64,000 bases of DNA from Leptothermofonsia sichuanensis E412. GTDB taxonomy: Bacteria; Cyanobacteriota; Cyanobacteriia; Leptolyngbyales; Leptolyngbyaceae. The stretch spans positions 4,402,001 to 4,466,000 of the forward strand of contig NZ_CP072600.1 in NCBI RefSeq assembly GCF_019891175.1. The letters are read 5' to 3'. Position numbers and translations under genes: made by a program. Below are positions 1 to 64,000 of this stretch, piece after piece (the first letter of the stretch is position 1; each line of letters begins with the position of its first letter). The notes beneath the pieces are model-generated. The model saw only the letters and a list, made by a program, of their open reading frames with translations. It had not been told where the DNA came from and searched no databases.

Positions 1-297
1 GCTTTCGCGATCAAGTGATCTAGTTTCCCTGCTGCAAAATCCGCTTCAATCTGTCTATCCCCTCAGTACAGGACAAAACTTGTCAATTGAGGCACACAGA
101 GGGTTGAAAACTTAGGCGGGAAGGGGTTTCCTAGGAATAACAACAAACCAACGAGACCCCCATGCAACAGATTACCGAATTTCGCCAAGTTTTGCAGCCC
201 CTCCTCGGTTGGCATGGTGCGCGGCTGGCATTTGTGGCTCAATTTCTGATCGCCCTGCTACGAACCCGTACGGTGAATCTGAGCGAATTGGCTGCTA

Positions 298-1511
298 GTA
301 GTCTGTCAACTTTGTTTTGATGGATAGATTAGGGGAGAATGGAGAGGCAGATACCTCTTACCAACCATGCCCCAAAAGAGATACATCGTAGCCCTTAGCT
401 GTGAAGAGCGGGAGACTTTAGAAAGTCTGACAACAACCGGAAAAACATCCGTTTATAAACTCAATCATGCTCGAATTTTGCTGAAAGCTGACATCAACCA
501 GGAAGGCGGCGGTTGGCGGGATCAAGATATCAGTGATGCACTCGATATTAGGGTATCTACGATTGAACGAGTCCGGCAACGCTTTGTTGCACAGAGTTTA
601 GAGGCTGCCTTAGGGCGTCAAACTCCAAGTCGAACCAAGCCCCGCTTACTCGATGGCGAACAAGAAGCGCATTTGATTGCGCTGGCGTGTGCCGAGACTC
701 CTGAAGGACAAGGGAAATGGAGCGTTCGCCTGTTAGCAGACCAACTGGTTGAGTTGGGATATGTAGAGAGCATTTCGCATGAAACCGTGCGGCAAACGCT
801 GAAAAAAACGAACTCAAACCCTGGTTGCAGGAATGCTGGGTAATTCCGCCGAAGTCCAATGGCGAGTTTGTTTACTACATGGAAGATGTTTTGAGCGTTT
901 ATACACGCCCTTATGACCCGCGCTACCCGGTCGTTTGTTTCGATGAAACCAGCAAACAATTAGTCCTCGAAACGCAAGTTCCCCTCCCCCCAACCCGGTC
1001 AACCGAAGCGCTATGACTATGAATATGAACGCAATGGGGTCTGTAATCTCTTCATGATTTCTGAACCCTTAGCTGGATGGCGGCATGTAGAAGTCACTGA
1101 ACGGCGCACCAAACAAGACTATGCCAAACAAATGAAATATCTGGTGGATGTGCGTTACCCCGATGCCGAATGGATTACCATCGTGCATGACCAACTCAAT
1201 ATTCATGACCCATCTGCCTTGTATGAGACGTTTGCACCTCAAGAAGCCAAGCGGATTCTAGACAAATTAGAGATTCATTACACACCAAAACATGGCAGTT
1301 GGCTTAACATGGCAGAAATTGAACTCAGTGTTTTAGCCCGTCAGTGCTTGGATCGTCGCATCCCAGATCAAGATACGTTGAAACGGGAAATTGCTGCTTG
1401 GGAAGAACGCAGAAATGATCAATCTCGCACCATTGATTGGCAATTTACGACTGAAGATGCTCGCATCAAACTTAAGCGACTCTATCCCTCAATTCTTTCT
1501 TGACAAGCTAC
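298..1511 (+). mobile_element. IS630-family element A, copy 1 (1214 bp)
   Basis: Inserted at TA in the IS4 transposase (TA at 296-297 and 1512-1513). Ends are GTAGTCTGTCAAC (left) and GTAGCTTGTCAAG (right, other strand). Same length and nearly the same sequence as the copy at 59448-60661, in opposite orientation. Confidence 0.93.
367..1503 (+). CDS. IS630-family transposase, element A (frameshifted)
   Basis: DDE transposase of the IS630/Tc1-mariner group. An N-terminal helix-turn-helix part (367-843) ends soon after an A7 run at 802-808; a -1 slip there continues into the frame that holds the first catalytic Asp (VVCFDET). A second break lies at an 11-base pyrimidine run at 981-991, where a +1 shift is needed to reach the last frame with Asp in IVHDQLN and Glu in NMAEIEL. 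Both copies of the element carry the same two breaks. The first resembles the programmed frameshift known in this family; the second may be inactivating or a second slippage site. All three catalytic residues are present. Confidence 0.8.
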
Positions 1512-2763
1512 TAGCTTTTGTGGTTCCGCCCAAATTCCGTCGAACTACAAGCGTCTCCAGCGCTTCTTTAGCGACTTTGATCTCGATTATGCGGCGATTG
1601 CCCGTGCCGTGGTCTGCCTGATGGGGATCCCGCAGCCTTGGGTGCTCGCCATAGACCGCACCGAATGGAGCTTTGGCGGTAGCGTTTTCAACATTCTCAC
1701 CCTGGGCATTTGCCATCAGGGTATTTCCTTTCCGGTGGTGTTTCTGATGCTGGACAACCGCGGCAATTCCAACACCCAAGAGCGCATCGATTTGCTCAAC
1801 GAATTCTTCACGATTTTTGGCGAGGATGTCCGCCTGCGGTGCCTGACGAGCGACCGCGAATTTGTTGGGCGGGAGTGGATTGGCTATTTGCTCGAAGATG
1901 AGCCAATCCCGTTTCGGGGGCGGATTCGCGAAACTGAAACGCTCAGTGATGGCAGCAAAGCCCTGAATGGCCGCGTCCTCTTTGCCGATCTCAAAGCGGG
2001 TGAAACCAAGATTTTACGCAAACGCCGTCAAGTGTGGGGACATTGGGTGTATGTCGTTGGTCTGCGGCTTGACACCCAGGAATTACTGATTTTGGTCACC
2101 AACCATTCACCCCATTCAGCCCTCAAAGATTACGCCCTGCGGTGGAATTTAGAAACCCTGTTCGGTGCGTTCAAAACTCGGGGCTTCTGCCTCGAAGCGA
2201 CCCATTTTATTGATGACTACCGAGTCCGCAAGCTCTTTGCGCTCCTCACATTGGCGTTATGTTGGGTGATGCGAACGGGGGTGTGGCGGCAGGCGCACAA
2301 AACGATTCAACTCAAGTCCCATGGGCGCAAAGCCCAGAGTCTATTCCGATATGGCTTAGATTACTTGCACAACCTACTCGTTAATCTTGACCATAAATTA
2401 GATGAGTTCTTGGACAATCTCAAACTTTTGTCCTGTACTTAGGGATACTGCTTGCTATCAAGCGTTCCTCGAGGAGTTCTCCAAAGCCTACCCCGATAGT
2501 CTCAACATTCTACAAGTGGATAACGGGCGTTTTCACAGCAGTAAAGATTTAGTGGTGCCAGAGAATGTGATTTTATTGTTTCAACCTGCTTACTGCCCAG
2601 AGTTACAGCGGTTCTCAGATGAATAAGCCACAGTGATTGAACCAGCCAAGGGCATCGTCAGCAGAAATACACTCGTTGATAATCCTGGTTAAAGCTTGGT
2701 CGAGCGCTTCCTGCGTTCGAGCCTTGGCTGAACGCAGGAGCTGCTTGAGTTTTGACCAACATA

Positions 2764-3891
2764 TACCTTGTCAGGGTATAGTTTTTACTTGTTTAAAGGA
2801 CTGAAAACGCAAGGTTAACAGTGAATCTAACTCAGGTTTATACGTCGTATGACACTGGTTGAGACAAGCAGTAATCGCCTCCTTAAATGCAGAGAAGTCA
2901 GCATAATAAATCGAATATAAGCATTGCTTCTTGACAAACTTCCACAAGCGCTCAATCAAGTTGAGATTGGGAGAATAGACCGTTAGATACAACAACTCAA
3001 TGTTCAATGATTGAGCCAACTCCATCACAACCGCACACTTCTGATACCGAGCGTTATCCAACACAAGCGTAATCGGAATGTCTAATCCCAGAGCTGCCAG
3101 TTTGTGCAGTAATTCACAGACACTTTGAGCGTTGATATAAGTCTCATTGGTGACGGTGATTAACGCATGAGTCACGGCGTTGAGGGCCCCTAAGACATTG
3201 AACCGTTGCCTTCCTGCCCCCGACTTGATAAACAAGCGTTCAAAGCACCACAAAAACCCTAAGTAGGCCCCCAGAACAAAATGGGCAGCATCGACAAAGA
3301 AGACGGCTCTCTGACCTGCTTTTGCCTCTTGCAGTCGTGGGTCTAGTTTTTTTGACGAACTCCTCCTGCGCTTCTACATCAGCTTTGGCGGGCAACATCC
3401 CCACTCGCCGACAACGCATCCCCATCGATTTGAGAAACACCCTCACTTGCTCCCGACTACGGACAATACCAGTCAGTTCTTCGATCTTGGCGCAAGCCTG
3501 CGCTAGGGTCTTTGGAGGATTTGCCCGGAAGTATGCTTCCAAAGTCTGTTGATGTTGTTTCAGTTCACTCTGGGGTCGATAAAAGGTCAATTCTTTGAGA
3601 TTGCCGATCCCCCCAGTTTCATAATCTCGCAGATAGCTCAACAACGTTGGTTTTGTCACCCGAAGCAACCGGGTAATTTCCTGATGCGAGTATCCTTGAC
3701 TTTTGAGATACAACGCTTCCATTTTTTGTTGCACACGCGGATGTGGATGGTGAAAGCGTTCGTAATGTAGTTGCTCAATCTCTTCGGCACTAAAGCTCAG
3801 TTGGATCATTGGGAGGCACCGTGCTCAACACTCAACGGTCTACCTCATTTCTACTTTATCTAGAGGGTAAAATCTATACCCCGGCAAAGTA
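2764..3891 (-). mobile_element. IS630-family element B (1128 bp)
   Basis: Inserted in element C at TA (2762-2763 and 3892-3893). Ends TACCTTGTCAGGGTATAG and, on the other strand, TACTTTGCCGGGGTATAG. Innermost and therefore among the youngest layers of this nest. Confidence 0.92.
2771..3809 (-). CDS. IS630-family transposase, element B (two frames)
   Basis: The first frame (3240-3809, start MIQLSFSAEE) holds a helix-turn-helix DNA-binding region. At the T7/A7 run at 3347-3353 a -1 slip leads into a frame that reads through FFVDAAHFVLG (first Asp), LVLDNARYQ (second Asp) and NLIERLWKFVKK (Glu) to the stop at 2771. All catalytic residues and both ends are present and there is no other break, so this copy may be active through programmed frameshifting, as known for IS630 relatives. 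Confidence 0.85.
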
Positions 3892-4966
3892 TAGTTCAAT
3901 CGGTGAAAGGTCTGGGGAATAAGGCGGCAGAAACACAACCTTGGCTCCAACCGATTCAATTGCCGCTTGCACGACTGAAGCATGATGCACGGGTAGATTA
4001 TCCATCAGCACGATCGCCCCTACCCACAATTGCGGAATCAGAATCTCCTGGATGTAGAACAAGAACACGTCAGTATTGACACTGCCAACAATACTCATGC
4101 TAGCAATCAACCCATCAATACTCATGCCACCAATCAACGAGATATTCTTGCCCCCATCGCCAGGAGCCTCAGTGTCATACAAGCGTTCACCGATGGGGGC
4201 ACGACCAGACAAACGAGTCATTGCCAGATGGATGCCCGTTTCATCAATGAAAACCAAGTTGCGCGGGTCGATTGTAAAACTCCACAGGCGATAAGCAAAC
4301 CGCAAATCCTTCACCCTTTGAGTATCTTGCTGGGAGGCAATCAGTGTTTTTTTTTGACGCTGAGCTTGAGCTTAGACACAGCCTGTTGCATGGTTGATAT
4401 ACTCACCTCCACTCCACTTTGTTGGGCAAAGCGTTCACACAACTCCTTGAGTAGGGCATCCGGTTGAGCCGTGACTAGGGCTTCAACGATGGGCAACTGC
4501 TCTTTGCCCAACTTGGCAATGGCTCCTCCTCCGTGCGCTTTAGGCTCCACGGTGCCTGTCTCACAATAGTGTCGCCTTAGATCTCGAATGAACGATAAGC
4601 TCACCTTGAAGCGCTCTGCCAGTTGCCGTTGTGATCCTTCTTGAGCTTCATAGGCTGCCATGATTCGTTGCCGTAGATCAACTGACAGAGGGGCGGGCAT
4701 AAGCAGCTAGCTCCTAGCTTTTGATAGTTGTTTTAGCCTACCAGAATGTGGCTTACTCAATCAATAACGGCTGTAAATCCGATTGAAAGGTTGTGGGAAT
4801 ACCTCAAGGCAGATTTGAAGTGGGCTTCGTTCAAAACGCTAGAGCAACTCCAAGCGAAGGTCGATCAACTCCTGGCTCAATTGACTCCAGAAGTTATTGC
4901 TTCGATCACAGGATATTCCTTCATCCTGAATGCCCTATCTGCCCTGAACCCCATTTAAATTGGTAT

Positions 4967-5498
4967 GAAGAATTCGTTGAGCAAATCGATGCGCTCTTGG
5001 GTGTTGGAATTGCCGCGGTTGTCCAGCATCAGAAACACCACCGGAAAGGAAATACCCTGATGGCAAATGCCCAGGGTGAGAATGTTGAAAACGCTACCGC
5101 CAAAGCTCCATTCGGTGCGGTCTATGGCGAGCACCCAAGGCTGCGGGATCCCCATCAGGCAGACCACGGCACGGGCAATCGCCGCATAATCGAGATCAAA
5201 GTCGCTAAAGAAGCGCTGGAGACGCTTGTAGTTCGACGGAATTTGGGCGGAACCACAAAAGCTAGCAGCCAATTCGCTCAGATTCACCGTACGGGTTCGT
5301 AGCAGGGCGATCAGAAATTGAGCCACAAATGCCAGCCGCGCACCATGCCAACCGAGGAGGGGCTGCAAAACTTGGCGAAATTCGGTAATCTGTTGCATGG
5401 GGGTCTCGTTGGTTTGTTGTTATTCCTAGGAAACCCCTTCCCGCCTAAGTTTTCAACCCTCTGTGTGCCTCAATTGACAAGTTTTGTCCTGTACTGAG
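4967..5498 (-). mobile_element. IS4-family element, copy 3, 3'-truncated
   Basis: Left terminal repeat (5481-5498 on the minus strand) and the first ~144 transposase codons (start 5398) are kept; the sequence stops at ...LLNEFF, where the other copies continue TIFGED. The protein is left with none of the later catalytic residues. The break abuts the end of element D. Confidence 0.88.
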
Positions 5499-5609
5499 GC
5501 CAATTACAGATTCTTCTGCTGCACCCGTTGTGCAGTCGTAAAGATAGATGTCGTGTTTACGGTCAGACCAATCAATTCCGATGTAGGCGGCATATGCATT
5601 CTGATTCAT
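5499..5609 (-). pseudogene. IS110-family transposase N-terminal remnant
   Basis: Reading minus from ATG at 5609 gives about 37 residues including AYIGIDWSDRKHD, the N-terminal motif of the IS110-family DEDD transposases (first Asp in GIDWSD). It is cut by the terminal repeat of IS4 copy 3. Only the start survives. The call rests on one short motif and gene position. Confidence 0.65.
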
Positions 5610-6181
5610 GATGGTATTCTCAAACTACAGTTGGTGATGCAACTGGGATGCTTCTACTCAAAGCGAAAAGATTATGGAAGGTGTAGCCGCACCAACCTCT
5701 GTTGGCGTAGCCTGTGCAAAGCACATGGATTCGTTGGTGAGAGAAGCACAGGGTGGGGCGAGGCGATATGTTAGTAGACATCGAATGTCACCCAATGCAT
5801 GGTCGTCTCCCACCCTGCGTCCCAGTTCTGAGGTTGAGTGTACTCCTCATTGTCAGTCCCGTCCCCCCATAAACCCCAATGCACCCGACCGTCGAAAGGC
5901 TATTGGTTAGAGTTAAAGATTATTTGTGGCGGGTGATTGGGAGCGTTATCTCGCTTTAGTCCTGGGGTGGGACTGTGCTTTGAGCCGCTCATCCAAAGTT
6001 GAAAACCCTCACGTTCGCCGTTGGCGTGTCCGCTAGGATAATCGCCCTTGGCATATCCACTAGGACGATCGCCCACCCCACTTATCACGTCCAGCCCATC
6101 CTGCAAAACGCTTGATTTGGTGGCATTTCAGGCAGCGACTATAATTGAGGGCAGACTTTTACGCCTTCATACTGCCTTTCT
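5610..6181. other. Intergenic region with short GC-rich repeats
   Basis: No gene is supported. It holds fragments of the short repeat type common in cyanobacterial intergenic DNA, for example GTTGGCGTAGCCTGTGCAAA near 5701 and a doubled motif near 6018-6073 (GTTGGCGTGTCCGCTAGGAT and TTGGCATATCCACTAGGACG, each followed by a near copy of AATCGCCC). Confidence 0.5.
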
Positions 6182-6517
6182 ATGACCCAATTGCCTACCT
6201 ACGGCCCCCACAACCCGCACCCGCTCTCAACGCTACGTACGGAACTGGTGTGGGAGGGCAAGTATGACGAGCATGGCAATCGGCGCGAGGTGGATATTGC
6301 TGGGTGTGCCATGCCATTCGCGTCAGCGTTCCGCTTGCGGTTGCAGAAGATTGAGAGCATTGATGAACCGGGACGGGCGGCGACGGGGCGTGGTCGCTAT
6401 TTGAACATCAGAATCCCCGTGTGGATGATTTTAAAAATCGGCTGATCTGGGGTGACAACAAGCTGGTGATGGCTTCGCTGTTGCAAGAGTTTAAGGGCAA
6501 GGTGGATCTGATTTATA
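6182..6517 (+). pseudogene. DNA methyltransferase (type III Mod-like) N-terminus, copy 1
   Basis: The start MTQLPTYGPHNPHP and then, after a -1 base frameshift near 6400-6415, DDFKNRLIWGDNKLVM and KVDLIY match the N-terminal region of site-specific adenine methyltransferases of the type III Mod kind, which continue YIDPPFD. The sequence is cut at GATTTATA by an IS630 before the catalytic DPPF motif. A second copy with the same frameshift lies at 9171. No restriction subunit is present. Confidence 0.75.
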
Positions 6518-6975
6518 AGTAGACCGGGCTTGAAAAGTTCAGGTGTGTGAAGTTAGATAAAGGTATCGATTTCAACAGGTTGGAGGGTCAGCCGATGGGT
6601 GCCCGCTTACGAGCGTTTCTCAGTGCGGCTGAAGAGCGCACCTTGTTTGAGCTTCGTACCGCAACGACTGTTCCTCAACGGGTGAAAGACCGAGCCGACG
6701 TTGTGCGGTTGAGCCATCAAGGGATGTATGTGGAGAAAATCGCCGCCTTGTTCCACTGGCATGAGCGAACGGTGCGAGAAACGTTGCAGCGTTGGCAAGC
6801 CAAGGGATTAGGGGGACTGTGGGATGCGCCCAGACCCGGAGCCAAACGACGGTGGCAAGCGGAGGACATGGAGTACTTGGAAGCGTGCTTACGAACAGAC
6901 CCGCACACCTACAATAGTCAGCAACTGGCCCACAAGTTAGCCAGTGAGCGGAACGTCGAGTTGAGTGCCGACCAC

Positions 6976-7833
6976 GGTAATGTTCTAGGTTTGTTGTTTT
7001 CCTTACGAAGAACTGGTTAGATGGAGAAGTCAGTAGTTGCGGGAACTCAAGTTATGGTATTAGAACCAATTCACTGCCCTGTGTGTGATGGGATTGAGGT
7101 GATCAAACACGGCACAACACCAGACGGCAAACAGCGCTACTTTTGTCAAAACTCAGGATGCCATCGGCGCACCTTTATTTTGCAATACACCTATCAAGGG
7201 TATCTGCCTGAAGTCAAGCAACAAATCAGCGATATGGCAATGAATGGGAGTGGGATTCGAGACACTGCCCGTGTCCTTCACATTAGTCCAACGACGGTGA
7301 TTGAGGAATTAAAAAAAAAGATCGTCAACTCAAAGCCGTGAATGAACTCAAACTGGCTGAGTTGGAACCCGCTCAAAGCATCGTAAAGCTTTGCCAGTGG
7401 GAAGATACAGAGGCAGAAGCCGATGAAATGTGGAGTTTTGTCCAGTCTAAAGCCCAGCAACGTTGGTTATGGCATGCAATTGACCATCACAGTGGAAAAA
7501 TATTAGCTTATGTGTTGGCGACGCATCAAGATGAAGCATTCCTCCAACTCAAAGCGTTATTAGAACCGTTTGGAATTATGCAGTTTTACACAGATGGTTG
7601 GGGAACCTATGAGCGGCAGCTTGACCCAAGTCTTCATACCGTTGGCAAACAGAACACGCAGAAGATTGAGCGTAAGCATTTGACTTTACGCACGCGCTTG
7701 AAGCGATTAGCTCGCAAAACTATTTGCTTTTCTAAGTCCATTCTGATGCATGACATTGTGATTGGGCTATTTATTAACCGTTATGAGTTTGGTTTTGCTA
7801 TCTAACCTAAAACAACAAGTCTAGAACACGACC
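6976..7833 (+). mobile_element. IS1-family element (858 bp)
   Basis: Ends GGTAATGTTCTAGGTTTGTT and, on the other strand, GGTCGTGTTCTAGACTTGTT. A perfect 9-bp target duplication GCCGACCAC lies at 6967-6975 and 7834-7842, as is usual for IS1. The clean duplication marks a fairly recent insertion. Confidence 0.96.
7054..7805 (+). CDS. IS1-family transposase (InsA/InsAB' by frameshift)
   Basis: InsA (start preferred at 7054, MVLEPIHCPVCDG) has the zinc-binding CPVC...CQNSGCHRR pattern and a helix-turn-helix, and ends at 7341. InsB' (7338-7805) holds the catalytic part: EADEMWSFV, FYTDGWGTY, and a final KIERKHLTLRTRLKRL block. An A9 run at 7311-7319 lies in the overlap and fits the known IS1 -1 frameshift that makes the InsAB' transposase. 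Complete and possibly active. Confidence 0.93.
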
Positions 7834-8606
7834 GCCGACCACCTCCGACAGGTGCTCAAAAAAAGGGGGTGATTTGGAAACGCACTCGTCACAGTCACCG
7901 AGGCAAGCAAGACCCAGTCGAAAAGGCGAAGAAACTGGCGGACTTGGAGAGGCTGCAATGGGCAGCAGCAGCAGGAGACATCGACTTGTTTTATCTGGAC
8001 GAATCGGGGTTTTCGCTGTGGATGCCCGTCGAGTATAGCTATTTCTTTGTGGGAGAACAGAAGCGCCTTGAACAAACCTCACGGCGAGGCAAACGGATTA
8101 GCATTTTGGGATTGTTGCAACCCTTGGTAAGTTTCGTCTATGGCTTGGTGGTGGGCAGTTTCGATAGCACTCGCTACATCACGATGATGGATGAACAGGC
8201 TCGGCAAGCCAAACTCCAATTGGCACAAACGGGCAAGATCCGGGTCATCGTTCAAGATAACAGCCCCACTCATACCAGCAAACAGATGCAGGCGAAATGG
8301 GTAGAGTGGGAAACTTGCGGACTGTATTGCTTTTTCTTACCGAAATACTGCTCCGAACTCAATCCGATTGAAATCGAGTGGCATCAGTTAAAAACGCACG
8401 AATTGCGAGGACATATGTTTGAACATGAACTGGACTTAGCCTATGCCGTCATTGATGGGGTCGAGGCCAGAGCGCAAGCGGCAGGGTATCAAGCTGAACG
8501 ATTCCGATTTCCCTCGAAATTGGCTCATTCATGAACCATTACATACCTGAGCTTTTTAACCCTTAGCTACTTAATACAATGAAAACACTAATGGAGGCAA
8601 TGAGCT

Positions 8607-9089
8607 ATGGAACCTCAAGTTAAAGCTAAACCCACGTCGCTATACAATGCGGACTACCAACTTTGGTTGGAGCATACTGCTGCTCAATTGAAAGCACGGG
8701 ATTTTGGTAACCTTGACCTGGAAAATTTAATTGAGGAGATTGAGAGCTTGGGCAGGAGTGAAAAACACGCGATTTCAAGTTATTTAATGCGGCTGTGTGA
8801 GCATCTCCTCAAAATCAAATACTGGAAAGCTGAGCGAGCAATGTGCCTGCGCGGTTGGAAGCGGGAGGTCATTAACTTTAGATTACAAATTCAGGAAGAG
8901 TTGGAGACAAGCCCTAGCTTGAAGTCATTTTTGCAGGATGTTTTCACCAAGCAATACAAAAATGGTAGAAAACTATTTCTCAACGCGAGCGAGTTGGATG
9001 CGCGTTTGATTCCTGAAGAGCCTGATTTCACCCTGGAGCAAGCCCTGGATGAAGATTGGCTCCCCTGGCAACCCGACTCAAGTTTGTAG
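8607..9089 (+). CDS. DUF29 family protein
   Basis: A 160-residue protein with the DUF29 pattern: LYNADYQLWLEHTAAQLKARDF near the N-terminus, ENLIEEIESLGRSEKHA, then SYLMRLCEHLLKIKYW and WKREVINFRLQI. DUF29 is common and multi-copy in cyanobacteria; its function is unknown. A purine-rich site (GGAGGC) lies 10 bases before the ATG. It stands between two broken copies of a methyltransferase gene, so its neighbourhood is rearranged. No signal peptide or membrane segment. Confidence 0.85.
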   Translation: MEPQVKAKPTSLYNADYQLWLEHTAAQLKARDFGNLDLENLIEEIESLGRSEKHAISSYLMRLCEHLLKIKYWKAERAMCLRGWKREVINFRLQIQEELETSPSLKSFLQDVFTKQYKNGRKLFLNASELDARLIPEEPDFTLEQALDEDWLPWQPDSSL

Positions 9090-9170
9090 TGTTCGCTTTG
9101 GTGAACATTGGATGACGACTAAAGTCGTCACTACCAACCTTCTGACTTTTTACTTTTACCTTTTACCTTG

Positions 9171-9620
9171 ATGATGTCCCAACTGCCCACCTATGGCCCC
9201 ACAACCCGCACCCCCTCTCCCAAATGCGCACAGAACTGGTGTGGGAAGGCACGTATGACGAGTATGACCATCGGCGGGAGGTGGATATTGCCGGGTGTGC
9301 CATGCCGTTCGCGTCAGCGTTCCGCTTGCGGTTGCAGAAGATTGAGAGCATTGATGAACCGCGGCGGGCGGCGGCGACGGGGCGTGGTCGCTATTTGAAC
9401 AGCAGAATCCCCGTGTGGATGATTTTCGCAATCGGCTGATTTGGGGTGACAACAAGCTGGTGATGGCTTCGCTGTTACAGGAGTTTAAGGGCAAGGTGGA
9501 TCTGATTTATATTGACCCACCGTTTGACGTCGGTGCGGATTTCTCGATGAGTGTGGCGATCGGAAAGGAAGATTCTATTCAGAAAGATCAATCCACTCTC
9601 GAAATGGTTGCTTATCGAGC
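9171..9620 (+). pseudogene. DNA methyltransferase (type III Mod-like) N-terminus, copy 2
   Basis: A near copy of 6182-6517 that extends further: DDFRNRLIWGDNK, DLIYIDPPFDVGADFS (the DPPF catalytic motif of adenine methyltransferases) and TLEMVAYR. It has the same one-base deletion as copy 1 near 9410 plus its own lost C near 9195, so three frames are needed. It is cut after VAYR by the IS630 at 9623. Shared damage means the gene decayed before it was duplicated. Confidence 0.82.
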
Positions 9621-9622
9621 TA

Positions 9623-10726
9623 TTAACCCGGCACTAATTGAGCTTGCATCTTGTTTGATGCATAAGTAATGCAGGGATGCTCAAAATACTTGATAATTCG
9701 GGATGGTAACTTCTGCAACTTACGCAAGTGAGAAATGAGGCGTTGCTTTAACTGAGCGAGATTGGGCGACGGTGGTTTTGAGTGAACTCCCTGCTTAACA
9801 TCGCCATTGAGATACTCAGTGGGATTGAGTTCTGGTGAGTAAGAGGGCAACAAAACCAGTTCAATCTGCTCGGTGTGCTCTGCTAACCATTGCTGTACTT
9901 GTTTGCCGCGATGCACCGGATGGCGGTCTACAATCCAAAACAATTTGGGCTCTCGTTTGGCAATCAGACGCTTGAGAAACGTCAAACACACGGCTTCGGT
10001 GAGCTTACTGGTATAGAGCATGAAGCGGACACTCCCCTGATTGCTGAGGCTAGCAAGAAAATTGACGCGCACTCGTTTCTTTTGACTCAAATGAATTTCA
10101 GGGGTGTTGCCAATCGGGGCATACCCACGTCCTGACTGAGCAGCCGAACGCAATCCTGACTCCTCACCCCAGGCAATCTCGGCTCCTTCAGTTTTAGCCC
10201 GTTGCTCAATCTGGGGGTAGGTTCGCTCTAGCCACTCCTCCACGGCTTCTGGGTTTTGCTCATAAGCTCGTTTCAGGGGTTTCTGGGGACTGTAGCCCCA
10301 GCCCCACAGATATAACCCCACCGTCCAAATCGGCAGCTCAACCCCACACGCCTGCTCAATCAATGCTTGCACCGCACGCCGTGTCCACAGCGCACTATCA
10401 ATCTCCAACTCATCGGGAAAATGGGCTTGCATCCTCTCCTGGACATGGGTTTCCTGCTCTTGAGTTAAGGGGCGTCCACCCCCAACTTTGCGTCCGCGTT
10501 GCTGCTGATACAGGGCAGGTTCTCCCAGTTCCTGGTACTGCTGCCACCAGTCTGAAACGGTGTTGCGATGTACCCCTAAGTAGCTGGCTATATCCACAAA
10601 TCGCTTCCCTTGCTGCCGTAACCGAATCGCTTGTTGGCGTAGATAATCTTGAGTATTTGGATCGAGTAGTCGGGCATCCGGTTTATTCATGCTTCCATTG
10701 TACCGATTGCCTCTTTCACTCTGCAT
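9623..10726 (-). CDS. IS630-family transposase, element F
   Basis: A single uninterrupted 367-residue frame (possible second start MNKPDARLL at 10690), unlike the other IS630 types here. N-terminal helix-turn-helix with VDIASYLGVHRNTVSDWW; then a catalytic domain with WGEESGLRS, FWIVDRHPVHRG and ELNPTEYLNGD. In relatives the first acidic motif reads GDE or DE; here it reads GEE, so a Glu stands where the first Asp is usual. The stop codon lies in the terminal repeat. Confidence 0.92.
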   Translation of the reverse strand: MQSERGNRYNGSMNKPDARLLDPNTQDYLRQQAIRLRQQGKRFVDIASYLGVHRNTVSDWWQQYQELGEPALYQQQRGRKVGGGRPLTQEQETHVQERMQAHFPDELEIDSALWTRRAVQALIEQACGVELPIWTVGLYLWGWGYSPQKPLKRAYEQNPEAVEEWLERTYPQIEQRAKTEGAEIAWGEESGLRSAAQSGRGYAPIGNTPEIHLSQKKRVRVNFLASLSNQGSVRFMLYTSKLTEAVCLTFLKRLIAKREPKLFWIVDRHPVHRGKQVQQWLAEHTEQIELVLLPSYSPELNPTEYLNGDVKQGVHSKPPSPNLAQLKQRLISHLRKLQKLPSRIIKYFEHPCITYASNKMQAQLVPG

Positions 10727-10747
10727 GCTCTTAAGCTGCCGGGTTAA
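9623..10747 (-). mobile_element. IS630-family element F, copy 1 (1125 bp)
   Basis: TA at 9621-9622 and 10748-10749. Ends TTAACCCGGCACTAATTGAG and, on the other strand, TTAACCCGGCAGCTTAAGAG. Appears complete. A second, truncated copy sits at 22009-22566 in the same target sequence. Confidence 0.92.
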
Positions 10748-10981
10748 TAGGTATAGCGTTTCTCAATTGAATGAGGTACAGGGATGTGAGGTACAGTAGG
10801 GTGCGGAGCACCCTACTGTACCTCACACCCTTGAAAAGGGCTATGGCTACTGACGCGAAGTGTACCAGCCTTCAGATCCCCGATTCTGGAGAGGTTAGCC
10901 AGTCAATTGATTGAAATTGGATTGAAGTCCACGGAGACACCGGAGATCCTGGCTTCCAGGTTGCACATGGCGTTGCTGCCA
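10190..10981 (+). repeat. 792-bp inverted repeat, left arm
   Basis: Matches 21775-22566 on the opposite strand with very few differences. It contains the 5' half of IS630 element F, the flanking target, a 19-bp hairpin (10786-10826) and a dispersed intergenic repeat ending TTGCTGCCA. It faces the other arm across 10.8 kb that includes the Rubisco operon, a geometry that allows inversion by recombination. Confidence 0.9.
10786..10826. repeat. Perfect 19-bp hairpin
   Basis: Stem GTGAGGTACAGTAGGGTGC, loop GGA, then the exact complement. Repeated at 21930-21970 with loop TCC. It has no T run, so it is probably a mobile-repeat palindrome and not a terminator. Confidence 0.85.
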
Positions 10982-11070
10982 GAGCTATGTTTATTTGTGG
11001 TGTATGAGCAAAGGAGAAGAAAGGGCGTATCCTGCTGGATAAGGAAAAAAAGACCAGACGAGGATACACC

Positions 11071-12369
11071 ATGAGTAAGGACAATCTTATTGCATTTCAA
11101 GCTGGAGAATCATCGGCATCGTTTCGAGATGCCTTGACGGAACTGGTTCGTAACGGCGCTCGCCAGATCATTGCCGAAGTAGTGGAGGCAGAGTTGCAAG
11201 AGTTTTTAGCTCAATACAAAGACCTCAAAGACGAGCAGGGACGCAAGGCTGTGGTTCGCAACGGCTATCTGCCGGAACGCACGATTGTCACCGGGGTGGG
11301 GGAAGTTGAAATTCAAGTGCCGAAAGTGCGAGATCGCACCCATAGCGGCATCAAATTCAATTCCTCATTATTGCCGCCGTATCTGAAACGCGCTCAAAGC
11401 GTGGAAGAGGTGTTACCCTGGCTGTATCTTAAAGGCATATCCACCGGGGATTTTTCAGAGGCACTGGCATCATTGCTCGGTGCCCAAGCCCAAGGGCTAT
11501 CAGCCAGTACGATTAGTCGCCTCAAAGCGAAATGGCTTGAAGAACATCAACAATGGCAAAAGCGATCTTTAGCGGGTAAGCGGTACGTGTATCTGTGGGC
11601 GGACGGCATGTACTTCAACATCCGCAACGAAAATGACCGCCAGTGCATTCTGGTGACCATCGGGGTGACGGACACTGGAGTCAAGGAATTACTGGGACTG
11701 GAAGCAGGCTTTCGCGAATCCGAGTTAAGTTGGAAGCCGTTATTACTGCGCTTGCAAGACCAGGGACTCAAAGTGGCACCGGAACTGGCAGTTGGGGATG
11801 GCGCATTAGGGTTTTGGAAGGCATTGGCACAGGTTTTTCCCACGACTAAACCCCAACGCTGCTGGGTGCATAAAACTGCCAATGTGCTTAACAAACTCCC
11901 CAAAACGCAGCAACCGCAGGCGAAATCTGCCCTACACGAAATCTATCTTGCCGCGACGAAGGACGAGGCAAACAAGGCGTTCGACCGTTTTGTCAAAACC
12001 TATGAAGCCAAATACCCCAAAGCCGTGGACTGTTTAGTCAAAGACCGGGAGGCACTGTTGGCGTTCTATGATTTTCCGGCTGAGCATTGGGTGCATCTTC
12101 GCACCACCAATCCAATTGAATCAACCTTTGCCACTGTCCGTTTAAGGACCGATAAGACACGAGGCTGTGTTTCCCAGGACAGCATCCTATCGTTGGTGTT
12201 CAAGCTGGTGCAGAGTGCTCAGAAGCGTTCGCGTAGCGTGTGCGTAGCACTTAGGTTACGGATTCGAGGTTTTAAGCGATTAGCGGAGGTGATTGAAGGA
12301 GTCAAATTCAAAGATGGCATTCGCGTAGATCAACAACCCGATTTAGGAACCAGTCAGGACGCTGCTTAA
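11071..12369 (+). CDS. IS256-family transposase
   Basis: 432 residues, the usual length plus a few. The IS256 triad is visible: Asp in YLWADGMYF, Asp in LAVGDGALGFWKAL, and Glu in TTNPIESTFATVR. The C-terminus is typical (GFKRLAEVIEGVKF) but just before it KRSRSVCVALRLRIRGF replaces the expected KRWRRLRGF-like stretch, because a short GC-rich repeat (12226-12260) has entered in frame. Start ATG follows an A-rich leader. Possibly still active; the inserted residues are outside the known catalytic core. Confidence 0.93.
   Translation: MSKDNLIAFQAGESSASFRDALTELVRNGARQIIAEVVEAELQEFLAQYKDLKDEQGRKAVVRNGYLPERTIVTGVGEVEIQVPKVRDRTHSGIKFNSSLLPPYLKRAQSVEEVLPWLYLKGISTGDFSEALASLLGAQAQGLSASTISRLKAKWLEEHQQWQKRSLAGKRYVYLWADGMYFNIRNENDRQCILVTIGVTDTGVKELLGLEAGFRESELSWKPLLLRLQDQGLKVAPELAVGDGALGFWKALAQVFPTTKPQRCWVHKTANVLNKLPKTQQPQAKSALHEIYLAATKDEANKAFDRFVKTYEAKYPKAVDCLVKDREALLAFYDFPAEHWVHLRTTNPIESTFATVRLRTDKTRGCVSQDSILSLVFKLVQSAQKRSRSVCVALRLRIRGFKRLAEVIEGVKFKDGIRVDQQPDLGTSQDAA
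12226..12260 (+). repeat. Short GC-rich repeat inserted in the IS256 gene
   Basis: GTTCGCGTAGCGTGTGCGTA resembles the short 'CGTAGC' repeats scattered in cyanobacterial genomes and the piece near 5701 in this window. It keeps the reading frame. Confidence 0.6.
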
Positions 12370-12400
12370 TTCACCCTCGTACACCAGATTTGACAATAAC

Positions 12401-12659
12401 CCACCGAAACTTGCGGGAGCATCTGTTTCTATTTTTGGCAGACACAACGATTCCGCCGACCAATAATGCCAGTGAACAGGCGCTGCGGATGAGTGTGATT
12501 TTTCGCAAGGTGACCAATGGGTTTCGCTCCGAGTGGGGCAAAGATTTGTTCGCCGATATTCGTTCTGTGGTGAATACGGGTAAGCGTCAAGGGCTTTCTG
12601 CTTTTGAGTCCATTTCTGCGGCCTTAAACCCTCACCAATCCCTATTCCCGCTGAGTTGA
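12401..12659 (+). pseudogene. IS66-family transposase C-terminal remnant
   Basis: About 85 residues ending FESISAALNPHQSLFPLS. The block IPPTNNASEQALRMSVIFRK followed by TNGFRSEWGKDLFADIRSVV is typical of the C-terminal end of IS66-type transposases. The N-terminal 80-90% is missing, replaced by the IS256 element. Not functional. Confidence 0.82.
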
Positions 12660-12670
12660 GCAATTACCTT

Positions 12671-12719
12671 TTTTTCCAGACCGGATGCCTGCCATCCTGG
12701 GATGCGATGGAGCGGGCAT
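12671..12719 (+). pseudogene. 49-bp shred of a quinone oxidoreductase gene
   Basis: The stretch from TTTTTTTCCAGACCGG to GGAGCGGGCATT repeats, almost base for base, a piece of the oxidoreductase gene at 53567-53612 (which encodes FFSDRMPAILGCDGAGI). No other part of that gene is present here. Confidence 0.7.
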
Positions 12720-12852
12720 TCAGGAGCATCATCACTCAACTCGTTTTAGAGTAAAATCGGCTCAACATTGAGTCGGAACCTCTTTAGCTTCTCTTTATAA
12801 ATCAGCTCTAAAGGTTCCCTCTTTGAAGGGTTTCCTATTTAGCAGGAGAAGA

Positions 12853-12963
12853 ATGGAGAGCATTGATTGGATGACGGTAGTTCCTGTTGGGATGGCGATC
12901 GCGGTCTTTTTAGGAGGAATGCTGATGATGTTCACAGGTATCTGGACAACGAAGGATAAGTAG
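12853..12963 (+). CDS. Small single-span membrane protein (36 aa)
   Basis: MESIDWMTVVPVGMAIAVFL then GGMLMMFTGIWTTKDK. One hydrophobic span at about residues 8-29 and a lysine-rich tail. A strong AGGAGA site lies 5-10 bases before the ATG, and the next gene follows 44 bases later. Size and layout resemble the small subunits of thylakoid complexes, but I do not recognise it as any named one. Coding is supported by the ribosome site and composition only. Confidence 0.6.
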   Translation: MESIDWMTVVPVGMAIAVFLGGMLMMFTGIWTTKDK

Positions 12964-13007
12964 GAGCAGGTTGTTATGATGGCGAAGACAGTTTTAGAAA
13001 ATGTCGG

Positions 13008-13343
13008 ATGGAAATTAATCTCATCACTACGCTGGGTTTAACCGCAGGCGTTTTAACGACGATCGCCTACCTGCCGCAATTGATTAAAACCTGGAAAACC
13101 AAATCAGCCAATGATCTATCCTGGAGCATGCTGATTGTTCTCTGCATTGGAATTATTTTGTGGCTGATCTACGGTGTGATTGAGCAGGATCTTCCCCTCA
13201 TTTTTGCCAATGTAGTGACGTTTATCTTTGCGCTGATCATTTTGATCCTGAAAATTCGGTATCAACCTGGTAGCTCAGAAAATTCCGGCGATTATAGCAG
13301 GCAACCGGGGACAGGGGACGGGGGACAGGGAAAAACAGACTAA
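13008..13343 (+). CDS. SemiSWEET-type PQ-loop sugar transporter
   Basis: Three hydrophobic spans in the first 85 residues and the PQ-loop signature AYLPQLIKTWKTKSANDLSW identify a bacterial SemiSWEET, which works as a homodimer to pass small sugars across the membrane. The family is usually 85-95 residues; this one has 111. The extra tail (SRQPGTGDGGQGKTD) is encoded by a GGGGACAGGGGACGGGGGAC-type repeat at about 13300-13331, so it is probably not functional sequence. No clear ribosome site; the start was chosen because it gives the usual N-terminus. Confidence 0.88.
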   Translation: MEINLITTLGLTAGVLTTIAYLPQLIKTWKTKSANDLSWSMLIVLCIGIILWLIYGVIEQDLPLIFANVVTFIFALIILILKIRYQPGSSENSGDYSRQPGTGDGGQGKTD

Positions 13344-13461
13344 TTTGTCCTGATCTGGAGAGCTACCGCTGTAATTCTTTTTTTGAGTAAAATCTGTCCC
13401 AGGTCAGACATAAGGTTGCCCTGAAATAGAGTATTGTTCACGCAGTAGTTAATCCCTATCA

Positions 13462-14229
13462 GTGGAGAGAACGCCAGTGGTTCCCTTACGTGACGCCAAC
13501 CCGACGCGGATTACCCCTTATGTAACCTATGGGCTGATTGCCATCAATATTCTAGTTTTCTTATTTGAATCCAGTCTGATGGGTTCGCCCTATTTAGAAG
13601 AATTTATCCGCACCTGGTCTGTAGTTCCTGCTCAACTAACTGCCAGTTTTCACGGGAGTCCAGATTATCCCCTGCTGCGTGAGGGCAGTACCCTGATCAC
13701 TTCCCAATTTCTCCATGCTGGTTTGCTCCACGTAGGCGGCAACATGCTCTACCTCTGGATTTTCGGCAACAATGTTGAAGAACAAATGGGGCGGATTCGT
13801 TATCTGCTGTTTTACTTGCTTTGCGGTGTTTTAGCCTCCCTTGCCCAGTGGTACATTGCACCCACATCCAATATTCCGTCGCTCGGTGCCAGTGGAGCGA
13901 TCGCAGGTGTGATGGGAGCCTACATCCTCAGATTTCCTCAGGTTAGAATCCTCACCCTTATTCCGCTTTTCATCTTCTTCACCACCGTTCAGGTTCCCGC
14001 CGTTGTGTTTCTGGGCATCTGGTTCGTGCAACAGGCACTCTACGGACTCGCCAGTTTCAATACCCCCACCATGGTTGGCATGGAAGGGGGCGGGATTGCT
14101 TACTGGGCACATGCAGGCGGATTTGCTGTTGGAGCCGTTCTGGGTCCCCTTTTTGGTCTGTTTTCCAGATCCACAGCTTCCAGTGCCGGTCCCGATGTGC
14201 AATCGCCCGCTGGAGGCATTGAAGGTTAA
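13462..14229 (+). CDS. Rhomboid family intramembrane serine protease
   Basis: A 255-residue membrane protein of six or so spans. The catalytic motif GASGA is at residues 142-146 (Ser144), the paired His at 217 in YWAHAGGF, and the His90/Asn94 pair in HVGGN stabilises the oxyanion, as in GlpG. It would cut transmembrane substrates within the bilayer; substrates are unknown. The tail after residue 235 is Ser/Gly rich. Stands alone; the next gene starts 360 bases on. Start ATG follows GTGGAGAGA overlapping the start region. Confidence 0.93.
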   Translation: MERTPVVPLRDANPTRITPYVTYGLIAINILVFLFESSLMGSPYLEEFIRTWSVVPAQLTASFHGSPDYPLLREGSTLITSQFLHAGLLHVGGNMLYLWIFGNNVEEQMGRIRYLLFYLLCGVLASLAQWYIAPTSNIPSLGASGAIAGVMGAYILRFPQVRILTLIPLFIFFTTVQVPAVVFLGIWFVQQALYGLASFNTPTMVGMEGGGIAYWAHAGGFAVGAVLGPLFGLFSRSTASSAGPDVQSPAGGIEG

Positions 14230-14591
14230 AAACTGGAAGTTGGAAGTTGACGGTTGAGGATAGTTTCAGGATTGTGGATTCAATCAACTGAAAAACGCGA
14301 CTTTACTACAGAGGCACAGGGAACACCGCGCTGTTCCTCAGGAGACTTGTGTCTCTGTAGCGAAGTTTCAGAAGATATACACTCGCCAACTATGTCCAGG
14401 ACAAATTAGAAAGCCAGAAACCTGATCCCATCATCCTTTCTTCCCTATACTCTGCCCCCTTGCCCCTGTCTCCTCCTGAGAAAATCCTCATTCCCTCCCC
14501 CTCTCCCCTAAGTCATACTCATAACGAATATGAGTTAAACTATACTGGAGATCCACTCACAATTAGTCCATCAGATGAGGATGCCTGCTTT
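14230..14591. other. Intergenic region
   Basis: No gene seen. A CCCCTGTCTCCT-type low-complexity tract lies at 14457-14515, followed by AT-rich DNA likely to hold the promoter of the next gene. Confidence 0.4.
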
Positions 14592-15158
14592 ATGGTTAAG
14601 ATTGTTGGTATTGCTGGAAGTTTAAGACCTGGTTCCTATAGCTATCAGGCTTTGCAGGTTGTCGCAGAGCGGGTTAGGGCACTGGGAGCTGAGGTTGAAA
14701 TTGTAGATTTGCGGACCCTTAACCTTCCTTTTTGCGACGGGAGCAAAGAGTACCCGGATTATCCGGATGTGGAAAAGCTGCGGCAGTCTGTGCTGAATGC
14801 AGATGGGGTCATATTGGCAACCCCGGAATATCATGGCAGCGTCAGTGGTGTTCTGAAGAATGCCCTGGATCTGATGGGGTTTGAGGAATTTACGGGCAAA
14901 GTCACTGGGTTTATCAGTGTGCTGGGAGGACAGTCCAACAGCAATGCGCTGAATGACCTGCGGACCATCATGCGATGGATTCATGCTTGGACGATTCCAG
15001 AGCAGGTTGCGATCGGGCAGGCATGGAATGCATTTGACCAGGATGGCAGGTTGCAAGATGACAATCTTTCTAAGCGACTGGATGCGTTTGCCCAAAGCCT
15101 GGTTGAAAATACTCAGAAACTGCGGGGCATGGCGGTAAGGGACGTTGCGGCTGTTTAG
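14592..15158 (+). CDS. NADPH-dependent FMN reductase family protein
   Basis: 188 residues starting MVKIVGIAGSLRPGSYS; the GSLRxxS loop binds the FMN phosphate. LATPEYHGSVSGVLKNALD carries the PEYxxSxSGxLKNxxD motif of the family, and VLGGQSNSNAL follows. These flavodoxin-fold enzymes reduce FMN or quinones/azo dyes with NAD(P)H in the cytoplasm; the exact substrate is not predictable. An upstream in-frame Met exists at 14460 but lies in low-complexity DNA, so 14592 is preferred. Confidence 0.9.
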   Translation: MVKIVGIAGSLRPGSYSYQALQVVAERVRALGAEVEIVDLRTLNLPFCDGSKEYPDYPDVEKLRQSVLNADGVILATPEYHGSVSGVLKNALDLMGFEEFTGKVTGFISVLGGQSNSNALNDLRTIMRWIHAWTIPEQVAIGQAWNAFDQDGRLQDDNLSKRLDAFAQSLVENTQKLRGMAVRDVAAV

Positions 15159-15281
15159 GGCAAAGTTGCGGCGATCGCATGGATGGTTCCCATGCACCGT
15201 TCCTCTCAGGTATGCTTCAATCAACCTGCCCTTATCCAGATGATTGTCTTCTTAAACTAAGGGAAATTCAATCTCCTGATA

Positions 15282-16103
15282 ATGACGAAACCTTCTCTCC
15301 TGAGAACCCCCAGCAGGCTGCTGCATTCTAAAATCGGCGTTGCTGAATCTGGGGATGAAAAAGGTGCTGGATGCTTGAAACGAAGTTTCAAGTCATTCTG
15401 CTTTTCAACCACGTCTTCTAAAATCCTTTTTGCTGCCGGGTTTGGTCTACTAAGCTGGCTGGTTTACGCCACCCCTGGTCTGGCAACCTCTGCCCAGGGC
15501 TATCGCCAGATGGGGCTGACCTATCGGAATCAAGAGCGCTATCCAGAGGCGATCGCAGCCCTGCAAAAAGCAGTTGACCTGGAACCTGACAATATTTCTG
15601 GAAGAGTGTTATTGGGATGGACTCAGCACCGGGCGGGAAAGTCCACTGAGGCAGCCGATACCCTTCTGCAAACGTTCTACCTTAACCCGTTTGATGTCTC
15701 TACCCTCAACGCCTTGGGCATTGTTTACCTGGTGAGTGGGCGGCTGGATGCGGCTGTTACAGTCCACACCTGGGCCGCCCTGCTCAAACCCGACAACGAA
15801 ATCGCCTATTACAACTTGAGCCTGGCGTTTGAACGGCTGAAACAATATGACTGGGCAGTGGCTATGGCCAGAGAAGCCGCAAAACTGGAGCCAGATAACC
15901 CCCATCCCCCTGTTGCAGAAGCGATCGCCCACTGGGGCAACGGCGATCGTCCCCTCGCCCAAAGCGCCTATCAGCAAGCCTTGACCTTAGATCCTCGCTA
16001 CAACGACCCCGCTTTCCTGGATTATCTAGACGAAGCAGGCTTCAGCCCTGACCAGATTCAAAGAACCAAACAGGTGCTTCAGGAATTGAGAGTTAAAAGC
16101 TGA
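15282..16103 (+). CDS. TPR repeat protein, probably exported
   Basis: 273 residues. A hydrophobic segment (ILFAAGFGLLSWLVY, about residues 47-62) followed by TPGLATSAQG looks like a signal peptide. At least four TPR units follow (YRNQERYPEAIAALQKAVDL, then VLLGWTQHRAGKSTEAAD and others). The first 45 residues are odd: bases 15336-15393, coding IGVAESGDEKGAGCLKRSFK, are the left half of the dispersed GGCGTTGCTGAAT repeat also at 23831. A later start near the signal peptide would avoid this, but no good ATG is visible there. Role unknown; likely a scaffold. Confidence 0.8.
   Translation: MTKPSLLRTPSRLLHSKIGVAESGDEKGAGCLKRSFKSFCFSTTSSKILFAAGFGLLSWLVYATPGLATSAQGYRQMGLTYRNQERYPEAIAALQKAVDLEPDNISGRVLLGWTQHRAGKSTEAADTLLQTFYLNPFDVSTLNALGIVYLVSGRLDAAVTVHTWAALLKPDNEIAYYNLSLAFERLKQYDWAVAMAREAAKLEPDNPHPPVAEAIAHWGNGDRPLAQSAYQQALTLDPRYNDPAFLDYLDEAGFSPDQIQRTKQVLQELRVKS
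15336..15393 (+). repeat. Half copy of the GGCGTTGCTGAAT repeat, inside a gene
   Basis: Shares GGGGATGAAAAAGGTGC exactly with the reverse strand of the element at 23831-23911 and keeps its core palindrome GAAACGAAGTTTC. The right half and terminal ATTCAGCAACGCC are absent. Confidence 0.75.
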
Positions 16104-16215
16104 AAGGCGTTTCTGAACGTCCCTTCATGATCGCTTCACCAAGCTCCATCCCCAAAAGCTTCTTGATAGAATAGGCTGAGGTACCCAGGCATACAATAAA
16201 TTTGACTATAGCCCT

Positions 16216-16782
16216 ATGACTATTATTCAGTTATTTCCCTTGCTAGGTGCATTTCCGGGTCTGGATGCCCTTTTTTCAACACAGGGCATTATGGTGATGC
16301 TGTTGGGAGCATACGCTGTTGCGATGTGGATGTTTCTTACCAGTGCGCCCAAGGTGCACACCATCATGGTGTCCGATGTGGAGTTTGCCCGCCGACTCTA
16401 TGAAGGGGAACTGGAACTGCCAGTAGCTGATGTGCCTTTGCATTACTATTACAACTACGAGCAGAGCCTGGGAACAGCGACCATCGACCCTCTCTACGCC
16501 ACCCCAATGGTCAGCCGCTCAACCATTGAAGCTGCCAACACTTCCGATGGTCTATGGTACAAATTGAAGAAAAATACTCAACTCCATGTCATCTCTGGAG
16601 CCAGTTTTGGGGAGAGGAATCGCCAGCGCCACGTTTGCTTCGACCGTGATTGTCTGGAGCAGATCCTGCTTCGGATTCAGTCCCGTGGGATGAAATATAA
16701 AATTCTGTGTGAAAAGCCACTCAGTTTCCTGGTGAAAGATTACGAAGGCACCATCACTGAAATCGCTGAAGTTTCCAATTGA
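16216..16782 (+). CDS. Conserved hypothetical protein with N-terminal membrane segment
   Basis: 188 residues. One hydrophobic span (GIMVMLLGAYAVAMWMFL, about residues 24-42), then a soluble domain with HTIMVSDVEFARRLYEGELEL, PLHYYYNYEQ and SGASFGERNRQRHVCFDRDCLEQIL. The pattern 'VSDVEFARRLYEGxL' recalls the start of a glyoxalase/VOC-like fold, and the protein looks like a widely kept cyanobacterial family, but I cannot name a function. Not in an obvious operon; the next gene is convergent. Confidence 0.75.
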   Translation: MTIIQLFPLLGAFPGLDALFSTQGIMVMLLGAYAVAMWMFLTSAPKVHTIMVSDVEFARRLYEGELELPVADVPLHYYYNYEQSLGTATIDPLYATPMVSRSTIEAANTSDGLWYKLKKNTQLHVISGASFGERNRQRHVCFDRDCLEQILLRIQSRGMKYKILCEKPLSFLVKDYEGTITEIAEVSN

Positions 16783-16819
16783 GTATCCCAGGCAATTTCA
16801 GGAAAAGTCATTGAACCGC

Positions 16820-17644
16820 TCAACTCAGCTTCCGTTCGGTCACCAGGGTTAAACTAACCCACTCTCCCTTGCTGTTATAGCTACGCACCAGACGCTGGCG
16901 CAGACCGGGTTCCAGCAGCCAGCCAGCCTCCAGGACAAAGGGATGTCCCGGCCTGACTTCAGTGGGACAATTGGCAGATGCACCGTCAGGCAACAGCATG
17001 ACCTGAATGGGAAGAGCACCCTGATCAAATTTCAGGATTGAACCGCTGATATTAGCCGTTGACCGGATTGTTTGCGCCTTATCCCCTGCACCAAAAGAGA
17101 GCTGCTGCTCTAATTGCGTTTCTCCCGGTTGCTGGATGATCAGCCGGGTCGCGCAGGTTGTGGTGTGGAAATCGGGGTAAAGGGTGATGGCTTCTCCCTG
17201 CCATTCTCCCAGCAGGTCATTCAGTTGCAGAGGTGGACGCTCTGGCGCCTGGCTTCCAGAACGCTGTTCTCGGATCAAGGTAATTTCCTGGAGCTGACCA
17301 CTGGAATTAAATAACTGGACCAGTCGCAGGCGGCGATCGCCATGAACCAGTGCCAGCTCTGCCCCAAACTGAGCATAGGACGAAAACAGAAGCGCCCCCT
17401 GGGAAAAGGATCCCGTCTCGAAGAACATCAGTCCTCCGCCCCCAATGGTTGTGAAATGGAGCACGGTATCCGGCTTTCCCTGTCGTTGAAGAGTTAGACG
17501 GACTTCCCGATTATCCGCATCCAGTCCCTCCAGAACCAGTCTAGAGGGTGTGTCGCTCACAACCTCTCCTGTGGGAGAAAGGCTGGTAAATGACCCTTCC
17601 CAGATTCCCAGATTTTGTAAAAAACAATCCCATTGAGCTTTCAT
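16820..17644 (-). CDS. DUF3598 family protein (lipocalin-like)
   Basis: About 274 residues from MKAQWDCFLQNLGIWEGSFTS. This start is chosen because the upstream in-frame stretch to 17812 is Arg/Glu-rich low complexity and overlaps the ftsX end. WEGSFTSLSPTGE and, in the second half, LGEWQGEAITLYPD show the two lipocalin-like repeats of DUF3598, related in fold to the CpcS bilin lyases. A ligand-binding role is possible, not shown. Lies directly downstream of ftsX with a 100-base gap. Confidence 0.85.
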   Translation of the reverse strand: MKAQWDCFLQNLGIWEGSFTSLSPTGEVVSDTPSRLVLEGLDADNREVRLTLQRQGKPDTVLHFTTIGGGGLMFFETGSFSQGALLFSSYAQFGAELALVHGDRRLRLVQLFNSSGQLQEITLIREQRSGSQAPERPPLQLNDLLGEWQGEAITLYPDFHTTTCATRLIIQQPGETQLEQQLSFGAGDKAQTIRSTANISGSILKFDQGALPIQVMLLPDGASANCPTEVRPGHPFVLEAGWLLEPGLRQRLVRSYNSKGEWVSLTLVTERKLS

Positions 17645-17744
17645 TCCCCATCCCTCCTTCACCCTTTTACCCCCACCCCTCCACTCTGCGGGAAAGCCGG
17701 AGGCGAACATCCCCTCTCTCCTCTCTTCTCTCTCCTCCCCCCTC

Positions 17745-18668
17745 TTACCGAAGCGCAATCCGACGTACCGCAAACAGACTGCCCATGATTCCCACCGAAC
17801 TGCCAAAGCCAAGCAGGATCAGGGGCAACAAGACCGTTTTCCACGGGCTGAGCCGCAACCCATTAGCTAGAAACTGGACAAATTCCGGTTGTTGGGCCAG
17901 CAGGTTGGTTAAAAAGTGCTGAATGCTGGCGATTAAACCCCAGGCGATCGCAGCTCCAGCCAGCCCAAATGCAACCCCCTGCAAAATAAACGGCAGGTAG
18001 ATCCAGCTTGTGGTGGCACCCACCAGTTGCATCACTTCAATTTCGCGTCGTCGTGCCATCACAATCAGACGGATAGTCGTGGTGATGACCGCGATCGCCG
18101 TCAGCGTCAACAGGGTAATCATGGTTAAACTGATCCAGCTCAACCCCTGATTAAGCTGAGCTACGCGCTTGACGGCCTCATCCACATACTGCACCTCATC
18201 CACCCCTGACATCTGCGACAATTTTTGTGCCAGGGTCGGTACGTTTTCTGGAGACTTTGCTTTTACCTTGAGTTCATCTACCAGCGGATTCCCTTCCAGT
18301 TGTTTTGTGGCACCGTGGATATCGGATATTCCCAAATCCCGGATTAAATTTGTCCAAGCCTGCTCTTTGGGAATGGTCAATACCTCTGCTACTTCAGGCA
18401 GAGCCTGTACAGTTGGTTTCAGGTCTGTTGCCTGAATGCCGGTTTCCAGGTAAACCGATACCTCCAACTGGCTACCAAACCGGTTGAGTAATCCTTCTAA
18501 GTGCCAGGAAGTTTGCAGACTGACGCCAAACAAAAACAGCAGCACGGTTACTGTACTGATGGCTGCCCAGTTCATCCAGCCACCACGCCGTAAGCCCAGA
18601 AATGTTTCGCGCAGCAGGTAGTCCAGTTTAGTCAGAAATTGAAACACAGGCACACCTCTTGACAGCAA
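17745..18668 (-). CDS. ftsX: Cell division protein FtsX
   Basis: 307 residues, typical length. Four membrane spans: one near residues 33-53 (AISTVTVLLFLFGVSL), then three in the C-terminal half (ISLTMITLLTLTAIAVITTT; a middle one; and LLPLILLGFGSSVGIMGSLF). Between spans 1 and 2 is the extracytoplasmic loop that activates cell-wall hydrolases; MARRREIEVMQLVGAT is the conserved cytoplasmic motif. FtsX works with the ATPase FtsE, which is not in this window. Start may be MLSRG or the GTG five codons later. Divergent from rbcL. Confidence 0.95.
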   Translation of the reverse strand: MLSRGVPVFQFLTKLDYLLRETFLGLRRGGWMNWAAISTVTVLLFLFGVSLQTSWHLEGLLNRFGSQLEVSVYLETGIQATDLKPTVQALPEVAEVLTIPKEQAWTNLIRDLGISDIHGATKQLEGNPLVDELKVKAKSPENVPTLAQKLSQMSGVDEVQYVDEAVKRVAQLNQGLSWISLTMITLLTLTAIAVITTTIRLIVMARRREIEVMQLVGATTSWIYLPFILQGVAFGLAGAAIAWGLIASIQHFLTNLLAQQPEFVQFLANGLRLSPWKTVLLPLILLGFGSSVGIMGSLFAVRRIALR

Positions 18669-19290
18669 TGGAGGGGAGAAAAAGAAGGGGAGATCTCTTC
18701 CTCTCCTCTTTTCAAAACCTGATGTGATTTAACCGCACTCTTGAGGGGTTGCATCATCAAATTTGGGAGTCATCGTTACGAAATACCAACGATTCAGGGC
18801 AGGATTGCAATTTTTGCGATCGCGTCAACGCTCCCCAACACTTGTGATTGAATCAAGAGTGAACTCAGCATCGCTATCCAGGCTGGATATTTTGACTGTT
18901 GCGCCGGGAAACCTTTAGAATCCACAATTTAGTATTCTTGTCAATTGAATTTACCAAAATTAGCAAGGTTAAGCTTTCTTTTACAAAAGCCAATCTAGTG
19001 TTTTAAAAGATAAATATAGTTTATCCAACTATACAGAATCTCTAAAGCGATGCTTATTGAATTGCTGATATTATTCTGTGTGAGCCCATCCTTAAGCATA
19101 GGGTGAACAAGCTCTACAGAGTTCACTCCAAATGTCTGAATCAACCCAGACCTGAACTTTTAGTAGCGATAGCCCCATTGACATAAGGGTTTTGTCGAGG
19201 GTCCAGAGTCCTTTCGGAAAGGCATTCGAGGGGTTGCTGGCGGATTCGATCGGGAAAGTTTTGCCACATCGTTAACTAGGAAGGGAGAAT
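18669..19290 (+). promoter_or_regulatory. Long upstream region and leader of rbcL
   Basis: 622 bases without a gene between divergent ftsX and rbcL. AT-rich from about 18900 to 19060, then a GC-richer leader with a small hairpin (CCTTTCGGAAAGG, near 19210) and an AGGAAGGGAG ribosome site before the ATG. Long untranslated leaders are usual for cyanobacterial rbcL. I cannot place the promoter with certainty. Confidence 0.5.
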
Positions 19291-20721
19291 ATGTCTTACG
19301 CTCAGACTAAAACTCAGTCAAAAGCTGGGTATCAAGCAGGGGTAAAGGATTACCGGCTGACCTACTATACCCCCGACTACACGCCCAAGGACACCGATAT
19401 CTTGGCGGCATTCCGTGTTACGCCACAGCCCGGTGTTCCTTACGAAGAAGCAGGTGCAGCCGTAGCAGCGGAATCCTCGACGGGGACATGGACCACCGTA
19501 TGGACCGACCTGTTGACCGATCTGGATCGCTACAAAGGTCGCTGCTACGATATTGAACCTGTTCCTGGCGAAGATAACCAGTTTATTGCTTACATTGCCT
19601 ATCCCCTTGACCTGTTTGAGGAAGGCTCTGTAACCAATATGCTGACCTCTATTGTAGGGAACGTGTTTGGTTTCAAAGCGTTGAAAGCTCTCCGTCTGGA
19701 AGACCTGCGGATTCCTGTTGCCTATCTGAAGACCTTCCAGGGCCCCCCCCACGGAATTCAGGTTGAGCGGGACAAGATCAACAAGTACGGTCGTCCGCTA
19801 CTGGGTTGCACCATCAAACCCAAGCTCGGTCTGTCGGCGAAGAACTATGGTCGTGCGGTTTACGAATGTCTGCGCGGTGGGCTGGACTTCACCAAAGATG
19901 ACGAAAACATCAACTCTCAGCCGTTCCAGCGCTGGCGCGATCGCTTCCTGTTTGTCGCCGATGCGATTCACAAAGCTCAAGCAGAAACGGGCGAAATCAA
20001 AGGTCACTACCTGAACTGTACCGCGGCTACCTGTGAAGAGATGCTGAAGCGGGCCGAGTTCGCTAAAGAACTCGAAATGCCCATTATCATGCATGACTTC
20101 TTGACCGCAGGTTTCACCGCTAACACAACCCTGGCGAAGTACTGCCGGGACAACGGTCTGCTTCTCCACATCCACCGGGCAATGCACGCGGTTATCGACC
20201 GTCAGAAAAACCACGGGATGCACTTCCGCGTACTGGCGAAGTGTCTGCGGATGTCTGGTGGTGACCATATCCACACTGGAACGGTGGTTGGTAAGTTGGA
20301 AGGTGACAAAGCCGTTACCCTCGGTTTCGTCGATCTGCTGCGGGAAAATTACATTGAGCAAGACCGCTCCAAAGGGATTTACTTCACCCAGGACTGGGCA
20401 TCTATGCCTGGCGTAATGGCAGTCGCTTCCGGTGGTATCCACGTCTGGCATATGCCTGCTCTGGTGGAAATCTTTGGCGATGATGCTGTCCTTCAGTTTG
20501 GTGGTGGCACCCTTGGTCACCCCTGGGGCAATGCGCCGGGGGCGACCGCCAACCGGGTGGCGCTGGAAGCCTGTGTTCAGGCTCGGAATGAAGGTCGTGA
20601 CCTCATGCGTGAAGGTGGCGACATCATTCGTGAAGCTGCTCGCTGGAGTCCTGAACTGGCTGCTGCCTGCGAACTGTGGAAGGAAATCAAGTTCGAGTTC
20701 GAGGCTGTTGATACCGTCTGA
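19291..20721 (+). CDS. rbcL: Ribulose-bisphosphate carboxylase large subunit (form IB)
   Basis: 476 residues. Fixes CO2 onto ribulose 1,5-bisphosphate in the Calvin cycle, in carboxysomes. Lys176 in CTIKPKLGL is the catalytic lysine; Lys202 in [11 protein letters not shown] is the one carbamylated on activation; [11 protein letters not shown]-like and [12 protein letters not shown] motifs complete the site. The sequence and gene order are those of cyanobacterial form IB. First gene of rbcL-rbcX-rbcS. A strong AGGAAGGGAG ribosome site precedes the ATG. Confidence 0.99.
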
Positions 20722-20722
20722 T

Positions 20723-20782
20723 GAAGAAGGAAGAAAGAAGATTGAAGAATTCTCATGTATCCCTCTTCTTTCTTCTCTCTTC
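20723..20782 (+). promoter_or_regulatory. Purine/pyrimidine hairpin between rbcL and rbcX
   Basis: A nearly pure purine arm (GAAGAAGGAAGAAAGAAGA, 20723-20741) pairs with a pyrimidine arm (TCTTCTTTCTTCTCTCTTC, 20764-20782) at 17 of 19 positions, followed by a pyrimidine tract with TTTTT. It could act as a partial terminator or processing site that keeps rbcX and rbcS messages lower than rbcL. Confidence 0.6.
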
Positions 20783-20800
20783 TCCCTTCTCTCTTTTTCT

Positions 20801-21196
20801 ATGGATCTGAAGCAGATTGCCAAGGATACGACCAGGACCCTGATCAGTTACATGACCTATCAGGCGTTGCGGGTTGTGCTGGCACAGTTAGATGAAACTG
20901 AACCCAAGCGGGCTTACTGGTTGCGCCAGTTTTCCTACCAGGTCAGTATTCAAAATGGTGAGGCTTTTCTGGAAGCACTTTTTCAAGAAGAGCAACGGTT
21001 AGCCTTCCGCCTGTTGACTGTGCGAGAGCATATTGCTGAAGAGATTGCAGATTACCTGCCGGAGATGCTTCGTACAGGAATTCAACAAGCCAACCTTCAG
21101 CAGCGAACCCGGCAATTGGAACGCATGACGCAGCTTGATCCAACCACATTCATTACCGATTCTGAACAGAAAGAGGCTGAGTCGGACGGCTCCTGA
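20801..21196 (+). CDS. rbcX: Rubisco assembly chaperone RbcX
   Basis: 131 residues, all helical, as expected for this homodimeric chaperone, which binds the C-terminal tail of RbcL and holds RbcL dimers until the small subunit arrives. MDLKQIAKDTTRTLISYMTY, then QALRVVLAQLDETEP, YWLRQFS and NGEAFLEALFQEE match the family. The ATG was chosen because upstream in-frame sequence overlaps rbcL and is out of register with it. The acidic tail is poorly conserved in all species. Confidence 0.96.
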   Translation: MDLKQIAKDTTRTLISYMTYQALRVVLAQLDETEPKRAYWLRQFSYQVSIQNGEAFLEALFQEEQRLAFRLLTVREHIAEEIADYLPEMLRTGIQQANLQQRTRQLERMTQLDPTTFITDSEQKEAESDGS

Positions 21197-21272
21197 TGGC
21201 TGCTTCGGGTTCAGACCTCAAATCAGAACTCAAAACTAAGAACCCAACACTTTCAACTATTCGAGGACACCA

Positions 21273-21620
21273 ATGAAGACTCTACCCAAAGAGCGTCGTT
21301 ACGAAACTTTTTCCTACCTGCCTCCGCTCAGCGATGCCCAGATCGCCCGTCAGATTCAGTATACGATTGACCAGGGTTACCATCCCTGTGTTGAGTTTAA
21401 TGAAAGCTCCGATGCAGAGATTTACTACTGGACCATGTGGAAACTGCCGCTGTTCAATTGTTCTTCTCCTCAAGAAGTATTGAACGAAGTGCAGCAATGC
21501 CGCCAGGAATATGGCAATTGCTACATCCGGGTAGTTGCTTTTGACAACATCAAACAGTGTCAGGTAATGAGCTTCATTGTTCATAAGCCCAACCAGGGCG
21601 GCAGCAGCTACCGCTACTAA
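21273..21620 (+). CDS. rbcS: Ribulose-bisphosphate carboxylase small subunit
   Basis: 115 residues, normal for cyanobacteria. [22 protein letters not shown], then [11 protein letters not shown] and [20 protein letters not shown] are characteristic. Eight copies cap the RbcL octamer. Preceded by a GAGGAC site. Last gene of the operon, followed by a terminator at 21725. Confidence 0.99.
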
Positions 21621-21635
21621 ATATCTGGCCATTTT

Positions 21636-21709
21636 GGGTTGCTGCTTCTGGCTGTGGCTTAAAGGTTGGATGAATTAAAAGGCTGCTATTTATCCGGCTA
21701 TTCAGCAAC
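21636..21709. repeat. Degenerate GGCGTTGCTGAAT-type repeat
   Basis: Begins GTTGCTGCTTCTGG and ends ATTCAGCAACA, with GGTTGGATGAATTAAAAGGC inside. Same ends and size as the elements at 35693 and 42246. Confidence 0.55.
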
Positions 21710-21724
21710 ATTTCTTTTCGCAGT

Positions 21725-21760
21725 AGCAGGGCGGGCATTTGCCTGCCCTGCTTTCTTCTT
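21725..21760 (+). terminator. Terminator of the rbcLXS operon
   Basis: AGCAGGGCGGGCA / TGCCTGCCCTGCT stem with a two-base loop, followed by TTCTTCTT. A strong GC-rich stem placed 105 bases after the rbcS stop. Confidence 0.85.
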
Positions 21761-21929
21761 AGACAAAAAAGACATGGCAGCAACGCCATGTGCAACCTGG
21801 AAGCCAGGATCTCCGGTGTCTCCGTGGACTTCAATCCAATTTCAATCAATTGACTGGCTAACCTCTCCAGAATCGGGGATCTGAAGGCTGGTACACTTCG
21901 CGTCAGTAGCCATAGCCCTTTTCAAGGGT

Positions 21930-21970
21930 GTGAGGTACAGTAGGGTGCTCCGCACCCTACTGTACCTCAC
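21930..21970. repeat. Perfect 19-bp hairpin, second copy
   Basis: Same stem as 10786-10826, loop TCC. Confidence 0.85.
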
Positions 21971-22008
21971 ATCCCTGTACCTCATTCAGTTGAGAAACGC
22001 TATACCTA

Positions 22009-22566
22009 TTAACCCGGCAGCTTAAGAGCATGCAGAGTGAAAGAGGCAATCGGTACAATGGAAGCATGAATAAACCGGATGCCCGACTACTCGATCCAAA
22101 TACTCAAGATTATCTACGCCAACAAGCGATTCGGTTACGGCAGCAAGGGAAGCGATTTGTGGATATAGCCAGCTACTTAGGGGTACATCGCAACACCGTT
22201 TCAGACTGGTGGCAGCAGTACCAGGAACTGGGAGAACCTGCCCTGTATCAGCAGCAACGCGGACACAAAGTTGGGGGTGGACGCCCCTTAACTCAAGAGC
22301 AGGAAACCCATGTCCAGGAGAGGATGCAAGCCCATTTTCCCGATGAGTTGGAGATTGATAGTGCGCTGTGGACACGGCGTGCGGTGCAAGCATTGATTGA
22401 GCAGGCGTGTGGGGTTGAGCTGCCGATTTGGACGGTGGGGTTATATCTGTGGGGCTGGGGCTACAGTCCCCAGAAACCCCTGAAACGAGCTTATGAGCAA
22501 AACCCAGAAGCCGTGGAGGAGTGGCTAGAGCGAACCTACCCCCAGATTGAGCAACGGGCTAAAACT
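22009..22566 (+). pseudogene. IS630 element F, copy 2, truncated
   Basis: Left end TTAACCCGGCAGCTTAAGAG after TA at 22007-22008; transposase starts at 22030 and is complete to residue ~179 (EQRAKT), then lost. It lacks the whole catalytic domain. The flank is the same as that of copy 1, so the two were duplicated together and did not insert separately. One residue differs (GHKVGGG against GRKVGGG). Confidence 0.92.
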
Positions 22567-22627
22567 AGACTTTATTGGAAATAAGGATGTACTAGAAAAC
22601 GAACAGGCTTCTCCAACGATTGGTTAC

Positions 22628-22829
22628 TTAAGCTGCTTTCTTTTGGGCGTTGAGTTGACGATGAGTCAGGCGGAAGTTATGTAATCCGCAAGCGGTTTCC
22701 ATGACATCATCCACATAGTAGTCAGTTCGATTGCGAAACGGCTGACTAACAATATTGCAGCGTTTGATACCGCCAATTTGATGTTCAACCTCGACCCGTT
22801 CGCTCGAAATGCGCTGGTTATACTGTTTA
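22628..22829 (-). pseudogene. IS5-like (DDE_4) transposase C-terminal remnant
   Basis: About 66 residues: ISSERVEVEHQIGGIKRCNI, FRNRTDYYVDDVMETACGLHN. The 'RVxVEHxIGGIKR' block holds the last catalytic Glu of DDE superfamily 4 transposases. It is cut on its N-terminal side by IS630 element G; nothing of the N-terminus was found beyond that element. Confidence 0.75.
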
Positions 22830-23794
22830 TAGCTACAGACAACACAGTTAGGACACGGCATCTTTGAGAACAGCCTCCATCGCTTCTCGTAAAGAACTAA
22901 AGCGAGACAAGCTTTGGCGAATGCGGCTTTTCAGCCAAGCCCAACACGTTTCAATCCGATTGAAATCTGGAGAATAAGCCGGTAGATACAACAAGCGACA
23001 TCCCGCAGCCTCAACCAGTTGGCAATTCGCCCCCCATGATGAAACGTCGCGTTATCTAGAATCAAAACCTTTCCGGGTTTGAGGGTTGGCAGTAAACAGG
23101 TTTCAAGCCAGGTTTCAAACACGCCTCGATTACAAGCACCATCGACGGTAAAAGCCGCACTCAACGGGTGCTCAGCCTAAGCGGCGATCATATTGATGCG
23201 TCCACTTCGCCGCCCCGACTTGAACGCTTCAAAGCGCACCCCTGGTTCGCACCAACCATACCCATAATCGTCTCGTTCATCCATACCTGATTCATCGAGA
23301 TACACTCGGTCACAAACCGGCACTTGGGCGAGTTCTTCTAGGAAGGCGGCACGTTTATCCTCATCTCGTTCGCGATAGCCATACGTCTTTTTTTTCGACT
23401 CAAACCCAGCTTCTCTAACGCCCGGGCGATCGTCCGGGTGCTGATGGGATCGTCCCACAACTGGGCCATCTGCTTTTGGGTTTTGCCCCCAGGCTGCTTT
23501 GCAAACTCGGCAACCCTATCCCAATCGGTAATTTTGCTGTGCGTCTGATGCGGACGAGTCGATTTGGCTTGATAATCTCCCGTTGCCTCCTGCCGCTTGA
23601 GCCACAAGTCGATGGTGTTGCGACTGATCCCAAACATTTGGGCAGCTTCAATCTTCTTCATGCCGTCTAATTGGATCGCGTTGATCACCTTTTGTCGCAA
23701 GTCATAACTGTAGGCTTTTGCCATAAACACTTTAGGGGTTTCTAGAGGGGTACTTACCTCTCAGTCTACGTCCTAATTGTCTTGACGGCAGCTA
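22830..23794 (-). mobile_element. IS630-family element G (965 bp)
   Basis: TA at 22828-22829 and 23795-23796. Ends TAGCTACAGACAACACAGTT and, on the other strand, TAGCTGCCGTCAAGACAATT, followed by AGGA in both. Confidence 0.88.
22849..23730 (-). pseudogene. IS630-family transposase, element G, degenerate
   Basis: Start MAKAYSYDLRQKVINAI (23724) with a helix-turn-helix. An A8 run (T8 at 23388-23395) gives the -1 shift into VYLDESGMD and on. Then an in-frame TAG after INMIAA (near 23177) and a frameshift at a G6 run (near 23030) break the frame before YSPDFNRIETCWAW. The DDE residues (LDESG, ILDNATFHH, NRIE) are still recognisable. The stop and shift make this copy inactive. Confidence 0.87.
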
Positions 23795-23830
23795 TACCTG
23801 TATTGGGTACTGAATTGAGTAGCTAAAACC

Positions 23831-23911
23831 GGCGTCGCTGAAAAGCGGGATGAAGTGAAACTTTGTTTCACTTCATCCCGCACCTTTTTCATCCCCAGGT
23901 TCAGCAATGCC
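23831..23911. repeat. GGCGTTGCTGAAT-type palindromic repeat (complete)
   Basis: Outer ends GGCGTCGCTGAA and TTCAGCAATGCC; inside, a perfect 17-bp stem GCGGGATGAAGTGAAAC with loop TTT. A further ATTCAGCAACACC follows at 23934. Non-autonomous mobile repeat (MITE-like) by appearance. Confidence 0.7.
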
Positions 23912-23976
23912 CCACCTTGCCATTCATCCGGCGATTCAGCAACACCGACTCAGCCAGTTGCCTGATGGATGGGGGG

Positions 23977-25263
23977 TCAAATCAGCTCATCCAGATTCAG
24001 ATCTTCCGACGCTGGAGACAACTGTCCAGGTTTAGCTTCGGTCAGATTTTGTACAGCTTTTGCCACATCAATTCCAGTGGTTTGCTTCAACTGCTCAATA
24101 AAGCTGGCGGCTTTGACCGCACTGCTGCTCTGGTTGGGGCTGACAACGGTCACATTCTGGACATTCACATCAGGAACCGCAGAAGTCAGGGTTTGCAGCA
24201 GGGTTTCCAGACGTTGCAGCAGAAAAATGTCACGAGCATTAGCACCCGCTGTTTTCCAGGATTCTGCCAGACGCAGGGTTCCTTCGGCGCGGGCTTTGCC
24301 GTCTTCCACAATGCGGGCAGCATTTCCCTGCGCACGGGCGATCGCCTGCTTACAGTCTGCCTCCGCCGGGGCAATCACATCCGCCTGAAGTTGCTGCTCA
24401 ATATGCTTGATGCGTTCCTGCTGCACGGGGACTTCTGCCTGGATGCGGGCCAGTTCAGCGGCAATTTCAGCAATTGCCTCGGCGACCACCGCGTCTCGCT
24501 TGGTTATCGCGTCTGTGATCCGGCGTTCGGCTTCCGCATGGGCAATTCCAATATCCCGATCCAGCCGACTGAGTTCAGTTATTTTCTGGTTTTCAGCGGC
24601 TTGAATCGCCGATTCGGATTTTGCCTTCGCTTCGGCAATACGGGCGTCTCTGAGCAGGTCAGCCTGCTGCTTGCGACCAATGGAGTCAAGGTAACGAACA
24701 TCGTCGGAGATATTCTGGATCTGAAGGGTATCCAGCACCAACCCCAGCTTTTCCAAATCATCTTCAGCTTCGTCCAGCAAGCTTCTGGCAAAGGCAATTT
24801 TGTCTTCATTCACCTGCTCTGGAGTAAGGCTGGCAAGCACCCCCCGCAGATTGCCTTCCAGCGTTTCTTTGGCCATCTGCTCAATTTCCTGACGGCTCTT
24901 GCCCAGCAATCGCTCAATGGCATTATGAATGGCGGGTTCTTCCCCAGCAATTTTGATGTTTGCCACGCCTTCGACGGTCAACGGAATCCCACCCTTAGAG
25001 TAGGCATTGGACACCCGCAAATTAATAATCATATTACTCAAATCCATTCGCAGTGCCCGTTCCAGCAATGGCACGCGAATGCTGCTCCCCCCCTTGACCA
25101 GGCGATAGCCGACTCGACGCCCATCGGATAATTCGCGGGCACTGCCGGCAAAGATCAAAATCTCATTTGGCTGGCAAATGTAATAGAGGTTGCGGATCAC
25201 AAAAATCCCAGCTCCTGTCCCAACACCCAGGATGGCTAACAGGGCAGCGATCGCCTCAAACAT
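23977..25263 (-). CDS. Flotillin-like SPFH protein 1
   Basis: 428 residues. N-terminal hydrophobic hairpin/anchor (IAALLAILGVGTGAGIFVI, residues 4-22), an SPFH domain (NLYYICQPNEILIFAG to about residue 190, with RRVGYRLVKGG and NAYSKGGIPL), then a long Ala/Glu-rich coiled coil (about 205-330, EAKAKSESAIQAAENQKI). Flotillins form large cages that organise membrane microdomains. Paralogue of the gene upstream, with which it shares 'NAYSKGG.PL' and 'ETLEGNLRGV.A.LTPEQVNED'. Ribosome site AAGGAGGAA is strong. Last gene of a three-gene minus-strand run. Confidence 0.9.
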   Translation of the reverse strand: MFEAIAALLAILGVGTGAGIFVIRNLYYICQPNEILIFAGSARELSDGRRVGYRLVKGGSSIRVPLLERALRMDLSNMIINLRVSNAYSKGGIPLTVEGVANIKIAGEEPAIHNAIERLLGKSRQEIEQMAKETLEGNLRGVLASLTPEQVNEDKIAFARSLLDEAEDDLEKLGLVLDTLQIQNISDDVRYLDSIGRKQQADLLRDARIAEAKAKSESAIQAAENQKITELSRLDRDIGIAHAEAERRITDAITKRDAVVAEAIAEIAAELARIQAEVPVQQERIKHIEQQLQADVIAPAEADCKQAIARAQGNAARIVEDGKARAEGTLRLAESWKTAGANARDIFLLQRLETLLQTLTSAVPDVNVQNVTVVSPNQSSSAVKAASFIEQLKQTTGIDVAKAVQNLTEAKPGQLSPASEDLNLDELI

Positions 25264-25271
25264 CGATTCCT

Positions 25272-25323
25272 CCTTAAACTAATGGCTATCCTGTTGTCCT
25301 TAAACTAATGGCTATCCTGTTGT
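25272..25323 (-). repeat. 26-bp perfect tandem duplication at a gene junction
   Basis: Two adjacent copies of a 26-bp unit (CCTTAAACTAATGGCTATCC... on plus). One copy codes the last residues and stop of flotillin 2; the other supplies the spacer and part of the ribosome site of flotillin 1. Confidence 0.9.
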
Positions 25324-26684
25324 CCTTTTTGCCGATTCAATGTGGCGGCTACATCAATTCCCAGCGTGTGATCGACGTGTTGCAGGAACTGGCGCACAAT
25401 TTCGGGATACAGGTTGACCAGGGTGGTTAGAGATTTGCCATCGCCGTTGTCAATCACGTTGATCTGCTCCAGGTGTACCCGTTTGGGAATCTTTGCAGCC
25501 TCCTGAAGTACCATTTCAATTTGCTGAATCAAAAACAGTTCAGAGGCATCCACCCCGGTTTTTTGCCAGACCTTTGACAACATGTCATTGACCATGGCGG
25601 AGGCTTTAGCGTTTTCTGCCAGTGCCGCCGCGGCTCCTCGCGCCTGGAGGGTTTTTGCCTGTTTGTCTGCTTCGGCGGGCAACACCTTATCCGCTTCCAG
25701 ACGTAAACGCTCCAGTTCTGCCCGCACGGTTTGAAGCTGCTGTTCCGCTCTGGCTCTGGCTTCTTTCTCGGCGGCAATGGTACGCTCCTCTTCAGAGCGG
25801 GCTTTCTGCTCCAGTTCGGCTTTGATTTTGCGGAGTTCGTTCTGTTTTTGCTGGACGATACCCAACGTCTGGGATTTGGCAACTTCTGCCTGCCGCTGAC
25901 ACTCAGATACAATCTTTTCTGCCTGACTCAGCGCCTCTGCTTCAGCAATCTCGGCATCCCGGACAATTTGAGCAATTTGCTTGCGGCCAATGGAGCGCAA
26001 ATAGTCCATGTCATCCGTGACGCTCTGAATCTTCAGAGTGTCCAACTGCAATCCCAGTTTTGCCAGATCCCGCGAAACATCCTGGGCAATGCGCTCGGCA
26101 AATTTGAGCCGATCTTCATTGACCTGTTCGGGGGTGAGCAGGGCAACAACACCGCGCAGGTTACCTTCCAGGGTTTCCCTTGCTACAGAGGCAATTTCGG
26201 CGCGATCGCGGCGAAGAAAGCGTTCAATCGCATTGCCCACAATCTCCGGATCGCTGGAAATTTTGACATTGGCGATCGCCTGAATGTGCAGCGGGGTTCC
26301 ACCTTTAGAGTAGGCATTTTTTACTTCTACCGGAACCGGCATGGTGGTGAGATCCATCCGTTCCACTGTTTCCAGAATCGGGATCACAATGGTGCGCCCC
26401 CCAAAAATGACCCGATACCCCACTTCCTGCCCATCTTTTGTGCGATGTTTGCGCCCCGATAGAATCATGATCTCGTTTGGGTTGCAGATTTTCATGAAAC
26501 TGCTAATAAACCAGACCACCAGGATGGCGCCAAACACAGCCAGGGCAACGGGGAGGGCTGCTGGCAATGAACCCGCTTCCATTTTTTCAACCGTGGGATA
26601 GGGTTCGGCGTTGACCTGCTCTACCTGAACCAGAACCCCATCCTGTTCCAGACTGGTAACAAACTTAGGTTTCATATTGACCAC
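25305..26684 (-). CDS. Flotillin-like SPFH protein 2
   Basis: 459 residues. A Pro/Glu-rich N-terminus, a membrane span (ALPVALAVFGAILVVWFISSF, about 43-63), the SPFH domain (MKICNPNEIMILSGRKH onward), then a coiled coil rich in Glu/Ala/Arg (about 235-345, ELEQKARSEEERTIAAEKEA). The C-terminal part DASELFLIQQIEMVLQEAAK is the flotillin oligomerisation region. Likely forms mixed assemblies with the paralogue downstream. MKPKF, three codons in, is an alternative start. Confidence 0.9.
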   Translation of the reverse strand: MVNMKPKFVTSLEQDGVLVQVEQVNAEPYPTVEKMEAGSLPAALPVALAVFGAILVVWFISSFMKICNPNEIMILSGRKHRTKDGQEVGYRVIFGGRTIVIPILETVERMDLTTMPVPVEVKNAYSKGGTPLHIQAIANVKISSDPEIVGNAIERFLRRDRAEIASVARETLEGNLRGVVALLTPEQVNEDRLKFAERIAQDVSRDLAKLGLQLDTLKIQSVTDDMDYLRSIGRKQIAQIVRDAEIAEAEALSQAEKIVSECQRQAEVAKSQTLGIVQQKQNELRKIKAELEQKARSEEERTIAAEKEARARAEQQLQTVRAELERLRLEADKVLPAEADKQAKTLQARGAAAALAENAKASAMVNDMLSKVWQKTGVDASELFLIQQIEMVLQEAAKIPKRVHLEQINVIDNGDGKSLTTLVNLYPEIVRQFLQHVDHTLGIDVAATLNRQKGQQDSH

Positions 26685-26758
26685 CGAGTTTTACATGATG
26701 GATCGATACACAACAAATTGCAGAAATTCCCGTTGAGTGGAAAGCGAGCATCCATACC

Positions 26759-27418
26759 TCATTCAGGAGGGCGCTCAGCGTGAACGTCTGGCAGCTTATC
26801 GAGACTATCAGCAGATACCACCCAAAGCCGGTTTTGCTCTGTTCCCACCACCAGCACCTGCTCGCCCTGGCGCAAGGGCTTCGACTCATCGGTGTAAGCT
26901 GTGAAGTTGACCAGGGTCCCTTTTACCAGTATCTGAACTTTCCCCCGACTACTGGCATCAAAGGGAAGTTCAACGGTTCCAGTTAACCCGATCAGGTCGG
27001 GAGAGCGCACCAGACTATCAACCCGTCGCCGCCGTAATGCCTGAAGCACCCCGGCAACCAGCGCTCCACAAAGAGTTCCCATACTGGCAGCCGCGATCGC
27101 CACCATCGTTGAAGACAGCGCCAGCCGTGACAATACCAGTCCTGTAAGCCCAAAGAAACATAGCCCAAATGTCCAGAACTTCAGGCTTTTAAGGATGCCA
27201 GCCAGAAATTGCCAGGGATTCAGCCTTCGAGGTGTCTGGGCCTGGAGGGACGCATGAGAGCGCTCTTCCGTATCGGTGAGTTCAATATCCCCATCAATGC
27301 TGGTGTAAAAACCAGAATCAAAATTAATGTCATAATCCGGTCCATCCAGACCGCCCAGAACTGCCAGGAATACAAATGACCCGCCAATTATAAAGCAGAA
27401 CCAGTAAACTGACAGCAT
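26759..27418 (-). CDS. NfeD-like membrane protein (flotillin partner)
   Basis: 219 residues. N-terminal span (YWFCFIIGGSFVFLAVLGGL), two further spans (FWTFGLCFFGLTGLVL; MVAIAAASMGTLCGALVAGVL, about 105-150), and a C-terminal OB-fold-like domain (LIGLTGTVELPFDASSRGKV, ending VVGTEQNRLWVVSAD). This matches the YqiJ/YuaF type of NfeD proteins, which are nearly always coded next to flotillins. First gene of the run; spacing 74 bases to flotillin 2. It has no visible protease domain. Confidence 0.82.
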   Translation of the reverse strand: MLSVYWFCFIIGGSFVFLAVLGGLDGPDYDINFDSGFYTSIDGDIELTDTEERSHASLQAQTPRRLNPWQFLAGILKSLKFWTFGLCFFGLTGLVLSRLALSSTMVAIAAASMGTLCGALVAGVLQALRRRRVDSLVRSPDLIGLTGTVELPFDASSRGKVQILVKGTLVNFTAYTDESKPLRQGEQVLVVGTEQNRLWVVSADSLDKLPDVHAERPPE

Positions 27419-27537
27419 GCAGACAGCATTTAGTCAAAAACATCTCAATCTTACGCATTTGTCTGATGGACTGGCTCCAATTTGGAATGAATATTAACGG
27501 TAGCAGGGTTCGTGATATAGAGGAGTCGTGATATACG

Positions 27538-27582
27538 AAGAGTGGAGGAGCAGGCTGTCACCCATCTACTCCTCCACTCTTC
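27538..27582 (-). terminator. Hairpin between the 27634 gene and the NfeD operon
   Basis: AGAGTGGAGGAG pairs with CTCCTCCACTCT over a loop of about 18 bases. There is no clean T run, so termination is likely but not certain. Confidence 0.55.
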
Positions 27583-27633
27583 ACGTCCTATCGTCAAAAT
27601 TTTCCTGACAGAACCCCAGTTTTGAAGCGTTGG

Positions 27634-27948
27634 CTAATCCGCAGCGGAGTCCGGGAAACGGTTGTTTGGAATTTGCTCTGCTTCTGGACAATCTTCGGAA
27701 ACTGCTGGCTCGACGCTTCCCCTGGACACCGATGCCAGCTTTTGAGTGACCGCACCAATACTTTCCAGGCGCACCATTTCCTCCCATGAACTAATCTCAT
27801 CCTCCTCCTCCATCTCATAGCGCAGAGTGACCAGATCCCCCTCTATTTCAAGGATTCGTGCCCGCTCAATCCAGCGCTGCTGGTCCCGCAAGAAGATCCA
27901 GACTTCGCGACCGTCGCAGCACAGTTGATAGATCTTGCGGTGTAGCAT
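27634..27948 (-). CDS. Conserved cyanobacterial hypothetical protein (DUF6679-like)
   Basis: 104 residues from MLHRKIYQLCCDGREVWIFL; an earlier in-frame Met (27981) adds 11 unconserved residues. The first 70 residues (RDQQRWIERARILEIEGDLVTLRYE, EEEDEISSWEEMVRLESIGAV) look strongly conserved, and I recall this as a short cyanobacterial family, possibly DUF6679; the name is not certain. The C-terminal 30 residues are low complexity and acidic. Soluble; function unknown. Confidence 0.75.
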   Translation of the reverse strand: MLHRKIYQLCCDGREVWIFLRDQQRWIERARILEIEGDLVTLRYEMEEEDEISSWEEMVRLESIGAVTQKLASVSRGSVEPAVSEDCPEAEQIPNNRFPDSAAD

Positions 27949-27981
27949 AGGTGCTTCTCCTGAGCAATGTATTTGAGTCAA

Positions 27982-28710
27982 AAACTTTGAATGACACCCC
28001 TGAACCAGGCATCGCTTCTTAAACCTTCAGTCAGTGCCGAAACAAGGAACCTACCTGCTGAGGAGCAGGGATGACCCTATAGGCCCATAACCTTGTTCAG
28101 AGATAGGCTCGCCAGAGGTTACAGAAGCAGATTGCGACGTAACAGCCTGAAAATCAGGCTGAGAAACTGCGGCATCAGAAACTGTGGCATCAGGCTTCAA
28201 ATAATCGATAATTTTAGGCTGCCTTTGAAGGAAAAACAGGTCTGTTGAGGTCATTATTCAAGGCAATACTGTAAAGTGCAAGGTGACAGTCACCCAGAAA
28301 GCCCAAGAGTACGGTGATGTCAGAGGAAAAAATTGAAATTGGAGGGTGCCTGATCAGAAAGTAGGAGTGGAATAAAATTGTGCCAAAGCCATCCATAGAT
28401 TCAGCCATCGTGCCTGGTTTTCTCCCTATTCTGCAACTGCAACGGGCTGGGCTAAATTTAACGTCCTTATTTAACGTCCTTAAGTATCGGATTGTACCAA
28501 CTATTCTAGCGGTTGTTAAGCGGAGTTAGGAGAGTTGATAGAAAATTCAGCAACCATACGGGTTTTGACTCCAGTCAGGTACAGGCATCCCTGGAGAACC
28601 CTTGAGTCAAACCAATGAGACGTATCTCACCCAGAAAGAAAACGCCCTATCGACTGGGGCATGGGAGACTGTGGTATAGACAGGGGTGGCTGGATTTACA
28701 CCAGACTCCC
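27982..28710. other. Intergenic region, no supported gene
   Basis: Short open frames exist (for example 28051-28254 minus, 67 aa) but show no ribosome site or family motif. The stretch is AT-rich near 28440-28540 (TTTAACGTCCTTATTTAACG, a short direct repeat). It holds the upstream region of the gene at 27634. Confidence 0.4.
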
Positions 28711-29184
28711 CTAATTGCCATAGCGCATCCGGATTCGGATGCTGGTATTGGAGCCTGCCAGCAGGAAGGTCGTCTCTCCATATCTGGGTGGACCAGTGCG
28801 GGTATAGGCAGGATTATTGGAGAATCCGTATCCCTCCGTCGGCATCCCCAGGGAGTTGCGATTCAGTTTCCCATCTCCATTCGTATCGTGGAAAACGGCA
28901 ACGGCGTAGTTTCCGGATATCAGATTGTTAAAGGTGAGAATCATTGGATTGTCGGTAATTTTGTGGCATTGACCTTTAACTCTGCGCTCTCCCCCATCAG
29001 GAAAGCCTCGACTGCTGGAAAATAGCCGGATGCAGAGCTGCCCCCGCTGGTTACGTAAACCATCAATCTGGACGGTCAGGTTTCCTCGAAAGGATGCTTC
29101 AGCCCTTTGGGAAACCATGAATGCGACGGCAACCACTGCCAACAGCAGTCCACCGACTTTGCCATACCTCTGCATTAAACTCAT
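28711..29184 (-). CDS. DUF2141 family exported protein
   Basis: 157 residues. Signal peptide (VGGLLLAVVAVAFMVSQRAEA, residues 10-30). The mature part has GNLTVQIDGLRNQRGQLCIRLF, NNLISGNYAVAVFHDTNGDGKLNRN and GMPTEGYGFSNNP, the DUF2141 pattern of a small beta-sandwich with a conserved DxNxDGKLD-like loop. Secreted or periplasmic; function unknown. Ends 9 bases after radA stops? No: it lies just downstream of radA's neighbour on the same strand, with its start 9 bases before the radA stop region, so the two may be transcribed separately. Confidence 0.87.
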   Translation of the reverse strand: MSLMQRYGKVGGLLLAVVAVAFMVSQRAEASFRGNLTVQIDGLRNQRGQLCIRLFSSSRGFPDGGERRVKGQCHKITDNPMILTFNNLISGNYAVAVFHDTNGDGKLNRNSLGMPTEGYGFSNNPAYTRTGPPRYGETTFLLAGSNTSIRIRMRYGN

Positions 29185-29193
29185 GCCAACTTC

Positions 29194-30708
29194 CTACGAT
29201 AGCGGTTCATTCTGCTGACGGCTGCTGAGGGCGATCGCAATTGCATCCACGACTCTGGAAACCGGCACAATTTCCATCCCCAGGTCTGGAACGGATTGAC
29301 CTTTGGGGATAATTGCCTGCTTAAAGCCCAGTTTGGCGGCTTCTTTCAGCCGCAGTTCCATCTGAGACACAGGGCGCACCTGCCCCCCCAACCCCACTTC
29401 ACCAATCAGTACGGTTTGAGGGTCAACGACGCGATCGCGAAAACTGGCAACCACAGCAACAGCGACGCCCAAATCTGCGGCTGGTTCCCCAACATTCAGA
29501 CCACCGGAAGAAGCAACATAGGCATCCAGCTTGGAAAGCGGGATACCGACGCGCTTTTCCAGCACAGCCAGAATTTGGAGCAGGCGATTATATTCAATTC
29601 CTGTGGTAGAGCGGCGCGGCGAACTATAGCTGGTGGGGCTGACCAGTGCCTGCAACTCCACTACAATCGGTCGGGTTCCTTCACAGGCCACAATGGTGGC
29701 GCTACCAGGTGAATATTCTTCCCGATTCCCTAAAAACAGCTCGGAGGGATTCAGAACTTCTTCTAAACCCTGGTCTACCATTTCAAACACCCCAATTTCG
29801 TGGGTTGCCCCGAATCGATTTTTGACGGATCGCAGCAGGCGATGACTGGCAAAGCGATCGCCTTCAAAATACAGCACCGTATCGACCAGATGTTCCAGCA
29901 CCTTGGGACCGGCGATCGCCCCTTCCTTCGTCACATGCCCCACAATAAATAGCGTAATGCTCTGCCGCTTTGCCATTTGCATCAGTACCGACGTACACTC
30001 CCGCACCTGCGCCACCGACCCCGGTGCTGACGACAACGCATTAAAATAAAGGGCTTGAATACTATCAATCACAGCTACCTGGGGCTTGAGTGACTCCAGT
30101 TCCGCCAGAATGGTATCCAGATCGGTTTCGGGTAAGAGATAGAGGTTGGAGACCGGGTATCGGGTATCGGGTATCGGGGGCTGCCCTCCTGTCCTCTGTC
30201 CCCTGTCGCCTGTTCCCTGTTCCCTGTCCCCTACCCCCTGTCCTCCAACGCCCAATCTCTGTGCCCTCAATTTCACTTGCTGGGCGGACTCCTCAGCACA
30301 GACATAGAGGGTTCGGTGCCGATGGGACAGGGAGTTTGCCATTTGCAACAGCAGGGTAGACTTGCCAATGCCAGGGTCGCCACCAATTAAGACCAGGGAG
30401 CCAGGGACAATGCCGCCGCCCAGCACCCGATCCAGTTCAGTATAACCAGAGGAAAATCGGGTCTGGGGATGGTCTGCGACCTGATCCAGGGTTAGTGCCA
30501 CCCTGGGCTGGGGCGGAAGTTGGGAACTGGATTTCCCGCGAGTGCGTGCGGTAATCGCCATCCCTGATCGGGCAGCCAGGGGAGTCGAAGGTTCAATGAC
30601 CTGCTCTATTAATGCGTTCCAGGAACCACAGGCAGGACATTTCCCAAAATACTGAGAAGATTCTGCACCACACTGGTTACAAACAAAGTGCGATCGAACT
30701 TTAGGCAT
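29194..30708 (-). CDS. radA: DNA repair protein RadA (with repeat-coded insertion)
   Basis: 504 residues; the family is usually about 450-460. RadA is a RecA-like helicase that helps branch migration in recombination repair. N-terminal zinc finger (C10, C13, C24, C27), Walker A GGDPGIGKST at 109-118, the RadA motif KNRFG at 296-300, and a C-terminal Lon-like domain (GGLNVGEPAADLGVAVAV). Residues about 154-187 (GGQGVGDREQGTGDRGQRT and on) are alien: they are coded by a GGGTATC/CCCTGTC low-complexity repeat at 30151-30250. The frame is kept and all motifs are intact, so the protein is probably active. Confidence 0.96.
   Translation of the reverse strand: MPKVRSHFVCNQCGAESSQYFGKCPACGSWNALIEQVIEPSTPLAARSGMAITARTRGKSSSQLPPQPRVALTLDQVADHPQTRFSSGYTELDRVLGGGIVPGSLVLIGGDPGIGKSTLLLQMANSLSHRHRTLYVCAEESAQQVKLRAQRLGVGGQGVGDREQGTGDRGQRTGGQPPIPDTRYPVSNLYLLPETDLDTILAELESLKPQVAVIDSIQALYFNALSSAPGSVAQVRECTSVLMQMAKRQSITLFIVGHVTKEGAIAGPKVLEHLVDTVLYFEGDRFASHRLLRSVKNRFGATHEIGVFEMVDQGLEEVLNPSELFLGNREEYSPGSATIVACEGTRPIVVELQALVSPTSYSSPRRSTTGIEYNRLLQILAVLEKRVGIPLSKLDAYVASSGGLNVGEPAADLGVAVAVVASFRDRVVDPQTVLIGEVGLGGQVRPVSQMELRLKEAAKLGFKQAIIPKGQSVPDLGMEIVPVSRVVDAIAIALSSRQQNEPLS
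30151..30250. repeat. Low-complexity repeat inside radA
   Basis: Three GGGTATC units followed by CCTGTC/CCCTGT units. The same kind of repeat is found between genes at 13300, 31738 and 52385. Confidence 0.85.
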
Positions 30709-30765
30709 TTATTCCGGTTGGTTTTCGAGCGTGGTCGCCGCTTTGGAAAAAGCAGAACAAACATT

Positions 30766-30810
30766 TCTTAAGAAAGTCAGGAAATGTGATCCCCAAAATC
30801 TTAAGAAAGT
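30766..30810 (+). promoter_or_regulatory. Two TTCTTAAGAA-type palindromes upstream of rpaB
   Basis: TCTTAAGAAAGT occurs at 30766-30777 and again at 30799-30810, 33 bases apart, about three helical turns. Each contains the palindrome CTTAAG. They lie between divergent radA and rpaB and could be paired operator sites for either gene; the binding protein is unknown. Confidence 0.5.
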
Positions 30811-30928
30811 TTGAAACGTAGCCAGGATAGGAATTTTGGCGATGTGAATCTATATAAATAGAGTATTATCTTTAATGATAAAGTACAGAAATTAATCTTT
30901 AGAAACTCAGCTTAGGGAGTCTGATCAA

Positions 30929-31666
30929 TTGGAAAACCACAAGGAAAAAATATTAGTGGTGGACGATGAAGCGAGTATTCGTCGAATTCTTGAAACTCGC
31001 CTGTCCATGATTGGCTATGACGTGGTTACGGCAGCAGATGGCGAGGAGGCTCTCGATACGTTTCGCAATGCGGATCCGGATCTGGTTGTCCTGGACGTGA
31101 TGATGCCAAAACTAGATGGTTACGGCGTTTGTCAAGAGTTGCGCAAAGAATCTGATGTTCCCATCATCATGTTAACGGCTCTGGGCGATGTGGCAGACCG
31201 CATTACCGGACTGGAACTGGGAGCGGATGATTATGTGGTCAAGCCCTTTTCTCCGAAGGAATTAGAAGCACGAATTCGTTCGGTGCTCCGTCGGGTCGAG
31301 AAAACGGGCACTTCTGGGATTCCCAGTTCTGGGGTCATTCATATTAATAGTATCCGGATTGATACGAATAAGCGCCAGGTTTATAAGGGGGACGAACGGA
31401 TTCGGCTGACAGGCATGGAATTTAGCCTGCTGGAACTGCTGGTCAGTCGTTCTGGGGAAGCTTTTTCCCGATCAGAAATTCTTCAGGAAGTATGGGGATA
31501 TACACCTGAGCGCCATGTGGATACACGGGTTGTAGATGTCCACATTTCCCGTCTGCGTGCCAAGCTAGAGGACGACCCCAGTAATCCAGAGTTGATTTTG
31601 ACGGCTCGTGGCACGGGGTACCTGTTCCAGCGGATCATTGAACCGGGTGAGAACGAAAAGATTTAG
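30929..31666 (+). CDS. rpaB: Response regulator RpaB (OmpR family)
   Basis: 245 residues. Receiver domain with phospho-acceptor Asp56 in VVLDVMMP and Lys105 in DYVVKPFSP; C-terminal winged helix (IRLTGMEFSLLELLVSRSG, VDTRVVDVHISRLRAKLEDD). The N-terminus (KEKILVVDDEASIRRILETR) and whole sequence are those of RpaB/Ycf27, the essential regulator of high-light and photosystem genes in cyanobacteria, partner of the kinase Hik33/NblS (not in this window). The start is a TTG, giving MENHKEK, which matches the usual N-terminus. Confidence 0.96.
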   Translation: MENHKEKILVVDDEASIRRILETRLSMIGYDVVTAADGEEALDTFRNADPDLVVLDVMMPKLDGYGVCQELRKESDVPIIMLTALGDVADRITGLELGADDYVVKPFSPKELEARIRSVLRRVEKTGTSGIPSSGVIHINSIRIDTNKRQVYKGDERIRLTGMEFSLLELLVSRSGEAFSRSEILQEVWGYTPERHVDTRVVDVHISRLRAKLEDDPSNPELILTARGTGYLFQRIIEPGENEKI

Positions 31667-32114
31667 GTTGAGCTGCACTCTGTCGCAGGCAGGAAAGAGC
31701 AGGCAATCACTGATCGTTGAAGTTGATATAGCAGGGAACCGGGGACGGGGTGACAAAGATCGGATGACCAGGGTTCGCGCTTACTAATTTGTCCTAACCT
31801 TCATGGCTGTAGCTACAGTTGAAGTTTCAGGCTCCAGGTTACAGACCGTTGCTCAAGATTGAGCATCCAGGAGTCAGGCGCGAGAAGTCCGACGCCAGGA
31901 GTTAGAGGCCAGGAGTTAGAGGTCAGGAGTCAAAATTCGGAAGCCAGGGTAGTGGTTTGTCAACGTTGTAGTTGTGAGTCTGAATGAGAGAAAGGGTTAT
32001 TATTTTGGGGTTTTCAGATCACAAAATAATTCTTGACAGACCAGTAGTGTTTCGTTTTTCTGGTTCATCAGGTTCAAAGGGTCACAGGGTACTATCCTGG
32101 AAGAGGGAACGCTT
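31667..32114. other. Intergenic region with GGAGTCAG-type repeats
   Basis: 31867-31948 is a run of related units (CCAGGAGTCAGG, CCAGGAGTTAGAGG, GTCAGGAGTCAAAA), the same type found inside the RND gene at 49844. A GGGAACCGGGGACGGGG piece lies at 31735-31750. The rest is the upstream region of the desulfurase gene. Confidence 0.6.
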
Positions 32115-33299
32115 ATGCCTGATGCTATGCAGGTTTACCTGGATTATAGTGCAACTACGCCCACTCGCCCGGAAGCAATTGCGGCAATGCAGGAGGTGCT
32201 TACTACCCGTTGGGGTAATCCTTCCAGCCTTCACATTTGGGGACAACGGTCTGCGATCGCCGTGGAACGGGCAAGGGTACAGGTTGCCCGGCTGATCAAT
32301 GCCCCAGAGGAGGCGATTGTTTTTACTGCTGGTGGTACGGAAGCAGATAATTTAGCTCTCCTGGGCGTGGCACGGTTATATGACCAGCCACAGCACCTGA
32401 TTATTTCCAGAGTCGAGCATTCAGCGATCGCGGAACCAGCCCAATGGTTAGAGCAGTCCGGCTGGCAGGTGACCCGGCTCCCAGTCGATGCGCTGGGACG
32501 AGTTTGTCCCCGTGATTTGCAGGCAGCTTTGCAGTCAAACACGGTGCTAGTTTCTATCATCTATGGTCAGAGTGAGGTTGGCACCCTTCAGCCCATCCAG
32601 TCCTTAGGTGCCATTGCCCGGAATCACGGGGCATTATTCCATGTCGATGCCGTGCAGGTTGCAGGACGCTTGCCGGTCGATGTGCAGCAGTTACCCGTTG
32701 ATCTGCTCTCGCTCTCCAGCCATAAGATCTATGGTCCTCAAGGAGCAGGGGCACTCTACATTCGTCCCGGTGTTCATATTGCGCCGATCCTGGGTGGGGG
32801 AGGGCAGGAATCCAGACTCCGTTCAGGCACTCAGGCCGTTCCAGCCATTGCCGGGTTTGGAGTGGCGGCTGAACTGGCCGCCCAGGAGATGGCAACCGAA
32901 ACGCCACGGTTGATGCAACTGCGCGATCGCCTGTTTGCTCAGTTATCGGAAGTCCCCGGACTCGTGCCAACAGGGGATTTAATCCACCGTCTACCCCACC
33001 ATGCCAGTTTCTGCCTCCTGTATGCGGATGGAGATGTCCTTAACGGCAAAACCCTGGTACGCCATATGAATCTGGCAGGCATTGGCATCAGTGCCGGATC
33101 CGCCTGTCATAGTGGGCAGGTTACCCCCAGTCCGATTTTGCAGGCAATGGGATATGGCGATCGCATCGCCAAGTCTGGTATCCGCCTGACCCTGGGACGC
33201 GACACCACTGAAGCTGATATTGACTGGACTGCAATGGTACTGAAACAAATCCTGGAACGGGTTGCACTCATTCCTGCTCTATCTGAGGTTGTTGCTTAA
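32115..33299 (+). CDS. Cysteine desulfurase (NifS/IscS type)
   Basis: 394 residues. PLP enzyme that takes sulfur from cysteine for Fe-S clusters and thiolated tRNA. PLP lysine at 204 in SSHKIYGPQG; FHVDAVQ supplies the Asp that holds the cofactor; active-site Cys331 in GSACHSG on the mobile loop. Length and the YLDYSATTP start are typical. I do not assign nifS or iscS because no Fe-S or nitrogenase gene is adjacent. Start ATG follows GGAAGAGGGAACGCTT. Confidence 0.94.
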   Translation: MPDAMQVYLDYSATTPTRPEAIAAMQEVLTTRWGNPSSLHIWGQRSAIAVERARVQVARLINAPEEAIVFTAGGTEADNLALLGVARLYDQPQHLIISRVEHSAIAEPAQWLEQSGWQVTRLPVDALGRVCPRDLQAALQSNTVLVSIIYGQSEVGTLQPIQSLGAIARNHGALFHVDAVQVAGRLPVDVQQLPVDLLSLSSHKIYGPQGAGALYIRPGVHIAPILGGGGQESRLRSGTQAVPAIAGFGVAAELAAQEMATETPRLMQLRDRLFAQLSEVPGLVPTGDLIHRLPHHASFCLLYADGDVLNGKTLVRHMNLAGIGISAGSACHSGQVTPSPILQAMGYGDRIAKSGIRLTLGRDTTEADIDWTAMVLKQILERVALIPALSEVVA

Positions 33300-33504
33300 A
33301 ACAATTTAAGCTGTCGAATATTGGGATCGAATTTAAAATTTCTTTTTCCCAGCACGCCACGTTGCTTTCCCCGTTAACTTTGGCAATTTTTTCTTGTAAG
33401 CCTTGCCAATCGAACAGGGTTAAGTGCTGAAATACCTCATAGAGACCCATAACGAGGAAAACCGAAATTTTGAGTTCATTTAGACGAGAAATCAGGCGTT
33501 TCAA
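33268..33504 (-). CDS. Possible small protein, unrecognised (78 aa)
   Basis: MKRLISRLNELKISVFLVMG then LYEVFQHLTLFDWQGLQEKI and a Cys/Gln-rich tail. Amphipathic N-terminal helix. It overlaps the 3' end of the desulfurase gene by 32 bases on the other strand and has no clear ribosome site. It may be chance; the 470-base gap here holds nothing better. Confidence 0.25.
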   Translation of the reverse strand: MKRLISRLNELKISVFLVMGLYEVFQHLTLFDWQGLQEKIAKVNGESNVACWEKEILNSIPIFDSLNCFKQQPQIEQE

Positions 33505-33769
33505 CTAATAAACAGCACAGTGTGTTAATAGATCCTGGCGTTAAGTTCAGTACGGAGAATGAGGACAGTTTCTGATAAGCCAGTTCTTGCTTTCTACCTT
33601 CTACCTCCTCTCGAGGTTGGATTTGCGATTTTAGATTTTGCCTTCATCCTTGATCCTTCCGCATCCCAACTCTTCCACCATTTCTGAGAATATGTTAAGT
33701 TAAGTTAACACGTTAGAATCATTAGAATAGAAACAGACTCCCGCACCTTGAGAAGGAGGAAAGACGCTG

Positions 33770-35611
33770 GTGAATAAGCGGTGGAGAAATGTTGGACTTT
33801 ATACGTTGCTGGCGATTGTGGTTGTTTCCCTGGCCACAGCGTTCTTTGATAAGCAGCCCCAGCGTGGGGAAACTTTGCGCTATAGCCAGTTTATAGAGCA
33901 GGTCCAGGAAGGGAAGATCGAAAAAGTTCAAATTAGTGCTGACCGAAGAATTGCACGAGTTCGGACTCCAAATAGCAGTAGTTACTCGATTGTTAACCTT
34001 CCCGATGATCGGGATTTGATTAATATCTTGACGCAAAATAAGGTTGACATCTCAGTTCTACCCCAGTCCGATGATGGCATCCTTCTTAAGGCGCTAAGTA
34101 GCCTTCTGTTTCCGGTTTTGCTGCTGGTTGGTTTGTTTTTCCTGCTCAGGCGGGCGCAGAATGGTCCTGGCAGCCAGGCCATGAACTTTGGTAAGTCCAA
34201 AGCTCGTGTCCAGATGGAGCCGCAAACCCAGGTTACCTTTGGTGACGTAGCAGGGATTGACCAGGCGAAGCTGGAATTGAGCGAAGTAGTTGACTTTTTG
34301 AAGAATGCTGATCGCTTCACGGCGGTGGGTGCCAAGATTCCCAAGGGGGTTCTTTTGGTTGGACCTCCAGGAACAGGGAAAACTCTGTTAGCCCGTGCTG
34401 TCGCTGGGGAGGCTGGGGTTCCCTTCTTCTCAATCTCTGGTTCTGAATTTGTGGAGATGTTTGTGGGGGTAGGGGCGTCCCGCGTCCGTGACCTGTTTGA
34501 ACAGGCAAAAGCGAATGCTCCCTGTATCGTCTTTATCGACGAAATTGATGCAGTAGGTCGTCAGCGGGGTGCTGGACTGGGTGGCGGTAACGATGAGCGG
34601 GAGCAAACTCTGAACCAGTTGCTCACTGAGATGGACGGCTTTGAGGGCAATACCGGCATCATTATCATCGCGGCTACCAACCGTCCAGATGTTCTGGATG
34701 CAGCCCTGCTTCGTCCTGGTCGGTTTGACCGGCAGGTGGTGGTTGATCGCCCTGACTATGCGGGTCGGTTGGAAATTTTGAACGTCCATGCCCGTGGTAA
34801 AACTCTGGCAAAGGATGTGGATCTGGAAAAAATTGCCCGTCGGACACCTGGTTTTACAGGGGCTGACCTGTCTAACCTGCTGAACGAGGCAGCTATTCTG
34901 GCAGCCCGGCGCAACCTGACTGAAATTTCAATGGATGAGGTCAATGACGCGATCGACCGCGTCCTGGCAGGTCCAGAAAAGAAAGACCGGGTGATGAGCG
35001 AAAAGCGCAAAGAACTGGTGGCTTATCATGAGGCGGGTCATGCCCTGGTGGGCGCTTTAATGCCGGACTATGACCCGGTGCAAAAGATCAGCATCATTCC
35101 CCGTGGTCGTGCTGGTGGTCTGACCTGGTTTACCCCTAGTGAAGATCGAATGGATTCTGGGTTGTACTCCCGTGCCTATCTGCAAAATCAGATGGCGGTT
35201 GCCCTGGGTGGTCGGATTGCCGAAGAAATCATCTTCGGTGAAGAGGAGGTGACGACAGGTGCCTCCAATGATCTGCAACAGGTTGCCCGCGTTGCCCGGC
35301 AGATGGTGACCCGGTTTGGCATGAGCGATCGCCTGGGTCCCGTTGCTCTGGGTCGTCAGCAGGGCAATATGTTCCTGGGACGGGACATCGCGGCTGAACG
35401 AGATTTTTCGGAGGAAACCGCAGCGGCGATCGACGACGAAGTGCGGAATCTGGTTGATCAGGCCTATCGGCGGGCAAAAGCTGTCCTGACTGGCAACCGC
35501 CACGTTCTGGACAAGCTGGCACAGATGCTGATTGAGAAGGAAACCGTGGATTCCGATGAATTGCAGGAACTGCTGGCGAGTAGTGATGTAAAAGTAGCCG
35601 CCATCGCCTAG
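33770..35611 (+). CDS. ftsH: ATP-dependent zinc metalloprotease FtsH
   Basis: 613 residues. Two membrane spans (about 9-26 and 111-127), AAA+ domain with Walker A GPPGTGKT (198-205) and Walker B VFIDEID (254-260), pore motif VFVG-like FVGVGA, second region of homology ([19 protein letters not shown]), and the zinc site HEAGH (420-424). FtsH hexamers degrade damaged membrane proteins such as photosystem II D1 in cyanobacteria. Start is GTG with a strong AGAAGGAGGAAA site. Which of the several cyanobacterial FtsH types this is cannot be settled here. Confidence 0.97.
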
Positions 35612-35633
35612 GTGATTGGTAAACTGAACGTTT

Positions 35634-35669
35634 GAAGAGGGCAACAGAATGTTGCCCTCTTTTTATTTT
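35634..35669 (+). terminator. Terminator of ftsH
   Basis: AGAGGGCAAC / GTTGCCCTCT stem, loop AGAAT, then TTTTATTTTT. Classic factor-independent terminator 23 bases after the stop. Confidence 0.93.
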
Positions 35670-35692
35670 TGCCTTTTTCCGTCTCTCGTTAA

Positions 35693-35770
35693 GGGATTGC
35701 TGGCTCCAGGTATGAATTAAAGCTTGGATGAATTGAAACTCCGTTCCAATTCATACTGCGATTCAGCAAC
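35693..35770. repeat. GGCGTTGCTGAAT-type repeat
   Basis: Begins GGGATTGCTGG, ends GATTCAGCAAC, with ATGAATTGG/CCAATTCAT-like arms (GAATTGAAACTCCGTTCCAATTCAT region). It lies between the ftsH terminator and the HpsJ gene. Confidence 0.6.
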
Positions 35771-35885
35771 TCTCTCGTTCATGAATTGTGGCCTCATCAT
35801 CTCTTTAAATAAGCGATCCGGGACGCGGGGATGGAACTGCGTAAAGCTAAGTGGTTATTGTCCACGACCACTCACAACTATCCCT

Positions 35886-36491
35886 ATGGCATCTATTTCT
35901 ACTCCTACCCCCAGTCCTGCGGGTGCTTACAGCGCTAAAGCGATTTGCAAAATTGTCGGATTTGTTTGTCTGGCAGGTTTTTTGATTGATATGGCAGTCC
36001 GGCTGCTGCCGCCAAATCTGGGCAATGTGGAATGGCGAATTGGAATCATGCAGCAGATCGCTGATCGCAGCATTGTGTTGCTGATTGGAGCAGCCGCTAC
36101 CCTCTTTGGTTTGGAAAGCCGTCGCCTGTTAAAGCAGCTTTCTACGCTCAGCCTGCTAATCGGTGTGGTTTTTCTACTATCCAGTCTGGTGGTTGTGCGA
36201 GATAGCCTGACCTTTCAACAGCAAGCAATCACTACCATTAGCAACCGGGCATCTCAAGCGCAAACCCAGATTCAGAAGGCCCAGAACAACCCGGAACTTA
36301 AAGTGAATATTACACCGGAACGAGTTGAGCAGGCTTCCAGAGCCATTACTACCCAGGCCAATGAACTCAAGCAAACTGCCAAAACGACGGTCTTAAAGAC
36401 CAGCGTTTCCAGCATTGGCAACCTGGTGGTTGTGGGTCTGGGTTTAATCAGTCTGGGTCGGTTTGGAATGCGTTTGCGCAAGAGTAAGTAG
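35886..36491 (+). CDS. HpsJ-like membrane protein
   Basis: 201 residues from MASISTPTPSPAGAYSAKAI. Earlier in-frame starts (35724) run through the dispersed repeat and are rejected. Four hydrophobic spans (ICKIVGFVCLAGFLIDMAV; SIVLLIGAAATLFGL; LSLLIGVVFLLSSLVVV; and a C-terminal NLVVVGLGLISLGRFGM), with a Gln/Ala-rich helical linker between spans 3 and 4. This is the HpsJ layout, linked to hormogonium polysaccharide secretion in Nostoc. It is 12 bases upstream of a cyanoexosortase, and such pairing is known; they are probably co-transcribed. Confidence 0.78.
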   Translation: MASISTPTPSPAGAYSAKAICKIVGFVCLAGFLIDMAVRLLPPNLGNVEWRIGIMQQIADRSIVLLIGAAATLFGLESRRLLKQLSTLSLLIGVVFLLSSLVVVRDSLTFQQQAITTISNRASQAQTQIQKAQNNPELKVNITPERVEQASRAITTQANELKQTAKTTVLKTSVSSIGNLVVVGLGLISLGRFGMRLRKSK

Positions 36492-36503
36492 AAGATTGCT
36501 GCA

Positions 36504-37415
36504 ATGAAATGGACGCAGGTCAAGCAGGTTGCTCATAATCTGTTACAGAAAAGTGTTAAAACCAACCACAGCCGGATTGTCACCGCTGGTTTAGTGGTGA
36601 GTGCTTTATATCTGCCATTCTGGATCAGTGATCTGGTGTTTGGTACGCTGCATGGAGCTGCCAGCATTTTGATGGCAGTTGCCATTGCCATAGGGCTACA
36701 CCGAATCTGGATGCAACGGCAGCAACTGTCTGCTCTAACCGTGTCGGAAGAGGATGTGCTATTGGGGCACATGCTGATTTGGAGTGGGGTAGTGCTGTGC
36801 CCATTTGGATTTACGCTGGGTGAGTGGGCACAGCGCCTGATCTGGATGATTATCCTGGCTGGAATTGCCTGTAGTTCCTGGGGCATTGGATTTTTTAGAG
36901 CTTTTCCCCTATCAACATTTCTCATTTTTATGGGAATCTTTCCCAGTCCGACAGCCGTGGGTAAGTCCCTCTGGGAAACGTTTATGCCCCCCAGGGGGCT
37001 TGAGCGCCTGATGGCCTGGGGTGGTGTTTTGGGACTGCGGGCGGTTGGTCAGGCGGCTGAACTGAAAGATGACGTTTTGATTACGATGCCAGGTGGCACT
37101 GTGGAGGTTGCCTGGGGCTGTAGTGGCTTTGATATGGCAACGATTATGGCGGTTGCCAGCCTGGTTTTGGGTGTTTTTTTGAAACTCCGCTGGATGCGTG
37201 TACTACAAATGATGGTGGTGGGAGTGCTGCTGGCGCTGGTCTTCAATATTCCGCGGATTATGCTGATGGCGATCGCTGAAGCCCGCTGGGGCAAGTCAGC
37301 CTTTGAGTTCTGGCATGGGGTTTGGGGTGGACAAATTTTTTCTGGGATTCTGTTCACAGTTTATTACTATGTGGTGATGGCGATCGCCAAAAAGAACCCC
37401 AACAAAGCAGCTTAA
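36504..37415 (+). CDS. Cyanoexosortase
   Basis: 303 residues, about eight membrane spans. The exosortase triad is present: Cys206 in VEVAWGCSGFDM, Arg251 in FNIPRIMLMA and His271 in FWHGVWGGQ. Exosortases cut PEP-CTERM-type tails from exported proteins and pass them to the cell surface. Adjacency to an HpsJ-like gene points to a cyanobacterial subtype, possibly C; the subtype is not certain. No substrate with a PEP-CTERM tail is coded in this window, so its targets lie elsewhere. Confidence 0.88.
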   Translation: MKWTQVKQVAHNLLQKSVKTNHSRIVTAGLVVSALYLPFWISDLVFGTLHGAASILMAVAIAIGLHRIWMQRQQLSALTVSEEDVLLGHMLIWSGVVLCPFGFTLGEWAQRLIWMIILAGIACSSWGIGFFRAFPLSTFLIFMGIFPSPTAVGKSLWETFMPPRGLERLMAWGGVLGLRAVGQAAELKDDVLITMPGGTVEVAWGCSGFDMATIMAVASLVLGVFLKLRWMRVLQMMVVGVLLALVFNIPRIMLMAIAEARWGKSAFEFWHGVWGGQIFSGILFTVYYYVVMAIAKKNPNKAA

Positions 37416-37463
37416 ACTGCGTCGCTCCAGTAGGGCACCAGAAGGATGGAGGATGGAAAATGA

Positions 37464-38453
37464 CTATGTCATGACAGGAAACTGCTGCAAAAACCCCTTC
37501 AAATCTTCCATGAAACTGCTGAAAAACCCAATCTGATCCACCCCTAAGGCAACCCAGGCATTAGCATCGGTTTTAGCCCCATGGCGGCAGTCCATCACGG
37601 TTTGTCCACGGGTCCACTCGCCCTTCGTCTCAACCCGCACCGTTGCTCGTCGCAGCATCAGCGTTTCTGGATAGAACAGATAACCCACGGTTGCTGCATC
37701 GTGAACCAGAAAGCCAGGGACTCCCCCGGTTTCCCGATAGCCCAAAGCAGTTCCAATCATGAACTCGCTGAGATGATTGAGAAATTGGGCGATCGCCCGC
37801 GCTGGGTTTGCCTGAGTCACTGACCGGGTCATCTCGCGGGTCAGGATCAACTGTCGGGTCACATCCAGCGGCACCAGTACAAGGTCATCACGACTGGCAA
37901 AGACCGTTGCTGCCGCCGCCGGATTGAACCAGACGTTAAATTCTGCCTGGGCAGTAACGTTACCAGGGCAGCGAAATGCACCTGCCATGATTACAATCTC
38001 TCTGGCTTTTTGCAAAACTCCTGGCTGTTTGGTTTCTGCGGCAGCTAGGTTGGTCAGGGGGGCGATCGCCACAATGGTAATCTCACCAGGGTTTGCATTC
38101 AGACAGTCAATGATTACCTGATCTGAGGAGCGAGCATCTGCCCAGGAGTGGGGCGCTGGTGGTAGCGTATGGGATAAATTCCCCAGTCCATCCACCCCAT
38201 GAATGTGGGTGGCACTCTCCGGATTATCGCCTTCAACCCAGACACCCCGCCCCACTTCAATGGACTCAAACCCGGCCAGACTTAAAATCTGGCTGGCACT
38301 GGTAAAGGTGCGTCGGGCATCCACATTGCCATCAGCGGTTGTCACCGCCACCAACTCCGCTAATCCCTGGTTGACTAGACTCAACAACCAGATCAGGGCA
38401 AAGGTATCATCTCCCCCAGGATCGGTATCAAGAATAATTTTGGGGATACGCAT
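37464..38453 (-). CDS. Nucleoside hydrolase (IU-NH family)
   Basis: 329 residues. The calcium-binding N-terminal cluster DTDPGGDD (9-16) defines the family; IVAIAPLTNLA and AEFNVWFNPAAAATVF (the NxxxDPxAA-like loop, here NPAAA) and FLVHDAATVGYL (the second Asp) complete the active site. Such enzymes split ribonucleosides into base and ribose in salvage. NPAAA in place of the more usual DPEAA is a mild change. Convergent with the exosortase gene. Confidence 0.9.
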   Translation of the reverse strand: MRIPKIILDTDPGGDDTFALIWLLSLVNQGLAELVAVTTADGNVDARRTFTSASQILSLAGFESIEVGRGVWVEGDNPESATHIHGVDGLGNLSHTLPPAPHSWADARSSDQVIIDCLNANPGEITIVAIAPLTNLAAAETKQPGVLQKAREIVIMAGAFRCPGNVTAQAEFNVWFNPAAAATVFASRDDLVLVPLDVTRQLILTREMTRSVTQANPARAIAQFLNHLSEFMIGTALGYRETGGVPGFLVHDAATVGYLFYPETLMLRRATVRVETKGEWTRGQTVMDCRHGAKTDANAWVALGVDQIGFFSSFMEDLKGFLQQFPVMT

Positions 38454-38623
38454 GGTTGAAAATGTTTATTGTGAACGGAAAGGGGTAGACAAAGGGTTTC
38501 TTTTCCAGCGAAGCTATAGTCTTCTACAGGGTTTTGCTGCCGCCAGGCTGACGCTGGCTCAACCATAGCTGACTGGCCGCTCAAACGGCACAGGAACCTT
38601 TGATTGCACAGGGGAGATATCCA

Positions 38624-39409
38624 TTGACCAGGCACCCATTCGCGTATTACTGGTTTGTCTTTTTTGCGCTAATTCTTGTCCGCTATCTTCTGATCGCAGG
38701 GGGAATCTACTGGCTGTTCTATTCAGTCTTTGGAAAACGCCTCGCCCAACGGCGGTTACGGCGATCGCCCCCATTGCCTCAATCCATTCGCCAGGATATC
38801 AGACTGTCGGTTCTCTCTACCGTAGTTTTTGCGTTTTCCGCTGCGCTGATTATGACAGGGTACGACCTGGGCATGACTCGGCTGTATACGGATATTCACC
38901 AGTACGGGTTGGGGTATCTGGGCGGCAGTTTTCTGGCAGTCCTGCTCTTCCAGGATGCCTATTTTTACTTCACCCATCGTCTGTTTCACCATCCCTGGCT
39001 ATTCCGGAGGGGGCATCAGGGACACCATCGTTCTGAGGAACCAACCCCCTGGACATCCTTTGCTTTTGACCTGCCAGAGGCGATTGTTCAGGCTTTTTTC
39101 CTGGTCGGGATTGTCTTCATTGTGCCACTCCACTTCATCACCCTGGTTGCGGTGCTGATAACAATGACCCTGTGGACGGTTTGGAATCATCTTGGCTTTG
39201 AGTTATTTCCCCCATCCTTTTCCCGGCACTGGCTTGGCAGGTGGTTCATTGGTCCGACCCATCATGCCATCCATCATCGCAAGTATGTCGTGCATTACGG
39301 ACTTTACTTTACACTGTGGGACAGGCTGCTTGGCACCCATGACTCCAACTACGAGCATGAGTTTGGTTCGTTGTCAGGAGGGCGGCAATACCCATGTAAA
39401 AAGGGGTAA
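38624..39409 (+). CDS. Fatty acid hydroxylase / sterol desaturase family protein
   Basis: 261 residues from TTG (MTRHPFAYYW), chosen because GGGGAGA lies 7 bases upstream; an earlier TTG at 38600 is possible. Four or more membrane spans and the histidine boxes that bind two irons: HRLFHH, HQGHH (with H at GHQGHHRS) and THHAIHHRK. Members hydroxylate or desaturate lipids, carotenoids or sterols in the membrane; substrate unknown. The C-terminus (GRQYPCKKG) is slightly short of relatives. Confidence 0.88.
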   Translation: MTRHPFAYYWFVFFALILVRYLLIAGGIYWLFYSVFGKRLAQRRLRRSPPLPQSIRQDIRLSVLSTVVFAFSAALIMTGYDLGMTRLYTDIHQYGLGYLGGSFLAVLLFQDAYFYFTHRLFHHPWLFRRGHQGHHRSEEPTPWTSFAFDLPEAIVQAFFLVGIVFIVPLHFITLVAVLITMTLWTVWNHLGFELFPPSFSRHWLGRWFIGPTHHAIHHRKYVVHYGLYFTLWDRLLGTHDSNYEHEFGSLSGGRQYPCKKG

Positions 39410-39632
39410 ACACCGATCCTGGCGTTGATTGAGACTTTCCTAAAATAACAGTAGTTAGATTAAATCAAAATCCGATTCTAGACTTGTAGATTTAGTGGGC
39501 TACAGTGCATCAAATAGGGCATATGGCAGATAGTTACTTCAGTCACGGCAGCTTGTTTGAAGCCTGTGGTTCAGGATCAAGCATCTGGAATCTAGAGTGT
39601 GAGTTCCGTATAGAGGTGATATAGAGGGAACT

Positions 39633-42260
39633 ATGCAGCCAAACCAAGCCAAAATGACCGACAAAGCCTGGGAAGCCATTGTTCAGGCTGCGGAGATTGC
39701 AAAACAGGCTCAGAACCAGAATATTGAAGTTGAACATCTGATGAAGGCGCTGTTAGATCAGGAAGGACTTGCTATCAGTGTGTTTAATAAGCTGGGAGTG
39801 AGCGTACAGCAGGTGCGCGATCGCACCGATGAATTCATTCGCAAGCAGCCTAAGGTTTCCGGCGGCAGCGGCAGTGTTTATCTGGGGCGATCGCTGGACA
39901 CGTTGCTTGACCGGGCAGAAGCTTTTCGGAAACAGTATGACGATGAATTTATCTCAGTCGAGCACATGCTGCTGGGCTATGCCGGAGATGACCGCTTTGG
40001 CAAAGCGCTGTTTGCAGAATTTAGACTGGATGAGAATAAACTAAAGACCGCGATTAGCGAGATACGAGGGAGCCAGAAGGTGACAGACCAAAATCCAGAG
40101 GGCAAATATGAGGCACTGGAAAAATATGGGCGGGATCTGACCCAGTATGCCCGGGAAGGCAAGCTTGACCCGGTGATTGGTCGAGATGATGAAATCCGCC
40201 GTACTATTCAAATTCTATCTCGTCGCACAAAAAATAATCCGGTATTGATTGGGGAACCGGGGGTGGGCAAAACGGCGATTGCCGAAGGACTGGCGCAGCG
40301 AATTGTCAGCGGGGATGTGCCCCAGTCTTTGAAGGATCGCAAACTGATTGCCCTGGATATGGGTGCGCTGATTGCCGGTGCCAAGTACCGGGGTGAGTTT
40401 GAGGAGCGGTTGAAAGCCGTGCTCAAGGAAGTCACAGAGTCCAGGGGCAACATCATCCTGTTCATTGACGAGATTCATACCGTGGTGGGAGCTGGAGCCA
40501 CCCAGGGTGCAATGGATGCCGGAAACCTGCTCAAACCCATGCTGGCGCGGGGTGAATTGCGCTGTATCGGTGCCACCACCCTGGATGAGTATCGCAAGTA
40601 TATTGAAAAAGATGCTGCCCTGGAGCGGCGATTCCAGCAGGTGTATGTGGATCAGCCCGGCGTGGAGGATACCATTTCCATTCTGCGGGGTCTGAAGGAA
40701 CGCTATGAAGTACACCACGGGGTCAAAATCTCTGATAGTGCCCTGGTGGCAGCCGCAACCCTGTCAAATCGCTACATCTCCGATCGCTTTCTGCCCGACA
40801 AGGCGATCGACCTGGTGGATGAAGCGGCTGCCAAACTGAAGATGGAAATCACCTCCAAACCCGAAGAACTGGATGAGGTAGACCGCAAGATCCTGCAACT
40901 GGAAATGGAAAAACTATCTCTCCAGAAGGAAACGGATGCGGCATCCCGCGATCGCCTGGAGCGTCTGGACAAAGAACTGGCAGACCTAAAGGAGGAGCAA
41001 TCTGCCCTCAATGCCCAGTGGCAGGCAGAAAAGGACAGCATCACCAAGATCCAGACCTTGAAAGAGGAGATTGATCGGGTCAATATCGAAATTCAGCAGG
41101 CAGAACGGGACTATGACCTGAACCGGGCGGCGGAACTGAAGTACGGCAAGCTAACCGACCTCAATCGCCAGCTCCAGGAAGCTGAGAAGCATCTGGCCCA
41201 AACTCAGACCAGTGGCAAATCCATGCTGCGGGAAGAGGTGACAGAACAGGACATTGCAGAAATCATTTCCAAATGGACAGGCATTCCCATCAGCAAACTG
41301 GTGGAATCCGAAATGCAGAAGCTCCTGCATCTGGAGGAAGAACTGCACAGGCGGGTGATTGGTCAGGATGAGGCGGTCACGGCTGTTGCCGATGCCATCC
41401 AGCGCTCCCGTGCCGGACTTGCAGACCCCAACCGTCCAACCGCCAGCTTCATCTTCCTGGGACCCACCGGGGTTGGTAAAACCGAACTGGCAAAAGCCCT
41501 GGCAGCTTACCTGTTTGACACCGAAGAGGCCATGGTGCGGATCGACATGTCCGAATACATGGAGAAACACGCCGTTTCCCGCCTAATCGGGGCACCTCCG
41601 GGCTACGTCGGCTACGACGAAGGGGGACAACTGACCGAAGCAATTCGTCGCCGCCCCTTCTCAGTCGTTCTGTTTGATGAGATTGAGAAGGCACACCCGG
41701 ATGTGTTCAATGTCATGCTGCAAATTCTGGATGATGGGCGAGTCACCGATGCTCAAGGGCATACAGTGGACTTTAAGAACACGATCATCATCATGACCAG
41801 CAACATTGGTTCCCAGTTCATTCTGGATCTGGCGGGTGATGATAGCCGTTACGACGAAATGCGAAGCCGGGTCATGGAAGCCATGCGAACCAGTTTCCGA
41901 CCAGAATTCCTTAACCGGATTGATGAGATCATCATCTTCCACGGCTTACAGAAGGACGAACTACGGCAAATTGTCAAACTCCAGGTGCAGCGCCTCGGTC
42001 AGCGTCTGACAGACCGCAAGATGGCGTTGAAACTTTCGGATGCCGCGATCGACTTTCTGGCAGAGGTTGGCTACGATCCGGTCTTTGGTGCCCGTCCACT
42101 GAAGCGAGCAATCCAGCGTGAGTTGGAAACCCAGATTGCCAAGTCTATTCTGCGTGGCGAGTTCACCGATGGCGATACGATCTTCGTGGATGTCCAGAAC
42201 GAGCGGCTGGCATTCAAACGATTGCCTTCCGAAGTTTTGACCACAGGCGCTGCTGAATAG
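39633..42260 (+). CDS. clpB: ATP-dependent chaperone ClpB
   Basis: 875 residues, full length. N-domain (1-145), first AAA+ domain with Walker A GEPGVGKT, the coiled-coil M-domain that marks ClpB (about 400-540, [20 protein letters not shown]), second AAA+ domain with GPTGVGKT and the arginine-finger region. It pulls proteins out of aggregates with DnaK. The last residues TGAAE and the stop are coded by the end of a dispersed repeat (42246-42326), so the natural tail may have been replaced. No adjacent heat-shock gene; promoter not identified. Confidence 0.97.
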
Positions 42261-42326
42261 CAGTATGAACTGGAAGGAAGTTTCAATTCATACGCGCTCT
42301 AATGCATACCCAGATTCAGCAACGCC
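42246..42326. repeat. GGCGTTGCTGAAT-type repeat overlapping the clpB stop
   Basis: Starts GGCGCTGCTGAATAG, ends CAGATTCAGCAACGCC, with GTATGAACTGG and CAATTCATAC arms inside. The TAG in its left end is the clpB stop codon. Confidence 0.75.
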
Positions 42327-42386
42327 TTTTGACCACACAATAAGTGAAGGGACAGGGTGAGTGAAATATCTCACCCTTTTTAGTGA

Positions 42387-42510
42387 AGCCATGTGCAACT
42401 TGGAAGCCAAGATCCCCGGTGTCTCGTAGACTTCAATCGAATTGACTGGCTAACTTCCTCAGACACCGGGGATCTGGAGATTGTCGCACTTCGCGTTAGT
42501 AGGGATCTGG
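42387..42510 (-). repeat. Divergent third copy of the dispersed intergenic repeat
   Basis: GCCATGTGCAACTTGGAAGC, then TTGACTGGCTAAC and GGGGATCTGGAG, match the outer part of the 792-bp inverted repeat arms at 10860-10981 and 21775-21900, with changes and without the 19-bp hairpin. No gene in 42261-42747 otherwise. Confidence 0.75.
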
Positions 42511-42747
42511 TGCTCTGCCAGGAACTGTTTTGTGGTGAAAATTTGTGGTGAAAACCCCAGAATAATAGCCCCTTCTCTATTCCAGACTCACATATGGCAG
42601 GAGACAGGGAATGGGCGAGAGGAAACAGGGTGATCAGAGGCATCTTTTTATACTCAGTGTTACTGTGATTACCAGTAACAACCTGGGCAATCTAGGTGTA
42701 GAGCTTGATTTCTACCAAGTGAGCCAGGTGTTTAAGGAGGAAAGCCT

Positions 42748-45174
42748 TTGATCGGAATACCCTTCAGATCATCCAATACCACAACCCATTCCTCACGGAA
42801 TTTGCTGATTCGATTTATTCTCGGTGGCACCACTCTTTTGGTGAGTATTTCTGCTTATTTCAGCTATCAGGCTGCTCGAAAGTTAACGCTGGAAGATCTT
42901 AACGGGAAGGCGTTCTTAGAGGTCCAGCGGGGGGTTGATGAAATTGAGGAGTGGTTGCATGTTCGCAAAGTGGAGATAGAAACCCTGGCGCAAACTTCGG
43001 CGGTACGTTCCTTAGACTGGTCTGTGGCAGAACCCTATTTACAGGAAGAAGTTCAGCGAATTCAGGAATTTTTCTTCTTGCAAATAGCAACCCCGGATGG
43101 TGCGTATTCAAACACAAAGGCTGGTCGAACAACCAAGAATATTACGGATCGAGACTACTTTCAAAAGGCCCTGGCAGGACAGCCGAACATTTCCGATCCC
43201 TTCATCAGTCGATCCACAGGTAAGCCTTCCATTGCGATCGCCACCCCAATCTGGTCAGGTTCTCTTCCCAGACAGTCACCCATTGGTGTTTTTCAGGGCA
43301 ACGTTAGAGTTGATCACATTGCTAAGGTCGTCAATTCCCTGCGCTATGGGGAAAATAGCTATGCTTTCGCCCTCAACTCCAAAGGGCAGGCGATTGTCCA
43401 TCCCAATCCAGGGTTAATGTCAACAGTCGAAAAACCTGCCCCCAGTTTGCTCGAAGTTGCCAACCGCGACTTAAATGCGATCGCGCAGCGAATGATAAAC
43501 AGGCGACAGGGAATTGAGTTAATGGACATTGACGGCACCCAGAAGTATGTTGCCTATCTGCCGTTACAGGAAGCCAACTGGTCAGTAGCGCTGGTGATTC
43601 CGCGCCAAAATATTGAATCTCGGCTGCAATTTCTCGATCTGATTGCCCTGATTGTGGGTGGACTAACCGTGACCATGATCACCGTCCTGTGGCGAGTGCA
43701 AGCCTTTGAACAGGCTCAACTGAAAAAATCTAAAGCAGCGGCTGATGCCGCAAACCATGCGAAGAGCGAATTTTTGGCTAACATGAGCCATGAACTGCGA
43801 ACGCCTTTGAATGGGATTTTGGGTTGTACTCAAATTTTGCTGCGTTCCAAAGCGCTATCAGAGTCAGAGCAAAGCCATGTCAACATCATTGAACAGTGTG
43901 GCTCCCATCTGCTGACGTTAATCAACGACATTTTGGATCTGTCCAAAATTGAAGCACGAAAACTGGAATTGTATCCTCAAGATGTTCATTTCCCCTCCTT
44001 TCTCCAGGGAATCGGGGAGATTGGTCAAATTCGAGCGCAGCAAAAGGGCATTTTATTCAGGTATGAACCGGCCAACAACCTGCCTGCCGGAGTTCATGTT
44101 GATGTTAAACGGTTACGCCAGGTACTCTTGAATCTGCTGGGCAATGCGATCAAATTTACTGATCAGGGGCAGGTTACTTTCAGGGTTGAGGTCATCGATC
44201 AACTTCCTGAGCCTGACCAGATTGTGAAATATCGCATTCGCTTTAGTGTAGAAGACACCGGAATTGGCATCGCTCCAGATGCATTGGGCAAGATTTTCCT
44301 GCCCTTTGAACAAGTCGGTGAAAAGAAACGTCAGACCGACGGAACGGGTCTGGGTTTAGCCATTACTCGCCAGTTGGTGCAAATGATGGGTAGCGATATC
44401 CAGGTTAAGAGTGAGGTGGGTCAGGGCAGTACCTTCTGGTTTGAAATTGCGATCGCTGAAGCGAAGGAATGGGTTCAATCTGCGATCGCGGACTCAAAGG
44501 GGCAAATCACTGGCTATGAAGGGGATCCCAAAACCATTTTGATGGTGGATGATCGTTGGGAGAACCGGACTGTGATTACCAACCTGCTGCAACCCCTGGG
44601 GTTTAATGTAGTCGAAGCAGCCAGCGGACAGGAAGGATTGGAAGCCGCGATCGCCCTGAAACCAGATCTGGTGATCACCGATTTGCTGATGCCAGAAATG
44701 GATGGATTTGAATTGATTCAACACCTGCGACAAACCCCAGACCTTGCCAATGTCAGGATTATTGTCTCTTCAGCAAGTGTTTTTGAAACGGACCAACATC
44801 GCAGCCTGGAAGCAGGAGGGGACAGTTTTCTGAGTAAACCTGTCCGGGCTGATGAATTGCTCCATCAACTGGAAGTCCACCTCGGACTGACATGGATTTA
44901 TCAGCAGCCTCAGGAACAACGAAACACAGCTTCAGTGACACCAGGCGATCGCCCGACCGATAAATTGCTCCCTCCTTCCCCAGAAGTATTGCGTGAATTG
45001 GTGAGCCTGGCCAGTAAAGGTAACTTCAACGGGATCCTTAAATTAGTTAATCAGATGGAGGAAATAGACCAAAATCTTGCGCCCTTTGCCAATCAATTGC
45101 GGCAGCTATTGAGGGAGTTTGATGAAGACTTAATCCTCAACTTTTTGACTGTATATGGGGCAGAACAATCATGA
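42748..45174 (+). CDS. Hybrid sensor histidine kinase (Cache-HisKA-HATPase-REC)
   Basis: 808 residues; TTG start with a strong AAGGAGGAAAG site. Two membrane spans (about 21-38 and 297-315) enclose an extracytoplasmic Cache-type sensor domain ([20 protein letters not shown] is typical). Then HisKA with His348 in [12 protein letters not shown], HATPase ([20 protein letters not shown]) and a receiver with Asp645 in [13 protein letters not shown]. Small-molecule ligand likely, unknown. The gene overlaps the next by 4 bases, so the two are one transcription unit and probably one pathway. Confidence 0.95.
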
Positions 45175-46472
45175 CCGTGACAGTACCCGATCTCCAAAAT
45201 CCCCTGAACCACGACTCTGCCAGGGGAATTATTTTAATCGTTGATGATAACCCTGCTAACTTACAGGTGTTATCCAGTTTTTTGGATCAGTCTAACTTTG
45301 AAGTCTGGGCAGCCCGTAGCGGCGAAAAAGCACTTCAAAGACTCGATCACGATCATTTACCTGATTTAATTCTGCTGGATATCATGATGCCAGGGATGGA
45401 TGGCTTTGAAACCTGTAAACATTTAAAGAACAATCCTCGGATTCAGGATATTCCGGTCATTTTTATGACGGCTCTTTCAGATACCGCAGATAAAGTGAAA
45501 GGATTGCGCCTGGGCGCTGTAGACTACATTACTAAACCGTTTCAGCATGAAGAAGTTCTGGTGCGAATAGAGCATCAGATCAGGCTGAGAAATCTGACTA
45601 AGACCCTGATTGCCAAAAACACTGAATTACAACAGGTTCAAACTCAACTGTTCCAGGCAGAAAAGGCGGCAATGCTAGGAAACTTAACCGCAGGAGTTGC
45701 CCATGAGGTTAATAACCCGATCAATTTTATTGCTGGCAATTTGAATTATGTAGAACAGTATGTTCAGGAGATTGTTGATTTACTCATGCTTTATCAGAAA
45801 CATCTCCCTGACCCACCGGATGAAATTCAACAGGCGATTCAAACAAAAGATCTCAGCTTCTTGTTAAATGACCTGTCGAAAATCATTCAATCCATGCAAG
45901 TGGGTACTAATCGCGTTACAGAAATAGTATCATCCCTGAATAACTTTACCCGCCATCGAGAAGCCGGGAAGAAGCTGGTCAACCTGCATGAAGGTCTGGA
46001 CAGTACGCTTCTCATTCTTGGGCATCGGCTGAGAGCAAATGCTCATCGTTCTGCAATCCAGCTCATTAAGGACTATGGAGAATTACCGCTGATTCAGTGT
46101 TATCCAGGGGAAATCAATCAGGTCTTTATGAATTTGCTTTGCAATGCGATTGATGCCTTTGATGAAGCCGCTCAGGCTTCTTTGGATGTCCAGAGAGCCA
46201 ATCTTCCGACCATCACAATTCAAACTCGACTGATTGAGCGAAATGCTGTCGAGATTCAGATCTGTGATAACGGCAAAGGGATGGCAGATGAGGTGAAAGC
46301 CAGAGTCTTTGACTATTTGTTTACGACAAAAGGAATGGGGAAAGGGACTGGACTGGGATTGGCGATCGCGCATCAAATTGTTGTCGAGAACCATGCGGGT
46401 AGCCTGGAAGTCCAATCTACTCTGGGACAGGGCACTGAGTTCCGCATCCGCCTGCCAGTTTGTGCTGAATAG
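45171..46472 (+). CDS. Receiver-histidine kinase protein
   Basis: 433 residues. N-terminal receiver (Asp70 in LILLDIMMPGMDG, Lys in YITKPFQHE), a coiled-coil linker (TKTLIAKNTELQQVQTQLFQ), then a kinase with His178 in AGVAHEVNNPINF and HATPase motifs ICDNGKGM and [13 protein letters not shown]. It has no DNA-binding or membrane part. Its order (REC then HK) and the 4-base ATGA overlap with the hybrid kinase suggest it receives phosphate from that protein and passes it on. No output regulator is adjacent. Confidence 0.95.
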   Translation: MTVTVPDLQNPLNHDSARGIILIVDDNPANLQVLSSFLDQSNFEVWAARSGEKALQRLDHDHLPDLILLDIMMPGMDGFETCKHLKNNPRIQDIPVIFMTALSDTADKVKGLRLGAVDYITKPFQHEEVLVRIEHQIRLRNLTKTLIAKNTELQQVQTQLFQAEKAAMLGNLTAGVAHEVNNPINFIAGNLNYVEQYVQEIVDLLMLYQKHLPDPPDEIQQAIQTKDLSFLLNDLSKIIQSMQVGTNRVTEIVSSLNNFTRHREAGKKLVNLHEGLDSTLLILGHRLRANAHRSAIQLIKDYGELPLIQCYPGEINQVFMNLLCNAIDAFDEAAQASLDVQRANLPTITIQTRLIERNAVEIQICDNGKGMADEVKARVFDYLFTTKGMGKGTGLGLAIAHQIVVENHAGSLEVQSTLGQGTEFRIRLPVCAE

Positions 46473-46787
46473 CACTGCTTGATGGCACATTGATGGCACA
46501 TCCTCTGTGTTGCCTGAGTAAACCAGTGGCAAGTTGAACAAATCCACTAATGGTTCTCGTCGGGCAGATTCTCTGATCGAGGGCACCTTATCTGTTTAAC
46601 TCGAGGATCCGCTATCTGTATACCTCACTAGATTCAAAATGCTACGTCTTCTATTAACTTGGGCATGATGGAGAGTGAATTTTCCCTGGTCACCAGGCTC
46701 TGGCTTAATAACCTCATGACAGATTCTTCTCAGTAGAGTAAGAATCAGATTAGGAATCGCAAGTGATCAGTTCTTTGATAGGAATTT
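46473..46787. other. Intergenic region
   Basis: Nothing gene-like. A short direct repeat TGATGGCACAT/TGATGGCACAT lies at about 46481-46502 just after the kinase gene. Confidence 0.4.
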
Positions 46788-47348
46788 ATGAACATCCTGA
46801 CGTTAAATATGGATACCGTTCATTTAACAGATGAACAGTTCTACCAGATTTGTCTCCGCAACCAGGAACTGCAATTTGAACTGTCAGCAAGGGGAGAACT
46901 GATTGTAATGGCTCCGGTGGGAGGGGAAAGTGGCAATCAAGAAGCAAATTTAAATGGTTTGGTATGGTTGTGGAATCGTCAGTCTAATCTTGGATATGTT
47001 TTCAGTTCGTCCACAATCTTCAAGTTACCCAAAGGAGCTAATCGATCGCCGGATGTTGCCTGGGTGCAAAAGGAACGCTGGGAAGCACTGACTCCAGAGC
47101 AACGGCGCAAGTTTCCCCCCCTTGCCCCGGATTTTGTAATTGAATTGCGCTCTGCTACAGATGACCTGGAACCTCTGCAAGCTAAGATGCAGGAGTATAT
47201 GGACAATGGGGTTCGTTTGGGGTGGTTGATTGATTTTCAATCTGAACAGGTAGAAATTTATCGCCCCAATCAAGCTGTCGAAATTAGAAGACTGCCTGCC
47301 GAACTATCTGGGGAAGAGGTACTTCCTGGTTTTGTTCTCACCATTTAG
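46788..47348 (+). CDS. Uma2 family (DUF820) putative nuclease
   Basis: 186 residues. Restriction-endonuclease-like fold: SPDVAWVQKERW gives the metal-binding Asp, and DFVIELRSATDDLEPLQAKM gives the E-x-K-like active-site strand, followed by YMDNGVRLGWLID. Uma2 proteins are highly multiplied in cyanobacteria and linked to transposon-related DNA; function unproven. No partner gene adjacent. Start preferred at MNILTL; a second Met (MDTVHLTDEQF) lies 7 codons on. Confidence 0.88.
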   Translation: MNILTLNMDTVHLTDEQFYQICLRNQELQFELSARGELIVMAPVGGESGNQEANLNGLVWLWNRQSNLGYVFSSSTIFKLPKGANRSPDVAWVQKERWEALTPEQRRKFPPLAPDFVIELRSATDDLEPLQAKMQEYMDNGVRLGWLIDFQSEQVEIYRPNQAVEIRRLPAELSGEEVLPGFVLTI

Positions 47349-47717
47349 ACCAGGTTATCAACCCAGGGGTAAACTGAGTAGCCAGGTTCCTCAATGCCTC
47401 ATTGACCCTCATGAAATCGGCTGAAGATGAATGGAACCGACGTAGGAGGTTGAAGATCTCCAACTTCTCGAAGAAGTTAGAGATTTGAGCCAGGGTGTTT
47501 GGCTTAATTCATGCCATTTGGCTAAAGACTAAGGTCCCCAGATACTGGAGATTGGTTGCTGGTGCCCATCGGGTTATTAAACTTCTGGCTGTTCCTGGGA
47601 TAAGTTCGGTAGAGTAGAAGGGCATTTTGATTGAAGGTAGTCAGGGTGACTGGCATCCGCGATCGCCCCACCCCCACCTCTCTGCTAAACGATTCATGCT
47701 TGCTCAGGAGATATTCC
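47349..47717. other. Intergenic region
   Basis: No gene supported. It contains the upstream region of the DUF3172 gene; a GCGATCGCCC octamer-like site at about 47658. Confidence 0.4.
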
Positions 47718-48206
47718 ATGAACCAGAGACCCAATTCCTCATCTTCAATCTTTAGTCCGGTCGTGATGGCGATCATAGCTGCCGCCGTTGTGGTCGGAAT
47801 TGCACTGGGAATGGGCTTATCTACATCAGCAACCTCCAGTCCAGAAAATGTCGCCAGCAGACAATATATCGATGAAATGGCACCCAGTTCGCAAATCTGT
47901 GTGCAGTATGGGTCCAGTGCCGTGACAATGGATGCGCGCTTTTTTGTCACCTTCAACCCTTTCAGCGTTTATGTCTCTCGACCTAAAATGCAGCCAGGCT
48001 GCGTGTTGCGGCGAACAGACTGGGCAATTTTAGAGCAAAGAAACTTATTGACCAGCGAACAGCAGCGCGAATGCAAGAACAACATGAATACGTTTGGGTT
48101 TACAGGCAATTTGGACAGCTCTCCCAGAATTGACTGCGTCTACCGGAATGATTCAGCCGGGAATCTATTCCTGACTCAATCTGGCGTGAATGTGCCGTCT
48201 GAGTAG
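47718..48206 (+). CDS. DUF3172 domain protein
   Basis: 162 residues from MNQRPNSSSSIFSPVVMAII, chosen for the CAGGAGA site 7 bases upstream; the in-frame Met at 47631 is in poorly coding DNA. One membrane span (SPVVMAIIAAAVVVGIALGMG), then a domain with SQICVQYGSSAVTMDARFFVT, MQPGCVLRRTDWAILEQRNL and CKNNMNTFGFTGNL; the cysteines may pair. DUF3172 is found in cyanobacteria and plastids; role unknown. Confidence 0.88.
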   Translation: MNQRPNSSSSIFSPVVMAIIAAAVVVGIALGMGLSTSATSSPENVASRQYIDEMAPSSQICVQYGSSAVTMDARFFVTFNPFSVYVSRPKMQPGCVLRRTDWAILEQRNLLTSEQQRECKNNMNTFGFTGNLDSSPRIDCVYRNDSAGNLFLTQSGVNVPSE

Positions 48207-48219
48207 CGATCGCCCCCCC

Positions 48220-48912
48220 TCAATTGCCTGGTAAGTTATCAGGGTCAACTCCCAGCGATCGCAAATATTGAGCTAACTGCCTGGAACGTTCCTCCGCAGT
48301 CTGGTAACGCTTTCCCTGCTGGTCATACCATCCCAGCAATTCGCGATCGATTCCCCCAACCATAGCCCGGTAGCGTCCAATTCCCAGTCCGACTTCCGGC
48401 ATCCAGTAGGGTTCACCCAGTTGTAACTGGTATTCACCATCGACCAGTTTATAGACCTCAAACGGCTGATGCCTGTCCCGTTGCCAGGACTCTGGATTGT
48501 AGATGATGTAATAAAGCACTCCCAGTTTGGTATAAATTTCTAATTTCTCGTCATATTCCCCACCAGGTTTGTGAGAAACCATTTCCAGCGTCAAAACTGG
48601 AACAATCTCGTTCTCCTCCCAGACCGCATAGCTTCTGCGAGACTTACCCTGTTTCTGTCGCTCTACTCCCAGACTCAGGAAGGCATCAGGCACAACGGGA
48701 ACTTTAGGGCTAATCCCTGTCGTGTGATATACCGCCATATCTACTCCAAAAAACCAATCGTTCCGGTTTTGCCAGATCAGTTCCAGCAGAAACAGCAATA
48801 CATTGGGCAGGTAATTCTGATCCTCATTATCCACAGGAGTGTCGTCTGAACAGGGGAGTTCTTCCGTTGTAGGTAATGCTGACTTAAGGTCCGGGGGAAG
48901 CATAGCCATCAC
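48220..48912 (-). CDS. Uma2 family (DUF820) putative nuclease
   Basis: 230 residues, larger subtype than the one at 46788. VPVVPDAFLSLGVERQKQG carries the Asp and VLTLEMVSHKPGGEYDEKLE the Glu/Lys pair of the PD-(D/E)xK fold, then YTKLGVLYYIIYNPE. The C-terminal part (GWYDQQGKRYQTAEERSRQL) is a helical tail common in this subgroup. Convergent with the DUF3172 gene, 14 bases apart. Function unproven. Confidence 0.88.
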   Translation of the reverse strand: MMAMLPPDLKSALPTTEELPCSDDTPVDNEDQNYLPNVLLFLLELIWQNRNDWFFGVDMAVYHTTGISPKVPVVPDAFLSLGVERQKQGKSRRSYAVWEENEIVPVLTLEMVSHKPGGEYDEKLEIYTKLGVLYYIIYNPESWQRDRHQPFEVYKLVDGEYQLQLGEPYWMPEVGLGIGRYRAMVGGIDRELLGWYDQQGKRYQTAEERSRQLAQYLRSLGVDPDNLPGN

Positions 48913-49085
48913 TTCCGTAGTTTGGATTCTCCCATTTTAGAGGATTGGAAAACTCCCACCCCACCCCCACAATCCAAGCCCATTTTCTTGTTACAGAAGA
49001 CTGCCAGTGTTTGTTCCGCGTCAGTTGTGTTTCAAATGATCGTGCCAGAATATTAAGGAATTTGAAAAACTGCTAGGGAAAAAGT

Positions 49086-52000
49086 ATGCCCAATCTTCAG
49101 TCCTCTGGCTTCAGTTTCAGCAAGCTGTCCATCCGCCGTCATATTGGCATCCTGATGCTGATGCTGACCGTTCTGATTCTGGGCTGCTTCTTCCTGGTTC
49201 GCCTGCCAGTTGACCTGCTGCCCTCCATTACCTATCCCCGAATTGGAGTGCGCCTGGATGCCCCAGGCATTTCCCCGGAGGTTGGTGTTGATGAAATTAC
49301 CAAGCCCCTGGAACAGGCACTCTCCACGACAGAAGGAGTGGTTCAGATCTATTCCCAGACTCGGGAGGGGCAGGTCAGCCTGGACCTGTTTTTTCAACCG
49401 GGAAGCAACATTGACCAGGCGCTAAACGATGCCACCGCCACCTACAACCGCTATCGCAATCGCTTGCCGGATAATCTGGAGTCTCCCCGCATTTTCAAAT
49501 TTGACCCCACCCAACTGCCTGTGTATGAATTTGCGCTGACTTCTCCTAACCTGCGAGGTGTTGACTTGCGTGTGTTTGCCGATGAAGAACTTGCCCGCGA
49601 GTTGACGGTGGTACCGGGGGTTGCTTCGGCGGATGTCTCTGGTGGGGTGAAGGAGGAAGTGCGGGTCAAATTAGACCTGAAGCGTTTGCAGGCCCTGGGT
49701 TTGGGAATCAATGACGTTTTGGATGGACTGAGGCAACGAAACCAGGACATTTCTGGTGGACGGATTCTGGGACAGAATGCAGAACCCCTCACCCGGTCAA
49801 TCGGGCGGTTTCGGAATGCTGGGGAAATTCAAGAGTTGCAGTTTGAGGTCAGGAGTCAGCAGTCAACAGTCAGCAGTCAGGCGGGAAATTTAATTCCGAA
49901 CTCCGAACCCCCAACTCTGAATCGCTCTCAACGAGTTTACCTGCGTGACTTTGCCGAGGTGATCGACGGAACGGAAGACGAGCGGGTGCTGGTGAATTTG
50001 AATGGGGAACCAGCCGTCAAGATCAGCATCCAGAAGCAGCCGGAGGCAAATACGGTACAGGTTGTGGATGGGGTGAAACAGCGAATTGAGGAGTTGCGGC
50101 AGGCGGGGTTAATCACTGAAGACATGGTGCTGACAGCCACGCTGGATGAGTCCCGGTTTATCAACAATTCAATCGCCAATGTCACCACTGCCGGGCTGTC
50201 GGGGGCATTTTTAGCCGCGATCGCGGTGCTATTTTTCCTCGGTTCCCTGCGTCAAACGCTGATTATTGTGCTTGCCATTCCTCTGGCAAGCCTGGCAGCA
50301 GTGATCCTGATGGGGTTGTTTGGGCTGTCGTTGAATATTTTTAGTCTGGGTGGGCTGGCGATCGGCGTGGGCATTGTGGTAGACAACTCCATTGTCATGC
50401 TGGAAAACATTGCCCACCGGGTCAGTCGCCACTCGGTTCATGGCAATGGCAATGGGACTCATGGCAATGGCCGAACAGTAAGGGCAGACGGGGGGGAAGA
50501 TGAGGCATCGGTTCAATCGGCGATTTTTCCCAAAGCCCAAATTCTTCGGTTAGCAGAGTCTAGTGGTGAGGAGGTGGAGTCGGCTCTGGTAGCATCCACA
50601 GCAACAAATCTGGTGTCGGTATTGCCATTTTTGCTGCTGGGTGGGTTTGTCTCCCTGCTGTTTAATGAACTGATTTTGACGATTAGCTTTGCGGTGGCGG
50701 CTTCGCTGCTGATTGCGCTGACAGTGGTGCCAATGATGACTTCGCGGTTGTTAACCGTGCGCTGGTCCAGTGGTGTTGGTGAGTTCTGGCTGATTCGAGG
50801 ATTCAATCGCCGGTTTAATGCCATCACGTTGTCCTATGGCAGGTTGCTGGCGTCACTGATCAGGCGGCGATCGCTGGTAATTGCTGCTGCCGTACTCATT
50901 CTGGGCGGGGGAAGCCTGCTGATGGCAGGGCAAATTCCCCAGGAGGTGTTACCCCGGATCAATACCGGCCAGGCAACCCTGTTTGCCCAGTTTCCCCCCG
51001 GCACTTCTCTGGCAACCAACCGCCGGGTGATGGAAACCGTGGATGAAATTTTCCAGAAACAGCCGGAAACGGAGTACGCCTTTACCACAGTTGGGGGCAA
51101 CATCTTTGCCAGTTTTGTGTTCTCTAATCCCACCCGCGCTTCCAGCACAATTACACTGAAACCGGGCAGTGATGTGATTGCCTATACTCAGCGTGTCAGT
51201 CGGGAACTTGACAAACTCAACCTGGCAGGGATTCGTCTGCGGCTGGTGCCCGGTAATGTGCGGGGGCTGAACCTGAACAACTCTCCGATTCGCAACGCAG
51301 ACATCGATGTGGTGTTGCAAGGGCAGAATGGAGATGTTTTGCGGCAGGCCGGGCGGCAGGTCCTGGCGGCTCTGGATGAGAAGGTGACCCTGGCTAACTT
51401 CCGCCCCGATGGAGAGGATCGTCAACCAGAAGTGCAGATCAATCCCGATTGGGAACGGGTTGCTGCTTTGGGGCTAACTGCCCAGGATATCGGGAATACG
51501 GTGCAGACGGCGATCGAGGGTTCCATCCCAACTCGCCTCCAGCGACAGGAACGTCTGGTGGATATCCGGGTGCAACTGGATCAAAACCTGGTGCAACAAC
51601 CTTCCCAGTTACGTCAGTTACCCCTGTTTGCCAGTAACCGGGCTTTAATCCAACTGGGGGATGTGGCTCGAATTGAAGAAGGTCAGGCTCCCGGTGAAAT
51701 TCAGCGGATCAATCAGCGCTCTGTCTTCCTGATTGCAGGCAACTTGAACAGAGGGGCAAGTCTGGGGGCTGCCCTGGCTCAGGTTCAAACCACCCTATCA
51801 GAACTGGAACTGCCAGAGGGTGTGACCATTCTGCCCGGCTATGCCGCCCGCACCAGCCAGGAGTTGCAGGCTTCGCTCAAGATCCTGGGAGCACTGGCAG
51901 CCTTTCTGGTGTTTGTGGTGATGGCCGTGCAGTACAACTCTCTGGTTGATCCGCTGGTGATTATGCTCACGGTGCCCTTAGCTCTGGCAGGCGGCATTTT

Positions 52001-52460
52001 GGGATTGTTTGTCACCCAGACGGCGATCGGAATTACGGTTCTGGTCGGTGCGGTACTGCTGGTCGGGATTGTGGTGAACAACGCCATCATCATGGTTGAG
52101 ATGGCAAACCAGATCCGGGAGCAGGAAGGGGTAGACCGTGCCACCGCGATCCTGAAAGCTGCTCCCCAGCGCCTCCGCCCGATTATGATGACAACCATTA
52201 CCACCGTACTGGGTTTATTCCCACTGGCACTGGGGCTGGGTGAAGGGTCTGAGTTCCTTCAGCCATTGGGAATCGTGGTTTTCTCTGGTCTCTCCCTGGC
52301 AACCCTGCTGACCCTGTTTATCATTCCCTGTTTCTATGTCCTGTTGCATGAGTTGATTGGAACGTTGCAAGGGAAAACGGAAGTCAGGGTACCGGGTATG
52401 GGTTACCGGGTATGGGGTCGCAAGGAAGTGAAGGGAACGGGGGAACGGGAGAGGAGTTGA
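49086..52460 (+). CDS. RND-family efflux transporter permease (AcrB/HAE1-like)
   Basis: 1124 residues; relatives have 1030-1060. Twelve membrane spans in two halves, N-terminal PSITYPRIGVRLDAPGISPE (RND porter start), and GGLAIGVGIVVDNSIVMLEN in span 4, whose Asp residues carry protons. It pumps lipophilic compounds across the envelope, with a membrane fusion protein and outer-membrane channel that are not adjacent here. Two stretches are repeat-coded: residues about 253-279 (RSQQSTVSSQAGNLIPNSEP) from 49844-49924, and the tail after GKTEVRVPGMGYRVWG from 52380 on. A Gly/Asn/His-rich linker follows span 4 (HGNGNGTHGNGRT). Confidence 0.93.
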   Translation: MPNLQSSGFSFSKLSIRRHIGILMLMLTVLILGCFFLVRLPVDLLPSITYPRIGVRLDAPGISPEVGVDEITKPLEQALSTTEGVVQIYSQTREGQVSLDLFFQPGSNIDQALNDATATYNRYRNRLPDNLESPRIFKFDPTQLPVYEFALTSPNLRGVDLRVFADEELARELTVVPGVASADVSGGVKEEVRVKLDLKRLQALGLGINDVLDGLRQRNQDISGGRILGQNAEPLTRSIGRFRNAGEIQELQFEVRSQQSTVSSQAGNLIPNSEPPTLNRSQRVYLRDFAEVIDGTEDERVLVNLNGEPAVKISIQKQPEANTVQVVDGVKQRIEELRQAGLITEDMVLTATLDESRFINNSIANVTTAGLSGAFLAAIAVLFFLGSLRQTLIIVLAIPLASLAAVILMGLFGLSLNIFSLGGLAIGVGIVVDNSIVMLENIAHRVSRHSVHGNGNGTHGNGRTVRADGGEDEASVQSAIFPKAQILRLAESSGEEVESALVASTATNLVSVLPFLLLGGFVSLLFNELILTISFAVAASLLIALTVVPMMTSRLLTVRWSSGVGEFWLIRGFNRRFNAITLSYGRLLASLIRRRSLVIAAAVLILGGGSLLMAGQIPQEVLPRINTGQATLFAQFPPGTSLATNRRVMETVDEIFQKQPETEYAFTTVGGNIFASFVFSNPTRASSTITLKPGSDVIAYTQRVSRELDKLNLAGIRLRLVPGNVRGLNLNNSPIRNADIDVVLQGQNGDVLRQAGRQVLAALDEKVTLANFRPDGEDRQPEVQINPDWERVAALGLTAQDIGNTVQTAIEGSIPTRLQRQERLVDIRVQLDQNLVQQPSQLRQLPLFASNRALIQLGDVARIEEGQAPGEIQRINQRSVFLIAGNLNRGASLGAALAQVQTTLSELELPEGVTILPGYAARTSQELQASLKILGALAAFLVFVVMAVQYNSLVDPLVIMLTVPLALAGGILGLFVTQTAIGITVLVGAVLLVGIVVNNAIIMVEMANQIREQEGVDRATAILKAAPQRLRPIMMTTITTVLGLFPLALGLGEGSEFLQPLGIVVFSGLSLATLLTLFIIPCFYVLLHELIGTLQGKTEVRVPGMGYRVWGRKEVKGTGERERS
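49844..49924 (+). repeat. GTCAGCAGTCA repeat inside the RND gene
   Basis: GAGGTCAGGAGTCAGCAGTC, then AACAGTCAGCAGTCAGG and a CCGAACTCCGAACCCCC tail: the kind of tandem repeat found between genes at 31867-31948. It keeps the frame. Confidence 0.85.
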
Positions 52461-52480
52461 GGGTATATCGATTCACCAGA

Positions 52481-52529
52481 ATCGGGATGACTGGATTCGA
52501 ACCAGTGGCCTATTCGTCCCGAACAAAGT
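52481..52529 (-). pseudogene. tRNA-Pro(GGG) 3'-half fragment
   Basis: On the minus strand: anticodon arm with TTCGGGA loop, then GGCCACTGGTTCGAATCCAG (T-arm, GGTTCGAATCC) and TCATCCCGAT as 3' acceptor strand. The D-arm and 5' acceptor strand are missing. A second piece of the anticodon-arm part recurs at 52588-52618. Possible scar of a tRNA-targeted element. Confidence 0.65.
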
Positions 52530-52763
52530 GCTGAGAACCTTAGTACTTGATGAAGATCAGGTAGTGAAGGATATTGATGAGGCCAATTCGTCCTGAACGA
52601 AGTACTGAGAACCTTAGTGAGCTTCTAGACTGCTTTCAGTATGCAACAGCCATCTCTCCTCCTCACCTTTCTCTTTTTCCTTCTCTCTTTTTCCTTCTTC
52701 CCTCCTCACCAAAACTAACAATCAACAACCAACGACTTTTTCCCCCTCTCCCTCTTCTCTTCC

Positions 52764-53762
52764 TCATCCAGTTATCAGCACCAGCTTCCCAATAATACCT
52801 CCGGCTTCCAGGGCACGGTGAGCATTCGCCGCTTCCGCCAGCGGAAAGATTTCCTGGACATGAATTTTGAGTTCGCCATTGTCAATCAGGCGAGCACACT
52901 GATCTAAGATTCTTGCCTGGGCTTTCTGCGCCTCAACCAGGTTTTGCAACATAGGAGTTAACATCAGTTCCAGGCTGATGCGCTGGTTGCGGTTGCGGGC
53001 AACCTTCCAGGGAGTAGTTGGGGCAGGCTCCAGGATGGTAACCAGATCGCCGTAAATTTGGGTAGCTGCAAAGGATTTACCTAAAATATCGCCCCCTACC
53101 GTGTCAAAGGTCACATCAACCCCCTGCCCCTTTGTCCAGTCAAGGGTTGCCTGCACAAAGTCCCTGTCTCTGTAGAGAATCTCTAAATCAGCTCCCAGAC
53201 TATGAACAAACCGGGCTTTCGCTGGGGTACTCACCGTGGTGCAGACGGAGGCTCCCTTCAGCTTTGCCAGTTGGATGGCGACATGCCCCACCCCCCCAGC
53301 CCCGGCATGGATGAGGGCGCGATGCCCCGGTTGGAGACGGGCGCGATCGTACAGTGCTTCCCAGGCAGTAATCAGCACCAGGGGGGCAGCGGCTGCCTCT
53401 GCAAAGCTAATGGATGCCGGTTTACGGGCAGCAAATGCCTCATCCACGATCGCCCACTCCGCATAGTTGCCTGGATGCCCTCCAATCCCCCCATTGCAGA
53501 AGTAAACTTCATCCCCAGGGCGAAACTTCTGGACCGCAGAACCCACCGCTTCCACAATACCCGCTCCATCGCATCCCAGGATGGCAGGCATCCGGTCTGA
53601 AAAAAAAGTTCCCCTCTGGCGCAGTTTGGTATCAATGGGATTGACCCCGGCTGCCTTCAACCGGACCAGCACCTCTGTATTCCGCTGGAGCACAGGTGCT
53701 GGGACTTCAGCTACTTGCAAAACATCCGGGCTGCCAGTTCTCGTCATCAAAACAGCTCTCAC
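52764..53762 (-). CDS. NADPH:quinone oxidoreductase (zeta-crystallin type MDR)
   Basis: About 332 residues from GTG (VRAVLMTRTGSPDVLQVAEV), chosen for the GGAGAAG site; an ATG at 53825 adds a poorly coding leader. Medium-chain reductase without catalytic zinc: GroES-like part with NPIDTKLRQRG and ILGCDGAGIVEAVG, then a Rossmann fold with IHAGAGGVGHVAIQLAKLKG for NADPH. It reduces quinones or enones. A 49-bp piece of this gene (FFSDRMPAILGCDG) is duplicated at 12671. Confidence 0.92.
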   Translation of the reverse strand: MRAVLMTRTGSPDVLQVAEVPAPVLQRNTEVLVRLKAAGVNPIDTKLRQRGTFFSDRMPAILGCDGAGIVEAVGSAVQKFRPGDEVYFCNGGIGGHPGNYAEWAIVDEAFAARKPASISFAEAAAAPLVLITAWEALYDRARLQPGHRALIHAGAGGVGHVAIQLAKLKGASVCTTVSTPAKARFVHSLGADLEILYRDRDFVQATLDWTKGQGVDVTFDTVGGDILGKSFAATQIYGDLVTILEPAPTTPWKVARNRNQRISLELMLTPMLQNLVEAQKAQARILDQCARLIDNGELKIHVQEIFPLAEAANAHRALEAGGIIGKLVLITG

Positions 53763-54138
53763 AATGCTTCTCCTATGGGTCAGAAAGATACTCAGAAATG
53801 AGTTTATAACCTGAAACTTCACCATAGAAGGGATAGAGAATACAGAGCAAGTCCTCTGTGCCCTCGGTGTCTCTGGGATAGAACGCCAGGGAACTTGCCA
53901 GGAACTAGAGTCCCAATCATTCTGAAATGCAAAGGAGGGTGGGATTCACAATAAATACCAGGGGAAGACGCCTTTCGTCCTTCACAAGTCGTGATTTAGG
54001 ACACAACTCTTCTATATCTCGTGGTGTCCCTATGCGCCCAGAGACACCTGTATAAAATAAAACCAACATTATTAGATTTTCTCATCTGAAGATTTATTGA
54101 AGTCATCCATTTAACTTTGGGAATGAGGCTTATTATGT
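53763..54138. other. Intergenic region upstream of the tandem repeat
   Basis: Contains GTGTCTCTGGGATAG and related 'GGTGTC...AGAGACACC' pieces at 53870 and 54027-54048; no gene. Confidence 0.4.
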
Positions 54139-54302
54139 AGAAATTTGTCTACCTAATCCTCCAATCTGGAATTATAGGCAGATCTGAGTCAGCCTAATTC
54201 ACTGATTTGGGATCTTAGATAGACAGATTTCAGCCTAATCATCCCTGAGAGGCTGGATAGGTAGATCCCGTCAGTCTAATTAATAGTTGGCCTGCTGCGC
54301 GC
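54139..54302. repeat. Four-unit 41-bp degenerate tandem repeat
   Basis: Units begin at 54139, 54180, 54221 and 54262. Each carries AGA-N4-6-GTC(A/T)(G/A) and the hexamer (C/T)CTAAT at the same offset (54152, 54193, 54234, 54275: exactly 41 apart); the other 22 bases vary. It ends 40 bases before an orphan gene. Confidence 0.8.
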
Positions 54303-54342
54303 GACTTGGCCGTGTGTGTCATAATAAGAAATAGGTGCCGAC

Positions 54343-54912
54343 ATGAATAAACAAGAATGGTCAGCCGCACTCAAGTCCTTTTCGCAATCTCAACGTGAGC
54401 AAAATCCACTTCCCGACCGCGAAAGCCTTTCGGACGAGGAAGAATGGCAATGCCGCATCATTGGCGGCGAGTTCATTAGCTGGTATCAACGCCATCTGCG
54501 TGATATTCTTGGGCAACGCGCGGTAGTGCGGATTATGAAGTTTGACCCGAAGCCCCTCATCGTCTTCACAACATCGGTGCCGGGTTTAGTTGCAGCGCAA
54601 GAAATCATGCCGGAGCCATCCGAAAACTTGATTTACCTGCTTCATTCAGAATTTGAAGAATGGGAAAAGAAACATTTGGTGGACGAGTTCACGTTTCACA
54701 TCCATCATTGGAGCTACTTTCGTCCGATTGATGGAGATTTACTCGCACGGGCGCAGCAGGCTTTTCCCGAAGTCAAGACAGAAGACTATCGTATTCATAC
54801 CATCGGCGATTTGTGGGGCGAGCGGTGCGGGGTTGAAGGCGAACATCTGTGGCGCTGGAATGGAGAAGAACTGGAGTTGTTGGAGGAGGCGTTTTCACAA
54901 GCCAGATTTTGA
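54343..54912 (+). CDS. Orphan hypothetical protein (189 aa)
   Basis: MNKQEWSAALKSFSQSQREQ at the start, then CRIIGGEFISWYQRHLRDIL, KFDPKPLIVFTTSVPGLVAA and HHWSYFRPIDGDLLARAQQA. It is soluble, acidic and Trp-rich, with no motif I can name. Base composition is a little more GC-rich than the flanking intergenic DNA. A GTGCCGAC sequence precedes the ATG but no strong ribosome site. It lies between the 41-bp repeat and an attC-like palindrome, as a gene cassette would. Confidence 0.7.
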   Translation: MNKQEWSAALKSFSQSQREQNPLPDRESLSDEEEWQCRIIGGEFISWYQRHLRDILGQRAVVRIMKFDPKPLIVFTTSVPGLVAAQEIMPEPSENLIYLLHSEFEEWEKKHLVDEFTFHIHHWSYFRPIDGDLLARAQQAFPEVKTEDYRIHTIGDLWGERCGVEGEHLWRWNGEELELLEEAFSQARF

Positions 54913-54930
54913 GGCGCGGCATCTCAACAG

Positions 54931-55030
54931 CAGGCCAACAAGGCGCTGCACCCGTCCGCCTACAGCTTCGTTCCCTTCGCTCGTTCCTCGCTTCGGCTTC
55001 CGGCGGCGGGAGAGCTAGGTCGTTAGCTGG
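54931..55030 (+). repeat. attC-like palindromic cassette end
   Basis: Starts GGCCAACAAGGCGCTGCACC and ends GAGAGCTAGGTCGTTAGCTG. The two ends are imperfectly complementary (AAC...CCCGTCCGCC against GGCGGCGGG...GTT), with a variable CTTCG-rich middle. Layout (AAC...GTT, size about 100, right after the stop of a small orphan gene) is that of integron attC sites, though the outermost core bases do not fit the strict consensus. No integrase gene is in the window. Confidence 0.45.
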
Positions 55031-55315
55031 CTCCACTTAAGGTCTTTGAGATTGCTTTAAGAACACATTGTGTGTTCTACTTATCTACGCCATCATGGTT
55101 GGGTTATTCAATGGAGTTGCGATCGCATAAAAACTGAGCAAGCGGGATCAGCGATGTCGAGACCGCACGCAAGCACGTAGTTAAATTTCGATTGGAACGT
55201 TTACTAGGGTAAAACCTCAGTACAGGACAAAACTTGTCAATTGAGGCACACAGAGGGTTGAAAACTTAGGCGGGAAGGGGTTTCCTAGGAATAACAACAA
55301 ACCAACGAGACCCCC

Positions 55316-56410
55316 ATGCAACAGATTACCGAATTTCGCCAAGTTTTGCAGCCCCTCCTCGGTTGGCATGGTGCGCGGCTGGCATTTGTGGCTCAATTTC
55401 TGATCGCCCTGCTACGAACCCGTACGGTGAATCTGAGCGAATTGGCTGCTAGCTTTTGTGGTTCCGCCCAAATTCCGTCGAACTACAAGCGTCTCCAGCG
55501 CTTCTTTAGCGACTTTGATCTCGATTATGCGGCGATTGCCCGTGCCGTGGTCTGCCTGATGGGGATCCCGCAGCCTTGGGTGCTCGCCATAGACCGCACC
55601 GAATGGAGCTTTGGCGGTAGCGTTTTCAACATTCTCACCCTGGGCATTTGCCATCAGGGTATTTCCTTTCCGGTGGTGTTTCTGATGCTGGACAACCGCG
55701 GCAATTCCAACACCCAAGAGCGCATCGATTTGCTCAACGAATTCTTCACGATTTTTGGCGAGGATGTCCGCCTGCGGTGCCTGACGAGCGACCGCGAATT
55801 TGTTGGGCGGGAGTGGATTGGCTATTTGCTCGAAGATGAGCCAATCCCGTTTCGGGGGCGGATTCGCGAAACTGAAACGCTCAGTGATGGCAGCAAAGCC
55901 CTGAATGGCCGCGTCCTCTTTGCCGATCTCAAAGCGGGTGAAACCAAGATTTTACGCAAACGCCGTCAAGTGTGGGGACATTGGGTGTATGTCGTTGGTC
56001 TGCGGCTTGACACCCAGGAATTACTGATTTTGGTCACCAACCATTCACCCCATTCAGCCCTCAAAGATTACGCCCTGCGGTGGAATTTAGAAACCCTGTT
56101 CGGTGCGTTCAAAACTCGGGGCTTCTGCCTCGAAGCGACCCATTTTATTGATGACTACCGAGTCCGCAAGCTCTTTGCGCTCCTCACATTGGCGTTATGT
56201 TGGGTGATGCGAACGGGGGTGTGGCGGCAGGCGCACAAAACGATTCAACTCAAGTCCCATGGGCGCAAAGCCCAGAGTCTATTCCGATATGGCTTAGATT
56301 ACTTGCACAACCTACTCGTTAATCTTGACCATAAATTAGATGAGTTCTTGGACAATCTCAAACTTTTGTCCTGTACTTACAGCGGTTCTCAGATGAATAA
56401 GCCACAGTGA
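55316..56410 (+). CDS. IS4-family transposase
   Basis: 364 residues, intact. DDE/YREK residues: Asp in AIDRTEW, Asp in TSDREFVG, and YALRWNLETLFGAFK. Its natural TAG stop was the last codon of the element; element C inserted in that TA, so the frame now runs on and ends with ten foreign residues (YSGSQMNKPQ). The catalytic part is untouched, so activity is possible, but the right terminal repeat has been split from its last base. Confidence 0.95.
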   Translation: MQQITEFRQVLQPLLGWHGARLAFVAQFLIALLRTRTVNLSELAASFCGSAQIPSNYKRLQRFFSDFDLDYAAIARAVVCLMGIPQPWVLAIDRTEWSFGGSVFNILTLGICHQGISFPVVFLMLDNRGNSNTQERIDLLNEFFTIFGEDVRLRCLTSDREFVGREWIGYLLEDEPIPFRGRIRETETLSDGSKALNGRVLFADLKAGETKILRKRRQVWGHWVYVVGLRLDTQELLILVTNHSPHSALKDYALRWNLETLFGAFKTRGFCLEATHFIDDYRVRKLFALLTLALCWVMRTGVWRQAHKTIQLKSHGRKAQSLFRYGLDYLHNLLVNLDHKLDEFLDNLKLLSCTYSGSQMNKPQ

Positions 56411-57417
56411 TTGAACCAGCCAAGGGCATCGTCAGCAGAAATACACTCGTTGATAATCCTGGTTAAAGCTTGGTCGAGCGCTTCCTGCGTTCGAGCCTTG
56501 GCTGAATGCAGGAGCTGCTTGAGTTTTGACCAACATAGTTCAATCGGTGAAAGGTCTGGGGAATAAGGCGGCAGAAACACAACCTTGGCTCCAACCGATT
56601 CAATTGCCGCTTGCACGACTGAAGCATGATGCACGGGTAGATTATCCATCAGCACGATCGCCCCTACCCACAATTGCGGAATCAGAATCTCCTGGATGTA
56701 GAACAAGAACACGTCAGTATTGACACTGCCAACAATACTCATGCTAGCAATCAACCCATCAATACTCATGCCACCAATCAACGAGATATTCTTGCCCCCA
56801 TCGCCAGGAGCCTCAGTGTCATACAAGCGTTCACCGATGGGGGCACGACCAGACAAACGAGTCATTGCCAGATGGATGCCCGTTTCATCAATGAAAACCA
56901 AGTTGCGCGGGTCGATTGTAAAACTCCACAGGCGATAAGCAAACCGCAAATCCTTCACCCTTTGAGTATCTTGCTGGGAGGCAATCAGTGTTTTTTTTTG
57001 ACGCTGAGCTTGAGCTTAGACACAGCCTGTTGCATGGTTGATATACTCACCTCCACTCCACTTTGTTGGGCAAAGCGTTCACACAACTCCTTGAGTAGGG
57101 CATCCGGTTGAGCCGTGACTAGGGCTTCAACGATGGGCAACTGCTCTTTGCCCAACTTGGCAATGGCTCCTCCTCCGTGCGCTTTAGGCTCCACGGTGCC
57201 TGTCTCACAATAGTGTCGCCTTAGATCTCGAATGAACGATAAGCTCACCTTGAAGCGCTCTGCCAGTTGCCGTTGTGATCCTTCTTGAGCTTCATAGGCT
57301 GCCATGATTCGTTGCCGTAGATCAACTGACAGAGGGGCGGGCATAAGCAGCTAGCTCCTAGCTTTTGATAGTTGTTTTAGCCTACCAGAATGTGGCTTAC
57401 TCAATCAATAACGGCTG
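56380..57417 (-). mobile_element. IS630-family element C, copy 2 (1038 bp)
   Basis: TA at 56378-56379 and 57418-57419. Ends as in copy 1. Complete. Confidence 0.94.
56389..57344 (-). CDS. IS630-family transposase, element C (OrfA/OrfB by frameshift)
   Basis: OrfA (56985-57344) is a helix-turn-helix protein (AAYEAQEGSQRQLAERFKVS) ending KLSVKKKH. The T9/A9 run at 56991-56999 allows a -1 slip into OrfB, giving ...KKTLIASQQDTQRVKDLRF.... OrfB has LVFIDETG, IVLMDNLPVHHA and LSPIELCWSKLK, the DDE triad. An OrfB-only start MKDLRF (56958) is open but lacks DNA binding, so the fusion is the likely transposase. All parts intact; this is the best candidate for the active source of copy 1. Confidence 0.92.
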
Positions 57418-58314
57418 TAGGGGTAAAACAGCTTTGCGGTAAGCTGTTGGTGTTACTCCAACAGTTTGGTGAAACTGTCGAGTAAAGTGGCTAGGACTGA
57501 TAAACCCACATTGCAACCCTACCTCTAAAATGCTCAGGTGGGGTTGCTGAAGCAATGTTTTTGCCTTTTCAATGCGCTGCTGGCGAACATACTGAAATGG
57601 GGCGATTCCTATTGTTTGTCGAAACATGCGGCAGAAGTAGTACTGACTCATCCCAGCAATGTTGGCTAAATCCTGCAAGCTAATAGAGTGTTGCAGATGG
57701 GTGTCGATGTATTCCAACACAGGGATTAGTCTGTATCGAGGTATGCCTCCGGTGTAGACCGGCAACCGAGGTGGCCGCGTTACGTACTGCTTGAGCAAAT
57801 TGACGATCAAAGCAGTGGCGAGAGAATCTCCATAGATAGGCCCGATGGGATGACCAGACTCTGTATCGGCCTTGAGTAGGTGTAAAATCTGGCTGACGAA
57901 GGCATCGCCATCGTGCAACCAGCAAAAGTTGAGTTCGAGGCGATCGCACCCCACCGCTTCATGGGCCACCGTCCCCAATAAAGAGGGGTCTAACGCCAGC
58001 ACAATCGCCTGCGATCGACTCTGCCAGCGCGAGGCAAAGGGTAAGCTAGCTGGAATGATGGAGAGAGTACCTCTAGGAGCCATTTCTGAACGATGGCGAC
58101 CGTCAATCCACCGTTCTCCGTGCCAGGAACCAAGCAGCACGCCGATGTGATGGTGGGAGGCACAACATTCGGGGAACTCCCAGGGAGGAGCGTCATGGTG
58201 TTCCAACACTAACCCCCGCCAGTGCCCCCGACTGAGCAGCAACAGCGGGGATGGTAATAGTTTGTCGTACTCAAGACCTTGATGATAGTCGAGCAAGGCA
58301 GGCGACTTCGGCAT
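57397..58314 (-). CDS. AraC-family transcriptional regulator
   Basis: 305 residues. N-terminal ligand-type domain without strong motifs (HHHIGVLLGSWHGERWIDG), then two helix-turn-helix units in the last 100 residues: SLQDLANIAGMSQYYFCRMF and LSILEVGLQCGFISPSHFTR, ending GVTPTAYRKAVLP. The native stop was TAG right after that Pro; the IS4 inserted there, and the nested IS630 now adds LQPLLIE and a TAA. The DNA-binding part is complete, so the protein is probably functional. It is divergent from the methyltransferase gene at 58572, a likely target. Confidence 0.93.
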   Translation of the reverse strand: MPKSPALLDYHQGLEYDKLLPSPLLLLSRGHWRGLVLEHHDAPPWEFPECCASHHHIGVLLGSWHGERWIDGRHRSEMAPRGTLSIIPASLPFASRWQSRSQAIVLALDPSLLGTVAHEAVGCDRLELNFCWLHDGDAFVSQILHLLKADTESGHPIGPIYGDSLATALIVNLLKQYVTRPPRLPVYTGGIPRYRLIPVLEYIDTHLQHSISLQDLANIAGMSQYYFCRMFRQTIGIAPFQYVRQQRIEKAKTLLQQPHLSILEVGLQCGFISPSHFTRQFHQTVGVTPTAYRKAVLPLQPLLIE

Positions 58315-58571
58315 GATGGATGGCTTAGAGGGTGTAGATGATTTTCTAAAATATTCTATTTTCCACCATGCTCTTCAACCGTTTTTTCAAAGACAAAAGG
58401 CAACTGAAGACAAGTTTGAGCAAGCCTTGGCAAGACAACGCGAAAGGTAGTAGCTAGGATAGGGAAGCTGTTGGGAATCGATAGCAGTGGCTGGCTGAAT
58501 TGCTCTATACCAGCAAGCAACTCTGCCAGACAACAAAGACATCGACCAGGGAGTTGTGACATTGAAGTACC
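58315..58571. promoter_or_regulatory. Divergent promoter region, araC-type gene / methyltransferase
   Basis: 257 bases between two divergent starts, with an AT-rich stretch (GATTTTCTAAAATATTCTAT, near 58340) next to the regulator. Likely holds both promoters and the AraC-type binding site; none can be placed exactly. Confidence 0.45.
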
Positions 58572-59345
58572 ATGACTGAACCGTTTCCGTTTTATCAGGG
58601 GTATGACTGCTATCGTGCTCGCTATCCCAAGGACGCGATCGCCCAAATCCTTTCTGGCATAACCAACCATCCCATTGTTGCTGCTGACATCGGTGCCGGG
58701 ACAGGCATTGGCTCCCGGCAACTGGCAGACCAAGGAGTGCAAGTGATTGCGGTGGAACCGGGGGCTGAGATGCGGAATGGGGCGGTACCCTACGATGGTG
58801 TGAACTTTGTGGAAGGGACTGCCGAGCAGGTGCCGCTGGAAACGGCATCGGTCGATTTAGTCACCTCCTTCCAGGCGTTTCACTGGTTCGACTTTGCCCA
58901 AAGCCTGAAGGAATTCCACCGCATCCTCAAGCCAGATGGCCGTTTGGCTCTAGTCTGGAACTTCTGGGATCAGCAGGATACGGTTTCTCATGCCTACACC
59001 AAAAGCCTCTACCAGGCATCCAAACCGGCAGATAAGTATTTGAAACCAGCCGAAAAGTTCTCCCTTGAGGGCGGATTTAATGCCCTCCGCTACCAGCTAT
59101 TCTGGTATGGCGTTTACTTGCCCTACTTTAAGAATCTGCGGCGTTACATCTTCACCTTTGAGCAGTTTCTAGATCTGGAGGGGCTGATTGGACTGGCTCG
59201 TAGTCAGGGGTCTACGCCACAATCGGGGGTGGAGTTGGCAAGGCTGGAGGCAAAGCTTGCGGAGTTGTACGATCGCTACGCTACTCCCCAGGGCCAGGTG
59301 CGCCTACGCTACGAAACCCACCTTTATCTGGCTCATAAGAACTGA
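58572..59345 (+). CDS. Class I SAM-dependent methyltransferase
   Basis: 257 residues. SAM-binding motif I AADIGAGTGIGSRQLADQG (residues about 37-55), acidic motif II VIAVEPGAEM, then GTAEQVPLETASVDLVTSFQAFHWFD and LKPDGRLALVWNFWD, as in the methyltransf_11 group of small-molecule methyltransferases. Substrate unknown. The YDCYRARYPKDAI start matches yeast Crg1/Tmt1-like enzymes. Divergent from the AraC regulator. Confidence 0.92.
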   Translation: MTEPFPFYQGYDCYRARYPKDAIAQILSGITNHPIVAADIGAGTGIGSRQLADQGVQVIAVEPGAEMRNGAVPYDGVNFVEGTAEQVPLETASVDLVTSFQAFHWFDFAQSLKEFHRILKPDGRLALVWNFWDQQDTVSHAYTKSLYQASKPADKYLKPAEKFSLEGGFNALRYQLFWYGVYLPYFKNLRRYIFTFEQFLDLEGLIGLARSQGSTPQSGVELARLEAKLAELYDRYATPQGQVRLRYETHLYLAHKN

Positions 59346-59447
59346 TGTCGAGGCAGGTAGATGATGGAAGAAATTACGATTCCCGAACCGCTCTGGTCAC
59401 TGCTGCGCTGCTGCGAGGTGAACTGCGTAGCTGCCTGCTGCGGTCTA

Positions 59448-60661
59448 GTAGCTTGTCAAGAAAGAATTGAGGGATAGAGTCGCTTAAGTTTGATGCGAGC
59501 ATCTTCAGTCGTAAATTGCCAATCAATGGTGCGAGATTGATCATTTCTGCGTTCTTCCCAAGCAGCAATTTCCCGTTTCAACGTATCTTGATCTGGGATG
59601 CGACGATCCAAGCACTGACGGGCTAAAACACTGAGTTCAATTTCTGCCATGTTAAGCCAACTGCCATGTTTTGGTGTGTAATGAATCTCTAATTTGTCTA
59701 GAATCCGCTTGGCTTCTTGAGGTGCAAACGTCTCATACAAGGCAGATGGGTCATGAATATTGAGTTGGTCATGCACGATGGTAATCCATTCGGCATCGGG
59801 GTAACGCACATCCACCAGATATTTCATTTGTTTGGCATAGTCTTGTTTGGTGCGCCGTTCAGTGACTTCTACATGCCGCCATCCAGCTAAGGGTTCAGAA
59901 ATCATGAAGAGATTACAGACCCCATTGCGTTCATATTCATAGTCATAGCGCTTCGGTTGACCGGGTTGGGGGGGGGGGAACTTGCGTTTCGAGGACTAAT
60001 TGTTTGCTGGTTTCATCGAAACAAACGACCGGGTAGCGCGGGTCATAAGGGCGTGTATAAACGCTCAAAACATCTTCCATGTAGTAAACAAACTCGCCAT
60101 TGGACTTCGGCGGAATTACCCAGCATTCCTGCAACCAGGGTTTGAGTTCGTTTTTTTCAGCGTTTGCCGCACGGTTTCATGCGAAATGCTCTCTACATAT
60201 CCCAACTCAACCAGTTGGTCTGCTAACAGGCGGACGCTCCATTTCCCTTGTCCTTCAGGAGTCTCGGCACACGCCAGCGCAATCAAATGCGCTTCTTGTT
60301 CGCCATCGAGTAAGCGGGGCTTGGTTCGACTTGGAGTTTGACGCCCTAAGGCAGCCTCTAAACTCTGTGCAACAAAGCGTTGCCGGACTCGTTCAATCGT
60401 AGATACGCTAATATCGAGTGCATCACTGATATCTTGATCCCGCCAACCGCCGCCTTCCTGGTTGATGTCAGCTTTCAGCAAAATTCGAGCATGATTGAGT
60501 TTATAAACGGATGTTTTTCCGGTTGTTGTCAGACTTTCTAAAGTCTCCCGCTCTTCACAGCTAAGGGCTACGATGTATCTCTTTTGGGGCATGGTTGGTA
60601 AGAGGTATCTGCCTCTCCATTCTCCCCTAATCTATCCATCAAAACAAAGTTGACAGACTAC
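59448..60661 (-). mobile_element. IS630-family element A, copy 2 (1214 bp)
   Basis: TA at 59446-59447 and 60662-60663. Same length and ends as copy 1 at 298-1511. Confidence 0.94.
59456..60592 (-). CDS. IS630-family transposase, element A, copy 2 (frameshifted)
   Basis: Same three-part frame as copy 1: 60592 to about 60116, a -1 slip at the T7/A7 run 60151-60157, then a break at an 11-G run (11 C on the coding strand) at 59968-59978. Copy 1 has a T in that run; the length is the same. DDE residues as in copy 1. One residue in the DNA-binding helix differs (ISVSTIE against IRVSTIE). Confidence 0.8.
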
Positions 60662-61238
60662 TAGATGCCTTTGACTTTAGCCCCGCACATGTCCAGAAAT
60701 GGATGGCTCAAACCGATGCTCAAATCCTAAACCAAGCGCGCGACCAATTGCAGGTTTTAGTCCACTCTATGGTTGACCCAACCTGTACCTATTCCTCTGA
60801 GCAACTCAACTTTTGGGGCAACTATTCCGCCTGGAAACCTTTATTCAACCAATGGGAGACTTTAATTATGCCGTTAGATCAAGCCATTCCCATCCTGCTT
60901 TCACAGGATATTTCTAAAAGTGTTGACTTCTATCAAAAGCTGGGTTTTGAGAGTCATTATCCAGTCAATGCAACCACCGATTACGTCATTCTATGCCGGG
61001 GTTCACTAGAAATTCATCTCTCTTTCTTTCCAGAAATTGTGCCTTCAGAGTCGCATCTGGCCTGCTATTTACGAGTTGCCCACGTAGATGAATTATTTCA
61101 AGCATTTCAAACCTTAAAACTACCCGCGGAAGGCATTCCTCGCCTCGGCTCCTTAGAAGATAAACCCTGGGGAATGCGGGAATTTTATGTCGTTGATCCG
61201 GATGGAAATCTATTAAAAATAGGGCAGGTGATTGCAGA

Positions 61239-61742
61239 GTGAAAGCCATCCTCATTGTTCTGGGGAATCCTCCCAATCCCGATGGCAGCGTGAGTCGCAT
61301 CCTTCAATCCAGGTTAGATTTGGCGATCGCGCTCTATCACACAGGTAAGGTTCACAAACTGATTCTGGCCGGAAGTGCTGTTTACAATCAACATATAGAA
61401 GCAAAAATCATGGAAAAATATTGCCTGGAACAAGGAGTTAAGGCAATCGATATATATGTCGAATGTTTATCAAGAAATACTTACGAAAATGCACTATATT
61501 CTGCATCTATAGTTCATTCTAAAAGTCAACATCCAGTCATCGTGATCACTTCTCATTTTCATCGACTCCGAACAACAATCATCTTTCAGCATTACTTTAA
61601 ACACTTTCAAATTTTGACTCCTCCATTGATATGGACAGACTTTGTCAGATCTTGGCATCTTTATCTTTGGGAAATCTATTTGACAACAAAGTTACTTGTT
61701 CTAGGTGATGACAGGTTGACAAGAAAGTCTATTTCTCCTTAA
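61239..61742 (+). CDS. YdcF/SanA-like DUF218 protein
   Basis: 167 residues; GTG start overlapping the previous stop (GTGA). DUF218 motifs: AILIVLGNPPNPDGSVSRIL at the start (the VLG loop), LILAGSAV, CLEQGVKAIDIYVECLSRNTYENA (the S-x-NT-x-EN motif) and VIVITSHFHRLRT. Members act in envelope metabolism (ElyC/SanA) or vancomycin tolerance; here there is no N-terminal membrane span, so it is the short soluble form. Translationally coupled to the VOC domain gene. Confidence 0.85.
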   Translation: MKAILIVLGNPPNPDGSVSRILQSRLDLAIALYHTGKVHKLILAGSAVYNQHIEAKIMEKYCLEQGVKAIDIYVECLSRNTYENALYSASIVHSKSQHPVIVITSHFHRLRTTIIFQHYFKHFQILTPPLIWTDFVRSWHLYLWEIYLTTKLLVLGDDRLTRKSISP

Positions 61743-61768
61743 ACAATTTAGGATCAGTATTCAGCAAA

Positions 61769-62683
61769 ATGACAACCTATCGACTAGAGGATTTAGGCTG
61801 TGGTGAAGCACTCCGTGCGATCCTGCGGGAAGAGATTTCAGACGCAGAAATTGCAGCGATTGAATCTACCATCCGGCCCTTTGTTGCTATCGAAACTACG
61901 GTTTCCGGAAGTAATTCGCCCCTACCCTGGGAAAGCCGATTTGGTGGAAGACCTTATCTTCCCACAGGAACTGACTATCCTCACATTGACGGCAAACCAG
62001 CACCCTTGCTAGCCCAGATCAATTTTGCCGAGGTGCCTCCGTTAGAAGGGTTTCCTACGTCAGGGATCTTGCAGTTCTATGCAGTGGACAAGCCCACCTG
62101 GCAATGGAACCATTCCTGGTTCGCCACAGAAGGCCGGACATCAATGTCCTATGGAGAACTCATGGAACTGGCAGGGGCAAAGGTTCTCTTTTTCCCAGAG
62201 CCTATCCTCTCGGTTAAAGCGGTGACCACTGACTTCAGGTTTCTCCCCTCGTTTGAGCATTCGCTCGTACCGGAGAGACTTGATCTCCGCTTTCAAATCC
62301 AACTTGCACCGATGGATGTAGGCGGTTTAAACACCTGGGTCGAAACATTGAGGGAAAGCGAATTCTTTGCTGAAAACTATGACTATGCGCTTAGAGAACT
62401 TAGCGATCGCACCAGCAATGATCCGTCGCTAGAAGAAGCCGCACACCTTTTGTATGGTGACGGACACCGTTTGGGTGGCTATCCCGCCTTTAGCCAATCT
62501 GATCCTCGCACGCAACTGTTTCCCCTCGCTTTTGGTGAAAGCTTTCCGCCCTATGATTTGCTGTTCCGGATGGTGGGTCAACCGGGAGTGAATCTGCATG
62601 ATTCAATTCTTTATTTCTTAATTCCACCTGCTGATTTGCAAAGCAGAGATTTTTCTAACGTTCTGTTTTATAGCGATCGCTAG
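61769..62683 (+). CDS. DUF1963 (YwqG-like) protein
   Basis: 304 residues. The DUF1963 pattern is clear: SRFGGRPYLPTGTDYPHIDG, then PLLAQINFAEVPPLEGFPTSGILQFY and, near the end, HRLGGYPAFSQSDPR. The fold is a duplicated beta-domain of unknown role. ATG lies 26 bases after the DUF218 stop, so the two are probably one unit. A HIP1-like GCGATCGC is within the coding sequence near 62404. Confidence 0.9.
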   Translation: MTTYRLEDLGCGEALRAILREEISDAEIAAIESTIRPFVAIETTVSGSNSPLPWESRFGGRPYLPTGTDYPHIDGKPAPLLAQINFAEVPPLEGFPTSGILQFYAVDKPTWQWNHSWFATEGRTSMSYGELMELAGAKVLFFPEPILSVKAVTTDFRFLPSFEHSLVPERLDLRFQIQLAPMDVGGLNTWVETLRESEFFAENYDYALRELSDRTSNDPSLEEAAHLLYGDGHRLGGYPAFSQSDPRTQLFPLAFGESFPPYDLLFRMVGQPGVNLHDSILYFLIPPADLQSRDFSNVLFYSDR

Positions 62684-62720
62684 TGAACTCAATTAGTGAA
62701 CCCAACCTCAGGAGTCCAGA

Positions 62721-63107
62721 ATGAACCCAAATTCTCAGGCCACATTTTCGGGAGGCAGCAATATTGCCCTTAAAATTCCTCGATTTCGGTTTGCAGAAAC
62801 CGTTGCTTTTTATCGCGATACATTGCGATTACCTTACCTGGGACAACGGGACACCTCCTATGTATTTCAGTTTGGAACGATGCGACTGTGGTTGGATGAA
62901 GTGGGAGCATCGCAGTTGGGCAACAGGCAGCCCTCATCCCCCAACCCCTTCTCCCAAAAAGGGCGAAGGGGAGCCGGATTTTCAAGTCCCTCTCCCGTTC
63001 TGGGAGAGGGATTTAGGGTGAGGGTCGCATTTCGCGGCCACTGGATCTCGGACCCCGCAGGGGTAGTGCATCTCCTTTCCCACAATGAGGAGGTGCAACT
63101 GGTATGA
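62721..63107 (+). CDS. VOC-like protein with repeat-coded middle (probably damaged)
   Basis: 128 residues. The first 65 (IPRFRFAETVAFYRDTLRLP, TMRLWLDEVG) and the last 20 (HWISDPAGVVHLL) are VOC/glyoxalase-like. Between them, SSPNPFSQKGRRGAGFSSPS and VLGEGFRVRV are coded by a dispersed repeat (62930-63026) that seems to have replaced about 40 residues of the fold. The frame is open but the domain is probably not functional. The stop overlaps the next start (ATGA). Confidence 0.7.
   Translation: MNPNSQATFSGGSNIALKIPRFRFAETVAFYRDTLRLPYLGQRDTSYVFQFGTMRLWLDEVGASQLGNRQPSSPNPFSQKGRRGAGFSSPSPVLGEGFRVRVAFRGHWISDPAGVVHLLSHNEEVQLV
62930..63026. repeat. GGGAGAGGG-type dispersed repeat inside a gene
   Basis: Contains CCCTCTCCC-GTTCT-GGGAGAGGG, a perfect 9-bp hairpin, plus CTTCTCCCAAAAAGGGCGAAG and GGATTTAGGGTGAGGG, the typical parts of a repeat seen in many bacterial genomes between genes. 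Confidence 0.8.
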
Positions 63108-64000
63108 GTGACGCTTTGCCACAGTACTCAAGTGCTGAGGACTATTATCAGGCCGGGTTAGCGGCGTTAGAAAATTGGTCTACCCACCAGGATGCGATCG
63201 CTCTGTTTCAGCAGGCCGTTGAGCTAGATCCCGAACACCTGGATGCCTGGTACGCGCTAGCCAAACAGCAGCAAGAAACCGCAAACTATGCTGAAGCGTT
63301 GGCTGCCTGCGATCGCATCCTCACCCTAAACCCAGACCATAGCCAAGCCTGGGCTTGCCGAGCGGCAGCACTGCATGACCTCCAACGGTTTGCAGAAGCC
63401 ATCGATAGCTACGAACGGGCACTCGCAGGGTTTGCTGATTTACCAGATGTTGAGTTGTTGGACCACTGTAGTCTGTGGGCAAACCGGGGGAGTCTCTTGG
63501 CTCACCTAGGGCGACCAGAAGACGCGATCGCCAGCTATGACGAGGCGATCGCCCTTTTAGAAGCAGAAGACGATCCAGAAAACGACCAGGCATTGGGGTC
63601 TTATTACGGAGACAAGGGCAATATCCTTTTCAGCCTGGAGCGATATGTAGAGGCCATTGATACCTACAACCAGGCGATCTTTCTGGAGGCAACCGCCCAG
63701 GAAAATCGCAATAAAGCCTATGTTCTTCTAGGGCAAGAACAGAAACTTCTAGATGCCTATGATCAACAGCTTAACGACTTTCCTGAAGCCGATAATAGCC
63801 CTAACCAACATGGCGAAACTCCAGATTGGATCTGGAGACAAAAAGGCGATGTTTTGATGCAAGCTGAGCGCTATGAAGAAGCACTGGTCGCCTATCAAAA
63901 AGCCTTTGAATTGAACCCCAATTGGCATGATTTAGCCATTAATGATGCCTTAGAAAAGTTGAATTATCCAGAACATGAAGTCTTTGCGTTGCTATTAGAA
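63104..64000 (+). CDS. TPR repeat protein, cut by the window end
   Basis: At least 299 residues, open to the last base. MSDALPQYSSAEDYYQAGLA, then repeats of the TPR type: HQDAIALFQQAVELDPEHLD, NYAEALAACDRILTLNPDHS, RFAEAIDSYERALAG, RPEDAIASYDEAIALLE, RYEEALVAYQKAFELNPNWH. No signal peptide. Starts within the stop of the VOC gene (ATGA), so it belongs to the same unit. Probably a protein-binding scaffold; partner unknown. Confidence 0.9.
   Translation, partial: MSDALPQYSSAEDYYQAGLAALENWSTHQDAIALFQQAVELDPEHLDAWYALAKQQQETANYAEALAACDRILTLNPDHSQAWACRAAALHDLQRFAEAIDSYERALAGFADLPDVELLDHCSLWANRGSLLAHLGRPEDAIASYDEAIALLEAEDDPENDQALGSYYGDKGNILFSLERYVEAIDTYNQAIFLEATAQENRNKAYVLLGQEQKLLDAYDQQLNDFPEADNSPNQHGETPDWIWRQKGDVLMQAERYEEALVAYQKAFELNPNWHDLAINDALEKLNYPEHEVFALLLE

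Follow-up and report, generated by a model that had tools for sequence, protein, structure and literature searches.

Among the described systems, the STRR heptads of cyanobacteria, whose original description is reportedly that of Mazel (1990), come closest to the sequences analyzed here: they are likewise 7-nt units, dispersed and mostly intergenic. In the trnL intron, two complementary classes of 7-nt repeats form the P6b stem, according to the available part of PMC4476775. For Xanthomonas and Nostoc, the available part of PMC4692102 describes GGGNATC heptads that are over-represented in non-coding and under-represented in coding DNA, and that are G-rich on the sense strand where they follow a stop codon, and on the antisense one where they precede an ORF. 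Repeats in frame inside protein genes have been published as well. The RPEs of Rickettsia, elements of about 105-146 bp, are non-coding repeats that lie in frame in unrelated conserved genes, where they are apparently tolerated, and in-frame fusions of ERIC-like and other MITEs have been reviewed (available part of PMC2229807). REPs, tagged palindromes of 20-40 bp, are listed inside ORFs of many bacteria, with in-frame carriers of the GTAG/CGTC families in many species and many DNA-repair genes among the carriers (available part of PMC3733652). Thus, going by these portions of the two sources, and contrary to the preliminary description of our locus, in-frame repeats are not little described outside Rickettsia.

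The DNA analyzed here (the window) is a 64-kb stretch of a 6.4-Mb Leptolyngbya-like cyanobacterial chromosome from a genome of 50% GC. For comparison, 1.264 Mb of the same genome (G000) were scanned, 18.5% of this sequence being intergenic; genes were called with our own hexamer caller, under which broken genes would count as intergenic. Heptads are far above chance in this sample, with 134 arrays at lag 7 as compared to 4 at lag 5, 4 at lag 8 and 5 at lag 10. At lags 6, 9, 11, 12, 13 and 15 the counts were 17, 14, 12, 30, 34 and 46, respectively; lags 14, 21 and 28 are multiples of seven. The commonest units, complements included, are ACTCCTC, ACAGGGG and AGAGAGG, together with AAGGCAG or AGGAGGG. 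As in the STRRs, tandem 7-nt units thus occur above chance and most clusters (102 of 128) are intergenic. Unlike what is described in the available accounts of STRRs and of trnL P6b, however, the heptads of this genome also lie inside protein genes, in blocks of unlike heptads and in a fixed G-rich-to-C-rich order. They share with the RPEs, as far as the available part of that account goes, their in-frame position within unrelated conserved genes, whereas the blocks have no consensus and only a period and a polarity in common. The features of the window are collected in Table 1.

Table 1. Repeat-related features of the 64-kb window (positions refer to the window).
Feature	Gene	Position	Strand	Remarks
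Short insert	IS256-family transposase (11071-12369)	12228..12255	+	net +24 nt / +8 aa
GGGGACA-type heptads at 3' end	SemiSWEET (13008-13343)	13307..13330	+	C-terminal extension
Dispersed repeat at 5' end	longest TPR reading frame (15282-16103)	15301..15375	+	
Composite heptad block	intergenic, downstream of rbcL	20723..20795		G-rich-to-C-rich polarity as in genes
Composite heptad block	radA (29194-30708)	30154..30239	-	lag-7 score 23, codon-shuffle p 0.001
Supposed repeat in C-terminal codons	clpB	42246..42260	+	no more than four residues beyond the native tail
Heptad-coded loop	RND pump (49086-52460)	49848..49931	+	lag-7 score 17, codon-shuffle p 0.001
C-terminal tail	RND pump	52386..52460	+	two 14-nt copies (TACCGGGTATGGGT)
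Two-hairpin REP-like element	VOC gene (62721-63107)	62903..63029	+	127 nt replace 121 nt of core

Recurrent repeat-coded residues in the reading frames of unrelated genes, as proposed earlier for the window, are found throughout the sample: 26 heptad clusters lie in 21 called genes, and relatives carry such clusters too. The frequency of these cases was compared with an expectation, calculated for heptads only, that applies frame and stop-codon filters alone to the intergenic density. The density is 0.0252 clusters per kb in genes and 0.4366 per kb between them, and the 26 genic clusters stand against 102.7 expected (ratio 0.25). In the relatives, the numbers are 19 against 28.9 (G015, 400 kb; ratio 0.66), 19 against 28.6 (G006, 200 kb; 0.66) and 1 against 4.5 (G023, 200 kb; 0.22), so that none of the four genome samples has an excess of in-frame genic heptads over chance survival. 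The preliminary description had read the rate of such cases as a sign that this genome turns repeats into protein, and had named in-frame cases no commoner than chance survival as the result that would speak against this; for heptads, this is what the scan found. Since genic heptads are rarer than chance survival, their presence looks like tolerance by the genome and not like active conversion, and a survivor effect explains why no case is out of frame. Stop codons are absent from all frames of at least one strand in 84 of the 102 intergenic clusters; for the sense strand, this is true of 24 of the 26 genic clusters, as compared to 59 of 102 intergenic clusters when a given strand is taken. 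The window itself is not significantly enriched, its three genic clusters comparing with 1.23 expected from the other 1.2 Mb (Poisson P about 0.13).

One case that was borne out is the loop of RadA. On the sense strand, its block reads G-rich heptads (GGGGACA-like) followed by C-rich ones (CCCGATA), and residues 154-186, to which it contributes in-frame repeat-coded residues, align to three residues of pneumococcal RadA (5lkm). Lag-7 arrays are present in this loop in 9 of 80 named genomes, as compared to 0, 3, 0, 0 and 0 at lags 5, 8, 10, 11 and 13; the other 71 loops have no array, and the loop sequence is not conserved. The loops contain several heptad types in series, degenerate units and, in G014, one 8-nt variant (two of the loops in the 50-loop comparison were too short). 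On the tree, 12 of 85 rows carry heptads, with at least five changes on the starred branches. The carriers require nine changes as compared to 11.4 with shuffled labels, a value as low being reached in 6 of 500 shuffles; the carriers are thus somewhat clustered, and part of the recurrence is inheritance. Outside the loop, purifying selection acts on RadA (dN/dS 0.055 against G001, 467 codons). A structure model places the insert as a coil between helix 142-151 and strand 189-192; this model is poor (mean pLDDT 63.7, 29 sequences) and bears no weight in our conclusions.

The RND pump carries repeat-coded residues, as had been proposed. Its loop contains a GTCAGGA-type array followed by a CCGAACT-type stretch, with heptads at 49848-49880, whereas the loop is 5-11 aa long in seven parsed relatives. 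The loop has heptads in G015 and G010 too, i.e. in three genera with different heptads (of 30 loci considered, seven were left out as off-motif, and the loop of one was too short for scoring). A 14-mer occurs twice in the C-terminal tail; matches to full-length relatives stop at about residue 1089-1102 of 1124. The heptad-coded SemiSWEET tail was borne out as well. Eight homologues were matched, and five of the six compared stop 20-25 residues earlier, while the sixth (L222) has a long but unrelated tail.

Outside the window, 14 sampled genes contain internal arrays; 13 were scanned and 12 gave Pfam hits. In 9 of these 12 the arrays are located outside the best-scoring stretches of domains or between two of them (RecQ, HerA, an SNF2-type helicase, DinB/FGE, the CheA-like L046, L080, L058, L069 and, in the case of L042, one array out of two); in three they lie inside a domain (CobN/Mg-chelatase, carbamoyltransferase, glutaminase). 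The DinB/FGE linker is filled with heptads in two genera, and SbcC of G015 contains five arrays.

The remaining cases of the preliminary description gave mixed results. The supposed repeat tail of ClpB agrees with four compared homologues up to its last four residues, and a captured repeat was not confirmed there. The DNA of the putative TPR leader belongs to a dispersed repeat, for which the 1.264 Mb contain 21 matches at E <= 0.05 when that of the window is counted (19 intergenic, 2 genic); the start codon is not fixed by a comparison of homologues, and our gene caller starts the gene at 15375. The IS256 transposase does have its insert, and the motif is exact in three full genomic copies and missing from a broken paralogue at 650059 and from a copy in G007. 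It is not a spreading repeat of this genome, since only two other places genome-wide match with up to three mismatches. The copy at 1090572 matches that in the window at 100% identity along exactly 1421 nt including the insert, and the flanks of the two are unlike; the IS thus moved after the capture.

In the VOC gene the repeat-coded residues are real, but the element is not an insertion: it takes the place of about 40 codons of the conserved core, which is intact in the orthologue L150 of G023, where a TPR gene lies downstream as in the window. The gene is probably a broken gene or pseudogene. The element resembles REPs in its palindromic build, with 85 nt folding into two hairpins at -45.2 kcal/mol (RNA parameters); inspection by eye of these 85 nt of the 127 found no GTAG or CGTC tag on either strand.

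Besides their period, the heptad blocks have a common polarity. In opposite array pairs up to 120 nt apart, the G-rich array precedes the C-rich one in 48 of 49 cases, and either strand is thus predicted to code for a G/R/E/Q/S-rich and then a P/T/S/N-rich peptide. An effect of the direction of flanking genes is not supported: the order is the same whether these are aligned (25:1), convergent (4:0) or divergent (5:0), and also inside genes (10:0). A long-range strand bias was rejected as well, pairs 500-10,000 nt apart giving 233:200, though 74:42 in G000 alone and 26:40 in G015 alone; the polarity weakens with distance, being 19:1 in G000 and 11:3 in G015 for pairs up to 1000 nt. G023 gave no array pairs and is outside this count, and arrays of other periods, with only one opposite pair, offer no control. 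Plain hairpin complementarity accounts for the order only in part: the blocks have an inverted composition, with complementarity between some of the arms, but a match of at least 12 of 14 is only slightly more frequent within blocks than across blocks (0.29 versus 0.16). The strand placement of the GGGNATC heptads fits this polarity, whereas a rule for pairs or a mention of protein loops was not found in the available part of PMC4692102. Literature coverage was incomplete, and a prior description is possible; no report of heptads in cyanobacterial RadA loops or of the pair polarity was found in it.

The observations establish the presence of the heptads, their deficit in genes relative to intergenic DNA, their positions and their recurrence at the same sites, as well as purifying selection on RadA outside its loop. 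We consider it probable that heptads originate blindly all over the chromosome, that selection purges most of those in genes and that a minority is tolerated at permissive sites. STRR-type blocks would arise or land throughout the chromosome, and selection would remove most of those in genes. A block could survive where its net length preserves the frame, where, as for most clusters, a strand has no stops in any frame, and where the site is a terminus, an interdomain linker or a loop accepting hydrophilic peptides of many kinds. Such permissive loops, RadA 153-188 among them, would then be filled and rewritten in different genera. We infer that genes are neither sought nor avoided by insertion or repeat growth, and that the predicted inserted peptides do not serve a function themselves. 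The VOC gene would represent another outcome, in which part of the core was exchanged for the element and the reading frame stayed intact through chance, the gene probably being a pseudogene.

Some observations sit less easily with this explanation. The survival of 0.66 in the heptad-dense G015 and G006 exceeds what would be expected if most codons were intolerant. Besides tolerance, recurrence in the same loop could reflect an advantage at that site or repeat growth that has its source there, some apparent captures may be seeds grown within genes, with only the survivors visible, and the VOC-type element is commoner in called genes than between them (5 versus 3 matches, a tiny sample; of the genic ones, one is the window's own, two lie in one gene and one in a 70-codon ORF).

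It is possible, though unlikely, that short coding seeds, either G-rich or C-rich, expanded in place into the genic blocks through slippage, the successive steps jointly keeping the frame. Serial unlike heptads, the 8-nt variant and the degenerate units fit such local turnover, and trnL P6b stems differ by insertions comprising 7 or 14 nt of their repeat motif (available part of PMC4476775); a single 7-nt step would, however, break the frame, and one seed does not give the two-part G-then-C build, which is seen in 10 of 10 pairs in genes as it is in intergenic blocks. Three heptads make 21 nt, i.e. seven codons. Growth within genes concerns the origin of the blocks only and is compatible with blind origin followed by purging.

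We think it rather doubtful that the blocks are scars of double-strand-break repair, both 3' ends having been extended by a telomere-like G/T-rich seven-base stutter and then joined. If this were true, G-then-C order on either strand, unlike units on each side and no native sequence inside would result, and RadA and other tolerant loops would be a record of past breaks.

Favoured capture, i.e. blocks kept in the loops of RadA and RND pumps and in linkers as useful flexible stretches (hydrophilic spacers, regulation of DNA-repair enzymes), is very unlikely in our judgement. Several genera use the same loops, DNA-repair and helicase genes recur as carriers (RadA, RecQ, HerA, SNF2-type, SbcC) and many repair genes carry REPs in the available part of PMC3733652, but heptads in the four genomes show no excess over chance survival, and the RadA loop is unconserved and mostly lacks an array. 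Equally improbable is an origin from mobile palindromic elements of the RPE or REP/MITE type, of which the heptads would be degenerate remains. The VOC element, hairpinned and repeated in several cyanobacterial genomes, and the inverted composition of the blocks, some with complementary arms, speak for it; against it, the blocks compared have neither a common unit nor a fixed length, heptad types, block lengths and order vary where RPEs have a single consensus, and complementarity within blocks is only slightly above that across blocks. Finally, low-complexity coding DNA with period 7 by luck, or a gene-calling artefact, is almost certainly not the explanation: arrays of 18-21 nt at the score limit could be random and some other lags give 12-46 arrays, but the 134 arrays at lag 7, the codon-shuffle values of the RadA and RND loops and the lack of the sequence in most relatives' loops already contradict a chance origin of the long arrays.

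Overall, the repeated filling of the same loops and the polarity of the blocks go further than the preliminary description. The comparison of heptad survival with the frame-and-stop expectation gives a quantitative answer, for samples of four genomes, to whether heptads are converted into protein. The loops of RadA and the RND pump and the DinB/FGE linker are places where non-coding DNA repeatedly became part of predicted proteins, and the fate of the peptides there is testable. Any model for the making of cyanobacterial heptads is constrained by the polarity rule, which is sharp and easy to check.

The window (GC 50%) is part of a single contig of 6,426,061 bases. Together with 60 evenly spaced 20-kb stretches of the E412 genome (G000) it forms a sample of 1.264 Mb, in which our own hexamer caller predicted 1174 genes (81.5% coding). 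Tandem 7-nt units (heptads) are abundant in this sample, with 134 arrays at lag 7, whereas lags 5, 8 and 10 give 4, 4 and 5 and lags 12, 13 and 15 give 30, 34 and 46. The arrays merge into 128 clusters, of which 102 are intergenic, 20 gene-internal, five C-terminal and one N-terminal, and their density in genes is 5.8% of that in intergenic DNA. Chance survival was calculated for uniform insertion with two filters only, the reading frame (1/3 retained) and stop codons (a random frame being open with a probability of 0.685). Only 26 genic clusters were observed in G000 versus 102.7 expected, and the relatives G015 (19 versus 28.9 in 400 kb), G023 (1 versus 4.5 in 200 kb) and G006 (19 versus 28.6 in 200 kb) likewise fall below expectation. 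Thus, the preliminary description's proposal of a conversion of repeats into protein sequence, based on a high rate of in-frame cases, does not hold for the heptads, whose in-frame cases are no more frequent than chance survival. Nevertheless, heptads in genes are common: simple scaling gives about 130 genic clusters for the whole G000 genome, and the G006 sample contains approximately one per 10 kb. On one G006 contig (L274, 4499-9254), five clusters are spread across three adjacent genes within 5 kb.

Features of the window and their coordinates
Feature	Position	Strand	Observation
radA	29194-30708	-	Heptad block 30154-30239; on the sense strand GGGGACA-like, then CCCGATA heptads
RND pump gene	49086-52460	+	GTCAGGA-type array 49848-49880, within a loop
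Composite heptad block	20723-20795		Hairpin-like GAAGAAG...CTTCTTC, just past the stop codon of a gene presumed to be rbcL
Palindrome	10779-10833; 21923-21977		55 nt, near-perfect, two copies at 87%, adjacent to ORFs 9623-10726 and 22030-22584; may be the ends of IS or MITE elements
Transposase-like region	55215-56834		Scattered pieces 99-100% identical at 61-298, 1507-1806, 2603-2763 and 3891-4190
Tandem duplication	25271-25327		Perfect, 26 nt, between related genes 23977-25263 (-) and 25305-26684 (-)

The names given to genes (rbcL, SbcC and SemiSWEET, for example) follow Pfam where a scan was made and are otherwise presumptive. Of the seven genes proposed to have captured repeats, three clearly contain heptad-coded residues. 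Residues 154-186 of RadA align opposite just three residues of pneumococcal RadA; the RND pump has its heptads in a loop for which seven of the parsed relatives have 5-11 residues; and GGGGACA-type heptads encode the SemiSWEET tail, five of the six homologues shown stopping 20-25 residues earlier and the sixth (L222) having a long, unrelated tail. A 14-mer is present twice in the C-terminal residues of the RND pump. The ClpB tail, in contrast, is native to within its last four residues by homologue comparison. The IS256 transposase does carry a net insert of eight residues, but its motif is rare in this genome, recurring at only two other places when up to 3 mismatches are allowed, and is not a spreading repeat here. 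It is exact in all three full genomic copies and absent from the fourth, broken copy at 650059 and from the copy in the relative G007. The window copy and that at 1090572 share exactly 1421 nt at full identity, while their flanks differ, so transposition took place after the insert had arisen and was not prevented by it. The DNA of the TPR leader belongs to a dispersed repeat, with 21 matches at E ≤ 0.05 (its own included) and 17 at E ≤ 0.001 in the 1.264-Mb sample, but homologues do not fix the start codon that would make it a translated leader.

The VOC gene contains in-frame repeat-coded residues as described, but here the two-hairpin, REP-like element replaces core sequence instead of adding to it: 127 nt stand in place of 121 nt of conserved core in the alignment with the G023 orthologue (66% identity, followed by a TPR gene as in the window). 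Pfam gives a weak Glyoxalase match for the intact orthologue (E 0.0032, below the curated cut-off) and none for the window protein. The flanking parts have dN/dS values of 0.22 and 0.50, over few codons (60 and 25). The window gene is probably a pseudogene whose reading frame survived. In the 1.264-Mb sample the element has five genic matches, among them the window's own copy and two within a single gene, and three intergenic ones, a leaning towards genes opposite to that of the heptads, in a tiny sample. Several distant cyanobacteria (G039, G042, G050, G037) have dozens of matches, many in open frames.

Outside the window, 14 genes of the G000 sample contain internal arrays. Thirteen were scanned with Pfam (all except L093) and 12 gave matches, with none for L073. 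As only the best domain stretches were tabulated, positions are approximate, with arrays between or outside these stretches in nine of the 12, namely RecQ (between HRDC and HTH_40), HerA, an SNF2-type helicase, a DinB/FGE protein, L080, L046, L058, L069 and L042 (one of its two arrays), and inside domains in CobN/Mg-chelatase (two arrays), carbamoyltransferase and glutaminase, whose best match stops at the array. As a side observation, the carriers repeatedly include genes for recombination, repair or helicases (L185:7914-11195 in G015; L082, L076 and L053 in G000; RadA), among them RecQ, HerA, the SNF2-type helicase and an SbcC-like gene that holds five arrays.

The same loops have been filled repeatedly. 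Among 50 RadA loops, lag-7 arrays (score ≥11) were found in seven genomes (G000, G015, G023, G027, G004, G020, G032); G014 has an 8-nt array, and the loop of G001, from the same genus as G000, has none (score 5). In 80 named genomes, which partly overlap with these organisms, nine loops carry a lag-7 array as compared to 0, 3, 0, 0 and 0 at lags 5, 8, 10, 11 and 13. In Stenomitos, Tildeniella and Lyngbya HA4199 the loop reaches 75-84 residues, much of it a chain of different heptads. By its RadA, G000 belongs among Leptolyngbya-like cyanobacteria; the closest named row, Leptolyngbyaceae cyanobacterium HOT.MB2.61, and G001 have identical RadA cores. In a RadA tree built without the loop, heptads occur in 12 of 85 rows (82 different) and require at least nine changes, five of them forced by starred branches, on a quickly built tree with weak forks. 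Shuffled carrier labels gave a mean of 11.4 changes, with 6 of 500 shuffles as low as nine, which argues for some inheritance besides recurrence. The RadA of L341, a contig labelled as a Tatlockia (Legionellaceae) MAG, nests with Chroococcus and Chlorogloea, and L341 is probably a misbinned cyanobacterial contig. Purifying selection on RadA outside the loop is strong (dN/dS 0.055 against G001 over 467 codons, synonymous changes being near saturation). The RND loop carries heptads of different kinds in G000, G015 and G010 (23 loci parsed, 22 scored), and the linker of DinB + FGE proteins contains an array in both G000 (L085) and G015 (L190).

Heptad blocks are also polar. Where neighbouring arrays of opposite G/C skew lie within 120 nt, the G-rich array precedes the C-rich one in 48 of 49 pairs (15/15 in G000, 10/10 in G015, 23/24 in G006; G023 had no pairs). 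Up to 1000 nt the ratio is 19:1 in G000 and 11:3 in G015; at 500-10,000 nt it is 233:200 overall, with opposite leanings in G000 (74:42) and G015 (26:40). Since both strands show this order, a block yields, in whichever direction it is read, a peptide that is rich in G/R/E/Q/S at first and in P/T/S/N/H further on; RadA is an example. PMC4692102 reports a positional bias for single G-rich heptads that would yield the same order between aligned genes; in intergenic DNA the order is independent of flanking gene direction, and all 10 of the pairs lying within one gene follow it.

In-frame repeats of this kind were considered little described outside Rickettsia-type elements. However, published work already reports RPE, ERIC-like and other MITEs (PMC2229807) and REPs (PMC3733652) in frame in bacterial genes, as well as cyanobacterial heptads (PMC4476775, PMC4692102). 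Resembling the heptad carriers, the REP carriers in PMC3733652 include DNA-repair genes, recB being struck in two species at nearly the same position. A literature search of incomplete coverage returned no account of heptad-block capture in RadA, RND or DinB/FGE loops, of the survival test or of the polarity rule.

We infer that heptads insert or grow blindly with respect to genes and that purifying selection then clears most of them, survivors persisting in tolerant loops. Growth within genes concerns the origin of the arrays, not their survival, and the odds of these explanations are not mutually exclusive. As a candidate origin of the blocks, G-rich heptads might extend both 3' ends of a break before the ends are joined. 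The two sides of a block often have unlike units, and complementarity within blocks is slightly higher than between them. Break-end extension and joining has, in our estimate, a low probability; if true, it would account for the polarity, the unlike units and the absence of native sequence inside the blocks.
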